The notes under the pieces were generated by a model. The model saw only the letters and a program-made list of their open reading frames with translations, searched no databases and had not been told where the DNA came from. Shown here one piece after another: positions 1 to 62,077 of a stretch of DNA of 62,077 nucleotides. Within the stretch, counting starts at the first letter, position 1; every line of letters starts with the position of its first letter. The position numbers and the translations under genes are program-made. The stretch is from Ectocarpus siliculosus (Eukaryota > Sar > Phaeophyceae > Ectocarpales > Ectocarpaceae): positions 1,384,283 to 1,446,359 of the forward strand of contig FN649755.1 of NCBI GenBank assembly GCA_000310025.1. Reading direction: 5' to 3'.

Positions 1-158
1 AAACCAAAAACAACAAAAAACAGGGGTGGCCCCCCCCCCCCCCCCCCCCTCCTTATTCTAGCGGTGTGGCACTAGGAACTTCCCCCCCCCCCCGCCCCCC
101 CCGCAGGGATGTTGATTTCCCGCATCTCCGTTTTCGTTCGTGTTTGTGCTTGCTTCAG

Positions 159-254
159 TCGAAGGCGGGCGCCCCGGAGGCTATGGTCTTGGAGAGCGAG
201 GAGTCCACGGAGCCCCCCAAGGAGGCCGCAGCGGTCATCGCCGCCGCCTCCTAG
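159..254 (+). CDS. Probable C-terminal last exon of a gene entering from the left
   Basis: The sequence before this exon is pyrimidine-rich (cgttttcgttcgtgtttg, then tgcttcag) and ends in a good CAG acceptor at 156-158. The exon then reads 31 sense codons to a TAG at 252-254. The peptide is acidic and Ala/Glu/Pro-rich (SKAGAPEAMVLESEES at its start, AAAVIAAAS at its end) and GC-rich at third positions, like other exons in this window. It looks like a disordered protein tail. No domain can be named, and the rest of the gene lies outside the window. An alternative acceptor sits after the poly-C tract near 106, which would add about 17 residues in the same frame. Confidence 0.4.
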   Translation, partial: SKAGAPEAMVLESEESTEPPKEAAAVIAAAS

Positions 255-1229
255 AAGTCAACGGAAAAAAGCCAACGGAAAAACGTGAAGTAGAACAACG
301 AAAGCATAGCAACATAGCTGCTGTTGCTGCTGTTGCTGCTGCTCGAGCGTCTTGTAGGGAAGAGTTATGAGCTACAGCATTACCTTCTTTGTTTTGATCG
401 TATTCAGTTTTTCTCTTGCCTTGTTCTGTCCAATCGACGTTGCCGAGTCAATGTGTGCTTGCTTAGTCCATTTTTTTTTTTTTCCGTTCTCGTGGTCTCG
501 TCGGTGGAAAGAGGGAGGGAGAAGAGAAGCCTGCACGTTTGTCAAGAGAGGATGCTAACATACGCTTGTCCCGTCACACGTTGAGGAGAATTCAGCGCAA
601 TTAAAACGAAATTTCCTCGGGAAACATGCCGCCTTCGTCGGACCGCCTACCGTAGATGACGTTAGATATCACCCTCCCCCCCGGCCGGACAGATTCCAAA
701 GCTGTAATTCTCCACACGAAGAGAGAGAGTGGTGGTACCTAAACCGCGGCGTTGGAACCGCCTCGTCGAGAGCTTTCCGAGAGCACGGCGTTTTCGTTTA
801 TATATCCTCGTGTTCGTCGAGTAGCCGAGCTTCAGTCCAGAGGTGCGGTAACTGGGAGTTGTCTCGTAGACTGGCAGAGCAACCAGGCCAGGAAAGCTTG
901 CTACCTACGACGTTCAGGGCACTCTGGGAGAACCGCTTTTTTTTCCTTGGCGGCTAGTTACATTCAGGAACGGCCCTCGCTCACCCCGTTGTCGTTCCAT
1001 TTCCTTGTTTCAACTCCGAAGAACCGCTTGTTTTCGGCTAAATCGCAACATCTGTGAAGGAGCCGACGCAGGGACACTGATGCACTGGTTTCGCATTGGA
1101 AAGTTCGTGAAGGGGGTGAAGAGGTAAATGTTTTTCGTGACAACCCAACTCTGGGATTCTTAGCCACCTACAGAGCTGCTTTTCTAGTAGTTCTGACGGG
1201 AGAGTAGGGCCTTTTCTTCCCACATTTTT

Positions 1230-1585
1230 CGTTTGGGTTGGTTGTTGTCGGGAACGTTGCATAGGTTCTACCGGAGGAGTGTGTACGAAAGGCAGGCGTG
1301 TAGCACAGAAGAGCTTGCCTTTTTGGCGCAGAACGAACGCACCACCGTTTCTACCTTTTTTTTTCGTCTAGACTACTATGTTTGGTCGTTGTTGGGCCTG
1401 CTACAGGATCTGAAGGAGGAGAGAGAGTGTGCGGAAGGCAGATCGTGTAAAAGCGCTCTTTCGTTGTGCGCAGGATGAACGCGCCACCGTTTGTTGCATC
1501 TTTTTCGTGGTACTAGGTTTGGTCGTTGTGGGGCTTGGCACAGGATCTGCAGGAGGAGAGTGTACACGTCAGGCAAATCGTACCT
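1230..1585 (+). repeat. Tandem repeat, unit about 142 bp, about 2.5 copies
   Basis: The block starting at 1326 (gcgcagaacgaacgcaccac) recurs at 1468 as gcgcaggatgaacgcgccac. Both copies run on through a shared ggtttggtcgttg or tgtttggtcgttg stretch, an acaggatctg motif and a cggaaggcagatcgt or cgtcaggcaaatcgt end. A partial third copy precedes them from about 1240. The copies are diverged, so the array is old. Confidence 0.7.
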
Positions 1586-2551
1586 CTACCTAACACTGCA
1601 GGGTGTCCTCGACAACATGATGAGTTCTCCCAACCTTGGTAGGATGGCCGAATGGCTGCACGCTTGTCCTCGCACACGAATACACGATAATTAGTTTTCC
1701 GGGAAAGCAAAACATGATCCTCAGCTAAATCCGGCGTTCAGTGAACATTTTGAGACAGATTCTCCGTCCTCGCCAAATGTCACACAGTTTCCTAAACTGA
1801 ATGGGACCCATGATTCTCCGCCCCTGATTTACTCTCAGATGCGACCTCACCCGAGTTGTTCAAGCTTCGCTCGATACACCTGGCAGCTCTTTGCCTACCG
1901 AAAAAATACTGTGGCTTCAATGACCTTTGACTTCATTAAAAGAGAGCACCATTTGTTTTTCCAAAACCAACACACCGACATTCTGTCGTAACCTGATCGT
2001 TCACGGTTGCCAATTCGCCATGTTGCTGTCCGCTACAACTTGGAAAACAATGATCTGTTGCCTACTATGTAGGCCTGTAACTGCGTTCTCAGTTACACCT
2101 ACATGAGCCAGCCGTATTTTTCTAGTATCGACCAAAAGCAAAAGATCACGTCAGTTTGGGACATATTGCCAGGGATTCACTTTGTCACCAGATGGACCGC
2201 ATTATGTCTGCTTCTTATCGTTACTGTAGTGTCATGTTTCCACATCACTTTCCATCTCGTTCTACAGCAATTCTTGAAGCGGTGGGTGTTGTGAGACGCT
2301 GTTGTCTTCCAGAATGAAAAGTGCCTTGCCACGTTGCCTACACTGTTCGTGGGCGATGTTGCCGAGAACGTGTGACCCGTTCCTTTTTCGACCATCTAAT
2401 CACTGTTGATCTGGGAGGCTCGTCGTTTCTAGCCACTACAGTACTTCTTCGTCCTTGCTCCGTGCGGCCGTTTGCGTCGTTCTTCTTGTCGTGTCGTCCT
2501 TCTATTGTTGGGCGTCCTCTGACTTCATTTCTTACATTGCAGTGTTCACTT

Positions 2552-2636
2552 AGTGTTGAGAAGCACGACGGCCACTACAATGCACTAGATCAGCGCTGAC
2601 TAGTGGCTCTAGTGTGTCATCGTGCTTCTCAACACT
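2552..2636. repeat. Long imperfect hairpin
   Basis: The outer arms agtgttgagaagcacgacg (2552-2570) and catcgtgcttctcaacact (2618-2636) pair with one mismatch. The centre tcagcgctga (about 2590-2599) is a perfect palindrome, and the sequence between pairs imperfectly. The whole is an ~85-nt foldback. It could be a small foldback transposon or a small-RNA precursor. Confidence 0.6.
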
Positions 2637-2692
2637 ACTGCAATTAACGACTCTTTGCTGCCCTTCATCGATACGAAACTTTCGTTTACTGT

Positions 2693-3333
2693 GTGGTAGT
2701 GCAAATGCACGCTTCTTTGGCTTCATCACCAGTGGGAACAGAGTTTCAACACCTGGTATGTCGCACCCTTTCATTTATCCCAGCAGAACCTCTTCGTGTA
2801 CTTCACTTTGAAGAAATACAACCACGCCCGTCCAAGCTTCCCACCCCGATTCGTCTTTTCTCCGATATGTTGCTCTCCTGCCCTTCAGAGTCCGATTCTG
2901 TTGGTTTGTTGGACTCTGTGTTCCCTATGTGACGGTCATTGTCTTCACGACAGTCGGTCTTGTTCCCACAACTGTTGGTTCTACTACATCCTGCGGTGAT
3001 GCGTAGACTATAGAAGCGCTTGCCGTCCACGCTCCGACCATCTATCTCCAATGGTGTCGAGAAATCCTCCGCAATCTCCTCCGACGAAATTGACGAGGTA
3101 CCGGTTTCGGTGTCCTTGTTCCTTAGTGCGGGTTTGTCTTATGTTTGAACACCACCGCGATTGGCGCGGCATTGGTCGTTCATTCGTGTTGCTTCATTGG
3201 TGCGGTCGTTGCTGGCGAAGACGTTCCAGTATCAATGATCTCCTCGACCACCAATGTTGTTGGGTTGTTTCTTCGTTCGCAGGCAAACCGTCAAGATGTG
3301 CCCAAACTCATGGCACGCTATGTCAATTGAGAT
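2693..3333 (+). pseudogene. Possible decayed coding sequence, unknown
   Basis: Coding-like peptide switches frame several times here. One frame runs from 2693 (SPVGTEFQHLVCRTLSFI) to a TGA near 2932. Another, around 3010-3133, reads SSAISSDEIDEVPVSVSLF and SAGLSYV before a TGA. The text then carries on one frame over as NTTAIGAALVVHSCCFIGAV, a possible membrane segment, to a TGA at 3328-3330. The way the peptide resumes across frames suggests an indel-damaged gene or an assembly error. I do not recognise a family, and the case rests only on composition and continuity. Confidence 0.22.
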
Positions 3334-4466
3334 CTTGTTCCAGCTCGATTCACTAATGGATGAACCACAGCTGACACGCCCGCTTCAGAACAACTCTTCG
3401 TCGTTTCCCTTTCTTAGTCCTCCTTGGCCGTCGTATCACGAATTTCTTGCGCCGTGAAGTATCTCGTTCAGATTGCAATCGGTCCTATGGGCGCGAGCGC
3501 TGAACCAATTCATGTGATATACACAAGAAACTCCTTTCAGGCTGATGTCCGTCCTGCGTTCTCGGGTGCAAGTCCGCCGATGGATCCGATGGCACATCAA
3601 CCAGTAGCTTTTGCAAGCCTCTTCAAAACACTGATGCTCTTCTGCTTATGTTTGTACGCGCGCTTTCACCGTGCAGCGGTTTTCCATACTGTTTCACTCA
3701 TTGCTCTCCGTGTTGATCTTGATTGTTGGCTTCCAAGCCAGCTCCTTCTCTTCCATCTAGCCTACTTCATCCACCAATGCTGCCAGTTGAGTCGAATGCA
3801 GGAGAGCGGCTGACACCAGTTTTCAACACCCCATGGGTGTCATCTTCGCATGGCCCTCCTATTGTTCATCCAATTCTTTGCTTAGCTCCTGGCCATAATT
3901 TTTTTCTTCCTCCAAGGTCACTTTTTTTCCTCCTTCCTGGACTTGTCATTCCTTGGCATCTTCCTAACTAGGTGCACTTTAGGTCGGGCGTCTGTTCACG
4001 TTGTTAGTCGTCGATGTTCTCGAATTCCAGACTAGGCCAATATCCGTGTATGAGTAGCGGATGTTCGCGATTCCTTCCAGTGCTGTACTCTGTAGCTCAG
4101 CATACGCGTTTGTTCTTCCATGAAACGTCTTAATGGCATTTGCCGCCAACCGACCCCCCCATATTGTGTGTCGTTTGATTGAACCGAACCGCAACCGAAA
4201 CAGCACTCGCCCGCGTACTCTCACCCACTTTTCCCGAAATTCCGTAGAATGGACCGGAAATTCACGATCCACGCGTTGCCTTCTTCCTTTGCCTTCTTTT
4301 TCCTTTGTCACGCTCAGCTTCGCAAACACTCCTGGGCAGATGATGTACAGGACGTATTTTCGACCTGTCGATGCACGTCATGTGCAGGCCGCTGTGCTTT
4401 TCCTGACGTGCTGTGGTTATTCTCTCCAGCCCAGAGAGGCCCAGAGGCCCAGAGGCGATGGAAACA

Positions 4467-4830
4467 TTAAGGGATAATAAATACACACACAGAAAGACTA
4501 CCCATTCGAGATATACCCACAGTCGAACGGGATGTGGTGATGGAAACATGGAACATGGCACCAGCGAAACGTCAGCAGTTCCCCCGCATGGAACCAACCC
4601 ACCCTCCCACAGCAAGAGATCTGTGGTCCGCCGTCCCCCTGCACGGAGCCTTTGAGAGCTCCACACACACACAACAACCCATCAGCACTCCCTCCAAAGC
4701 TCCAAATCTCCACAGCTCTCCAAGGTGCTAAGCAATCGATTCCTGGTGAAAGCTTAAGGGCGCGCAGAGGCAGCGGGAGGACTGGGAGGGAGGCAGGAAT
4801 CGCAAAAGGTGAGGTCTTCCTATAGCTTTT
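4467..4830 (+). repeat. Dispersed repeat, copy A
   Basis: A block from about 4557 (accagcgaaacgtcagcag) to 4830 (aaaggtgaggtcttcc) matches 22455-22665 in the same orientation, including a gaggcaggaatcgcaaaagg / gaggcaggggcgcgagagg stretch. The adjoining 73 bp (4467-4539, containing cccattcgagatatacccac) is also shared, but in the other copy it is inverted. A weaker relative lies near 46.1-46.35 kb. Confidence 0.75.
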
Positions 4831-5104
4831 TGTACTCTGGTGTACAGCAGTCATCTATCGTTGACGCTGACTCTTTTTCTCATTAATCCTAAACCTTCCG
4901 CCTGGAAACCTGGTAATAAGTACTAATATCAGCAGAGGACACCACCAAGAGGCGTCGTGCGTGCTGACACGTTCAGGTTTGCTACTGTATCGAAATATCG
5001 AAAATTGCGGCAGCCGCTGAAAAAAGTCCAAAATCTGCCCCGGAAACACGCGGCATCCAACATTTATTTGCACACCCTGTACAAATACATTATTTGGTAA
5101 TTGT

Positions 5105-5455
5105 CTGGCAGGCAAATACTTTCTTGAGAACCTACGCAAATATTTGTCTAGAGGCAAATACTTTCTTGAGAACCTGCGCGAATATTTGCCTTCAGGCAAA
5201 TACTTCCTTGAGAACCTGCGCAAATATTTGTCTGTAGGCAAATACTTTCTTGAGAACCTGCACAAATATTTGCCTGTAGGCAAATACTCTCCTGAGAACC
5301 TGCACAAATATTTGCCTGCAGGAAAATACTCTTCTCCTGAGAACCTGCGCAAATATTTGTCTGTAGGCAAATACTCTCCTGAGGACCTGCGCAAATATTT
5401 GTCTGTAGGCAATATTTGTCTGTAGGCAAATACTTTATCGAGAACCTGCGCAAAT
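5105..5455. repeat. Tandem array 1 of 42-bp palindromic units, about 8 copies
   Basis: The unit is about 42 bp and joins a spacer of the form cttgagaacctgcgcaa to a palindromic core. The consensus core TATTTGCCTGCAGGCAAATA is a perfect 20-nt palindrome; individual copies carry tgtctgtagg or tgcctgtagg variants in the middle. The stop-free frames reading ENLRKYLPAGKYF are a by-product of the unit length being a multiple of three. Confidence 0.9.
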
Positions 5456-5877
5456 ATTATTTTATTTGTCCTGACAAATATTTTGAAAAAAACAGCTGGT
5501 ACTGCGGGGAGAGTCGGAGGGAGAGACTAGCCGCATGTCATGCATGCGATGGGAGATTGGTCTCGGAAATACAGAAGCCCATCGCTGAAGCGTGCATCTG
5601 AAATATCCGTTGATCGGGGTGGAAAAAAACAGGATCAATAAACAACAGCCACGCACGGCCACACTCGCCGACGCCACAACCCCTCCACCATCTCACTCAT
5701 TCCGTATCGTTGGATGATGAGTCAACTCCTGTGGCAAAAAACAAGAAAAATCAAGGGCCCAAAAACACCAATTGATATTTATTTGCGGCTGCAAATACAC
5801 CGGGCTCAACGGTCTCATTTGTGCATACGTACTCTTGTAGGCCGAAGAGGTCAATATCTCCGCATGCGCAAATAAAT

Positions 5878-6190
5878 ACATTTGTCTGCAGGCAAATACT
5901 TTCTTGAGAACCTGCGTAAATATTTGTCTAGAGGCAAATACTTTTCTTGAGAACCTGCACAAATATTTGCCTGCAGGCAAATACTTCCTTGAGAACCTGC
6001 ACAAATATTTGCCTGCAGGCAAATACTTCCTTGAGAACCTGCATTTGCCTGCAGGCAAATACTTTCTTGAGAACCTACGCAAATATTTGTCTGCAGGCTC
6101 CTGAGAACCTGCACAAATATTTGCCTGCAGGCAAATACTCTCCTGAGAACCTGCGCAAATATTTGTCTGGAGGCAAATACTGCCCTGGAC
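5878..6190. repeat. Tandem array 2 of 42-bp palindromic units, about 7 copies
   Basis: This is the same unit as array 1, with more copies carrying the perfect palindromic core. Two units are shortened (near 6040 and 6095), which suggests loss by slippage or recombination. Both arrays lie inside the inverted-repeat element, one near each end. Confidence 0.9.
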
Positions 6191-6552
6191 AAATACACGC
6201 AACTATTATTTGTATTTGTTATTTGTATTTGTACAGGGTGTGAACATTTGTCACAGCCGTGCTCACCGCCACCGACCGTAAACCCCTGAACGGAGGTTGT
6301 CAGCAGTAGCTAGTGGCACCAGCTACTGCTGTAAACCCGCAGGTTAGGAGATTGGTGTCAGTGGCGGCGAACACAACAAGCAGTTACAAGACGCTGGGTG
6401 TCGGTCTCATTTTTCGGAGATTCGCGGAGATTGGTAGGCCACAACGGCGACGCTCGATATTACCACCACAGAAGCAGATTTGAGCGCCAACACGCACCCC
6501 CCGCTGCTTAGGAAGCCTTCTAGTTATATTAGTACTTTACACCAAGTTCCTG

Positions 6553-6738
6553 TGTTTGGGGTGCTCGGCAGAGTATACTGTCTACGGGGCTTCCGGGGGG
6601 GTACGCGGATGACATGTGTTGATGGACTGCTTCATGGCGATGGTGTGGCCTGCTGCATGTCTATCACTCTCCAAGCAACAAGGTCTTGAGTCAACCTTCT
6701 TTCTCTTTCGGCCTCTGACGAGCTACCGTACCCAAACA
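6553..6738 (+). repeat. 5' LTR
   Basis: This 186-bp repeat starts TGTTTGGGGTGCTCGGC and ends in CCCAAACA, giving perfect 8-bp inverted termini. It is the direct match of 11127-11312 and is preceded by the target duplication TCCTG. Confidence 0.93.
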
Positions 6739-7052
6739 CAATATTTTTGTAAGGCCTGGTGTTGGTATTTAGTGGGTATTGGCGTCTGAGCTGTATGTGT
6801 CGGGCCAATGGGGCGGCGAATACGATTTTCATTGCGGAGCTGGGACGGTAGCCTTCGGGGACCGGGACATCAGAGGGTAACAGCTGGGACGGTGGCCATT
6901 GGGGACCGGGGCAGCAGAGGGTGTATAGCTGGGACAGCGCTTCATGGCTGGGACAGCAGGTTACGTGTGGTTTTATCAAGTAGACTTAGCGGAGAAAAAC
7001 GGTCGAATAGGAGGAGGTTTCGCACAGAGGGGGTTCAGCGGTGCGCGTGAGG

Positions 7053-7685
7053 ATGGAAGAGGCGCTACGAGTTGCCGAGTAGTCGCTACGAGCTGCCGAG
7101 TGTAAGGTGGAGATGCTGGCGGAGGCGCTTAGAGTTGCGGAGGCTGCCGAGTATGAGGAGGAGAGACTTAGGCAGCAGCAGCAGCAACAACAACAATAAC
7201 AACAGCAGCAGCAGCGATTGAGTGCTCAATCGCAGCAGCAGCCATCGCAGTTGCAGCAGTGTTCTCGTGGTGGTTTTGTCCGTCAGCAGAACCAACGCTG
7301 CGTGTTCGCTCAGAGTCAACAGGCGCGGCAGCAACAGCAATCGGCGCGGCAGCAACAGCAGACGCCGCCAAGCGAAGTTGGTGGGATATATGATTGCAGG
7401 AGCAACGCCGTGTATTTCCAGCCGGAATCACGCCCTCCGCCCGGTATGGTACACCATTGCATTCGGTGCCGCAGGAACGGCCACCACGGCGGAGAATGCG
7501 CCGCACACCGCAGGTTCGAGGGTACGTGCGGCGCCTGTGGTCAGTACGGCCATATATGGCGGAACCGCGCCGTGCATCTTCATGGCATCAGCGGCGAGGA
7601 TGACGGCCGTACCGTCCGCGGTGGCTGCTGGATGGGCGTCAATGGCGGCGGCATCTGCATCGGCATCGGTGGTGGCGACGGCTGA
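7053..7685 (+). pseudogene. gag: Gag-like protein with CCHC zinc knuckle, two in-frame stops
   Basis: One frame runs from ATG 7053 to TGA 7685. It opens with ALRVAE-type coiled-coil repeats and polyglutamine, broken by TAG at about 7080 and TAA at about 7197, and is then open from 7218. The zinc knuckle CIRCRRNGHHGGEC (7458-7499) fits C-x2-C-x4-H-x4-C exactly. A second, CGACGQYGHIWRNR (7527-7568), has Arg where the last Cys should be. Paired knuckles at the C-terminal side are typical of retroelement Gag, which packages element RNA. The TAA looks like a CAA-to-TAA change in a CAA run. This copy probably makes no full-length Gag, although the part after 7218 could still be read. Confidence 0.75.
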
Positions 7686-7819
7686 AGCCCGGTCGTACAG
7701 CAGCAGGTGGTGGTAGAGAGCGAGCACCGCTTTGGTTTTGTCGACCTGGTTCACGACCGATGATGACGGATGGTTTGGATGGAATGATTCTGTCGACATG
7801 GTTCACGCTGGTGGCAGTG

Positions 7820-8770
7820 TCTGAGGTGGTGTTTTTCCCACTGCTTCGCCGGGGACAATGGCCATAGCGCCCGCGTTGGCGGCTGGAGCGGTGGCATCGG
7901 CGGCAGTACGGACGGCGACGGCGGCGACGGCGGCGACGGCCGATAATCATGTTTTCCCCGCAGAGGCGGTGGGGGGAATGGCCGGAGCACCGGCTTTCGC
8001 GCCTGGAGCGGTGGCATCGGTAGCAGCTCCAGCGGTGACGGCGGCGACCTCCGGCGGCGGTAGTGTTTCCCTCGGAGCGACGGCGGGAAACGCCCGGAGG
8101 GCTCGCGGCGGCAGCTGGAGCAGCGCCATTGGCGGCGGCTCTGGCGGCGACGGCGGCGTTGCCCAGCGACACTGTCATCTCTGCGACGGTGGCGCGGAGA
8201 ACCACCGGAGCGCCCGGGTTGGTGGTTGGAGCGTCGGCATCGACGGCGGTTCCAGCGGCGACGGCGGCGGCACCCGACGGCGTTGTTTCTCCCGCTGCTG
8301 CGGCGGGGAGAATGGCTCGAGAGCCCGCGCAGGTGGCTACAGCGGGGGCATCGGCGGCTGGAGTGGCAGCATCGGTGACAGCATCACCCGCGACCGCGGG
8401 CGACGGCACCGGCCGCTACGAGGGCGACCGTCGGTGACGTTTCCCCCACCGTATCGGTTGGGGGGACGGCCAGTACATGCAACGGAGAAGCGATGGTCAA
8501 CGACATCGACGACGGCAGCGATAATGGTGGTTGGTGCGCCGGTGAGGTTGGTGAGTACTGGGATGACAGCATCTGTGGCGAGAGGGGGGCCCACGCATAC
8601 TTTCGATCCCGGCACTGTGTGTTCCCGCGCGGCGCCAACGATCCCGGGGTCGACGACCTGGTCGATGGCTCCAGCAGCAGCAGCAAGAACAGCAGCAGCA
8701 GCAGCGGCAGCAGCGGCAGCGGCAGCAGCAGCAGCAGCAGCGGCAGCAGCAGCAACGACGAGGCAGAGGG
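7820..8770 (+). repeat. GC-rich degenerate tandem repeat inside the retrotransposon
   Basis: A roughly 100-130-bp unit recurs about five times. Its translation gives variants such as HCFAGDNGHSARVGGWSGGI, CHLCDGGAENHRSARVGGW and CFSRCCGGENGSRARAGGY, but in shifting frames. The block ends in a (GCA/GCG)n microsatellite at about 8668-8760. It may derive from amplification of a Cys/His-rich, glycine-rich Gag segment. The long plus and minus Ala/Arg-rich frames here reflect GC content and repetition. Confidence 0.6.
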
Positions 8771-9019
8771 GATGGATGTGGCCTGATTTCGGGCACTGCT
8801 GTGCCCCTTCGACCCGGGGCAGCTGTGCCGGCTGAAGGCTGGGAGAGTGGGGCCGGTGCTGGGGGTGGCGTTCGACCGTGGAAAGATGTCGCGGGGGCAA
8901 CGGTCGGGGCGCGCGTGTTCGCGACCGGAGCAGCGGCAGGAGGACCAAGAAGCGGAGAAGGGAGTTCGGAGGATCGGGCGAGTTTAACAATGACACCAAG
9001 CAGCGCGACTCTGCTGGGC

Positions 9020-9569
9020 TCTTAAACTCGCCAAGGCACGCGATGTTTGTTTGCGCATTTTTGTCATTTTTCTGTATTTGTTTTTTGTGCAGGATGTTGT
9101 TCTGGTGTTTTGATCTTCATATACAATTTTACTGCTCCACTTTTCACCGTTGTTTGAATGTCTGCATTTTTCTATCATTGGTGCGGTTGCAGGCACGTTT
9201 TGCTTTGTGTTTGTTCTGTAGAGATGTCCACTCGCGTTTTACCTCGCAGGGACACTATTTTCCATGACGAATGGCAGGAAATTTCCATGGTAGATAATTG
9301 TTGTTTTTCTGGGAGGCAAATGCAATGTTGCGGCAGGGGGGCCGTTGTGTGCCAGGAAACATTGAGATGGGGCCCGCAGTTAAGAAAAATTCTGTTAAGA
9401 AAAAAAAGGCTCAATTTTTTACGGAAGATAAGAAAAAAGGCCCAAGAAACACTGCTCAATCTCGGCCACAACATAAGAAACATCCCAATGAGAAACATTA
9501 TCGTGCGATACCCCGAGACAATTTAAATAAGGGGTAGAGGCTAGGGTAGCGTATCCAAATAAAAGTCCC

Positions 9570-9600
<31 letters not shown>

Positions 9601-11126
9601 CCATGCTCCCACCTCCTCCCTAGCTCATGTCATGTAATTTTTTGGTAGGGGCAGAGAGTGTTTATTTTCATGGCGCCCCCCGCTCCCCAGCGCCGCCGCG
9701 GGCTGCGCTATACCCACTGCTGCTGTAGACTTCTGTACTCCCACAACTCCCAATGTTCGCCACACCAAGCTGTCGATTTAATGCTGCATTAAGGCTTGGT
9801 GTGTTCTTGTTTTCTTCGTATTAAGAAATAATAAAATACGAGAATCAGGAATGGAGATGCGACATCCCAAAGGCATAAGAAATCCGTTTTTTGGCCGACT
9901 TCGACTGGTCATTCTGCCGGAATAAAAGTTGGGGCTTGACTCGATTTTGACGTTTCTTATCTCCGGGCCCTATCTGTATCTCAAATGGCGGTTTGTTCCA
10001 CATTTCGCCTTCTTTGTTGGGGATAACATTCTTTATGTTAGATACCTATATATTTTTCTGGTGGCTGGATATAGGTAGACGTTGGCTTGGCGTGCGACGT
10101 GCTGGGTAAAGACGCTGAGAGGCGCGCACCGTTTCTCTGTCCCTCCGATGTACCGGTACCCGACGAGTCAATCCTTGCGAAGTACCTTCAATTTTCCTTC
10201 CCAAGTAGGCCAGATTTTGTGTGATGATACGGATGGATTTATTTGTACCGCAGACTGGTGTGTACTGGACATATGACGTCTTTCCTTTGATATATTTGGT
10301 TCCTTGATTTTTTCCTACGGCGTTTATTGGGAATTGAATGTTGCCTAATGGGATTTGGGTAGTTCATGTTTGGATCATTTTCCGCGTTTTACCTGAGGAG
10401 TTGATGTGGAATTGAATATTGAATGGGATTTTAGTTGCGTTTATATGAGATGTCCGAGCAGGGGGGCTGTTGGATGCATTAGCTGAGATGGAGGAATCGA
10501 AGCTACAGCAGGTTTGATGAACGTTTCACCAGACGCTTGTTTCCGAACACGTTTGTTTGGGATGACTTCATCGGTTTGTTTGCGGACTTTGCTTTGTACT
10601 GGTTTGTGTATTTGAGGAAGGGTTTGACATGTTTCGATAAGTCATAGTTGAAGCCTTTGTGCTTCCGAAGGTCATTTTAACTGGTCATTGAGTTGAATAT
10701 GATTTCTATCTGAGGAATTTGGTCTGAGTAGTTGGGGCGCACGTTTTCCCGGAGTTACCCGTCCCCTTTCTGACGCAACTCCGATGTAATGTTGATCGTT
10801 TCTTTGTGTTTTTCCGAGGGAAATTGTTTGCGTTTGACTGCTTGAGAATTTGGTAGAGCATTTGCTCAAGAGGGTGATTTGTTAATTGACAGACCTGTTA
10901 CGGGATTGTAATTTGACATCAGAAGATTTGAAACATTTCGTACAACATATTTTATTGGGAGATCGACAGATTTCGTAGAACATTGTTTCATTGGGAGATT
11001 GCTTGCATTGGAATGGTGGATGATTCATTCCGTTTGGATGGGTAGTTTGATTTATTGCCGTTTTACCTGGCAATGATACGCGTGACGGGGATTTCGTAGA
11101 TCGTATCTCGTACCGAGCGGTGGGGC
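9020..11126 (+). other. Retrotransposon interior without recognisable pol
   Basis: The sequence changes abruptly from GC-rich to T-rich, with only frames below about 125 codons. I looked for integrase, reverse-transcriptase and RNase H signatures on both strands and saw none. A (GCT)n tract lies at 9572-9600. Confidence 0.6.
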
Positions 11127-11312
11127 TGTTTGGGGTGCTCGGCAGAGTATACTGTCTACGGGGCCTCCGGGGGGGTACGCGGATGACATGTGTTGATGGA
11201 CTGCTTCATGGCGATGGTGTGGCCTGCTGCATGTCTATCACTCTCTAAGCAACAAGGGCTTGAGTCAACCTTCTTTCTCTTTCGGCCTCTGACGAGCTAC
11301 CGCACCCAAATA
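11127..11312 (+). repeat. 3' LTR
   Basis: The second 186-bp copy of the LTR, starting TGTTTGGGGTGCTCGGC and ending CCCAAATA. It is followed directly by the target duplication TCCTG (11313-11317). Confidence 0.93.
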
Positions 11313-11519
11313 TCCTGGCAACACCGACCTTTTTTGAGCGCCTGCCGTTTTGGCTCTTTTGACTCGAAGTTAGAATAGTTCGTTTTTTTATCTTGGATTC
11401 AAACGAGGCGTGCGGAGGTAGACGCGTGAACTCAATGTTTTGAGCAGCCTCTACTGCCGCCCTGTGGGAGAATCAACGATTTCTGTTTTTCGCGATGCCT
11501 TCCGACTTGTCTTTTGTGT

Positions 11520-12820
11520 CTCTCGTGCTTTTTTTGGTGCTCTTGTGTTTGTTTTCAAAATTACTCAACATCAAACTTCGTGTTCTGCCTAGAGATCTTG
11601 TTCTTTGTTGAATTGATGGTTGCTATGATTGATGCTGGGTGTTGTTCGAGATTCGTATAAATCGGTATGAGGTCGAGGTGGAATAAACTCGGTGCGATAG
11701 CAGACACTGGCGACGCGATGAATAACCTCGTCTGATTGAGCGCATTGCGCCAGGTGTTGTATGGTGTTGCATATGTTGTCAATTCTACGGTATATCTTGT
11801 GTTGTTGGGGTTTGGTCGTTCCCAACTTACTCAAGGACTGCATTTCGTCACTATGCGTGACATGAAGCACATGAAGCAAAAGGGTGCTGCCAATGCGCTT
11901 CATGTAACGGGTAAAGAAGATAAAGTAAAGGAAGAAAACAAACGCAAGACGGTTGTAGCTTGCGAATAAGGCAAGATTTCATCGTCGTAGATGGTCTATC
12001 GGACAACACACGTTTGTTTTGTGTCTATCAGCCGAAGTACCATACAGAATGCAGATGATGTTTTGTGATGTCTCCTTATTTTATCATCAATAGTCGTCCT
12101 GAAGGGTCAGACGTTGATCCTCGATGCAACTGAACATTTCGATGAGGAACTCATTCACCAAGGGACCACAGGGTTCCCGTACCAACAACTGTGTTACCCA
12201 TTGTGCAAGGGTAGTTCTATTCCCAGTAGTGCTTTTCAAGGCAACGTGCCAGCCGGATTCTCCGCCTTCTGGGAGAAGCGATGGGAAGGTTAAGGGAAAA
12301 TAGTCCCTGTCGCAGGTGGAGATGGCGCTTCTCTCGCCAGTAAGCGTCCTGGTCATTGTTTTTCTGTCACATGGCATGCCACCTTTGGCGCGTGTGTCGA
12401 CGGCCATTATTTCCGCAGAAGGAGTTCCAGGGGACGAAAACGCTAAGGAGTTGGACAGGGTCCTGGACCGCGGCCAAGGGTGACAGACGTGAAAACGAAG
12501 AGGTGCTACTTCGATTTTTGGCAAGTGTTTTTTTTTACACATAAATGTCTTGCAACACCGGCAGTGCGTTTCTGATAGTATTTCGATCAGTGTGTAACGG
12601 ATATCAAACAAACATATTCCTATGGCTTGACAACAACAAACGATGTCATTTCCATCTGAGGTATATACCGGTACATATGGTAACAGCACTTGTCTCCCGC
12701 TTTCGTTTCGGTCTTGAACCATGGATACCAGTACGTACGCAGCAGTGCAATAGTTTCTTGTTGTGTAAGGTGGGTAGGTTGTGTGTTTGGTTGATTAGAG
12801 TGTACGGTTGGCAACTTCCA
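11520..12820. other. Gene-free stretch
   Basis: No splice-supported exon was found. The minus frame 12722-12087 (211 codons) ends in a fairly protein-like stretch (TTLAQWVTQLLVREPCGPLV near its C terminus) but matches no family I can name. It could be a decayed downstream part of the transposase remnant that follows. Confidence 0.35.
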
Positions 12821-12825
12821 TACCA

Positions 12826-13389
12826 CTCTGACCGAAAATATATAGGCGATTTGGAACCACGGAAATAGGAGAGGAAACTGGTTATACGGCCCCTAGCGTC
12901 CCTGTATATCATACAAAATTCACTCAGAATAATGCAGGAATGCATTAGGGGATGGCCCAAAGACATCCCCTGGAGTAGGAGATGGTTCCACCTCCATCTG
13001 CCGCGTGAGAAGCCAATCTGCTGCGCGACTCGCTTGATGTCGCCATGGCCCAACTTGCCGTTCTTGCTGCCCTCGAGGAGCTCGTCCATCAAAGCTCGTC
13101 TACAATTTTCTCTCAGATTCTGTCTGCGCACTGTCCCAGCAGCGCCTCTAGCAACGGACAGGGTGATTAGAGTACGGGAAGGCACGTTTCCGGCGATATT
13201 ACTTTTCAAGCTCTGCGTGCCCTTGCTTCGGGCGCTGCTGTGGACATATGTGCGTGTCGAATCGAGAAAACAGCGGGATCGACAATCTCGCTGACAGACC
13301 CCGAAAACGATGCAAAAATCCGTTTTGAAAAAAGCAACAAATTGCCATTCAGCCGCATGTCCAAATCTCCCTTATATTTTCGGTCAGAG
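12826..13389 (-). mobile_element. Deleted DNA transposon with ~29-bp inverted termini
   Basis: The left end CTCTGACCGAAAATATATAG (from 12826) and the right end, read on the minus strand (CTCTGACCGAAAATATAAGG from 13389), are inverted matches that continue to GATTTGG with a few mismatches. The 564-bp interval between contains the N-terminal part of a transposase on the minus strand. There is no room for a catalytic DDE domain, so this is an internally deleted, non-autonomous copy. A target duplication is not obvious. Confidence 0.65.
13000..13209 (-). pseudogene. Transposase N-terminal helix-turn-helix fragment (Tc1/IS630-like)
   Basis: The minus frame from 13209 reads ALMDELLEGSKNGKLGHGDI and then KRVAQQIGFSRG. 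This is the pattern of the helix-turn-helix that starts many Tc1/mariner-IS630 transposases in stramenopiles: a helix, a hydrophilic turn with NGKL-HG, then a second helix ending in VSR-like residues. After about residue 70 the similarity stops and no acidic catalytic residues follow. It lies between the two inverted termini of the 12826-13389 element, which fits its origin. Confidence 0.55.
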
Positions 13390-13814
13390 AGCGTGAGTGT
13401 TTGGTGTCCATTGAAAATGAGTTAAATTATTGTGTTTGATGCACATCGCACGCACCGGTCGCTCATTGCGGTTCGAAGGCGGCCAATATACGGCGAAACC
13501 TGTCGTAGAGCCGTCCGATCTTTGTTATGGTGCCTTCGCCGAGTCGGGCGTATTCGTAGCATTGAACGATGGAATGCAAGCGTTCCTTCACTGGGTGGTA
13601 AGTCGTGAATTTTATGCATGCGTGTATGGGGATGGAAAGGACAAATTCGAGTAATATGTACCTCTACGCTGTTAACATTGAGAAAAATATACTTGTCGCT
13701 AGCAGGAAGCGTTGTTGTTCGACAGACCGGCGCGCCGAGCCTTGTATGGACATACCCTGACGATGTATAGTCTTTTGTAGTACAAAGCAGAATAAGGCAC
13801 CATAACTCACCTCA

Positions 13815-14050
13815 CTTGGACGGACAAGAGATGGTCACCAAATATCCTTTTTTGTTCTCCGCGTCTTCGACATTCAGCGACGCGAAGTTGGAATATACGC
13901 CCGAGATTCTAAGCGATTTGTTTTCGCGCGGGTGGGTGAGGGGATGTGGCAGGGTGGTAGGTAGTTGTGGAAGAACGCTCTTTCCATTTTTGAAGCCTAT
14001 CCCTCTAGGCTCCTTAGCGAACAGCGTAGCTCCACAATGGTTGCAGCGGT
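13815..14050 (-). pseudogene. Helitron-like replication protein fragment
   Basis: The minus frame contains RCNHCGATLFAKEPRGI, then KNGKSVLPQLP, and a later RISGVYSNFASLNVEDA. This order matches the segment just upstream of the Rep domain in Helitron helicases: CxHCGAxLxxxE, then CCxNGKVxLPxLP, then NxR-YNSAxAFxSLG. Here the usual CC before NGK is replaced by GF. No Rep two-His motif or PIF1-type helicase motif was found beside it. It is a short decayed remnant in the minus orientation. Confidence 0.5.
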
Positions 14051-14119
14051 CAGCGCGTTCCACAGGTCTACCCATTTCAGCGCGCGCATCAACGAGTGAC
14101 GTCGCTGGATGATGACGGT

Positions 14120-16900
14120 TTGCAGCCGCGATATGTCTCCTCGCATACGCATGATGTTGTGGAGTTCCGATTCAGTTCCTGGTGACCGTTGGGAACTCAA
14201 AGTGTCGTCCAGACGATCCCTGTTCGCCGCAAAAATGCCGAATTTTTGTTTCTTTTGGTCCGGTTGACGATTCCTGCTGGCGGATAGTTTGTGATGAGTG
14301 GCGCTGAGTCATGTCCCCGTGTTCATGACAGCATTCTTGTTCGGTCTCCTCGCATTTTCAGCCAATTTGTTCCAGACATCATAGGCACGATTATCGTCGT
14401 TCTTGCGCAATGACTGTGGTTTATTGTTTGTCTTGTTTCGCTGTGTACATCCGTTCGCACAGTAGCGGTATCACACATCGCTCGGTGATGTCGAAGCGGC
14501 GTGTAGATGTCATTAACAGTGATGGCTGGGAGAAGAGTGCAGGACTACAGGTTGCACGTGTACACATGTAATGGTAGTTCCGATTTAGAACGTTACAAGG
14601 TACCGTCGTTAAATATTCACGAAGAAGGTGGTCTGCATATCGTGCTGTCGATTTGTCTCGAGGGACACGCAGAAACTTTCCGAAGGACGTTGTGATGTTG
14701 TTGCGGGTGACACGCACACGTGGGGATCCGCTCGCATGTCTGCTGCACATCGTTAAACAGCAGCGTGGGAATTTGTGCATGACACAGCAGTAGAAGCTGC
14801 GTACTTCGCGGCGCAGTCGATTGTAATCTACAGCTGCAGTGCATGCAACACATGGCTGGACGCTGTGCAAGTCGACCAGTTTCCATTACCATACAGCGAC
14901 AAACACATCAAAGGTCGCAAAACCCGTCTGCTGCTCAGCAGAGGGAGGGCAGAGGGAGGCAGTGTCTATCATTCAGTATCGCGCATCGCATACATGTCTG
15001 GGTGGTTGGCTGTACCTCCGACGCTGATCGGTTGTGTGATTGATTGTCGTGCATATCACACGCTAGCATTTCAGCCGCGACCTGCAATGACACACCGGCA
15101 GAAGGGCGCATGACCTCTGTACAGCTGCGGCAAGCTGTGTGGATCATGCTATCACCGTTTCAACATCAACGCAGACCTCGGGGTTCGTACACGCAATCTT
15201 CAATATAACTTAAAAAGCACCAAGAAATTGTGTAGAAAAAATCCTTCACTATTTTCTAGTAGTGTGTCCGACGATGACATTCCCACATAAAATATGCTTA
15301 CCTTGATATGGTTCCACGTAGAGACCGGCAGAGAGATCTAAGGAGGCAGCCCGCCACGAAAGCATGCATATGAGCAGTTTCAGCATCGTTTCCACACAGA
15401 CTACAACGGTTACCACGTCGATTTAGTACGCTTGTCGTGCAGTTTTCTTCCAACGTTTTGGCCTCTGGCCCTGGTGGAATATTGGCTTGCCGAATGTTCT
15501 GTTCGGGGATGGCGCAGCCAAGATCTTGTTTCAGAAGTTATTGCTTCCATAAGTACATGCTGTAGTTCTACAACCTCAACGCGGATGGCTGCTGTCAGCG
15601 AGGCATGCATGCTACACGGCACTTTCTCTAGCATGTTTGTACTCCTCTCTGTCACCCTTGCATGTACCCGGGTCCCAATTCCCTGTGTGAGCCCCACACG
15701 TGGACTCACCGTCACTGCTGCGTCGTCCGTGCGCCATGATTGTGTGTGTGTACCTTCGAATGCGTGCCCACAGGAAACAGTTTGGAGCATTATTGTCCAT
15801 GAGAGCCAGTTTGCGGGAAGCGGAAAAATGATAGGTCCGATCAACCCAGCCACCGTTGGTGTTATTACCAATTTGCCATCGTGTGCAAAAGCTACCGTAG
15901 TAGGTAGCTGACAGCGTCACTGCTTGATCATTTCATAAATATCCCTTTTTTCCAGCCCCACCTTATCGATTTGGGGGGGAGGGGGTAGCTGGATGGGGTG
16001 GGGTTGTCGAAAGCCGTTGCCCTTTTGAGTTCTGCCCCCTAAAGCCCTTTATCACCCTAACCTGAGAGCAATCTCTCAACGATCGACCGCAAACTGTTGT
16101 CGCATGTGTTTTGCGACATGGCGGGCTGAGAATGAGTAGCATCCACATAGCCGTTGTATTGTTCATAAAGGCGGACTACATAAGCGAAAACTCATCCGAT
16201 CGATGTGTGCGGCAAACGAGCCGTGACAGCTAGACGCAGCCGCAGTGGGTCTTTTCGTGGGGTGCTGCTGATTCTTGAAAACCCAACAACGTGAGCGTCC
16301 TACGGCCTCCCGGTCTCAATCAACCACAACACTGAGGTTGCTTCAGCCGGTGCCAGAGACATCACTGACATGAAAAACCTATGACGCTGGCAAGAACGCT
16401 GCTTCCAGAGGGACTCTCCATTTTCCCGCATGTATTTGACCTCTACTAGCGGTATCAATTTCTGAGCCTGCCTCTCCGATATCCATCAACCACCACACAA
16501 GACGCTACCACACGCCCAGATCGTGGGGCGATAACATTGCCGTTGCTGTCGCTTCAGCAGGTGCTGGGGAAGGATCACCGGCACGGCAAACCAATCACAG
16601 TAGGTTCAAGAGAATCGGCAGGTCGTTCTTCGCGTGTTCTTGCCCCTCGCCACCTCGGTTTCACCATGCCTTTTATCTCCTTGCGGTCTCAATCAACCAT
16701 CACACAAGACGTGGCCATCACACAGCTCATGGGAAATGACGTTACCTTCGCTCTTGCTTCCGTCCGTGCCGTGAAATCAACGAAACCCACGCAGGCGGAA
16801 ACGTGCTGATTTTTCTGACGTCGTTGATGGCGGCAATTCGCTAACGCTGTCCGCGCTTTCCTATTACGACGGGTCTATCATCACTGCATCAAGCCTCAGC
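14120..16900. other. Gene-free stretch
   Basis: Overlapping open frames of 150-160 codons occur on both strands at 15410-15911, but neither has splice sites, a known motif or convincing codon bias. I see no RNA gene or repeat array here. The last ~90 bp (16905-16992) is conserved upstream of exon 1 of the other FNIP genes and is probably promoter or 5' UTR. Confidence 0.45.
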
Positions 16901-16992
16901 GTAATAAGAGCACAGCCTAACATGTGTTCCCCCATCTTCTGGTTTTACTTCCTACTGGACAGGTCTGCACACGAATTGACAACTACACCGTC

Positions 16993-19900
16993 ATGGAGGG
17001 AGATACCGACTCGGGCTCCGCAAGTCCTGGCGAGTAAAGGTCTCGACCGATGCGAGAGCCATTTTTTCGATTTTTCCTCCTTCACCCCGATGGAATTCGA
17101 GGAACACCGTATGTACGTTGGTTTTGTATTCTTCCGTTCGGTCGTCTATGTGCTTGTTCTTCGACAAGCAACGCCGAATGTACACGCACAATCGTCGCGT
17201 CATGCGTGTGCAGCTGGATCGGTTCGTCTGTAGGTCTTGTTAGTTCTTCTCGGGGATGCTGCCCAATGAATAATGGTTCCGTGTTTATAATTTCGCCCCA
17301 AACTCCCCATTTCCGAACGATATTTGTTTTATTGGAAAAACATCTTCAACGAACTTCTGAGCAATAGCTTGTCGTGTACTTTGGGCTGTTTTTTTGTCTC
17401 CATGGCCACCGTACTCGCATTTTTTTAATGATTCGTGACGGTCAAAGTGGTTGGGGTTTCGAGGTGTTCGTGCTACCGCACGTGGTTCGACGCGACTATT
17501 ATACCCTTCCCCTCATACCGCGTAATTTCGCAGCAATTTTGTTAGTATGTTGTGACACGCCGTTGTTCGTGTTCATGCCTGTGTAGCATGTGTCTGGCTT
17601 GCTCTCTTCGATGGTGCTATGAGGCGGACAGCTCAAACATGAGTGTGTTGTTGCGTTGGAGGATAGACCACGCACATCACTCCATCCAGCACCCTGTGAA
17701 TACACGTCCTTCGCCAAAGATGTTCTCTGGTTACCAAGCAGATGCAAATGCTGGAAAACGTACCTTAGGCACGTTTCTTTTGTCAAAAGGGGGAAACATA
17801 GGAATCCTTGAGGCCTACTTTTGACAACGAATACCGTAGACCGTACCTTGGAAACAAATGGAAACGCCCTCGGAACAGGTCCCCGTGTTCAGACATGCAT
17901 GGGCAGGCTTCGTATCCAACCTTAACCGCAGGCAGAGACGAATCCCAAACCAGCAAAATAACTTTGAAACCCCCCCCGGCCAAATCGATATTTCGGCAGA
18001 TGAATGGGGTTCGGCCGTGGCGACGGGAGACGCCACCAAGCTAGCCGAGCTGGTGCTGGTTTGGTCCGGTTCAAGGCCCGCGTCGGCTCTGTCTATTCTC
18101 AGGGAATGTGTCTCATTGTTGGAGAAGGAGGCTGCGTTTTCAGTTCCAGATTCTTCTTCCCTTCCTTCGCCCTCTTGTGCCCTTGGTGAGTTCCGTTTTG
18201 ACGTATTGAATTTGTGCCTTCGACGCCAATTGTGCACCCCTGTGTCTTCGTCGTCAGCGTGTGCAGGTCGAACGTTCAATCTTATCATCGGCACTCGCTG
18301 GTGTTCGTCGAGAAGAGGTGGATTGGGTGTTCAAGGGGTCCACAAATAGATAGCACCGTCGTGCACGGGTGAGGTCTGTTCGAAACAGGTCCCTCCATGC
18401 TTCAATTATGACGATCCAAAATGGAGTAAAATTATGACGATCCTTCCACGGATAGGAAATAATCGTGTCGTCAGCTAAGCTCGTTTCTCTGGGTAGAATG
18501 ATCCTACAACCACCTCACTTGCACATCGAAGGAGGCCAATCGGTGAAGGTATGCATAGCATCAAGGAGGATCTCACTTCAAAGCGTCAACTAGTGCGCGA
18601 GGGGTGTGTGTTCTCTGTTAATTCAGTATATGATGACGCACATTTTCAGAAGCCAGGGCGAAACAATGAGCACGTTCTTTTTCATGCGCTTGGATTGGCT
18701 CTCTCCGACGCCAGCGCCGGTAGCGTCGGCACGGTTTTGTTCAAGGGTGCTTTCGAGGCCTTCACGAATCTAGCGCGCGTCCACATTTCACAATGTTGCG
18801 AACCGTAAGGTTCAAAACTTTTCCGGCTAGCTTGCACGCTCGCTGCACCCCTCAAAGATTTGGCGGTCTGCCCGTCGGAGGAAATCTTTGGCCAAACTTG
18901 GCCTGGACGAGATTTTGGCGAACAGGAAAGAAGTTGACCCTCGTTGAATCGACAAATCTTGCGGCAAGATCTCAAGGTTTTGACCCTTGAGATTCCGTCT
19001 CGATGTACATACTGCGACCTGGCGTAGTTTGGTAGTTCTTCACGAAACATTTCTGACTAGCCGTCCTTGCTGATCTAGTCTGCTTTGCTCTGGCAGATGT
19101 AGGTGGTCAAAAATGCTTGAAGAGGGTTCGTGGTTGGCGCCTAGTCCCCTGTTTCTGTCTCAACGTTTGGCCCTGGAGAGCAACGTAGTCGGGGCTACAG
19201 TTCCCCTAACAGAAACCCTTGCGGTAGAAACTTCTCAATAGGTATTAAAGTTCAACGGTTGCTGTGGTTTTGACTATGTCCTGTCTCTGCGCTATCACGA
19301 CTTTCCGGCATTTTCTTTGTAATATTGTAAGCTTGTGCATAGAGCGGCACAAGCCACGCACCAATGGCCTGTTGGACCGTGCCATTTTCGTTGAATAATG
19401 AGCGTGTTCTATGAGTGGGGCGATTTTGACGTATCTCTCCTAATTGCATCATGCCCGTGGTACAATTTCGGAAGTATCCTTTCGCAGGGTAAATGGTTTA
19501 CATTGACGCAATTTAGTGCCTCAGCTTATAATACTGTATGCCAACACACCATTTATTCTCCCGTCAGGACCCACGCGCAACTCGTTCTTGAAGGCCCTCA
19601 TGGTTGCCTTGAACGAGGCGTCCGACGGGAAGAGTTGGTACACATCAACCACAGAGCTGCAGCTGGCATCCTTGGAGCTCTGCATGGCGTCAAGACACCA
19701 TCAGACGTTGCACTTGACAGTCGACGCACACACGCCACGCAGGCTGCTCGCTGCTGCGGATGCCCCCTCCCCGGACCCGAAGCGACTGTGTGGGACACGC
19801 GTGCCGCGGCTGAGAGCGCGTCGCGTGACGTGGAACATCCCGACAGCATCGGGAATGCGAACCTCGATCTTTGCATTGATGGACGTGGACTACTTGGAGT

Positions 19901-20916
19901 TCGGCCTAGCGTTTTGCGGAAGCCTGGACGCTGTTGCATGACCACGACGGCTGAAAACGATTGAGTTTCGCCATTCTCCGCTCAACCGGCTGCTTGACGG
20001 CGTTTCATGGCCAGCTTCGGTTGGGAAAGTCTGCTTAGGACACGATTTCAACCAACCCATTGAGAGAGTTTCTTGGCCAGATTCATTGCGGGAGCTCAAC
20101 TTTCGAGAGGAATTCAACCAGCCCATTGAGGGCGTGTCATGGCCAGATTCGCTGCAGAAGCTCACGTTCGGCTTTTATTTCAACCAGCCCATTGAGGGCG
20201 CATCATGGCCAGATTCATTGCAGGAACTGAAATTTGGACATGAATTCAATCAGGTCATTGAAGGGACATCATGGCCAGATTCGTTGCAGGAACTCAAGTT
20301 TGCACACGGCTTCGACCAGCCGATTGCGCGAAGTACATGGCCAGATTCGCTCCGGGGGCTGCGTTTCGGAGGCCAATTCAACCAGGACATTGTCGAAGTT
20401 ACATGGCCTTCTTCACTTCTGGCGCTGTCCTTCGGAACAAATTTCAACCGACCTGTCGAGAGGGTGTCATGGCCAGATTCATTACGCGAGCTCCGCTTTG
20501 GAGTGAAATTCAACCAGACAATTGAAGGAGTGTCATGGCCGAATGGATTGCAGCAGCTGAGCTTCGGACATCGATTCGACCAGCCTGTTCAGCGCGTTTC
20601 ATGGCCGGATTCACTTCAGGAGCTGAGTTTCGGACATGAATTTAACCAGCTCATTGACGGGGCATCATGGCCACATTCGTTGCAGAAGCTCAGTTTTGGA
20701 TTGCGATTCAACCTGCCCATTCAGGGGGTTTCATGGCCAGACGCGCTGCAGAACCTGAGTTTCGGTCATGAATTTAATCAACCGATTGAGGAAGTCTGTT
20801 GGCCGGCGTCGCTTCGTTCTCTCATTATCGGGCGTGGATTCAAGCAGAGTATCACAGGACTGAAGTGGTCTCCTGGGTTTGAAAAGTTGAAGTATGCGCG
20901 ATCCATGCAGTGGTAA
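16993..20916 (+). pseudogene. FNIP-repeat family member 1, with premature stop
   Basis: Three exons fit: 16993-17029 (MEGDTDSGSASP plus one base), 18000-18185 (cassette DEWGSAVATGDATKLAELV) and 19568-20916. Phases agree (1, then 1-1), and the total of 1572 nt is a multiple of three. The last exon has the conserved GPTRNSFLKALMVALNE start and about 14 FNIP-type 22-residue repeats such as FNQPIEGVSWPDSLQKLTFG. Two defects are visible. The exon-1 donor is GC (CCTG/GCGAGT) where both paralogues have GT. Codon 199 is TGA (19939-19941) where paralogues have TGG in AWPRRLK; the same frame then stays open to 20914. GC donors can work, so the nonsense codon is the stronger evidence of inactivation. 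Only one cassette exon is present. A cut-down protein without repeats remains possible. Confidence 0.8.
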
Positions 20917-20929
20917 TGACATGCGTCGG

Positions 20930-21210
20930 GTCACATGTTGAAGGTACTTGTCCGCGTTGCTTTTGGCCCGTGCAACAAACCGCGCTTCCTTGATTGCGTG
21001 CTCGCATGGTCGGCGTGAATCCCGAAATTGTTTTTCGTGTTCTCGGGCGTAGCGTGTGGAACGGTGTTGGCTCCGTCCCAACAGCCGTTTACGACGCGGT
21101 GGTGCGTTTGACTTGCACTGTTCGTAATAACTTGTAGACGCGGTACTCCGTGAGTACCGAACCAATCCAAGCAATGGCGTGTGCTCAAGTTGGAACGGGT
21201 AGAGAATTAG
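20930..21210 (+). repeat. Conserved 3' flank of the FNIP family, copy 1
   Basis: The sequence after the stop codon of member 1 aligns with that after member 2 (30690-30970). Shared landmarks are the cgcgttgctttc / gcgttgctttt region, ttctcgggcgtagc / ttctcgggggtagc, tgttcgtaataacttgtaga / tgttcgcaataacttgtaca and gaaccaatccaagc. It is probably 3' UTR duplicated with the gene. Confidence 0.75.
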
Positions 21211-22340
21211 TTTTCACTTCGTTCAATATTCCAGGGGATGAGGGGCACCGACGTGAGCGGACAATGCAGGCCATCAGAATTTGTTTGGTAATTCGTCAAT
21301 GTTCATGTGGTTTCTGTGAGTGCAAACCGTACGCATTTGAGTATCGTGAGAGCGCATTAGAGAGAATGAGCATGGCGCGAGGGCTGTTTTCAGAACTGGT
21401 GACGTTGGAGGCCCAGTTTTGATTCTCTGGTTGGCAATGCACAGAGCTTGCCAGAAGCCGTTGGAAACGATCCATCCGCTGTACATGCACTGTTTACTGG
21501 TTATTTACTTCTATGCAATCAATCCTCCAACAACAACGTCTTCACCCGGCAGAGCGTGCTACGCGAAGGCCAATTTGTGTATAAGTGCATACACATGTGG
21601 GGACATATGTCCAGGGCGTTTGTATCTCCATCCTTCTCCTTCTCCATCCGCCGCCCTCCTCACCCTATACACATACATGTCTTTACAACTTTCCACCCGG
21701 GAAAAGGAACAACAAAATGCCTTCAGTTGATTGAGCCGTGGCTACCCGCGGACTGTAACGAGGTACAGGATACGGCAACAATACACACACACAGCGTCGG
21801 TAAAGCAAACACGTGCCCGTATTGGCGAAATACGGCGAATTGCGACAACAAAATCCCGACAAAGACGCCGAAATTACAGGCAATCCCAAAAAAAACGAAA
21901 ACGAGTTATTACGTAGCACACACATACACACAGTCGAGGAGGAAAAAAAGGCGTGGAAGAGAGCAAGAGCTTCGGGGCAGATGACCTTCCCAACCACAAA
22001 TGACACAGGGCTAGAGGCGAATGTCGAGAAGTTGCTGTGAAAATGACCATGAGAACGACGGATCTTGCTCGCCACCGTACATCAATATTTCATGTACTTC
22101 CTTCATGTGGTTGCAGACACCTCCTTCTGCAAAAATGCGGCGCAGACTACTTCTGCCGTGCACAACAATCGATCATGCTCGTCATCTCATCACATACGCA
22201 GACATAATAAGGGATCAAACCCGGAATGTGCAAAAGGGGCTTCCCGACCATGGGCTCACAACTGCAGATTTGGACGCCATCGAGGTGTTGTATTTTTCAC
22301 CTGGTCATGTGACGTCATTTTGGTCTAGGATGAAAAAGAC
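21211..22340. other. Intergenic, no gene seen
   Basis: Several overlapping short frames occur but none with splice support. The 178-codon plus frame 21448-21984 is rich in Thr, Pro and Lys and looks random. Short CA-rich tracts lie near 21780-21800 and 21920-21935. Confidence 0.5.
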
Positions 22341-22341
22341 T

Positions 22342-22665
22342 CCACCACATCCCGTTCGACTGTGGGTATATCTCGAATGGGTAGTCTTTCTGTGTGTGTT
22401 TTTATTATTCCTTAATTGTAAACAGGCACTCCCTGATGAGTGATGAAAAGAGGGAACCAGCGAAACGTCAGCATTTCCTCCGCACTGAACTAAAGAGCCC
22501 CCCTGGACGGGGGTGCGCGCGCCCAACAACCCAACAGCACCCCACCAAAGCTCCACGTCACCCCAAGGTGCGAAGCCCTCGGCTCCTGGTGGAAACCTAG
22601 GGCTGGCAGAGGCATAGGGAGGACGGGGAGAGAGGCAGGGGCGCGAGAGGTGAGGTCTGCCTCTA
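22342..22665 (+). repeat. Dispersed repeat, copy B, with first segment inverted
   Basis: 22455-22665 matches 4557-4830 in the same orientation. The 74-bp segment 22342-22415, containing gtgggtatatctcgaatggg, is the reverse complement of 4467-4539. So the two copies differ by inversion of one end. A diverged relative of the segment, ttatgtctcgaacgggtagt, lies at 43229-43270. Confidence 0.75.
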
Positions 22666-23671
22666 GCGTTTACGATGCCTAGAATAGAGCACATCAACCT
22701 CCCCGTGCCGTGGGAAACGTGTCATGTGGCGGTCTCCGCCGTCTGTCTGTCTATCGCGGCGCCGTGGGCCAGGTTGGAGTCGTAAGCCCTGTTTGTTCTA
22801 CACCCGTGCTCGTACTGTGTGGCAAGGGTTGTACCGGTACATCGTCAGGATTGCTTTGACGTTACATATCTTGCCGACAGCGTAAACCTGAAGTCGCGTA
22901 CGCAGCAACCCAGGCCAAGTCGGTGCGACGTATGCGTACTTATAGCTCAAGGTCCGGACGTGAGGGGCTTCGCCCCCCGCCTGTCCTCCGTTGAAGGTAT
23001 ACCCGTTCGCGCCCTTCGTAGAGAGTGATAGTCACATATTGTATGCGTAGTAGCCAAGTGGAAGGTGGATTGTTACAAGGTGCAACGAGATCCCTATTTT
23101 TCCCGGCAACGTTCTTCGTGGTCAATTTGGTCTGACCTGAACGTTTTTGCCTTGTGTTTGCCCGCATTCTGCCGGTGGTGGTTGAAAAGCCCCATGACTA
23201 TCTACCATATGGTTTTAAGGGTTTGAAGACAAGCAACTTTGACGCTGAAGAGGTCGTGAGGAAATCGCAGGCGACACCCAGTTAGCTTGTGACACCCCAG
23301 TGCTAAAAACAGCAGGCCGGGTGGACAAGGTCTTTATGTCGGTGCTCATTTTTGTGCTTGTACTGTACCACGCTCTACGGTGAGCAAATCCAATTTGACC
23401 TGTTGTGTGTGTCAAGCAAGGCGTGCATTCAGCGATAGGAGACGTTTTTTTGCGCCGACCATTCGGGGATTTTTTTGCGTCGATGGCCGATCGATTCGTT
23501 TTTTTCGAGGGTCGATATGGATACGCGTCAATATCACGCTTCCGCCCGTGGACGCACGTCTGACGACAGCCACATCTATCAGCTGTCGCTCCTTGTAGCG
23601 ACAGCTATCCTATGATATAGGAAAGCAACCCTCCCCCCGTTTACATTCTGTTATTCTACTTTTTATCCGTA
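22666..23671. other. Intergenic, no gene seen
   Basis: No supported exon, RNA gene or array. Frames are below 80 codons. Confidence 0.5.
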
Positions 23672-24275
23672 TATGGGACACCATGAAGAGGGTCCTGTGT
23701 ACTGGCACGTTCGGGGTTACTCTGGAGCTGAAATATCGAAGGTCGCAGCAGCCCCTGAACACTGTCCGACTCTACGCCGGAACTAGCCGGAACCACACAT
23801 TTTTCACAGCCGTGCTCACTGCTACGGATCGTTAGCAGTAGCTAGTGGCATCAGTTACAACCCGCCGTTCAGGAGATTGGGGTTAGTGGCGGCGAGGACA
23901 AGCAGTACAAGACACAAAGGGTGTTGGTTATTTTCGGAGATTTGCGGGGATTGTACGCCGCTTCTACGATCCTCGATATCACCTCCCAAGAAGTAGATTT
24001 GAGCGCGCTAACACCCACACTCCACTGCTATTGGGTGTCGTCGACTGATAACAGTAGAATGCATAGCACCTAGTGCAACCCCGACCTTGTTTGAACGCAT
24101 GCCGTTCTGGCTCTTGTGGCTTGAACTTAGACTGGTGCGAAGTGTTGTCTTCATTTCAAAGGAGGTGTGTGGAGGTAGACGCGTGAAAGGAATACTTTTG
24201 AGTAGCCTCTACTGCCCACCGGGGGCGAGAATCAACGATTTCTGTTATTCGCGATGCCTTCCGATGGTCTTGTAT
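23672..24275 (+). repeat. Uncharacterised dispersed repeat, copy B, uninterrupted
   Basis: This is the continuous partner of the three split blocks at 4.9-11.5 kb. It reads straight through both insertion points: accacacatttttcacagcc around 23791-23810 is the empty site of the inverted-repeat element, and cacctagtgcaaccccgacc around 24067-24086 is that of the LTR retrotransposon. Confidence 0.85.
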
Positions 24276-25870
24276 CTAATGAAATCAACATCAAAAATCT
24301 CTGTCTGCCATCAAAAATTCCGTCTATCAGTCGACGTGTGCGTCGGGGACGTGAGGATGGGTGTGGGTGGAAAACAAGACACATAAAGCAGTGGATGCTT
24401 GACAACCCGGCGGTGTGGTGATGCGTGACACACAGCTCTCTGCAACGAAAGAAAATAGACAGAGGTGGGATCGGAGTCGGAACACGGAGCACTGTGCCTC
24501 GTCCAAGCTGAGTCGCGAATCTTAAAAGTGACGACAGCAGCACCGTAGATGCAGGTTCGAGCGGGCGATTGCAGCATGCTTCATGGTGCTGTGCAAAAAT
24601 CGTTCCCCGCTTGGGGTCTCGAGCCCGCAGCAGCAGGTTAGAGAGAGCCGTCCACATCGGCGTTGTCGAAAGAGATAGTCGAATGGGGTCCGCGTGCCGG
24701 CGTGCCGAGATCGTCTTGAGCTCAGAGTTGCCCGAAACCCCGCTGCTCTTTGAGGCGCCCAGAATTGATTTTTGCACATTTACGATTTTTTTGAAAATTT
24801 GGCTATCCTTTTCTCTCTGACCCTTGCCGTGGGTGGGCTTGCAGGACCACAATTGTACGCTACTAATTCGGTCAAGGCCTTGTTTCCGTCGTTTGGCGAG
24901 AAAATAATTATAGCGCCCCATGGGGCAGCAACAACCGGTAGCGCCCGGCTTCCACACTACAACCGTTGGTAAAGTAGCGATAGAGAGAGCAACGGGATGA
25001 GTGGAAGAGAGAGAAGCAGAGACAACAGAGAAACAAAGGGAGATGGGGATCCATGTGTGTCATAGTGGCAGCAGGAGGAAGGATGAGAAGACACGGCAGG
25101 GTCTTCACCACAGTGCAGCTACAAGGAAAAAAAGCAGCATGATTCCTAGCGTTGTTTCGCCCGCCACTCCCCTAAAGCGCCAGAAGCGGAAACATCCTAG
25201 TGCAGTAGCCTCACGCACTTCCTGCTCTGTTTTTGCCTGCTGTTGTTGTGTTGTTGCTGGCGTGGAAGAATCAAGTAGGAAGAAGGGGATTTATGTTTTC
25301 TTGCCGTTAGGATATGCCTGGTATTTCTTAGCGATCGAAGATGGAATCTTGTACAGAGATGTTGCTGCGCATATCACAAGCAAGATTTCATCATGAAGGC
25401 ATTGCTACATGGTCGGTATTCTTACCGCTGCTGGTGCTGCTGCTACTGTTCGCCGTCGTTATGATCACAGTTTCCGAGATACACACAGCAGTAGCTTCAC
25501 GAGGGACTGGCAACCTTTCACTTTTGATATCGTTCTAAAGCGCCTCCACTCACAAATGACCGAGCTGTTCGTTGTCCTCAACTGGTGTGGCATCGACAGC
25601 AACTTTCTTCTTGAGAAACATATTGTGGCCGTGTTGCAGTTTAGGGTGCTTACGATCAACGGCAACGTACATGCATTCATCTCCACCAGCATGGATTATC
25701 ACCCGGGCGACCTGTTCTTATTGGAAATGCTTGGGGTGGTACAATCACGGACGGGGTGGCAGTGTTCTTCAGACCTTCTTATGTCACTAGACAAGTTTTT
25801 ATGCGTTTGAACCTGTCGCGACCACTTCGTCAGTTCTGAACGGCAAACGAGAATAACCTCCGACATGTGT
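24276..25870. other. Upstream region of FNIP member 2, no confident gene
   Basis: Open frames at 25001-25396 and 25409-25810 (plus) are 131-133 codons long but have no recognised domain. A different frame at 25341-25538 encodes a hydrophobic run (VFLPLLVLLLLFAVVMITV) that could be coincidental, as the DNA is a CTG-rich tract. The ~75 bp before the member-2 ATG (25860-25935) is conserved before members 1 and 3. Confidence 0.4.
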
Positions 25871-25935
25871 ACCCCCCTTTTCTCATCCTGCTTCCCGTTG
25901 GAAAGGTTTGAACACCGCGTGACACTTGTTGCGTC

Positions 25936-28900
25936 ATGGACGGAGACACTGGTTCGGGTTCCGCAAGGCCTGGTGAGTAAAGAGCTACCCGTTTTGGTGT
26001 AAGGGTATTGTTTTGGCGGTGTCTTAAAAACATATTTCAAGGAAGTCGGTGTTCGTGCACATCGGGCGTCAATTTCTGTGTCGGGTTCATGGCCACCTTG
26101 GTCGCATTCCTCACGTGTTCGGTAGCACTCTATATCAGCAGCGTTCATGGTGCCTGTGCTTCCGCATGTAGTCAAACGCGACCACTGGTTAATCTCTTTT
26201 CCTCAAGCTGGAGTGTACGGTTCCGACGCATGCAATTTTTATGCTGTGAAACGCCGTCAGGGTTGTTGTTGCGCATATATTGTCGGTGAGGCTCAACGCG
26301 ATACTGTTCGGCGACTAACAGCTCTGCGACCAGCAGCATGGGAAATTTAGGTGCTTGGTAGGATGTGCCATGCGTACCACTCGACGACGGACCCTTGTGG
26401 ACATTTTCGGAGAACAAAATTGTCGAATCGTAGCTCAGGGAATGCACAAGAAAGTTTGAGGGTGTTGCGTTTTTCTACGCGGGACAAGTACCGGGATATC
26501 TTGCTCTCATGGAACGAAACCTTGCCCTGCAGAGCATTTCAAGGAAACAAAAAGCATCCTCAAAGGCTGTCATACGAGTTGATGACTAGGTTTCATGTGA
26601 AACTGGGATGATTTCAGGCTGGAACAGACCCGAAACCATCAGAAATCTGTGACCACACCGACAACTTGACGCTCCTGCAGATGAATGGGGTTCGGCCGTG
26701 GCGAGCGGAGACGCGACCAAGTTGTCCGAGCTGGTGCTGGTTCGGTCCGGTTCAATGCCCGAACGGGCTCTGTCGATTTTAAGAAACTGCGTCTCTGCGC
26801 TGGAGAAGGAGGATGCTCTTCCAGCTCCGGCTTCTTCTCCCCTTTCTTCGCCCCCGACTACGCATGGTGGGTTCCATTTTGACGTCTGGAGTTGGTTCAG
26901 TGACTGCACTGTTGCCGAGTTTAGGGTGGCATGCCGCATCAGGTGCTGTTTACCTGGTTGGCATCTGTTTCGTGTGGGCCTCTGCTTGCCTACCAGTGAG
27001 GCATGCCTCCCTCTCCTCGTGATGCTTCCCGCTGGAAAGGTTTGCACAATGTGACAACACAGTTCTACCGATGCTAGTTCCGCAAGGCCTGATAGCATAA
27101 GAGCTATTTTGGTGCAGGCGTCATGTTTCGCTTTTTGTTCCTCCCTGAGACGGATAGGATTTGGGTCTCATGTGTATCGTTCGAGATTCCGCTCTGTTTG
27201 CTTGCTTTCAATCGGTTGTGCCCTTGTGGTTTGACGAGTGCCGGTTGCAGACACGCAATCCCAGCGTGATACTGGTAGTATGTAACTGCAAAGATATGGG
27301 TGCCGGTTGAAAGCTGTTCCTGACTGATGCTCCATCGGCAGTTCGTCTGTTTTGACTCTTGCCCCGAAATCCCCAGACAAGTGTGTGCACAGGTCCCCAC
27401 AGCACATTTCCAAGCGGTCACTCTTCGTGCACCTGTTGCTACTGCTGTGTTACTTTCGTGACTACCTTGCTCGCGATTGTAACATTTTTGGGAAGCATTG
27501 AATCTCCGCAGTGTTGGTGTTTATGCCTCCATATGTAGTTGAACGCGACTGCGGTGTATTTATTTTACCCTAGCTGGAGTGTACGATTCTGGCGAATGCA
27601 GGTTGGTATACTAGGAAACGTCTTTCTGTTTTTTTTCCCCTATGTTTTGTATGGGTTTGGCGCTGCATATGGTTGTCGTGTTTTCTCTGGGACTGAGATC
27701 TCGTCGACCTGTTAACCCGGGTGTTTTATGGTGCTTGGGAGGCTACGCTATGTGCAGTATTCGCGATCGACGACCCTGCGCGTGTTCGGTGAGCGATATA
27801 GTCGAGTCGTAACGGGCATTCACACCATAAAGCAAGCATATTTGACAGTGGTTTGCTCTCAAACGCGTGGGAAACATCGGGACAATTGATCCCTTTGTTT
27901 CGAAAATTGTCCTCCTGGCCATGTTGACGAACTTATTTTGTAAACGCCGTCGCAGCAACGGCTGTATTGCTAGTGTTGGGCACGTTTGGTGTCCAACCTC
28001 GACCTTAGACTGCGACGAATCCGAAACCAACAGTTATCTTTGACAGCGCGGAAAAAATGACCACTCCGCAGATGAATGGGGTTCGGCCGTGGCGAGCGGA
28101 GATGCGACCAAGCTAGCCGAGCTGGTGCTGCTTTGGTCCGGTTCGATCTCCGAACGGGCTCTGTCGATTGTTAGAAACTGCGTCTCGTTGCTGGAAAAGG
28201 AGGTTGCTCTTTCAGCACCGGGTTCTTCTCCCTCTCCTTCACTCCCGACTACGCCAGGTGGGTTCTATAATGACGCTGGAGTTTGTGAATTGCCTGAACT
28301 TTCACGAATAGGATATGCTGCAGATCTTGCTTACCTGATGGTTGGGAATCATTTGGTGCGAGCCTCTGCTTGCCTACCGGCGAGACCTGCACAGGATATT
28401 TAGGGACGCATGTTTTGACCGGTCCTTGATATAGGAGCGTAATCTTATCATGTTCGCTTGGCGTTTTGTCCCAAGATTTGGTCGGCATTTCGGCCTGGGT
28501 CTCGAAATTTCGTACCGCCCGCTCTATCGGGAAAATGTGTTTTTCGGTGAACGTTGTGCCACATGTGCCGTGTGTCTCCTATCGTCTTGTTAAAGTTGTT
28601 CGAGACATGGCATCCCCTTCGTCCATAGAACGTTCCACCGCGTGTTGAAAACTGAGAATGCGGCAATCGTAGATGGATGCACCCCAGCTGCATAGCCGCA
28701 ACACTGAAGGTGGGTAATAGCTGTGAGCGCCGGCGTGGAGTTTGACAACACAAGACGCTGGCCACGCCTCCGTACACAGGAGTATGCAACAGTGTTCCAT
28801 TTCTGTCCCCGCTGCGAAAATGAGCGGCAACCCGACAGCCGAAGGCAATCACGAACGTCTCTTACTCCGCGGTCAGAACAACCAGGTCACGCGGTCAGAA

Positions 28901-30654
28901 CACCCGATTGAACCTGCCTTCATCATTGTTATCTGCACTCCGTGGTATATTTCGGGTGCAAGCGGATTGGGTGTATGATGATTCGGTCGAACGATTAAAG
29001 CTTTGCACCCTACACACTGAGCTCTGTTCGAAACAACTTTCTTCTTTTTTTTTGTTTTGCACTTCATTCTTGTTCGTGCGTCTCATTGTACTTGGGCTGC
29101 GTGACATCACGACTGTCCTATCGCGGGCTGCTACTGCCACTTGCTTCTGCAGATTGTTCCGCACACCTATATAGGTAACTCCGTCAGTGTTTATTTCCAA
29201 GTCGGGTTGCTTTGTTGCGGTCTGACATAATACGTACATGTTGGAAAAAATCTTCGTTTTAATCGAAAGGTCGCCGGTTTCAAAACGACCCGTATTTGTA
29301 GGCATCCGTGCGTGTGTACATACGAACGTGCGGTCGATTTTCTGTTCTGTACGACCGCCCCGGCGGCTGTTTCCCTCTCGACAACCCTAACAGCATACGG
29401 CCATCGGTGCTAGCAAGCTACAAGCGGAATTACCAAAAGTACATCGACCGCTTGGAGGCAGCCCTGACCACGGCATTTTCTTAGGTGTTCAACTCTGTGC
29501 TTTGTGCTTCAACCGTTTTCTTCGGTATTGTTGTGGTGTGATTAACTCTAATACGTGTTGTTGTAGGCCTCACTGAAAGATTTCGAATTTCGCCATTTTC
29601 ATGCCTTAGCTCATGTACACTTTCATCCACGACGTTTTCTTCCGCAGGAAGCGTTCGAACCTCGTGCTTGAACGCGTTCGTCGCTGCTTTGAACGGGACG
29701 TGCGACGGGAAGGCTTGGTACACGTCGATTCTGGAGCTGCAGCTGGCGTCTCTGGAGTTCTGCATTGCGTGCAGAAACTACCCGACCATGAAGTTGAAAG
29801 TTGACGCACGAACTCCTCGCAGGCTGCTGGCCACTGGGGATGCCCCACACCTGCAGTCGGAGTGGTTGTGTGGGACACGCGTGCCACGGCTACGAGCACG
29901 CCGCGTTTCCTGGGACATGGCGACAGCAGCGGAGTTAAGAGACCCGATATTTGCAATGACCGACGTGGACTACTTGGAGTTCGGCGAAACCTTTAATGAC
30001 AGCCTTCAGCCTGTGGCATGGCCGCGACGGCTGAAAACGATTGAGTTTTGCCGTTCGTCACAATTCGACCAGGCTATCGAGCTGGTACAATGGCCGGCAT
30101 CGATGCAGAGGCTTGGTTTCGGTAAGAGGTTCAACCAGCCGATTGAGCGAGTTTCATGGCCAGGTTCGCTGGGAGTACTTCGTTTCGGTCATGATTTCAA
30201 CCAACCAATTGCGGGGGTCGAGTGGCCGGCCTCCATGAGGTACATCATGCTTGGTTCAACGTTCAACCAGCCGATCCAGCGTGTTTCATGGCCACATTCG
30301 CTGCAGACGCTCATTTTCGCAGGGGACTTCAACGAGCCGATTGAGGGAGTTTCGTGGCCAGATCCGTTGCAGGCGCTCTGGTTTGGATGGCAATTCAACC
30401 AGCCCATCGAGGGGGTGTCATGGCCAGAATCGTTGCAGAAACTCAGTATTACACGTGACTTCAACCAGCCCATTGAACGAAGTTCATGGCCAAGCTCGCT
30501 GCAGGAGCTCAGTTTCGGAATTGAATTCAACCAACAAATCGAGCACGTCCGCTGGCCGGAGTCGCTTCAGGTGCTAAGGGTGGGGTGTAAATTCAAGCAA
30601 AGTATCACAAAGGTGAGGTGGCCTCTAGGGTTCCAGGGGGTGCAGTATACGTGA
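25936..30654 (+). CDS. FNIP-repeat family member 2, intact model with duplicated cassette exon
   Basis: Four exons fit: 25936-25972 (MDGDTGSGSARP plus one base, donor G/GTGAGT), 26681-26866, 28072-28257 and 29648-30654. Exons 2a and 2b are both 186 nt, phase 1 at each end, start DEWGSAVASGDATKL and end in Ser/Pro-rich linkers before G/GTGGGT donors. The joined frame is 1416 nt, 471 residues plus stop. The last exon starts GSVRTSCLNAFVAALNGTCD, has a conserved block (TPRRLLATGDAP, GTRVPRLRARRVSWD) and then about nine FNIP-type repeats (FNQPIEGVSWPESLQKL). FNIP repeats form leucine-rich-repeat-like solenoids in Dictyostelium and giant-virus proteins. No signal peptide, membrane segment, F-box or kinase is visible, so a cytosolic binding role is only inferred. 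Splicing with 2a, 2b or both all keep frame. Confidence 0.8.
27005..27110 (+). pseudogene. Relic of a duplicated FNIP exon 1 inside member 2
   Basis: Between cassettes 2a and 2b the sequence atgcttcccgctggaaagg, then ATG CTA GTT CCG CAA GGC CTG, matches the 5' UTR, exon 1 and donor region of the family. Codons 2-6 are missing and the donor GTGAGT has become ATAGCA. What follows (gctattttggtgcaggcg, catgtttcgctttttg) matches intron 1 of member 3. So the duplicated unit was promoter, exon 1, intron 1 and cassette exon, and the inner exon 1 then decayed. Confidence 0.65.
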
Positions 30655-32140
30655 CAACCCTGGCATCGATGGCCGCACGTTTGGTCCCATCTTGGGAGGT
30701 GATGATACGCGTTGCTTTCAGCGATTGAAGCACAGCGTAATATGCTGTCGTGGTTGCAGGTTCAGATGATCTGCCTGGGCCGCGAAGTTGTTGTCTATTT
30801 TCTCGGGGGTAGCACTTTGTGTGGTATTGGCTGTGTCCCAGCCCCACATTTCTGACGCGGTGAAACACTTTGGTTTGTCGCTGTTCGCAATAACTTGTAC
30901 ACGCCGTGTTCGTTTACAAAACTGAACCAATCCAAGCGATAGTCGTGTGGGCAAGTTGGAGCAGGTACAACTGGATTTTCTCGTTCCAAAACTGCATCGA
31001 GGAGGGGGATCCCCAAACGTAGGTAATATGAGTGGCAATGAAGACCAGCAGGAGTACAGTAGTTTCGTCGTCTGTAGATCTTTGTTTCTTTTGAGACTGG
31101 CGAACAAACGCACAACAGCAGTGTCGGGAGAGCGGGTTGGAGATAATTTGAGTTGCTTGAGCGCCGTTTTGAGAACTAGAGATATGGGACGTTTTTGGTC
31201 TGTGATCTGGCTCGTGATGGAGCCTGGATCGTTGGATTCCAGTTAACAATGATGGCGCGTGTACGAAGTCCAAACTAGCCGGGTGAAGTGGAATTGTGCT
31301 GTTCGCCGTGGAATGGGCACTATGGTTTGGGGTTGCAATGGGCATCTGGTGTCTTTTGATCAGCTGGTGGTTGATCTGGATGCAGACCGGGCGGAGGTCT
31401 GTAGCTTTTTCGCTGCAGAATAATACAACATACTATACAAGGCTTCCCTTCGGAGTGGGGTGAGGAGAGGACCGTGGCAAGGGGCGATGCAAGAACATAC
31501 ATGCATGCAATAAGAAAAAGGGGAAACAGATGAAACTAGAAGTACATGCTACTTCGTGTTTACGAACCCTTTTTGGGAGGTCGGCGCGAGCTCTTTCATC
31601 GCTAAGGATGTGGGATTTCGGCTGCAAAACATGTTCAGCTTCTCAGAGTAATATCCGTGAAAGTTTCATTCGACTCCCCCACCCCTTGCCCGACCCGGCC
31701 CGAAATGCTGATCTCGAGCTACAATGCCAACCTCGCGGAGTCTCGAGTATGGTTCGGTGGGGAATCGCAGATCATGACCCCTCCTCGAGTGTGAGGAGCT
31801 TTCACCTCCTGTGGCCGACAAGTCGGCCTTGTCTGTGCCGGACCCCGAACGGGGCGGTTGAACAGACAAAGAGGGTCCGTCCGGTTGCATTACAAGTGTT
31901 TTTTTTTTTTTTGCTTGCGAGTGAGCGGGGCTTTCCATCGTTGCCACCTTGCTTGATGGTTTGTATCCCTCAGGCTGCTGTTTCATGCGCCACAGCGGGC
32001 ATCTCGGAGGTATACGGTCTCTCACCGGTGGCCACTTTGCTCTCCCACAGTGTGTTCACACATACATTTCCACAAGGGTGCACATACCCCAGCCTCTTCC
32101 AATAAATACATTGACAAGGTGCTTGGGCATCTACCTGCCA
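30655..32140. other. 3' flank of FNIP member 2 and intergenic
   Basis: 30690-30970 aligns with the 3' flank of member 1. Beyond it, the plus frame 31530-32105 is open for 191 codons, but it crosses a T12 tract, shows no domain and has poor codon bias. I do not call it a gene. Confidence 0.45.
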
Positions 32141-32144
32141 GGGT

Positions 32145-32950
32145 TCCATGGTCTGTGACACCGCTACCTTGGGGAAGTACGGGGTTCGGAACCATGTCAA
32201 GGTTTCGTGGTTTGGCTCCCAGTAGTGCTTGCCCATTTGTCGAGAACCTAAGGTTCCAAAAGGTTCCCGGAATATTCTCGTTATTGTTCTGGTTCTGTTG
32301 TGCACACCTCCAGTAGTGACACCCTAGGCTTTCACCGTGCAGCAACCTAGCACTAACTGTGCACAGCAGCCTACGGTACACCAGCAACCTAGAACGTTAA
32401 CTCGGTACATCAACCTAGCTTTTCGACCGTTCAGCAACCTAGCGCTGACCGTCCGTGCAGCAACCTAGCGCTGACGCAACCTAGGTAGCGCCGCGGCTTG
32501 CCGCGGCCTAGGCTTGCTTGTGGTACAGTGATCCAGCACTTTCCCAAATGCTATAGGTTTGGGTCGGGTCGGTTGGGTTAGGGTTAGGGTTAGGGATAGG
32601 GTTAGCTTCATGGCTATATGCTAGCTTTGGAGGGGTGCAAAAAAAGTACAGCAAGAAGCGGGTCGAACCAGTAATGCGTAGCTTCTGAAGGTCACGCTTC
32701 AACCATCGGGGGGAAGTTTCCGAGAACTTTCTTTTCTCGTCAAAGGGCTAAGCACCGCTCGTGGTTTGTGACACCCTGGGATGTCATGTGCAACCTTGTG
32801 GAAGTACGGGGTTCGGAACCCTGTCAAGGTACCGTGGTTTGTGACACCCTGGGATATGTGCGACCTTGTGGATGTACGTGGTTCGGAACCCTGTCAGGGT
32901 TCTATGGTTTGTGACACCATGGATGGGATATGTGCGACCTTGTGATGGCA
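32145..32950 (+). repeat. Cluster of short tandem arrays
   Basis: A ~70-76-bp unit, ggtttgtgacaccctgggat followed by gtacggggttcggaaccctg, occurs at 32150, 32765, 32837 and 32905 with divergence. Between, at about 32338-32490, a ~25-bp unit containing cagcaacctagcgctgaccg is repeated about six times. The first unit shares its accctgt...aaggt vocabulary with the satellite at 44.0-45.6 kb. Confidence 0.75.
32573..32605 (+). repeat. Interstitial telomere-like tract
   Basis: The tract reads (TTAGGG) about four times with one variant unit (TTAGGGA then TAGGG). TTAGGG is the telomeric repeat reported for brown algae and many other eukaryotes. It lies inside a cluster of tandem repeats, not at a chromosome end. 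Confidence 0.8.
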
Positions 32951-33490
32951 TGCATGTAACGCGTCTTATAAAATAGCTATCTTATTTTATCTTTCGCAAT
33001 GTACCCCGACCAGGTAGAACACACATGTTCACACGGATAGTACACGGCCGGCCATGTATATATTATCACTCGAAACACATTCCGCGACGCCTACGCATAC
33101 CCGGCAAGGGTACTCCGTTTACTACATGACAGTGGAAGAAATGTATAGCGCCGCAGAAAAAAATTCAGCGTGGGTTTTGCTCATCCACTGTGCAAATACG
33201 ATCGAAGGCCCTTAACCGGTATGTGTTGATAATAACATAATTAATGCAGCCTGTCTCTCTCTTCCATCTGCCTCTTTGCTACAGACCCTCTCCCCTGCTG
33301 TTCACCAAAACGTTCTGACTGTCGCGTCCGCCGCATGTATCCCCTGTTCCCAAAAAATCCAAGGCGCCTCCACAAACCACGGATTTGAACTGTACTCTAT
33401 GTAGTCCTACCGAAAAAACTAGCCACACGAAATAAAAAACGCGAGAAGGATATATCCCAACTCACTCAAAACGTATCATTCAGCGGCAAT
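32951..33490. other. AT-richer intergenic, nothing recognised
   Basis: No open frame over 60 codons, no repeat array and no RNA gene was seen. Confidence 0.5.
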
Positions 33491-33502
33491 CAAAACAAAG
33501 CG

Positions 33503-34246
33503 ATGCAAGAGGGTGTGGTCGCCACACCCGATGTCATCGAAGGCCGGTGTGGCACGCGCATTGTGCTCTCTGCACCCGTCGAAATCGAGGCCTCGATGGG
33601 GGGGCAAATCGGAAGAGGTCGTTCTCCTTTGTGGGGGCTGGTTCCGCCCTCAAGGCGTCGACGACCCCGTTGCGTCTGCTGTTTCCGGGACGGATTGGGA
33701 ATCGTCCCCAGCAGAACAACCTGTCGAGAGGTCGAGAACAACGGAAAGAGGGCGCCCGCGGCAAGGATGTCGATAAAACAACTTAGACGCTGGGTTACAC
33801 AGTATAGCTATATAGCGGTACCAAGCAAGGAACGACCTGAAAAAGAACGCATCAACGACCACCCGAACTTGAAACTTGGAAAATGTTGCAAGTCGCCGCC
33901 GATATTAGTTGACCTGGTAAAGGACGCCTCTTCATACTCAACAATCACAACTTTTGAAAGAAAACATCGCGCGGGAGGCCAAACAACAGGGTTGAACTGG
34001 TGCCCAAAACCTGCCCGGGGGTCATCAGGTTGGGACGTTGTGAATCGACCTCAGATAACCCTTGGTCTAGGCTTCGACCAAAGCCTCAGTCCGTTAAGCG
34101 GGGCTAGCTGCATAGGTACGTCGGCGTACAACCTGACCCTCGGGAGGTTGTGGGGGAGGTTGTGCACCAGATACAACCTGCTTTGGCCACCCGTGATGCT
34201 CAAAGAATCGCCAGGTCAGATTTCCGCACTCTGCCCAACCCTTTGA
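33503..34246 (+). other. Unassigned 247-codon open frame
   Basis: The frame is open from an ATG at 33503 to a TGA ending at 34246. It has no known domain, no transmembrane segment and no consistent codon bias. The overlapping plus frame at 33513-33776 ends in a more protein-like SRTTERGRPRQGCR, so even the coding frame is uncertain. It may be part of a decayed mobile element or chance. Confidence 0.2.
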
Positions 34247-34779
34247 TTTTGCGCGCACAAAACAGGCCCTAACCGTCCCGCGATCAAGTAGTTTTGCTGT
34301 TGAGGTGCAAATAGTCGCGTCTTGTTGCTTAACGGGCATCCCAACGAGGCGACTTGCCGATCGATCCTACACGTCTGGAGCTATTCTGAGCTTGCGCTGC
34401 GGGAGCTGATGGCGTAGTAGCCGACGCGCCACCAGAACCCGGGCGCTTGAGTTACGGGCGGCAGAAGGAGACAAGGTCGGCCGATTGGATGTCGTCTTCG
34501 TTCATGGTGGTGAGCTTATTCATCGGACGGTTCCTCCCCGTCCACATCTTGAGGAAAGTCCCCCACATTGTGCAATTGTTTCCAGTGCGGGCACGCAACA
34601 GGGTAGAAATAGCGGGCATGAACCACTCTACATCGCAACAAATGCACCTATCCCTTATCACACACGTAGACCCCCCTCTCCAGCTTCAATTGGAAGGCAC
34701 CGTGGTCACCAATATCTCGACGAATACTAAACGACGTGCCTTATAAATGGTATCCGGAAGGAGGTAATGCCATGGGCTG

Positions 34780-35295
34780 TTGGGCAATGCCAAGGTTTGG
34801 CGCCGTGAGGTGCCAAATGCGCCGGGAAAAAAGTTTGTGTTGACGCACGAACGTCAACGGCCGCGAGGGGTTCAAGTTCGGAAATTTTTACCGCCACGGG
34901 TGGGTTTGGTTTTCGACCGATAACTTTCCGAAGGAGGAAGCAACAGCAGTATAGCAAGGACACTCGGCGGGAGGTACCTCTCTGCTCCATCTTTCATGCC
35001 CAAGGTTTGGTACCGTGGGGTATCGTGCGCCGCGCCGGGAAAATATATTTTTGTTGACCCTGAAATACCTACGTGAGAGAGCGGTTGGTTCAAGTTCCCC
35101 GAAATTGTGTGCTCATGGTTTGGTGCCCCAGCAAAAACTATTCGAAGGAGGAAGCAACAGCAACAGCAGTGCAGCTCCGAGGGATTTAGCTCTACCCAGC
35201 ATCTTTCTGGTACCAGGTTGGATGCCGTGGGGTGTCGTGAGTGTGGAGAAAAAAGTTACAACCTCTCCCGCTGGCTGGTTTCTTCACGGTTTGGC
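34780..35295 (+). repeat. Tandem repeat, unit about 208 bp, about 2.4 copies
   Basis: The block gccaaggtttggcgccgtga at 34788 recurs at about 34998 as cccaaggtttggtaccgtgg and again near 35207. Each copy runs through cgccgggaaaa, a gttcaagttc stretch and gaaggaggaagcaacagcag. The array sits just downstream of the minus-strand gene ending at 35552. Confidence 0.75.
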
Positions 35296-35551
35296 ATGGA
35301 GGTGTGCCCGCTTCCCCCCGTTGCACAAAAAGAAAAAAGAAGAGCACGCCTCCGCATTCCAAAGTCCCGTGAAGAAAGCCAACTTCTCCCTAACCCCATA
35401 ACGAGCGTGCACCAAAAGTCATTTGACAAAAGTTCCCGATAAAGTTGCAGGAAAAGTTTCTGCAACATACTCCGATAAAAAGCGGTGTAATCACAAATGC
35501 TCGAGTGCGAGAGTACAAGACCGAGACGCACAACAAATCAAACAAAACAAC

Positions 35552-38500
35552 TCATTCGTCGGTGAAGCTCTGGTTCTTGGAGCCGCCGCCCTGCACCAGC
35601 ACACTCCATCTTGCCGTTCGCTCCATTGCGTCAGCCTGTGCCCTCGCCAGATCATGTTCGTCATCAGGCACATCACGGTCTGGCGCTTGTGTAGACAAGA
35701 TCGACGACAGGGCCGAACTGATAAGAGGCCGTAACAACTGTCGCAGGAACAAGGGAAGGGAAGAAGAAAGGGCAATGAATGAGAGACGATCTCCGTGAGA
35801 TATATGACCGGTGTGAAACAGGTGGTATGGGCGTGGGAAACAAAAACTATGAGACATGCACCGATGACTGTTGGATTTTGGTGACGGCGTGATCGAGGAA
35901 AGAAACATAGTTACAGTAGTTTCCGTGTAGCGGCTGAGGGTGGCATTCCATTAGTTGTGGTTACCCTTTCGACGAAGAGCTGGTTTATAGATGTCGTCCC
36001 CTTATAGGCCTGAGCACATCGCGCAACGTAACATTCTGGCGCGGAAGGTCGGCCCGGTGCCCTCTGTTAGATGTACTCGCAGCAGCATCTGGTCGTGAGG
36101 ATCCCAGGGGGATACGTGTTGGGAATTTCGTGTGTTGCAGGGTACCATCGGTGCAGTCACGGGGACCCTTTTGGCGTGGTTGGTGCGATGAAGCTTGCGT
36201 GCGTGCTGCGCTCATCTTCCTCTCTCTCTCCACCACCACCACCGTCTCTCTCCAATCAAGTTTCCTTCTCCCACTCTCTCTCCAACTCTCTCTCGACCTC
36301 TCTCTCTCTCAGCGTAACACGGCCAACTACCCAGTGCCCCAAGTAACGTCCAGAACGTGCTTGCTGCACCCCGCGTAGTTTACCATTCACCCTCCCAGGA
36401 CCTTGTCCAGGATGCTGGCCCTCAGTAGGACCGTGGCCTGCGTGATTCGCGAAAAATGGTTTGACGTGGCGTGCCCCAAACGCATCACACATATGTGTGT
36501 GACTGGTCTGGTATAGGTAAACAATGGCAGCTGGTATGCGCGGCGGTGCGCGCGCGCCCATGACACAAGACCACGCGGAACAATGGCATATATCTAGAGG
36601 CACTTGACAAATGCAGAGGGTTACGCTAGCAATAAATATATACTTTCAATCCGCCAAAAACATGTAGCCACGTTCAGTCCAGTACGATATTACTCGTGTT
36701 GTATATCGATACGAGCTTCACGCACACGGCACTACAACGTGAAAAAAAAATACCAGCGCCTGGAGGTGTCACTTGTCCCGTAAGCGTCATGTACGTATAA
36801 TTTACCAGGACGATTATTTGCCGATAGATAAAACATTTGAAGCACGAACCCCCATATATATTAACGTCACATTGGCCAAATGCCGCCATAAATTTACGAT
36901 ATACCACGCATCACTGCTGTGACGTGATCCCGTTGCCGAAATTGTCTGCATATCTCGTTGTCTGCTCACCGGCGCGTTCTCTTCCATTTGACTGGCCAGT
37001 TTGATGCTCGCGAGTATGACATCATCACCGTCTTCGGGCCTGCAGTCGGATTGTGCATCAGGCCCATCGTCTCGAGCGTACAGACCCGTGCAGTACACCT
37101 TGATCGCCTCTCGGATGATCTTGTGCCACGCCAACATCGTATTTTGAAAGGANNNNNNNNNNNNNNNNNNNNNNNNNNNNNNNNNNNNNNNNNNNNNNNN
37201 NNNNNNNNNNNNNNNNNNNNNNNNNNNNNNNNNNNNNNNNNNNNNNNNNNNNGGCGTGGCACAAGATTATCCGAGAGGCAATCAAGGTGTATTGCACGGG
37301 TCTGTACGCTCGAGTTGTAGACTTCCACCGAGACGATGGGCCTGATGCACAATCCGACTGCAGGCCCGAAGACGGTGATGATGTCATACTCGCGAGCATC
37401 AAACTGGCCAGTCAAATGGGCAATGCTATAGCATTGAGTGCCTCAATGAATTCACCTACACATCCGTCAACATGGCCATCCAACAGCAAAACACAAGAAA
37501 CAAAGCAGGCAGTGCTGTCGGAACATGTACAGCATTTCGTTGACCTCTACCTCTGGGGGGGTCGACTGACCGACGCGATTATCAGGCGGGACACTCTTCA
37601 AGGTAGATGGGGTTGTCCCGGCACGCGAGGGTGGCGGTGGTAGCGCTCTCTTTGAACCGGGCATTCTCAAGTGAAATGATCGTACTTTGCTCATGTCCGA
37701 CCAGGTTTAACCCCGAAAAAAAGTCCAGTGTAGGTACGTCTGCATCATTCTAGGTGTCAGTTCGCCGCACAATGATACCATATGTAAAAGTCGAACTTTC
37801 CACCTCCAAACACGTTTACCACGACGCATCCACATCCCCCAATCTTCATTTAAACTGTCACCGGTTGTTCTGGGCACACGTGCATGCTTGCCCGTATCAC
37901 TGTATTGTTGGGAGAAAATATTCTCTCGTCGGCCAGCTACTGGAATGGGCAGGAGACAGTGTGCGAGTTGTTCACGAAACACGAAATCTAACTTATAGGT
38001 ACTATCGACGCGGCGACATCGTAAACATTTCCCTTTGGACTGAGGAAGCCCGGCGTAAATCGCAACAATTCGCTTTGCCAATTGGCCTGAAGAAACTACG
38101 CTCATTGAAACATCAATCCGACTAGCCGACCCCCTCTACACAAGCCGCAACAAAGCGACACTAGTCCACGTACGTAGTAGCTTGGGGAAAAAAAAAAAAA
38201 CACGCGTACGTCCTCGCGCTCACCTCGGAAAGCCTCGTTGGACTGGCTGGGCAACTCCTTGGTCAAGAGGAACGCTGACATCAGGAAGGCGTTGTTGTTC
38301 ACTTCGGTCCTCTTCTTGTTGGTACCCAGGTTGTACTTATTCTTGAGTGTCCCTGTCATTGTCGCAGCAACCGGGGCTAGCATTCACGTAGCGTGAGCGC
38401 GCGACCTCCTGTGACGACTCAGTTCGTTGTCCACGGCTTTCTTCCTCGGCGTCGAAGAGGACCCTTTGCTGCCTCCGCCAGGATTCTCGGTTCCCAATAA

Positions 38501-41500
38501 GGTTTTCATTACCTGAAAAAGGCGGGAGCGAGAGGGGGGCTTTTATCTTTAGCAAGAAAAAATGTGACCAGAGGGATCGTGATGTGCATGTACGTGCGTG
38601 TAAAAAAAACGATGGTCTGGGGGGATCGATTTCCAGCAAGTGTGTCCGTTGTCTGTGCGCGATGACAGGAGATTGGAGCCCATGCCACCATCTCTAGGCA
38701 CCAAATTACAATATGTAGCATTTCCCCAGAGCTGTCCCAACTGCTCTCTTTACATTCCGTGCTCCTGAAGCCGAGAATGCACAGCATCTGCACTAAAATT
38801 GAAGCAGGGAACCAAGCGTCCCCGCCTAAAAACCCAGACACTTGTAAAAGTTTTGTGTTCCGCCGTGGTGAGCTCAACAGCTAGCTACGCTGCTGCTGCG
38901 GGGCAAGAAACGCCACACTGAGACAGGGAATACGGAGAAGGGGGGCGGGGGACACATACACCACCGGGAGAGCGACGCGGGATTATGCGCCCAAACTCTA
39001 GCTGTTGTTAGCTATCGGCGGAGGAAGCTACAGAACAGAGAAGACGAAGCGTTGGTCGTGTTGTGCGTTTGCCGAGCGGCAGAGTTTTTGGGAAAAAACC
39101 AAGAGGGGAGGCAAGAGGCCCCCACCAACACGCAGCTAGACACCACGATTGATGATACATGCTGTCTAAACCTCTCTATATTCGTGTGCGAGGGTCTATG
39201 GTGCCACCTGTGCCTTCCATGTGCTAGTCTGGTCACAAATCATAGGCGTTGGAGTTGCCTACGTCGAAGTCCGAACCCGAGAGAGGAACAGAGAGATAAC
39301 ACACACACAACCTCTTAAGCTCGTGATGATAAACCCAAGCCCCCCCCCTTCCCTCCTTGGCCCTCCATGATGAACAGTCACCTCCCCTCCACCTCTCTTT
39401 GTGAATCACACTAGCGCCCCCAAACTCAGCCCTTCTGCTGCTGTGTGGGATGAACGAGCGAACGGTACCAACGCACGGGCGTCATGCATCTACTTTTGTC
39501 CACAAGAATACTATGCCACCCACAAAACTCGTGTGCCGTTAGGCCTGCAGCACGGGCCCGCAATTTGTAACGATACAGAGGATCACATTTTTACGGAAAA
39601 TACGAAGATCGGGTGAGCACCACATCAAGAGAAATCGATGTAACAACCTGTGCTCGACAGCAGTGGCGACGAAAGAAGAAATCTCGAAACTTTCTTGACG
39701 TTTCCTATAGCTCCGGGCCCGGACTGTAATACATATCATCATCCGCCAAGTTGTTGCGTTTTCTCTTCCATACGAACAAGTGCATGACATGCCCATAATA
39801 TCAGATGACTCATTAGACCTACGTAGAAAACTGGGGAAGCAAATGCCAAACACACAGGTTTGAAAAATGTAGGAGTGCACCCCCGCCCCCCATGTCTATG
39901 TAACAAACAGGTCGAAACAACGCTGTTTCTTACAAGACTCCCCATGGATCGTCCTTGTTGCGGCGAAGGTGGCGAAGGAAAACGATCATACGAGTCAAGT
40001 AGAACTCGAGGGGCTATACTACGATTCACCCAGGCATCATTTACCTTGACGGTATGCATATTGTAGTACAAATCGTCGCGGTACATTTGTAACATGTAGA
40101 TTAGCGTCTCGGGGTGTGTAGCAAAAAATACCTCATTCCTCTCGTACATTTTCCCAAGCAATTATACCTGCTAATGGGTAAACTTGCGAGTCGTTGAGGT
40201 CGCGTTGAAGGAAAGTTTCAAGTGGTTGACACCATGCTAGACTATAGGCATAAAATGCACCAATCAATACAATCAACACGACGTTATCCGCCACGGTTGT
40301 ACTACATACTACGTCACATATACGCACCTCCGGGTTCATCCTTGCCGTCAACGTCCCCCAAAGAGCCGAGATGATCGGTGGTCCGAAGACCCTAACCAGC
40401 GAGTCAGCCACGGACCCTGGCTGCATGCCCGCGTCGATGCGCGCGAACTTCCGTTTGTTCTTGAGCTTAGGGACGATGGAGGTGTCTTGTGTACTTTCTC
40501 CACCGTCACCGGGGGCCCCGTCATTAGGGGAAGCCTGCGGATCCTGCGAATCCTAATAATATTGGAAATGGTATGGCGTTACAACGAAAGGAGAGGTGGC
40601 ACAGCAGTGCAGACGTATTAGTAATAATTTCTTCGGCCCAGAATGTCGAGTGGCTGTATGTTGCTGCGTGGTGCTTGCTGTGTAGAGAGATCGCTGTTGA
40701 TTTTTGTGAGATGTTCCAACCCTTCAACCCCGCACGCGGAACCTCGATGCTTACGAACACCACGCTGCTATCCGCAAGGGAAGGAGTTGACGAACTCGCT
40801 CGAAACTTCGCCAAAGTGGAAGATAGGTAATAGGTAGCATTGAGGGGTTGGCCCATTTTTGGATGGCCACTACGAGGGTCGTTCGAGGCTTCATTCACCT
40901 ACATCGACCAAACACTCCCGATCATAGGTCTACGTCCAACGTTGTTCGGAATTTTTGCGTACAAAATCCCTCGCAATTCGACCTTCAACGCCCTCCTACC
41001 CGCGCTAAACAAACGATCTCCCTTCCAAACATTTTTTTGCACCGCGCTGTAGAGACATGCCAAGGTTGCTTTACGGTTGGCCACTTTTTGGGTCGTGATT
41101 ACAGCCGGAGTTGTTGACGAATAACGTCCTGTCCCGTAGGAATTCGGCCGCTGTGGGGGCTCCGTGTTATATGAGCCTTGAAATAAAACAGAAAGCTCGC
41201 TTTTTGTGAGGACTTGCAACACAAGCTCATTTTTCAGTTTTTTTTTTTCTTAATATGACACAACGAAACCATCTCGATCATAGAAAATAGTCCGAGACAG
41301 ATTAGCAATGGATTCATAGCGTCTGAAAGTACCTGTATGTCTACGATTTCCCAGACAGCATATAGGGACATCTCCCCTGCGGGTAACAGGCTCAACAAGA
41401 CAGTTTGGTAGCCGTCTTGTGTGTCTCATATAGACTATGTTATTTTGGGAAGGTGCAGAGGATACGTGTTGGGTACTGGTCGGGCGTTTTGTGTGTGGCA

Positions 41501-43693
41501 TTTTTCAGTTTTTTCTGTGGTCGCGAGACAAGTCCACAAGTAAGTTAACTTATACTTCGAAGTAACACATGGTTGCGTCTTATGGGTTCGCCTTTGGTTA
41601 AAGAAGGCGGGAAAACGCAAAAGAAGTGACCGCCATCCCCGATTTCCGATACGCCTTCATTCTTCCCACACCCCAGCGGATAAACCCAACACGCTCGCTC
41701 TTATATACAATAAATCATAAATTTTTGGTAGTTGCCGTACATCGTAGATCAAAGACAGCAGAGCATATCATATTATAAAGTTCCGGCAAGTTGTCAAACG
41801 ACACTCGCGACGTGTTCCAGTGTTTTTTTGTTTTTGTGCGTAGCACCTGCTGGCCTCGCTGACAAAAATCCAGTGTACAGGCTTAACCCTTTCGTGACTA
41901 CATGCATGCATGATAGCAGGACGAAACTTTGTGTGTCGAAATATCGCCGGCGTGCCTCGCCTACAAGAAAAAAACATGCGCCATAAAGACCAGCAGAGAG
42001 ACCAAGAGGCACCCCACCAAAAAAACACGCATATATATGCTAGCAATGTGACAGAGGTACCCGCAGTGCTACTGTACAATTTGTACAGCAGCACTGTACA
42101 ATTTGTACAGCAGCATGTCTCAGATGTAGGGCAGGTATATGCCCTTTCTGTCCAGATCCAATCTACTGCCTACTGCTGATTCAAACCAACCTCATACCAC
42201 GGGAGGGTACACATACAGCACGCCCAACATGTTGGATCAACCCGGTCCCGCGTGCACAAGGGAGAGCAGAGACAACGCACACCGGAGCCGATGCTATACA
42301 AGTGATGTACGCCTCGGTGCCTGATGTTGTTGTCATGACTGGTCCAGAAGTTTGGGAGTGAAAGGAGGTTCGTCTGCTGTGTGCAGGTTTCGCGCACGTT
42401 GAGAGGGTTTTCACGACTATATGTACTCCCCAAACCCAAAAACAATTAATTAAATCAAACACCCCATATATCGTCTCCTAAAAACCGAAAATTGCTTAAT
42501 TACTTGAGATTGTATGGATTAATTAAATATGCCAGAGCAGTGGCAAGTGTGAGAGGATTCGTAGAAGAACTGTTCCTCCGTAAACGATTTCGCTCATACA
42601 GAAGCCGGGCTGCACTGACTGACACCTGGTACCAAGGCTATTCGTTGTTTTTTTGCTGTTGTTGAGAAAGGAGTTTTTCACCATGAGTTGTATAGAAGTG
42701 TGGGGCGCGTGTGTGCTAGGGGACAGACTTCTGTCCGTGAGCTTACCCGCCTTGAGTTCGATCCCCCTGACTTTGGCGATTTTTGCACATGACCAAAGAG
42801 CGACGACTTCAAGGCGCTTGCGTCCGAATTAATTGATCCTGCCCCCATATGTACTCCCCAAACCCAAAAACAATTAATTAAATCAAACACCCCCATATAT
42901 ATATAGTCTATGGTATTAATACACTCCCCAAACCAAAACAATTAATTAATTAAACAAACACCCCCGATATATATCTCTATTGATTCATGCACGATAGCAT
43001 GCACGATAATCCCTCTCTATCTATATAGTACGGAATTGTATCATTTTTCGTGATTTTATTTGTTTATTGCGATAGTGATACCGTGGTGTCGAGTAGCTGA
43101 GCGAGCCGAAAAAAAAAGTCAAATCAACCCAGTCACGAAAGGGTTAAACACTTTCAAAGTAAGCCCACAGTATATCCAGCCGGCTTTCTGCCCACTGTAA
43201 AATACTTCTACACATCCCCTTCGACTTGGTTATGTCTCGAACGGGTAGTCTGTGTGTGATTTTCATAATGTCTCAGGTCGTAACAGCAGCACGCATTAGA
43301 TTCATCAGTTTTTTTTGTGTGGCTACAAAAGAATTAGGTAGTGTAGTGTGTTTGTACCTTATCCACACCGGAGACTGCTGGCGGCTCCTCCCCAACGTTG
43401 CGGTGTCGCCCCGGACTTGTGGGCGGGGATGAATCCGCCAAATAGTCCCTAAGATCAAACATGTTGTAGAGTTCGTGCATCTTGTTAAAGGCGTTGCAGC
43501 CTTCAGTGTCATGGGGTAAGCTCACCTCCCCCTCATCGCGAAGGGTGCCCTTGGCCGCTTGTGCAGCAGCATCATCATCACCCGCAGTAGATGCGGAGCC
43601 ACCGTTACGGGACGAAGTCCAAGCGCCTTCACCGCCGTTTGGGGCACCACCACCGCCACTGCTACTGCCGCGGCTACTTCGCCTCGTTGCCAT
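35552..43693 (-). CDS. Multi-exon gene of unknown function, at least 7 exons
   Basis: Seven exons follow one another on the minus strand with agreeing phases wherever both ends are visible: 43693-43358 (starts MATRRSSRGSSSGGGG, ends SGVDK), 40543-40328 (KLKNKRKFARIDAG, ends TARMNPE), about 40149-40045 (RNEVFFATHPETLIYMLQMY), 38512-38224 (ends TKELPSQSNEAFR), from 38086 (GQLAKRIVAIYAGLP), 37152-36970 (WHKIIREAIKVYCTGLYAR) and 35737-35552 (ends GGGSKNQSFTDE, stop). Acceptors are mostly pyrimidine-rich CAG and donors GTGAGC, GTAAAT, GTGCGT or GTACAA. The start of exon 3 and end of exon 5 are uncertain. The first exon is Ser/Gly-rich and the second Lys/Arg-rich; I recognise no domain. Oddities are an in-frame TGA at 38386-38384, an assembly gap between exons 5 and 6 and a piggyBac-like insertion in intron 1. 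It may be a pseudogene. Confidence 0.6.
36970..37420. repeat. Inverted repeat flanking an assembly gap
   Basis: The left arm (36970-37152, coding on minus) and the right arm (37255-37420, coding on plus) both encode WHKIIREAIKVYCTGLYAR and RPEDGDDVILASIKLASQM. In the first part of the arms, substitutions (ATC/ATT, GCG/GCA, TAC/TAT) are all at synonymous third positions. The right arm has an in-frame 18-bp insertion (VVDFHR) after the shared LYAR. The right arm continues in plus orientation to a donor-like CTTCAAG/GTAGAT at 37602. It is either an inverted exon duplication or a misjoin of two haplotypes at the gap. Confidence 0.8.
37153..37252. other. Assembly gap (100 N)
   Basis: Exactly 100 N, the usual length for a gap of unknown size. 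It lies between two inverted copies of the same exon, where short-read or Sanger assembly often fails. Confidence 0.99.
42068..42116. repeat. Two tandem copies of a short palindrome
   Basis: CTGTACAATTTGTACAGCAG occurs twice in succession, preceded by cagtgcta or joined by cact. Each unit is an 8-bp inverted repeat around one T. It lies inside the piggyBac-like element. Confidence 0.8.
42417..42975. repeat. Three copies of a ~55-bp AT-rich block
   Basis: actccccaaacccaaaaaca followed by attaattaaatcaaacaccc and an (AT)n end occurs at 42424, 42852 and, diverged, 42923. The second and third are almost adjacent; the first is ~428 bp upstream. All lie within the piggyBac-like element. Confidence 0.8.
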
Positions 43694-43776
43694 AGCTTTG
43701 TGGGAAAAGGTGTATAACCTAGGTGTGTGCGCTGCTACGCTACTGGCTGTGGTGCACCACCAACTTTTGCTGGAGA

Positions 43777-43830
43777 GGGGGGGGGGGGGGGGGTAAAAAA
43801 AATACATTTTTTTGAACGCCCCCCCCCCCC
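43777..43830. repeat. Poly-G and poly-C tracts just upstream of the gene start
   Basis: A run of 17 G (43777-43793) and a run of about 11 C (43819-43830) are separated by A/T-rich sequence. They lie 85-140 bp upstream of the ATG at 43693 on the minus strand. Together they could pair or form a quadruplex near the promoter; tract length may be unreliable. Confidence 0.7.
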
Positions 43831-44004
43831 TGTAAACACAAACGGCTCTTATCTGCTGTGCTCTAGCTCCTCTCTCCGGTTACGGCTCCTATAAAATCTG
43901 TTGTGCGAGAAGTGTTAACATCTCGTTTTCGGGATGGTGGATCGCGCGACGAGGCGATATGAACCACCATCACCTGTCGACGGCAACGAACGGTGGTAGT
44001 ATTG

Positions 44005-45640
44005 TTCCCTGACCCTGTGGGTGCCGATACCCTGTCGTGGCTAGAATTCGTGACACTGAGGACCATACGACATCCCCAAGGTTTTACTTACTTACTACGT
44101 GACCCTGTGGATAACGTAACACTGGCAAGGTTCCCCGAAATACCCTGTCGAATTGTGAAGACGGCATGGTGTGTTCCTTCACCGACCCTGTGGGTATCGG
44201 TACCCTGTCAAGGCGATAATATGTGACCCTGTGGATTATCAATACCCCCAAGGTTTAACTTTTGTGACGCTACTACTGCGGATGACGTACACTGCCAAGG
44301 TGAACAAAGAAACGATTCTGTGGATTTTTCAAGCCCCAAATAAATGGTGTGTTGCTTCACCGACCCTGCGGATATCCGCGGGTATCGACACCCTGTCACG
44401 GCGATAATTTGTAACCCTGTGGACTACACGGTATCCCCAAGGTCAGGGTTTCGTGACCCTGCGGATGACGAAACACTGGCAAGGTGCACACAATGACCCT
44501 CCTGTAGAACTTTCAAGCCCCACATGGTGTGTTCCTTCACCGACGACCCTGTGGGTATGGGCACCCTGTCATGGCGAGAGCCTGTAAACCTGTGGACCAC
44601 ACGGTATCCCCAAGGTCAAGTTTGGTGACCCTGCGGATGACGCAACCCTGGCAAGGTGCACCGAATGACCCTGTAGAACTTTCAAGCCCCGCAGGGTGTA
44701 CTCCTTCACCGACCCTGTGGGTAACGAACCCCTGTCATGGTGAGCACGTGGCACTCTGTAGACTATACGATATCCCCAAGGTCGGTTTTTCGTCACCCTG
44801 CGGACGACCCCACCCTGGCAAGGTTCACCGAATGACCCTGTAGAATTATCAACCCCCACATGGCGTTTTTCTTCACCGACCCTGTGGGTATCGGCACCCT
44901 GTCGTGGCGAGAGCTTGTAACCCTGGGGACCACACGATATCACCAAAGTTTAACTTTCGTGACGCTGCGGATGACGCCCCCCTGGCAAGGTTCATTGAAT
45001 GACCCTGTAGAACTTTCAAGCCCCGCAGGGCGTTTTCCTTCGCCGACCCTGTGGGTACCGAAACCCTGTCATCGTGAGCACGTGGCACCCTGTGGACTAT
45101 ACGATATCCCCAAGGTCAGGTTTTCGTGACCCTGCGGATGTCCCCACCCTGGCAAGGTTCACCGAATGACCCTGTAGAATTTTCAACCCCCACATACTGT
45201 ACTACGTCGCCGACCCTGTGGGTACCGAAACCCTGTCATGGTGAGCACATGGTACCCTGTGGACCACACGATACCCCCAAGGTCAGGTTTTCGTGACACT
45301 GCGGATGAGGCAACCCTGGCAAGGTGAACCGAAAGACCCTGTAGAACTTCCAAGACCTACATGGTGTGTTCGTTTACCGACCTTGCGGGTATCGGCACCC
45401 TGTCATGGCGATAGCTTTTAACCCTGTGGACCATACGATATCCCCAAGGTCGGGTTTTGGTGACCCTGCGGATGACGTAACCCTGGCAAGGTTCACCGAA
45501 TGACCCTGTGGAACTTTCCAGACCCACATGGTGTGTTTCTTCGTCGACCCTGGGGGTACCCTAACCCTGTCATTGTTGACCCAGTGACCCTGGCAATATT
45601 TTTTACCTCGACAGGGTACCCACAGGGTCAGCTACAGGGT
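44005..45640 (+). repeat. Satellite, unit about 165-180 bp, about 10 copies
   Basis: Copies begin with accctgtgggtaycg at about 44012, 44183, 44364, 44543, 44713, 44878, 45046, 45213, 45378 and 45543. Each unit holds four ordered motifs: accctgtgggt, accctgtcatggcgag, atatccccaaggtc and gaccctgcggatgac followed by accctggcaaggttcaccga. The array ends with gacagggtacccacagggtc (45610-45629), the exact reverse complement of the unit start form gaccctgtgggtaccctgtc, so its right edge is an inversion. Frames of ~100 codons across it are by-products. Confidence 0.92.
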
Positions 45641-45659
45641 GAAACCCTGCACAGGATGT

Positions 45660-46410
45660 CCACAGCCCTGAGCAAAGTGGCCACCGGTGTAGTTACTACT
45701 ACTACTACTACTGCTGCTCTTCTTGTTTCCTTTGAATTTTTTTCTCTTTTTCTCTGTTTTCTCTTTTCTCTCTCTTCTTTGCCAGATGGCCTTGTCTCTA
45801 CTTGCGTTGTGAAGTACCAAGATTGAACCAAGGGGGTGTACCTCTTTCTCTCCGGCCCGTGATATTGACTCCTAGTCTCAGTTGAAACCTCGCATAGCGC
45901 GCAGAGAGAGTGGTTGACTCCAGAATAATATCTGTCGTTGATTCCTGTTGACTTGCGACCCCTCGGGACCAGTTTATTTGAGCGTACTTTTTTAGGCAAA
46001 GTTAACCTGTGACCACGGGAATCGACCGCGTCGAGTGTTGGATCAGTACGGACATATGAAGGTACTGGGTAGAGAGAGATCGGAACGGTTTAGACAACAA
46101 CAACAACAACAACAACATGTGTGAATGTGAATTACGCACGACCGACGGAACGTCAGTAATCCATCCGCACGGCCCTACCCCTCGCTCGAGCGGTCTGCGT
46201 TCCCCCTGTACAAATAACGCAAGTTGAATGGAGGAGCGCCAGCACTCCACCGCAGCACTCGGGCGGGGGCGGACAGTGGGAGAGAGGATAGCACGGTGAA
46301 ACAGAGGGAGGTGGATGGTCACAAGAGAGGTGAGGACTTGCCTGTAGCTTTTTCCAAGCTTGTTCTCCTGTATACGTTGTGCTGATCGACTTGGTTCTTC
46401 CGCAAGCCCA
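45660..46410. other. Intergenic with microsatellites and a diverged dispersed repeat
   Basis: An (ACT)n tract lies at 45698-45712 and a (CAA)n tract at about 46096-46115. From about 46100 to 46350 the motifs cgacggaacgtcag, gcgccagcactccaccgcag and gagaggtgaggacttgcctg resemble the dispersed repeat at 4.56-4.83 and 22.45-22.66 kb. No gene was seen. Confidence 0.5.
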
Positions 46411-46785
46411 TTATCCCATTATCCATGGGTACAAAGTTTCGTTCCCCTCGGTGTTCCTCCGCTCAAGGTCGGGGAACACACGGCCCGCCGACCGCCAACG
46501 CCGTGCCGTAGTCCAAATGGTGAACCCTTTGGGTAATGCACATGTGGTTGTTGAAGCGGTTGTGGCCAGGACTATCTGCGGATCTGGGCCCCAATCTTGC
46601 TCAAAGACGTGAACCCAAAGTCGTCCGGGCGCCGCCCTCTGCATATGTGTACAATACATGTGTACGCGCTTACCCCTGGTGGGAAGGAGTAAACCGTCTC
46701 GAAACTTCTTCATACCATGGAGAAATCGCCGGGTCGCAGACATCGGCGCCTTGATGTGATTGCGACAGCAGTGTCTAGGGTCCAA
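46411..46785 (-). other. Unassigned 124-codon frame with protein-like C-terminal half
   Basis: The minus frame reads GRLWVHVFEQDWGPDPQIVL, then CALPKGFTIWTTARRWRSAG and DLERRNTEGNETLYPW before its stop at 46411. The residue mix is protein-like over about 70 residues, but no domain is recognised and no splice sites define it. It may be an exon or an old mobile-element fragment. Confidence 0.25.
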
Positions 46786-47099
46786 GACCGCTTGGAATCG
46801 AGGCGCTCTAGCTGTCCGCCATGAGGATCAAATACGTAGCATACGTATGGCACGTACAGTAGCAGGATCTCCATTCAACTCTCTGTTTCCAAGTGGAGAT
46901 ACCGCGGTAGAACGACCACAGGGTGTTACTGGTTTCCCCTGTACCCCTCCTGTTCACAAGTCTTCACAATCACCTTGCATGTACATCATGCAGTCCAGAT
47001 TCCAACCAGCCGGCACTGCACGGGCTGAATCGCACACTTGGACAATATGGGCAGAACATGCGGAACGACTCCTGCTTCTTATCATGACGTCATGACATG

Positions 47100-48050
47100 G
47101 CGTTTGACAACGACGAATACTGGAGTAACAAATAAATAACCAGTACAATTCATTTGCAGCAGCCGGAAACTGACCTGCGTTGAACACTACCTCTGCTCAC
47201 TCGCTAAAGCCTACAATACTGGTACGGAGTATCACTGGTAATACTGAGTGTATATCCTAGGCTAGGCTTTCAGACTCCAAACAAGCCTGCCGCTACCGTT
47301 GAAATCATCGGTGAAAAATGGCGTGTACATCCCGGCTCGGCTCGGCAGCATTTCCGCGTCTAATTTTCTTTTCAATATTACGTGGGATAAATCAGCGGCA
47401 TAGCGCGCCCTGAGCGGTCAGTGATGCGACTTCGTCGCCAGAAGGAAGGATCGTTGATGTTCTCTATCGTTTACTTGCATTCACGCGGAAGCGGAACGTT
47501 TTTTTTTTTTTTGCCGTAGAAACCTCCCTTGCTTCCTGTCTCCTGTGGCCAACATTGCTCTTTTTGGGCCTCTTCACCTATATAAGATAGGCCTCTCACC
47601 CTAAGCAACTGAAACAAACGTTTTGAAACTTGCTCGGCTATTCCAAACTTCAGCATGCTCTCTGGTTTATGCCAGTCAACATTGTGGAGCTGCGCGATAC
47701 GCCACTGGTGTGACAAGCGACCGCATCACCTGTCGGGGAAACATGACTGCGCTTCGTTCTTTGCCGTGCGTGATGCTGAAGATGACAGCTTCGCCAATCT
47801 TTGCCCAATGACTGCCTCTCAGAAAAGAGTGTCTATGAAGTCTCTTCCAGGTTTGAACTTTAATTCCGCAAAATCCGGGGGTTATATCACCCGGGGGCGG
47901 GGGTTGTTTCCGGCGTGCCGCGGTCAATATCCACCATTTCTGTCTTCGTTGAGGACGTCCATTCATGCATTGTTGTGTGTCGTGTAGGTCCTTTGTTTCT
48001 TGTCGCGACTGCTTCAATTGAGCATTACGCTGAAACGAATTGCAAGACCT
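47100..48050. other. Upstream region of FNIP member 3
   Basis: No gene is supported. A T12 tract lies near 47500. The ~75 bp before the ATG at 48130 (gccgcccccctcttctcgtg and onward) aligns with the region before members 1 and 2 and is probably promoter or 5' UTR. Confidence 0.5.
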
Positions 48051-48129
48051 TTGAAATGTGTGCCGCCCCCCTCTTCTCGTGTTGCTTGCCGTCGCAAAAG
48101 GTCTGAAAACGAGCGACATGTTTTGCTTC

Positions 48130-51100
48130 ATGGAGGGTGACGCCGGTTCGGGATCGGCAAGGCCCGGTGAGCAAGAGCAATGCTGTTGCGGGAGTCGCGT
48201 TTTGCTTTTTGTCCTTCCTCATGCCGAGAGGGTTCGAGTAAGACAAAACCGCCATGCGCATGTTATCTCAAGTCTTCCGTTCAATCATACGTACTCCTAC
48301 GGTTCTGTGAGCGATCTCCGCGTGATATGTGTGTAGCTGGACCTCTCGTCGGGAGCGCTGCTGAATTCTGCTCTCCGAAATGGTTCGTTTGTGAACGATC
48401 GTCGTTTGCATGCAATTTCGCCCCCAATCCCCAGACCTGGCCGTTTTTTTCGAGGTAACTGAGATATCGACGTCTCGTTTCTATCAGGGAGTAGGCTCAC
48501 CAAGTGCGCTTTGGTGTTTCCGTGTCAGTTTGCTCGCATTCTTCACATGGCTTGACGGTAATCTGATGGGCTGCCTTTGCGGTCGTTGTGGGTTGAAATG
48601 CAACTGGACCCGATCAATGACGTATCCCCTTTTACCCCAGCTACTGTATACAATAACCAAGAATGTTCTCCAAGTGTTTCCTTGGTGTTGTTCCTCGCCG
48701 TCAATCATTTCGATGAATGTGTGATGTGCATTTGGATAGTGTTGGACTTACAGCTCTACTCCAACATCAGAACAAGCATTCAGTAATCATCCTGAACATC
48801 CTGAACAACTAAAGTTCTGGAGCCACGACCAACTATTATGTTTGGGCCATCATGCAGGGCATACCATGTATGGAGCAAGTGCTTTAGGCTATTTCAAACG
48901 CGAGATATGAACCCTCAAAGCGCCAATACATGTCCTCTGGGCCATGTCCAGGAACCATGTACGGGTAAGAGCCGTTCAAGCAAATCGTTGTGTTTGAGAG
49001 TATCCAGTAAGGCAAATCGGAGGCGACGATCAATTCGTTCCCCGAAGCCGGCGCAATGGTCTCCCACAACACGGACAAATCGACGATTCCGCAGATGAAT
49101 GGGGCGCGGCCGTCGCGAAAGGCGACGCGACCAAGCTGGCCAAACTGGTACTTCTCTGGTCCGGTTCAAAACCCGAGCGGGCGCTCTCGATCCTCGAAAA
49201 CTGCGTCTCTTTGCTGGAGGAGGTTTTGGAAGAGGTTGAACCTTCCGATCCGACCCCTTCTCCCCTTCCGCCGCCCCCGACAGACCGTGGTGGGTGCCTC
49301 GTAGCTTGTGAATTGCGTGACCAAGCTGAGGAGACGCCCTAAGTCTTGCTTGCCGGGTGGTCGGGAATGCTTCGTGCGAACCGCTGCGTTGCCTGGCAGT
49401 ATAGCTTACAGAGGTTTGGGCAGAGGCTGTTGACTGTCTTGGATTGACAGCTCTGTGACGAGTATACCGGATGTTGTTTTGCTTGGAAGCGCATGACATG
49501 CGCATCGCTCGATCAAGCCCCTTGTTGGTTGGGTCAGGGACCAGAATTCGGGAGCGACATTCATGGAACACCATGCATTTTCTCGTGACACGCGTGGCAC
49601 GTCTGATCATGGAGTCCTAGTTTTGCGAAGCATGTCCTCACGGCCGTATCGAGGGGAAACATTCGTGTTGAAGACGCCTTCGCTCCTCGGATATATTGAG
49701 CAGGGCTCATGCCCAACCTTGAATTCAGGCTGCGACCGATAGGAAAACATCGAAATATCTTTGGTAACACCGGCGAATTGACGATTCCGCAGATGCATGG
49801 GGTTCGGCCGTGGCGAGCGGCGATGCGACCGGGCTAGCTGAGCTGGTGCTGCTTTGGTGCGGAGTATTGCCCCACCCGGCTTTGTCTATTCTTAGACGCT
49901 GCGTCGCTGTGCTGGAGAAGGAGGTTGCGCTTTCAGCTCCGACATCTTCTCCTCTTCCTTCGCCCCAGACTTCGCGTGGTGGGTGCCATGTTTGCTTTCG
50001 GAGTTGTTAAATTGTATGAACTCTCATTGATTTGAGGAGAGGCTGAAAATCTCCGTTGCCTAGTGGTTGGCAACATTGTTTACGTGAGCCTACGTGGACT
50101 TGAGGCGGCAGGAGATTTGGGCAGATCGTGCCTTCACACCGGTCCTAAATGTTGACAGCGTCTTCTGAGTTGAACCTTGACGTTTTGTCCCAGTATTGTA
50201 CAGGTTCATCTTGGTCTGTCTGAACTTGTTTTACCTCCCGGCACGGGGGGAGATGTTGTTCTGGGTAAAAGGTGTGCGCTGTGTTTTTGGATGGTCGTTT
50301 CTTTCTCGGTCGAGCTGTTCAAGACGCAACGACCACTCTGGTCCAAAGAATTGTCCAGGTGTAATATGCTGAGCATGGCGCCCTCGCCAAAGGCCTCGCT
50401 GCCCCCAGCTGTATCACCGCAACACTGCAAGTAGTTCGGCGAAGGTCGTCCTGGGTGCAAGAACGGGGGACGGTGGCCACGTTCTTGTGCACACGGAAAA
50501 CAATGAGGTTCCATGCTTTTCCAACGTCAAAATTCACAACATCCCGTCCGCTGATGACAATTTGTGTCCGGCCGGTTTTGTGCTCGAAGTGACAACACTT
50601 GGCCGTTGACACGTGCTGGCCAAGACGGGATGGAAGATTCGACGATGGAAAACCTGAAAGTAATCGTCGTAGGCAGATCTTAAACAAAAATGAGACTCCG
50701 CCCCGCCTGAGATACCTTCCCTTTGTTACCCTGTATAAAAGCTCATATGGGATCCGGCTTCGATACCTTCGAGTGTTCCCATGAAGAAGTTCTGGGGCAT
50801 CCTTCTCGCCTCTATTTTTGGCATTATTGTAGCAACTACCACAGTAGGTTGCTGGCTGACACAGCCTCCTGTCACCGTTTCCCCGTAAAAGATGGGCTGT
50901 TGTGTCCCCTTAATGTCGTAACACCAGAATCCCTGCAGTCGATTTCCTCGACAGTTGTTTATAGTGCAACAACTTAGAATATGGTTGTGTTTACAAATTC
51001 CGTGCCTCAGCCTCGTCATGGCCTCCCCACCAATAGGTGTCCGTTCGGAACCTTTCCAGAAGGTTAGCTAACCGTTGATTGATTGTCTTATGGCTCGGCA

Positions 51101-52427
51101 AAAAAAGGCAGGCATCGATGCGCTTTTGGAATCTGTTGGGTATGGCAAATTTCGCGGATTCTCGTCCTGTGGCTTCATGGCCTCTGAGGAGTTTTAGATT
51201 CTCCTTCAACGGACCGATGTTTAGCAGAACTCGTCGATTTAAAGTCATAGATTTTTTGCACGCCGACACGCCATGCTTATTTCCTCAGGACCCACTCGCA
51301 ACTCGTGCTTGAACGCCCTGACGGTTGCTTTGAACGAGACTTGCGACGGGAAGAGTTGGTACACGTCCACGAAGGAGCTGCAGCTGGCGTCCTTGGAGTT
51401 CTGCATGGCGTGCAGAAACCATCAGACGTTGCACTTGAATGTCGACGCAAAGACTCCACGCAGGCTGCTAGCCGCTGCGGATGCACCCCCCACTCATCAG
51501 ACGAGCCTGGCTTGCACACGCGTGCCACGAGTTAGAGCTCGCTGCTTGACGTGGGACATAACGACAGCAGCGGAATTGAGGATCCCGATCTTCGCAATGA
51601 CGGGCGTGGACTGCCTGGAGTTCGGCAACGACTTTGGGGGCAGCCTTGAGGCTGTGGCATGGCCGCGACGGCTGAAAAGGATTGAGTTCTGCTCTTCTTC
51701 ACCGTTTAACCGGCCTATCGACCAGGTCGAATGGCCAGAATCCCTGCAGACGCTTTTATTCGGTCTGAGTTTCAACCAGCCGATTAAGGCAGTCCGTTGG
51801 CCGGCATGCCTGCAGAGGCTTGTGCTTGGTACGAGTTTCGATCAACCGATTGATGGAGTCGAGTGGCCGGCATCGCTGCAGGAATTGACGTTCGGGTTCG
51901 CTTTCGACCAGCCCATTGAGGAAGTGTCCTGGCCAGATTCGCTGCGGGAGCTAAATTTTGGATTTAAGTTCAACCAACCTCTTCAGGGAGCAGTATGGCC
52001 AGGCTCGCTGAAGAAGCTCGACCTCGGAGATAAGTTAGACCAGCCCATTGCTCAAGTTGAATGGCCGGATTCGCTGAAGAAGCTGAGGATCGGACATTAT
52101 TTTAATCAGCCAGTTGTGGGAATTTCATGGCCAGATTCGCTGCAGACCCTTAGTTTCGGAAATTGCTTCAACCAACCAATCAAGGAAATCTGTTGGCCGG
52201 CATCGCTTCGGGATCTAACGGTAGGGCGAAACTTCAACCAACCAATCAAGGACGTTCGTTGGCCAGATTCGCTGCAGACGCTCAGCTTCGGAGAGTTCTT
52301 CAACCAACCAATCAAGCAAGTCTCTTGGCCGGCGTCGCTTCGGGAACTCACTGTCGGGCGAAATTTCAACCAGAACACTGCAGGAGCGAGGTGGCCGCCT
52401 GGGTTGGTTCGAAGGGGTGCGCTATGA
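48130..52427 (+). CDS. FNIP-repeat family member 3, intact model with duplicated cassette exon
   Basis: Four exons fit: 48130-48166 (MEGDAGSGSARP plus one base, donor G/GTGAGC), 49095-49289 (195 nt), 49793-49978 (186 nt) and 51289-52427. The joined frame is 1557 nt, 518 residues plus stop. Cassette 2a reads EWGAAVAKGDATKLAKLVLL and has a three-codon longer acidic/Pro linker; 2b reads AWGSAVASGDATGLAELVLL. The last exon starts GPTRNSCLNALTVALNETCD and holds about ten complete 22-residue FNIP-type repeats plus a partial one (FNQPIKDVRWPDSLQTLSFG; F-[ND]-Q-P-I...WP-x-SL). No frameshift or stop was found. Both cassettes are phase 1-1, so inclusion of one or both keeps frame. The function is unknown; a ligand-binding solenoid is inferred from the FNIP family. 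Confidence 0.82.
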
Positions 52428-53035
52428 GTGACGACCCCGACGTCGACAAGGATTTCTTTCTATGGCCCATTGAGAGATTTAGAGCCGGTGGGCTGCTTTC
52501 AGCACATCAAACAAAGAATGCCACTAGTTTTAGCACAAATCTCACCTTGCTAAGCACAAATCTCTCCTTGCCCGTGGTCGCTGAGCAGGGAATGACCGCT
52601 GTCACCTGCTTTTGTAGGCACGCGCACACAGTGGTTGAGGCGTGTTGCGTTGGGGGAGGAACCGTTCTATTTCCATTGACGCCACACACCGACACTCGGT
52701 TGCCGCGACGGTACCTCTTGCATTGACTCAAGTGATGATTTCGTTGTCCCGATTTTTACTCCGTATTGTAATTTTTTGAATATTGTTGTGTCTTGGCGTA
52801 CCGACCGGGAGTGAAAGGCATCCTTTATTTATTTTACCTATCGTTTGCCCAATATGTCACCAGGGGGCTGTCTGCTGCCTGGCGGTGGGCTTTCGGTTTA
52901 TTTTCGGTTTGTTGTATTTTTTTAGTCACGTTGCTGTATTGAAGCGTTTATAGTGATTTTGTTTGTTCTTGCTTGTTTCCAAGGGTTTAAGGTTTCGAAC
53001 GGTTTGAAATTTCCAAGAGTTTTGAGTTTCCAAGT
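52428..53035. other. 3' flank of FNIP member 3, no gene seen
   Basis: The plus frame 52163-52726 overlaps the FNIP exon out of frame and is a shadow. A tctcaccttgctaagcacaa / tctctccttgc duplication occurs at about 52540-52570. Confidence 0.45.
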
Positions 53036-53039
53036 TTTT

Positions 53040-53935
53040 TTATAGTTTAATCGGCAAAGTTTTGTGGCGGGTAATTTTCTGGATGCCATACGGCGGTAGT
53101 TTTGGGCGGTAGGCGGTATAGCGTTTAGTTGGTGGTAATGCCATTTGTTTTGGCGGCAAGATTCGGCGGTACGATTGTGTTTTCCGGGCGTAGCGACTTT
53201 GGTGGCGCGGGTGAAACCTAAACACGGCGGCCACTGTCTCGCAACCGGCGGTAGTGGTTTGGCGGTAGGCGGCATGTGTCTTGACGGCGGTAACCAATTT
53301 GGCGCAGTTGGGAAAATCGGTACCGCCCACCAGGGCCGTATTTTGCAACGGTGGTGAACTCCATATGCCCGTAAAATCAAGCGACACCAAAGAAGGTTGC
53401 AGCCGTGGCGCTAGGTTATAGCGTACGAACGGAAGGCCAAGTTCTGCTCCGACGGTAGGCCCTGTGCACGTATTTCGAAGTTTTGTCTTGGGTGTTGACC
53501 AGTGATTTCTTCACGTTTTTGCGTCAATACTCTAGGAAAAGTAAATAGAAACGTGTATGGCTATCCCCTGATACCCCCTTTGCTCACGCGGTCGATGAGC
53601 AAAGGGTACGACGAGACGAGGCCTCTGCACACTCAGCCTATCGGTTACGTCCGTTGGCGGTAGTGTAAGTAATGACTGTGACAATTTGGCGGCATCGGTT
53701 AGGCAGTATTGTGAGATGGCAAAATGGGTTTGGCGGTAATACGACTTTGGCGGAGGCGGTAAAACAACGACACGGCGTTTTTTTTTTGGCCGTAATGCCT
53801 TACGGCGGTAGCGGGTCTAGACGGTGGACGGCATTTGCGCTTTTCGTCGGTAACGAATTTGGCGGAGGGGATGAAGCAATGCATTGTCGGTAATAATGAG
53901 CGTTATTCGATTTCGTCACCGCCATAAAATTGCCA
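53040..53935. repeat. GGCGGTA-rich degenerate repeat, two blocks
   Basis: The word TTTGGCGG, GGCGGTA or a close variant recurs many times in 53050-53350 and again in 53650-53890. The blocks share order, for example aatttggcgcagttggg / aatttggcggaggggatg near their ends and gtagtggtttggcggtaggc / gtagcgggtctagacggtgg. Tyr-Arg-Gln-rich minus frames here arise from the repeated TACCGCC word. It is probably an old tandem or composite repeat duplicated once. Confidence 0.65.
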
Positions 53936-54064
53936 AGTAAACCTTGACTGGTTTCCATATCTGTGTGCTCTTTATTGGGTATTTGAAAAGTGACCCATGA
54001 AGGTGTCTGCGTCTCAATTGTATCGGCACGGACGTCAGAAGGTGTTCATCGCACACCGGGACAG

Positions 54065-54418
54065 CTAGGACATGAAGCAGCAAACAAGTTGACGCTGTAC
54101 CTGGCGGGAACCGTTTTGGTCCATTCTCCGCCATTTTATGGCGACGAAGTCCGAAATATGTTCACCCTCTAGCAGGCACGCAAGGTCTCCTTCCAGTTCA
54201 GGCGGGTACTCTAGGTCGTCCTGCTGCTGCTGCTGCCGTGTGTTTGTTGGTAGACTTCCTGAGCCAACCACTGATCGAAAGCCGCTAAAACGTTCGGGTG
54301 GTGTTTCGCAATTGACGTGTATTAAACGTGGCAATAACACGAAAAAGGACGACGAGTGGATGGTTGACGTTGAAAGATCTTGGGACGCGCGGATCATGAG
54401 TTCCAGTCCCACCTCCAC
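54065..54418 (-). other. Unassigned 117-codon frame
   Basis: The minus frame contains a protein-like stretch, DDLEYPPELEGDLACLLEGE and HISDFVAIKWRRMDQNGSRQ, with a CAG-encoded Gln run before it. The opposite-strand 186-codon frame (54138-54698) is low-complexity. No domain or splice structure is recognised. Confidence 0.22.
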
Positions 54419-54834
54419 TCGATATTTTCAATTATTGGCCTTGTGTATCTCGTCTATTGTATTGCGTGTTTTATTCTCCGCCATTTTTCGTCCACACCGT
54501 GCAGAGAGATCCATCTCCGTGCTGGAAGAGCGAGGTCGTTGCTATTGCGCAGCAAGCGTTTTTTTTTTTTTTTCTCCATCATTGGACTCTGTCCACTGCC
54601 TCTCTCGCCCCCCCATCGTCCACTTCTACTACCTGGACGACCAAACGGGGGTCACACAGGAGGGGGGGGTTGGACCCCCTCCTGCCGTTCCTGCCTGAGA
54701 TATTTTTATGGCGAGAAGGATACAGCAATCCCTCCCCTCGCGACTTACGAAGTCGATCTAGTTTACTATAGCAACGAGTTTTGTAGCGCGTCGCTTCCAA
54801 CTTGACCAGGATTTATTTAGTGAGAAAAAGACCT

Positions 54835-54908
54835 CACTTTGCCGGGACCCGAACCTGTGACCTGGCCCTTAGCAGACTGCGAGGGTACCCACTATAGACC
54901 ACCGGGGC
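54835..54908 (-). ncRNA. tRNA-like sequence with A and B boxes, possible SINE head
   Basis: On the minus strand TGGTCTATAGTGG resembles a pol III A box and, about 31 nt later, GGTTCGGGTCC resembles a B box. A TTTTT follows soon after, as in a pol III terminator. The acceptor arms do not pair and the T stem has mismatches, so it is not a working tRNA. A tRNA-derived SINE or a decayed tRNA gene fits better. Confidence 0.35.
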
Positions 54909-54939
54909 GACCGGTGTATTTTAATGGAGCAACTAGTGT

Positions 54940-57760
54940 ATGAGCGTTATATGATCATGACGTGGATATTGTCATATTTTCGTTAGTTGGTGTGACTAAG
55001 ATTCCAACACCCGTCCTCACTCTCGACTTGTGAGCGCGGAACGCGGGCTAGGTATGAAGAGGATAAAGCATGAAATGCACAACAACAACTGTAAGTGAGC
55101 CAGCAAGGAGCAGCGGACCTGCTCCCTTCACTTTTATATCTTTGTTCCTCCATAGCATTGTGGCGTCGTCTACATAGCATTTGTATTCCTGTCCTTCTTT
55201 GGTGCACCGCAGTTCGCGATGCTCTTCTGTGCTTCTGTCCTCTTTGTTTTGTTTCAATTATTTGTTTTTACCGGCTTCAGAGGGGAGGTACATTTGCTCC
55301 CTCTGACTCATTTGTGGAGAGTCATGTGCATGTTTGTTTATATCCTTCATCTTGATGGGCTTTCGAGTCCATCCATGTACATGCGATGCGCCGCCCATGC
55401 TTTGTGGCGCTCTTCTATTTCCATGACTTGTGGGTTTTGGTGAGCGCTGTGGCCTTTCTTTCCACAACGATTCGATTGCTGGCAGGGTCGCGTCGGAACG
55501 CGGCGGTCTCTACGAAACAGCTCTGGCCTCGTCCATGCTACTTGCTTGCGATAACGTGACCTTTGCTCGTGCGAAGTGACTACCCTTTCCTTCCTATCCC
55601 TTCGGTGGCAAGCCCTGTGCTTATCTGATCATGCCATCGAAATAATGGCGATGGCATGCTGCTGCTGAGTGGCCACTTGATGGCCTGCCGTGGCATGTTG
55701 CGGTCTGCTGCACTGCATGTGCATAGGTTGTGCAATTTGGCGCAATCTATCTGACCGCGTTGCTCGCTACAGAGGAGAATCGATGAAAACAAACCGGTCG
55801 CGGGGTCTGTTTTCTGTGCACACCTCGAGGTCGAGGGAACAGCCTTGGCATTAACGCGCCCGCCTATTTCTTACGCACCCACTCGGTCGGCGAACGTCGG
55901 ATAGAGAAAAGTACAGGCCCAACGACATTGTTCCAACGGAAGGACTCTTAACCCCTTTGTAATGATAACGAGGAATTTTTGTCTTGGCGTACGTGGACCA
56001 GCAACTGTTGCTCTGTCATTCTGGTATGCGACCCACCAATCGGTCCCCGCATCCACGTATTTTTAAGTCTTAGAAAATTACGACCTCTGATGCTAAGGCT
56101 GAGTCTTAGGGCGCGATTATTTCGGAGATTTTATTTCTCTCGGTCGCGGGGGGGTGGCCACGGAATTTTTTTTCAAGATCCAAACGACCGTCTTACGGCT
56201 CCTCGAGGTATATTTTTTCCATCAGAGTGCCACAGGAGAGGCCTCCTGGGTGTGATTAAATGCACTCTTCGCGTCGTCTGTGACGGCGATGACAATTCAC
56301 CGGTGTCCATCAGGAGGTACAAAGCCGGGCTTCGTTGCACGGTCTGCTCAGAGGAGCTACAGTGAGAGTATTGTTTTTGTACGTCCTTGGTTTCCTGAAA
56401 ATTACTGCTAAACTCCAGCATTTTGCCGCTCACACCTCATTTGGTAAAGAGCTGTGTTCCCGTTAATCTACAATAATTTCGCACATCAAGCTTGGTGCCG
56501 TATGGACGGGCTCGAGGCCTCAATGGTTTTATTCTCTGCACGGGCAGATGATTCATGTGCCTCTTTGGCGTCGAGACGGACACATGCAAGGCCATATCTC
56601 TTATTTGGAAATCTCCGACTTGGCTACATTCTTGGCAGTACCGAGCCTTACAAGCTCCAGTTGATCCCACGTGCTACTAAATTGTCCGTGGCCACCGGTG
56701 GCCGTCGGCAGGCCCTCGTCGAAATTCACGTCAACGCACACAATTGCATGCTAGGTTCAACCACAACCTGACGGACGTCAAAGTAGCATGCATCCATGAC
56801 CATCCAACATTGCAGAAGTGGAACAAACAGGTCTACAATGTGAATTTAGGCTCCCATTCCGCGGCTGTTGAATTGGCGATATTGCGGTTGAGGACGTCAG
56901 TCAGATCGTGTTGAGGAAAGCAAAACATCACGCAAGTTTCAAGATTAGCCGCAGCTGACACGTACTACATTCTTTGCGGGGGCTGTCAGTCCCAAAGACC
57001 ACCCACCAAAGCTGATCGCCCCCGACCCAACACTGAAAGTCGAATCGTATACTACAAGTGGAGGACATCGACAAAATGGGTAGAATAAAATCCGAAAAAT
57101 ATGGCATGGGTACAAGCAAACGGATGGCTCTTCATTGGAACACAAGAACGTTCGCACCCTCCTTCACAGTACTTGCCTACAATGGCGTTGCGCCACCCAA
57201 CGTGATCTCTTGCACAAAAGAGGAGGACCTCCCCGCCCACAAATCGTTGTCCGAAAAGGGGTACCGTGCTTGTCCTGTTCCATCCCCAAGACTTCCTTTT
57301 TCACAGGAATGCGCCCCCCAAGTATCAAACGTCAATGGAAGGCAATGCGCACAAGAACTCTCTTCCCACACGTGCCCCAATGTACTAGCCAAAGAATCCG
57401 AAAGAAACAACAACGGCGCCTATCCTACCTGTACGCAAGTCTCCAAAGCGCAGGCTAGCTTGATCGATCATTACGCGAAAAGATGGCCACCGCTTTCACG
57501 CGGAATGCCAGCAGAACCGTTGACACAATCGTCATGTTGGCGCTACGGTGGCTCCGAACGAGCGCATTCGACGAAGCCTCACCTCTTACACACGAATCTT
57601 AACCAATATTTGGTCGGAAATTCACAACGAGAGCCCATAACCCGCCCTCTCGCCGCGCCCCCCACGAAAAAAGAACACACAGGCAAGTCTATAAGCCTCC
57701 CACCCCCGTGTGCACTACACGAGCGAGAGGGAATATATGGCAAACGATGCGTCCATCCAT
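54940..57760. other. Stretch without a confident gene
   Basis: A plus segment 56233-56364 (CTLRVVCDGDDNSPVSIRRY, stop at 56364) follows an acceptor-like ttttttccatcagagtgccacag and could be a last exon, but nothing upstream supports it. The plus frame 57058-57807 is open for 249 codons without a domain. Peptide NLTDVKVACIHDHPTLQKW near 56765-56830 is similarly isolated. These may be pieces of old mobile elements. Confidence 0.35.
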
Positions 57761-57766
57761 CGCTGT

Positions 57767-60700
57767 CTAAACGCGGAACGCGACAAGAGGCCTGCGTGTC
57801 GTCTTAGCGGCGCCCGGGGGAGCCTCCGTCTCGGACTCCGACTTCGACGACAACGGCGGCGGCGAGCTGGTGCGTCCCACGAACGCTGCCACGGAAGAGG
57901 CAGCGAGGTTGCGGCGGGAGCGGGAGAGGGCCGCCTGGCGGCCTTCGAACCAGCTAGCTCCCCGCTTCAATGGCGCCGGCATCTGCAAAGGAAAAAAATG
58001 ATGGCACGTGTCGGTTGGGGGGGGGGGGGGGGGGCATACTCATGTTTTGCATGCCGTAGCGGTTAGCTCATTAGCCACGCGTCCTGGAAAGGATGGGGCG
58101 AAAGGAAAAACGGAAAGGGAGCGGGGGGGTACAGGGATTCGGGGGGGCGCGTTCCACACCAAATTCGTCGGAGCGGCAAACCTAGGCAGAACGGGAATGG
58201 GCTGTCGGGAGGCGTTTCCAGTCTTCCACATTGGATGGGTCGTCGTCTTTCCGGACCAGGTGATTCTGATAGCCAGTGGAAGAAAAAGCCTGTGCGGCCG
58301 GAATATGCTAGAAAAGAAAATTCCCATATGCATACGAACTTGTTTCGCCAACGAATCGCCACGATCTCAGCGTCGCGAAACCAATGCGTGCTTGCCCCAC
58401 TCCTCCCGTAACCCTACGTTTAGCGACCGGGTGGGATGCCGGAAACTGAAGGGCAGCATGAATGTGCAACTCTGCCTGCTACCCGCTTTGACCTATAGGT
58501 GTAACGAAGAGTCACTTTTTGCCCAGCTAAAAAAGCACCTGCCACGCGGAAGTGTTGTGCTAGCGATTTCCACTGAATTACAAGGCGTACCAGCAGCCGA
58601 TCGCCGCCCCAAACGTAGGGTTGGTGATTTCGCACATGAAGCCCATCACCAAAACTTAGGCCCGCCCTGGCAAGGCGTGACTATGATCTCGCGCCAGTTC
58701 GGTCTCAAAGTCAGACTGTGGATGCCGGTGGTCGTTTCCGGCTTGGGCGCTTGGACGCCGACCGCCGAAGATCCCGCTTGGTTCGACATTTGCGCCCAAT
58801 ACGAAAACGGACTTCCACAAAACACTTCCCAGGTTCTAAATACCGGTTTCGCCCATGCTTCACCCGAGGGCATCAGTTTCGACCGCCCACTGAATCGTGC
58901 GGGTGCTGTTACCTCCGCTTCACCACTACGGAGTGGATCCCCGTTCAAAGCAGGTGGTTGTTTGAAACCAACCAAAAAAAGCGGAGCCGCAAAAACACAA
59001 TAAAAATAGATGAAAATCGAACACTCGCACGGCGTAACAAGGGAATCAATCAGTGAAAAATGGTACGGAACAAAACCACGCAAGTCCGTTTCATACAACA
59101 AGAGGCTCACGACAGACAGCCCGTCAGCTAAACTCAGGGCCTGAAGTACGTTCCAGAGACAGGGAACAGAGATGGGGTTGGATCTTCCGTCGAGGGTGTA
59201 AATCATTGGTGTAAAAAGCGGTTCTACATGGCGAGTGTTCAAATTGGAAAAAACAAGACTAAAACGTAGGAAGAAAACATAATCGGAAAGTCAACGTTCC
59301 AGTTGGTGGCTCCAAAGGTTGGTTCGGTTGGCGACTTCACAACCTCCTCAATCAGAATCTCGACACAGCGTTGAGCGAGGAAGATTGTCTCACATGTCTC
59401 GCTTAACACGGCGTGACAAAGAAGGGGATACAAATACTTTCTATTCGCATGCACGAACAGGGACAAGGAGGAACAGCGAACTCCTTCTCGCCCTAAGGAA
59501 AGACAAGGGCCTGCACCGCAGAGAAAAGAAGAAAACAAAATGTGCCCTACCTTGTGGGTGACCCCGGCAGTTGTGTCCATGATAAATGGCCATTTACACA
59601 CACCCCACGTTTTCACTCGTTACCAAGTTCGAACAAAAACAAACCGGTTCATCTCCATCCCGGATCGACTTATGAATACAACAATCCCACCAGTGAACGA
59701 AATAAAAAAGATGACTATATGGGAAGATCACAAGCAATTAGCATAGCACAGTTTGACTTGTTCGTAATTTTCATTGTTACCTCCGCCCCGAGAGAAGCCA
59801 CGGCGTTGGTCGCGAACGAGAGGAGAAAGAAGGCCGGCAGTACCGACAGGTCCAGGCCACCGATCGTCAGGTTAAGCCTGCGACGGAAAACAGAAGGTGG
59901 TGGTGATTGGACGGCGTAGCTGTTGTCATCCTATGACCTCGCAACCCGACAATACCGGGACGGAGCGGTATGCCGGGGTTTCGCCGGCGCAGGCGACGTT
60001 TCACAAGGATAGACCGGAAGCTGGTAATGCGATGGGGGGGGGGGGTGTACTCATAGTCGTGCATGCCGTTAGACCATTGACCTCGCATCCCTACAAAGCC
60101 GGGACGGAGCACGCCGGGTTCTCATGCGATGGGGGGGGGGTTGACCAAAACTTTCACTCCTACGGTTACCGAAGAGGTGTGGTGCGCGCTCTGAAGGACG
60201 CCACTAGACATCAACGTGTCCCGGAGCGCACAAGGATGTGTGTGGGAGTCGGCATTACCGGTTGTCCTTAGGGCCATAGGACCTATTCCAATCCTCTACG
60301 GTGGTGGTCCCGATATACTGCGGCCCCGAGCAGTGCGGGTCCTGATACAGCGCAGAAACGTCTTTATGGGATTTTGCTTGTACCATACTAGAATCTGTAT
60401 TCCCAAAACACTCAATAGTGCGGTGTCCCGATATGCAGTACCGCGGTTGTTTCGTTTCGCCACTACATGGCGGTATATCGGGACCACCACTGTGCCACAC
60501 AGGGGCGACGGGGCAGGCCGGGTTACCGCCCGGCGGACCGGTTGGCACAACGTGGATCGCCCCCTGAGGGCGACTCGTGCTGCTGAGGTGTTTGAAAGAG
60601 GGCGAGGCGCGCCACAAATCCCAGTCACCCATGACGAGGCAGACTTAGACACACGCGTGCCCCACAATCATTCTTGCGCGCACTTGTGTGCCACAAGCAA

Positions 60701-62039
60701 GCAAGCCTATCGCAACGGGCGATCACCGAGACCTGTCCCACCGCCCACCGTTCGCCAGAAATCTTCTCCCACGGAGGCTACCACAGCGCTCGCCGTGATC
60801 TGAAGCAATCAGTACGTATTATATATCATGGGCGTGAATGGTCCAGGTCGTTACTTCCACAGAAAATAGCGAGAGGAGGAAGCGGTGAATCCTTGGAAAA
60901 TACTTTGTCGTCGAAACTCGTCTAAATCCAGTTCCTTGTTGCCGTGCAATTTTGCGCCCATGGTTTGGCTTACAGTATTTGGGAAAACAAATACACATTA
61001 GACTCCCCGAAGCCACTGCACGCAAAGGCAGAGAGCAGTTACGGGGGACGAAGAAAACAAAAGGCAATACAACCATCGTACCTTCGGAATGCGTTGAGGT
61101 AGGGGTCGGTGAGAAGGTACACCGGCTCCAAGGCTTGCACACCTTGAAGCTACGAGATACCAAGAAGTTGATATTTACGCAAGTGCCGGGAAGACATGGA
61201 CGGGAGAGTCAACAGCGAGAGGAGATAGATGCTAACGGAGGTACAAAGCGGGCAACGGCCGAGCCACGGGAGGAGATACATCGGGAGGGTGGGGAGCTAA
61301 GAACGTGAGGCTCACATGAGCGATCAATTCTAGAAATTGGCCACAAGCAGGCGCTCAGTCAAGTAGCCTAAAAACCTACTTGGGCACTGTCGGGGTACTC
61401 AACAGCGAAACAAAGAACCGAGCCTCAGCCCGAGCGAAAAGCTTCCAAGCGCGAGCACTAACAGTAGTGCCGGCGCTCGGTTAGACCACAGACCACATTC
61501 GTCTGGACCTTGCTCCAAGGTATCAAAACCCAAACCGTGAGAAACCGAGGACGACTTTGCGAGCACTGTTAAGAACCCAACACTAAAACCAAATCTATAG
61601 CGGCCATTTTTCCGCACAAGCCTCCATAGGAATACAGAATCCCAGCCTCCGTCGAAACTAGAGGTTTTTAAGCGCGGGCGCTTGCTGTACACATCGACAA
61701 CAACAAAAAATAAACATGAGTGAAACGCTAATCTGTGGATCGATAAGGACTTGATTGGACCCTGAAGAACAACCAGATTAGCAATAGAACCCCAACAGAA
61801 CCCCCTAGAACACGATGGAACCCAATAGAACACGATAAAACCAAATAGATCACCCTAAAACACCAAAACACCTGCGGCACCCAGGAGAGCAGGACACGGC
61901 CGGTGATGAGCAGGTTGTAGATGCTGAGGAAGTTGAGCACCCCTCCGACGACCACTTCGCTGGTGAAAGAGTCTCCAGGGAGGGCGGCCGCCACGCAGCT
62001 GTACCGGCCCTGCACCGGGCTGATGTGAGGTTGCGCTTT
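57767..62039 (-). CDS. YggT/YlmG family membrane protein, 3' part (plastid-type)
   Basis: Four exons fit on the minus strand with agreeing phases: 62039-61872 (SIYNLLITGRVLLSWVPQ), 61149-61082 (LEPVYLLTDPYLNAFR), 59877-59781 (IGGLDLSVLPAFFLLSF) and 57982-57767 (Ser/Pro-rich tail ending RRPLVAFRV, stop). The first three carry the signature order of the family: a hydrophobic helix ending in R-x-LLSW-P, then the DPYLN-x-FR motif, then GG-LDLS-P followed by a second helix. YlmG proteins in plastids and cyanobacteria help in cytochrome b6f and thylakoid or nucleoid organisation; that role is family knowledge, not shown here. Donors are CAG/GTGTTT, AG/GTACGA and GAG/GTAACA. The tail exon is less certain: without splicing at GTAACA the protein would end 16 residues later. 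The N terminus, with any transit peptide, lies beyond the right edge. Confidence 0.88.
58008..59003 (+). other. 331-codon open frame opposite an intron of the YggT gene
   Basis: This is one of the longest stop-free frames in the window but lies antisense inside intron 3 of the YggT/YlmG gene and starts in a poly-G tract. No domain, repeat or membrane segment is recognised, and the residue mix is rich in Arg, Cys, Ser and Pro in no pattern. It could be an intronic mobile-element remnant; I do not call it a gene. Confidence 0.2.
60020..60140. repeat. Poly-G tracts with repeated flanking sequence
   Basis: cgatggggggggg occurs at 60031 and 60129. The stretch tcatagtcgtgcatgccgtt after the first tract resembles tcatgttttgcatgccgtag after the poly-G at 58017-58034. 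Separately, gacctcgcaacccgacaata at 59936 is repeated as gacctcgcatccctacaaag at 60079. These may be pieces of one small dispersed repeat within introns of the YggT gene. Confidence 0.45.
60298..60493. mobile_element. Small inverted-repeat (MITE-like) element, 196 bp
   Basis: The left terminus ACGGTGGTGGTCCCGATATA (from 60298) is matched by the inverted right terminus ending at 60493, with 21 of 23 bases paired. A third related word, tgtcccgatatgcagtaccg, lies inside near 60424. The element sits in intron 2 of the YggT/YlmG gene. I see no clear target duplication. Confidence 0.6.
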
Positions 62040-62077
62040 CTGATGGGCATGGTGTTGGGGGGGGGGGGGGGAGGGGA

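Follow-up and report, generated by a model that had tools for sequence, protein, structure and literature searches.

Three loci on the plus strand of the window (the whole stretch of 62,077 nucleotides analysed) combine a very short first exon, a cassette exon in one or two copies and a last exon with FNIP repeats. What kind of gene is built in this way, and how did the cassette come to be doubled? The first-pass annotation of this DNA proposed a three-member modular family, possibly of recognition type, whose phase-symmetric cassette can be added, lost or swapped. We compared the loci with each other, with the rest of the genome and with known FNIP proteins.

Exon layout of the three window loci

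Coordinates and splice sites agree with one shared design at all three loci, as annotated: an exon 1 of 37 nt, a cassette exon that is single in locus 1 and double in loci 2 and 3, and one last exon that starts in phase 1 and holds a conserved block and FNIP repeats (Table 1). All cassette exons are bounded CAG/AT...G/GT and have phase 1 at both ends. The annotated cassette length of about 186 nt applies to four of the five window copies, the fifth, locus 3 cassette A, having 195 nt. The exon joins are predicted and were inferred from splice sites and conservation. Locus 1 carries an in-frame TGA 5' of its FNIP repeats and a GC donor, not GT, after exon 1 and therefore looks like a pseudogene. 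The exon pattern annotated for three genes is real, but one of the three is broken.

Table 1. Predicted features of the three FNIP loci (positions within the window).
Feature	Position	Strand	Remarks
Locus 1 exon 1	16993..17029	+	37 nt, ends in phase 1 with a GC donor; exon-1 model
Locus 1 cassette exon	18000..18185	+	186 nt, phase 1/1
Locus 1 last exon, N-terminal block	19568..19941	+	closed by in-frame TGA (19939-19941)
Locus 1 FNIP repeats 3' of stop	19942..20916	+	open, same frame
Locus 2 exon 1	25936..25972	+	37 nt, phase 1; exon-1 model
Locus 2 cassette A	26681..26866	+	186 nt, phase 1/1
Locus 2 intron A-B	26867..28071	+	composite, in gene order
Locus 2 intron A-B, post-cassette-intron-like start	26867-27006	+	
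Locus 2 intron A-B, promoter-like piece	27006-27048	+	
Locus 2 intron A-B, exon-1 remnant	27067-27091	+	weak alone, E 0.061
Locus 2 intron A-B, intron-1-like pieces	to 28059	+	
Locus 2 cassette B	28072..28257	+	186 nt, phase 1/1
Locus 2 last exon, N-terminal block and FNIP repeats	29648..30654	+	open
Locus 3 exon 1	48130..48166	+	37 nt, phase 1; exon-1 model
Locus 3 cassette A	49095..49289	+	195 nt, phase 1/1
Locus 3 intron A-B	49290..49792	+	503 nt
Locus 3 cassette B	49793..49978	+	186 nt, phase 1/1
Locus 3 last exon, N-terminal block and FNIP repeats	51289..52427	+	open; model mcb211b49c191

One subfamily within a large FNIP family

Genome-wide searches returned 18 matches for the cassette and 130 for the last-exon block, which makes the cassette the mark of one subfamily within a large FNIP family. 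Instead of the three members first proposed, this subfamily comprises 15 near last exons. The annotation had staked its family on the cassette and the 12-codon exon being shared with other FNIP genes, and within this genome both do recur. The cassette was not seen in 16 distant FNIP loci, 14 of which have a candidate phase-1 acceptor before the block at the same site, as judged by eye (L020 and L024 are unclear, L032 has two candidates). A search for a shared upstream coding exon in the distant genes gave patchy matches only, some of them repeat-like, and no cassette.

Last exons of the subfamily are open in eight cases and broken in seven, a count that is also consistent with a decaying family. 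Among the 17 FNIP-type cassette copies of the window and related loci, 14 still have a donor site where phase 1 requires it; a few of these 14 contain an internal stop or frameshift. One may ask whether the loci are mostly decaying relics, copied by segmental duplication, with the doubled cassettes as functionless accidental by-products. The broken last exons would fit, as would the subfamily cassettes that are truncated or contain stops, and the L012 and L013 cassettes, for which no last-exon block was found in the surrounding piece or, among the block matches listed, up to 10 kb downstream (L004 extends beyond the sequence piece examined). We nevertheless consider this unlikely: more than half of the last exons are open, seven genes retain exon 1 as well as an unbroken last exon, and the helical part of the cassette is under frame-specific constraint (see below). 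Donor retention and frame-specific dN/dS together show that the exon pattern exceeds chance.

PF05725 scored above its cut-off within loci 1 and 2 (C30:1404461, 1404791 and 1414676) in a scoring that took in 150 of 1539 candidates, locus 3 not being among those listed. A profile including locus 3 matches CroV539, and the last-exon model of this locus matches CroV539 (7zal) with E 1.3e-17 and a TM score of 0.78 by target length. The last exon of locus 3, the one locus modelled on its own, is thus predicted to adopt the FGxxFN/WP LRR solenoid fold. The available portions of PMC9525666 and PMC4421812 describe FNIP/FGxxFN LRR proteins (PF05725; CroV539, CroV588, Ectocarpus and Saccharina members) with the same WP sub-motif repeat consensus, LRR solenoid and large family size; according to the former, brown algae and giant viruses have FNIP-LRR proteins in plenty, but little is understood of what these proteins do. 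The subfamily differs from these proteins in its block and in the additional helical cassette exon, an architecture that those portions of the two papers do not mention. An F-box or other known domain was rejected for the block, as no Pfam family was common to the 13 members scanned (four families with one member each, best E 0.033), and a profile search of the PDB gave no match.

In 56 repeats from eight subfamily genes, a set chosen with a stringent pattern and hence lacking divergent repeats, the scaffold positions are conserved, while positions 3, 5, 8, 9, 16, 18 and 21 have pN approximately equal to pS, both high. Among 12 distant genes, which contributed 168 repeats, the free positions are somewhat different. 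Such a variable repeat surface on a conserved scaffold, in an LRR family that has expanded greatly and includes both intact and broken copies, fits a reading along the lines of the annotation, as modular immune-type recognition receptors that diversify by cassette exon shuffling. LRR exons do undergo shuffling in the LRR-ROCO genes of brown algae, whose LRRs each occupy a separate 72-bp phase-2 exon (PMC11378527), and the loci share with these genes a symmetric-phase exon in an LRR-bearing family of a brown-alga-like genome. However, here it is one 186-nt phase-1 N-terminal exon that varies in number, and Pfam scans, which covered two cassettes, the blocks and, for locus 2, the 5' 295 residues, showed no ROC-COR tandem. 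The FNIP repeats of each locus are confined to one exon, and hence no shuffling of the cassette can alter the surface that they form. Moreover, the shuffled exon is a conserved helical module, and two cassettes occur in just 2 of 15 cassette-bearing FNIP-type loci. For the exons, pairwise dN/dS has medians of 0.35-0.43 (NG86 between paralogues, which does not test single sites for positive selection; broken genes are part of the block set, and the last exons vary in repeat number, so that their alignment may pair non-corresponding repeats). A hydropathy scan of nine predicted proteins found no membrane-like or signal-like stretch, the highest 19-residue mean being 1.68. We conclude that immune-type receptors are an improbable reading; an intracellular adaptor is likelier than a surface receptor, which is without support.

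The cassette as a predicted helical module

The annotation had left the N-terminal domain without a match. We found one elsewhere on the contig of the window loci, in the first coding exon of a gene that is clearly not of FNIP type: the stretch C30:719726-719866 matches a window cassette with E 3.5e-11 and 66% over 44 aa. Judged from this match, cassette and exon are homologous, and SSRP1/Rtt106-like PH pieces lie near the gene that has the exon. Downstream of the exon lie a PF21103 (PH1) piece with 18.7 bits, below the cut-off of 27, and a PF08512 piece with 30.6 bits in one scan and 24.8 in another (cut-off 25.5). The two PH pieces, with these below-threshold and borderline scores and about 7.5 kb between them, are putatively assigned to a single gene. 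DNA similarity of this chaperone-like gene to the subfamily consists of the exon and partial intronic copies of it, with just short matches elsewhere (E 0.02 or weaker). Unlike SSRP1/Rtt106-like tandem-PH histone chaperones, the FNIP-cassette proteins tie the module to an LRR solenoid and have no PH domain where scanned: for the spliced protein of locus 2, the scan covered residues 1 to 295, ahead of a remainder made of repeats, and Pfam gave a sub-threshold FNIP match alone; loci 1 and 3 were scanned in parts.

A shallow model of the cassette (5 sequences, pLDDT 75, pTM 0.43) places helices at residues 2-9, 12-23 and 28-47, followed by a low-confidence tail. The module is accordingly predicted to be a three-helical unit of about 46 residues with a Pro/Ser-rich linker behind it. 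Pooled dN/dS is 0.32 for the helical part and 0.78 for the tail, and the two shifted frames of the helical part give 0.89 and 1.74; single cassette pairs reach 1.06. The helical part is accordingly conserved and not fast-evolving, against the annotation's comparison with fast-evolving receptor families. Known domains were rejected as candidates for the cassette, since two window cassettes scanned matched no Pfam family, the best PDB sequence match was unconvincing (E 1.2) and Foldseek of the model returned none. Among IMG/VR contigs, no viral relatives of cassette or block were confirmed.

Doubled cassettes and a possible role

Seven members of the subfamily have both an exon 1 and a last exon that is open; they contain 0, 0, 1, 1, 1, 2 and 2 usable cassettes (L003 excluded from the series). 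As the annotation had foreseen, the phase-symmetric exon can be added without breaking the frame, which is predicted to be intact at copy numbers of 0 to 2. Simple tandem duplication, with the cassette copied alone within each two-cassette gene, would be in line with the short intron A-B of locus 3, in which no exon-1 remnant was found, and with locus 2, where the closest relative of copy A is copy B (0.881). These relations were judged by identity over the first 42 codons because the tree alignments were too short (one of nine inner branches well supported for the cassettes, one of 10 for the block). Copy B of locus 2, however, has equally close relatives in L003 and L005 (0.881 each) and in copy A, and the locus 3 pair, at 0.698, is less alike than either copy is to any of 10 other FNIP cassettes. 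Furthermore, intron A-B of locus 2 contains 13 blastn matches to promoter, exon-1 and intron-1 sequence in kept gene order, and none was found in six control post-cassette introns. These remnants contradict copying of the cassette alone at locus 2 and show, at the level of sequence, that duplication there took in the whole 5' end of the gene, with promoter, exon 1, intron 1 and cassette. At locus 3, the final ~105 nt of intron A-B are similar to the last part of intron 1 in other members. Taken together, tandem duplication of the exon alone seems very unlikely.

We regard it as reasonably probable that the loci belong to an intracellular FNIP-LRR subfamily with a borrowed, copy-variable helical module. 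All three would be members of one subfamily in a large intracellular FNIP-type LRR family of a brown-alga-like genome, with the module and linker exon placed between the 12-codon start exon and the single last exon. The module would have been borrowed from the chaperone-like gene and then spread along with the subfamily; 5' gene ends that were duplicated, or that recombined unequally with each other, may have supplied the extra cassettes, and the family would evolve by birth and death. The module may serve as a three-helix protein-interaction tether that probably oligomerises; the N-terminus of yeast Rtt106 reportedly dimerises. A flexible linker would join it to the FNIP-LRR solenoid, which would bind a protein ligand, and cassette numbers of 0, 1 or 2 may alter valency.

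Fusion of a cellular protein's domain to an expanding LRR protein recalls the concept of plant NLR-IDs (PMC4759884). The likeness is one of sequence architecture, and unlike in NLR-IDs no NB-ARC domain was found in the regions that were scanned with Pfam for the ROC-COR tandem. There is an outside chance that an integrated-decoy-like system exists here outside plants, in which an expanding repertoire of intracellular FNIP-LRR proteins with zero to two copies of the chaperone module would bind either the chaperone or a pathogen factor that targets it, such as one encoded by a virus resident in chromatin. For the subfamily as an intracellular FNIP-LRR group, a module common to a histone-chaperone-like gene and FNIP genes provides a concrete partner hypothesis. 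The series of 0, 1 and 2 cassettes, together with the 5'-end remnants, suggests that a phase-1 exon may be gained via a recombined whole gene start and not by movement of a lone exon.

Exon structure, cassette number and constraint

The first-pass annotation had placed a 37-nt exon 1, one or two cassettes and a last exon in each of the three plus-strand FNIP genes of the window (loci 1, 2 and 3). The splice sites bore out these boundaries, with phase 1 at all junctions. The proposed cassette length of about 186 nt held for four of the five window copies; the first cassette (A) of locus 3 measures 195 nt. The last exons of loci 2 and 3 are open. In locus 1 an in-frame TGA lies upstream of the FNIP repeats, and a GC donor follows exon 1. 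A 100-N gap in the window has inverted copies of one sequence on both sides (seen in translations), possibly an assembly artefact.

Last exons of the subfamily resembling locus 3 (near loci) are open in 8 of 15 cases and broken in 7. Leaving out L003, whose exon 1 lacks its ATG, seven genes with open last exons form a series in cassette number. No usable cassette is present in L008, which retains a truncated remnant, or in L010; one is found in L001, L004 (which extends past the end of the piece examined) and L005, and two in locus 2 and locus 3. The predicted exon joins are in frame in 7/7 of these genes.

A donor at phase-1 distance is kept in 14 of 17 FNIP-type cassette copies and absent from those of L006, L008 and L015; in L002, L012 and L013 it is present, but a frameshift or stop lies inside the cassette. 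Pooled over 11 cassettes, dN/dS was 0.32 in the helical part, which gave 0.89 and 1.74 when read in the two shifted frames, and 0.78 in the tail. Median pairwise values were 0.43 for cassettes (range 0.20-1.06; 66 pairs, including a non-FNIP exon from L014) and 0.36 for the conserved N-terminal block of the last exon, whose 78 pairs include broken genes; last exons gave a median of 0.35 over 28 pairs. The 11 cassettes compared with the L014 exon gave 0.26-0.63.

Coordinates of the features discussed
Feature	Location	Remark
The window	C30:1384283-1446359	within 189-Mb assembly
100-N gap	window 37153-37252	region 36814-37643
First coding exon of L014	C30:719726-719866	cassette match
Partial copy of the 3' half of that exon, in the following intron	L014:2035-2075	read by eye
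Partial copy of the same 3' half, same intron	L014:2218-2273	from searches
Second partial exon-1-like match	L003:234-253	beside an N; weak, E 0.25
Dispersed repeat, similar translations	L001, L025, L027, L018:1647	upstream of a number of FNIP genes, also close to L014, the chaperone-like gene

Distribution of the cassette in the genome

Searching the assembly with a window cassette returned 18 matches (E <= 0.1), by hand count 16 loci. Thirteen of these have a near last exon and one (L014) is non-FNIP; in the other two (L012, L013) the last-exon block was found neither in the piece examined nor, by the genome-wide block search, up to 10 kb downstream. The block itself gave 130 matches (E <= 0.1); some genes were hit in two separate pieces, and the weakest matches are doubtful. 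Fifteen loci, locus 3 counted in, are at least 65% identical to the locus 3 block (hand count), and 13 of them have a recognisable cassette; none was found in L007, and in L010 the match is weak and covers just 24 residues (E 0.005). A candidate phase-1 acceptor precedes the block at the corresponding position in 14 of 16 more distant FNIP loci (read by eye; L020 and L024 unclear, two candidates in L032), whereas the cassette was found in none of these 16. A last exon that starts in phase 1 thus seems to be shared by the family as a whole, and the cassette to be a trait of the subfamily.

A model built from exon 1 of three near loci recognised this exon in 11 of the 15, those three included, but not in L006, L007, L009 and L011. 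A strict exon-1 pattern occurred at four places genome-wide, every one in the cassette subfamily (reversed control, 0).

The 4-Mb contig C30 holds 13 of the 18 cassette matches, 23 of the 130 block matches (hand count) and many EsV-1-7 repeats. Expansion of EsV-1-7 is linked with brown algae; the domain has at least 150 matches in the assembly (150/150 scored candidates matched, out of 880 candidates in all). Together with the WP sub-motif of the FNIP repeats, this large expansion fits an alga of that group. Published reports give 121 FNIP proteins in Saccharina (PMC4421812), and 104 FNIP sequences in a brown alga printed as 'Endocarpus' as well as FNIP repeats with a WP sub-motif in a brown alga (both PMC9525666); for Ectocarpus, a pseudogene of the FNIP type is on record (PMC2373305). 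Among the papers listed for FNIP in brown algae, Ectocarpus or exons, in a partial literature collection, none describes a cassette of this kind in its title or the opening of its abstract.

Multiplication of the cassette and its chaperone-like relative

The intron between the two cassettes of locus 2 starts with sequence resembling the intron that follows a cassette, followed in gene order by a promoter-like piece, an exon-1 remnant and intron-1-like stretches. It holds 13 matches to 5'-end sequence; six control introns that follow cassettes hold none. The exon-1 remnant is weak alone (E 0.061) but joined to intron-1 matches. Since promoter, exon-1 and intron-1 pieces lie ordered between the cassettes, the duplicated unit, judged from sequence, was the 5' gene end. 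Copy A is nearest to copy B (0.881), and copy B is equally near L003 and L005. The two cassettes of locus 3 are only 0.698 identical, below either one's identity to any of 10 other FNIP cassettes, which suggests that diverged 5' ends were joined here. In the intron between them, recognisable sequence is limited to the pre-cassette end plus one short piece of post-cassette type, and trees of these short exons have little support.

The N-terminal domain could not be matched in the first-pass annotation; it does have a named relative. A cassette match in a clearly non-FNIP gene, the first coding exon of L014 on C30, opens directly at the ATG and closes at a phase-1 donor (phase judged by eye). 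In the exon predicted to follow lies a piece of PF21103 (SSRP1 PH1) that falls short of the curated cut-off. About 7.5 kb further on, a piece of PF08512 (Rttp106-like middle) scores above its cut-off of 25.5 bits in one search (30.6) and just under it in another (24.8); 1 of 14 control genomes matches PF08512, below cut-off. We infer that the three parts belong to one histone-chaperone-like gene. SSRP1, Pob3, Spt16 and Rtt106 are tandem-PH relatives (PMC4685450), the last an H3-H4 chaperone (PMC7066812). Besides C30, only contigs C44 and C2 match PF21103/PF08512, and neither appeared among the cassette matches listed. At the DNA level, L014 resembles the FNIP subfamily only in its first coding exon and in partial exon copies within the gene's own intron, except for short matches (E 0.02 or weaker); exon-piece duplication thus happens in the chaperone-like gene too. 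Which gene donated the module is a matter of inference. A repeat upstream of L014 is shared with distant loci L019 and L020.

Predicted proteins

An AlphaFold prediction on the five window cassettes has three helices (2-9, 12-23, 28-47), then a Pro/Ser-rich tail of low confidence; pLDDT averages 75 and pTM is 0.43. The last exon of locus 3 is predicted to fold as an FNIP solenoid like CroV539. Across 56 repeats from eight subfamily genes, positions 3, 5, 8, 9, 16, 18 and 21 vary freely on a conserved scaffold. A hydropathy scan, which is no signal-peptide predictor, revealed no strongly hydrophobic stretch in nine predicted proteins (top 19-residue mean 1.68; locus 1 ending at its stop, L003 with a wrong exon-1 offset). 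For some plant NLRs, FNIP repeats are themselves listed among the integrated domains (PMC4759884).

The subfamily proteins are probably intracellular adaptors or sensors, in which a helical module would lead through a flexible linker into the LRR solenoid. The N-terminus of yeast Rtt106 oligomerises; by analogy, the helical module may do likewise, and cassette number would set the valency.
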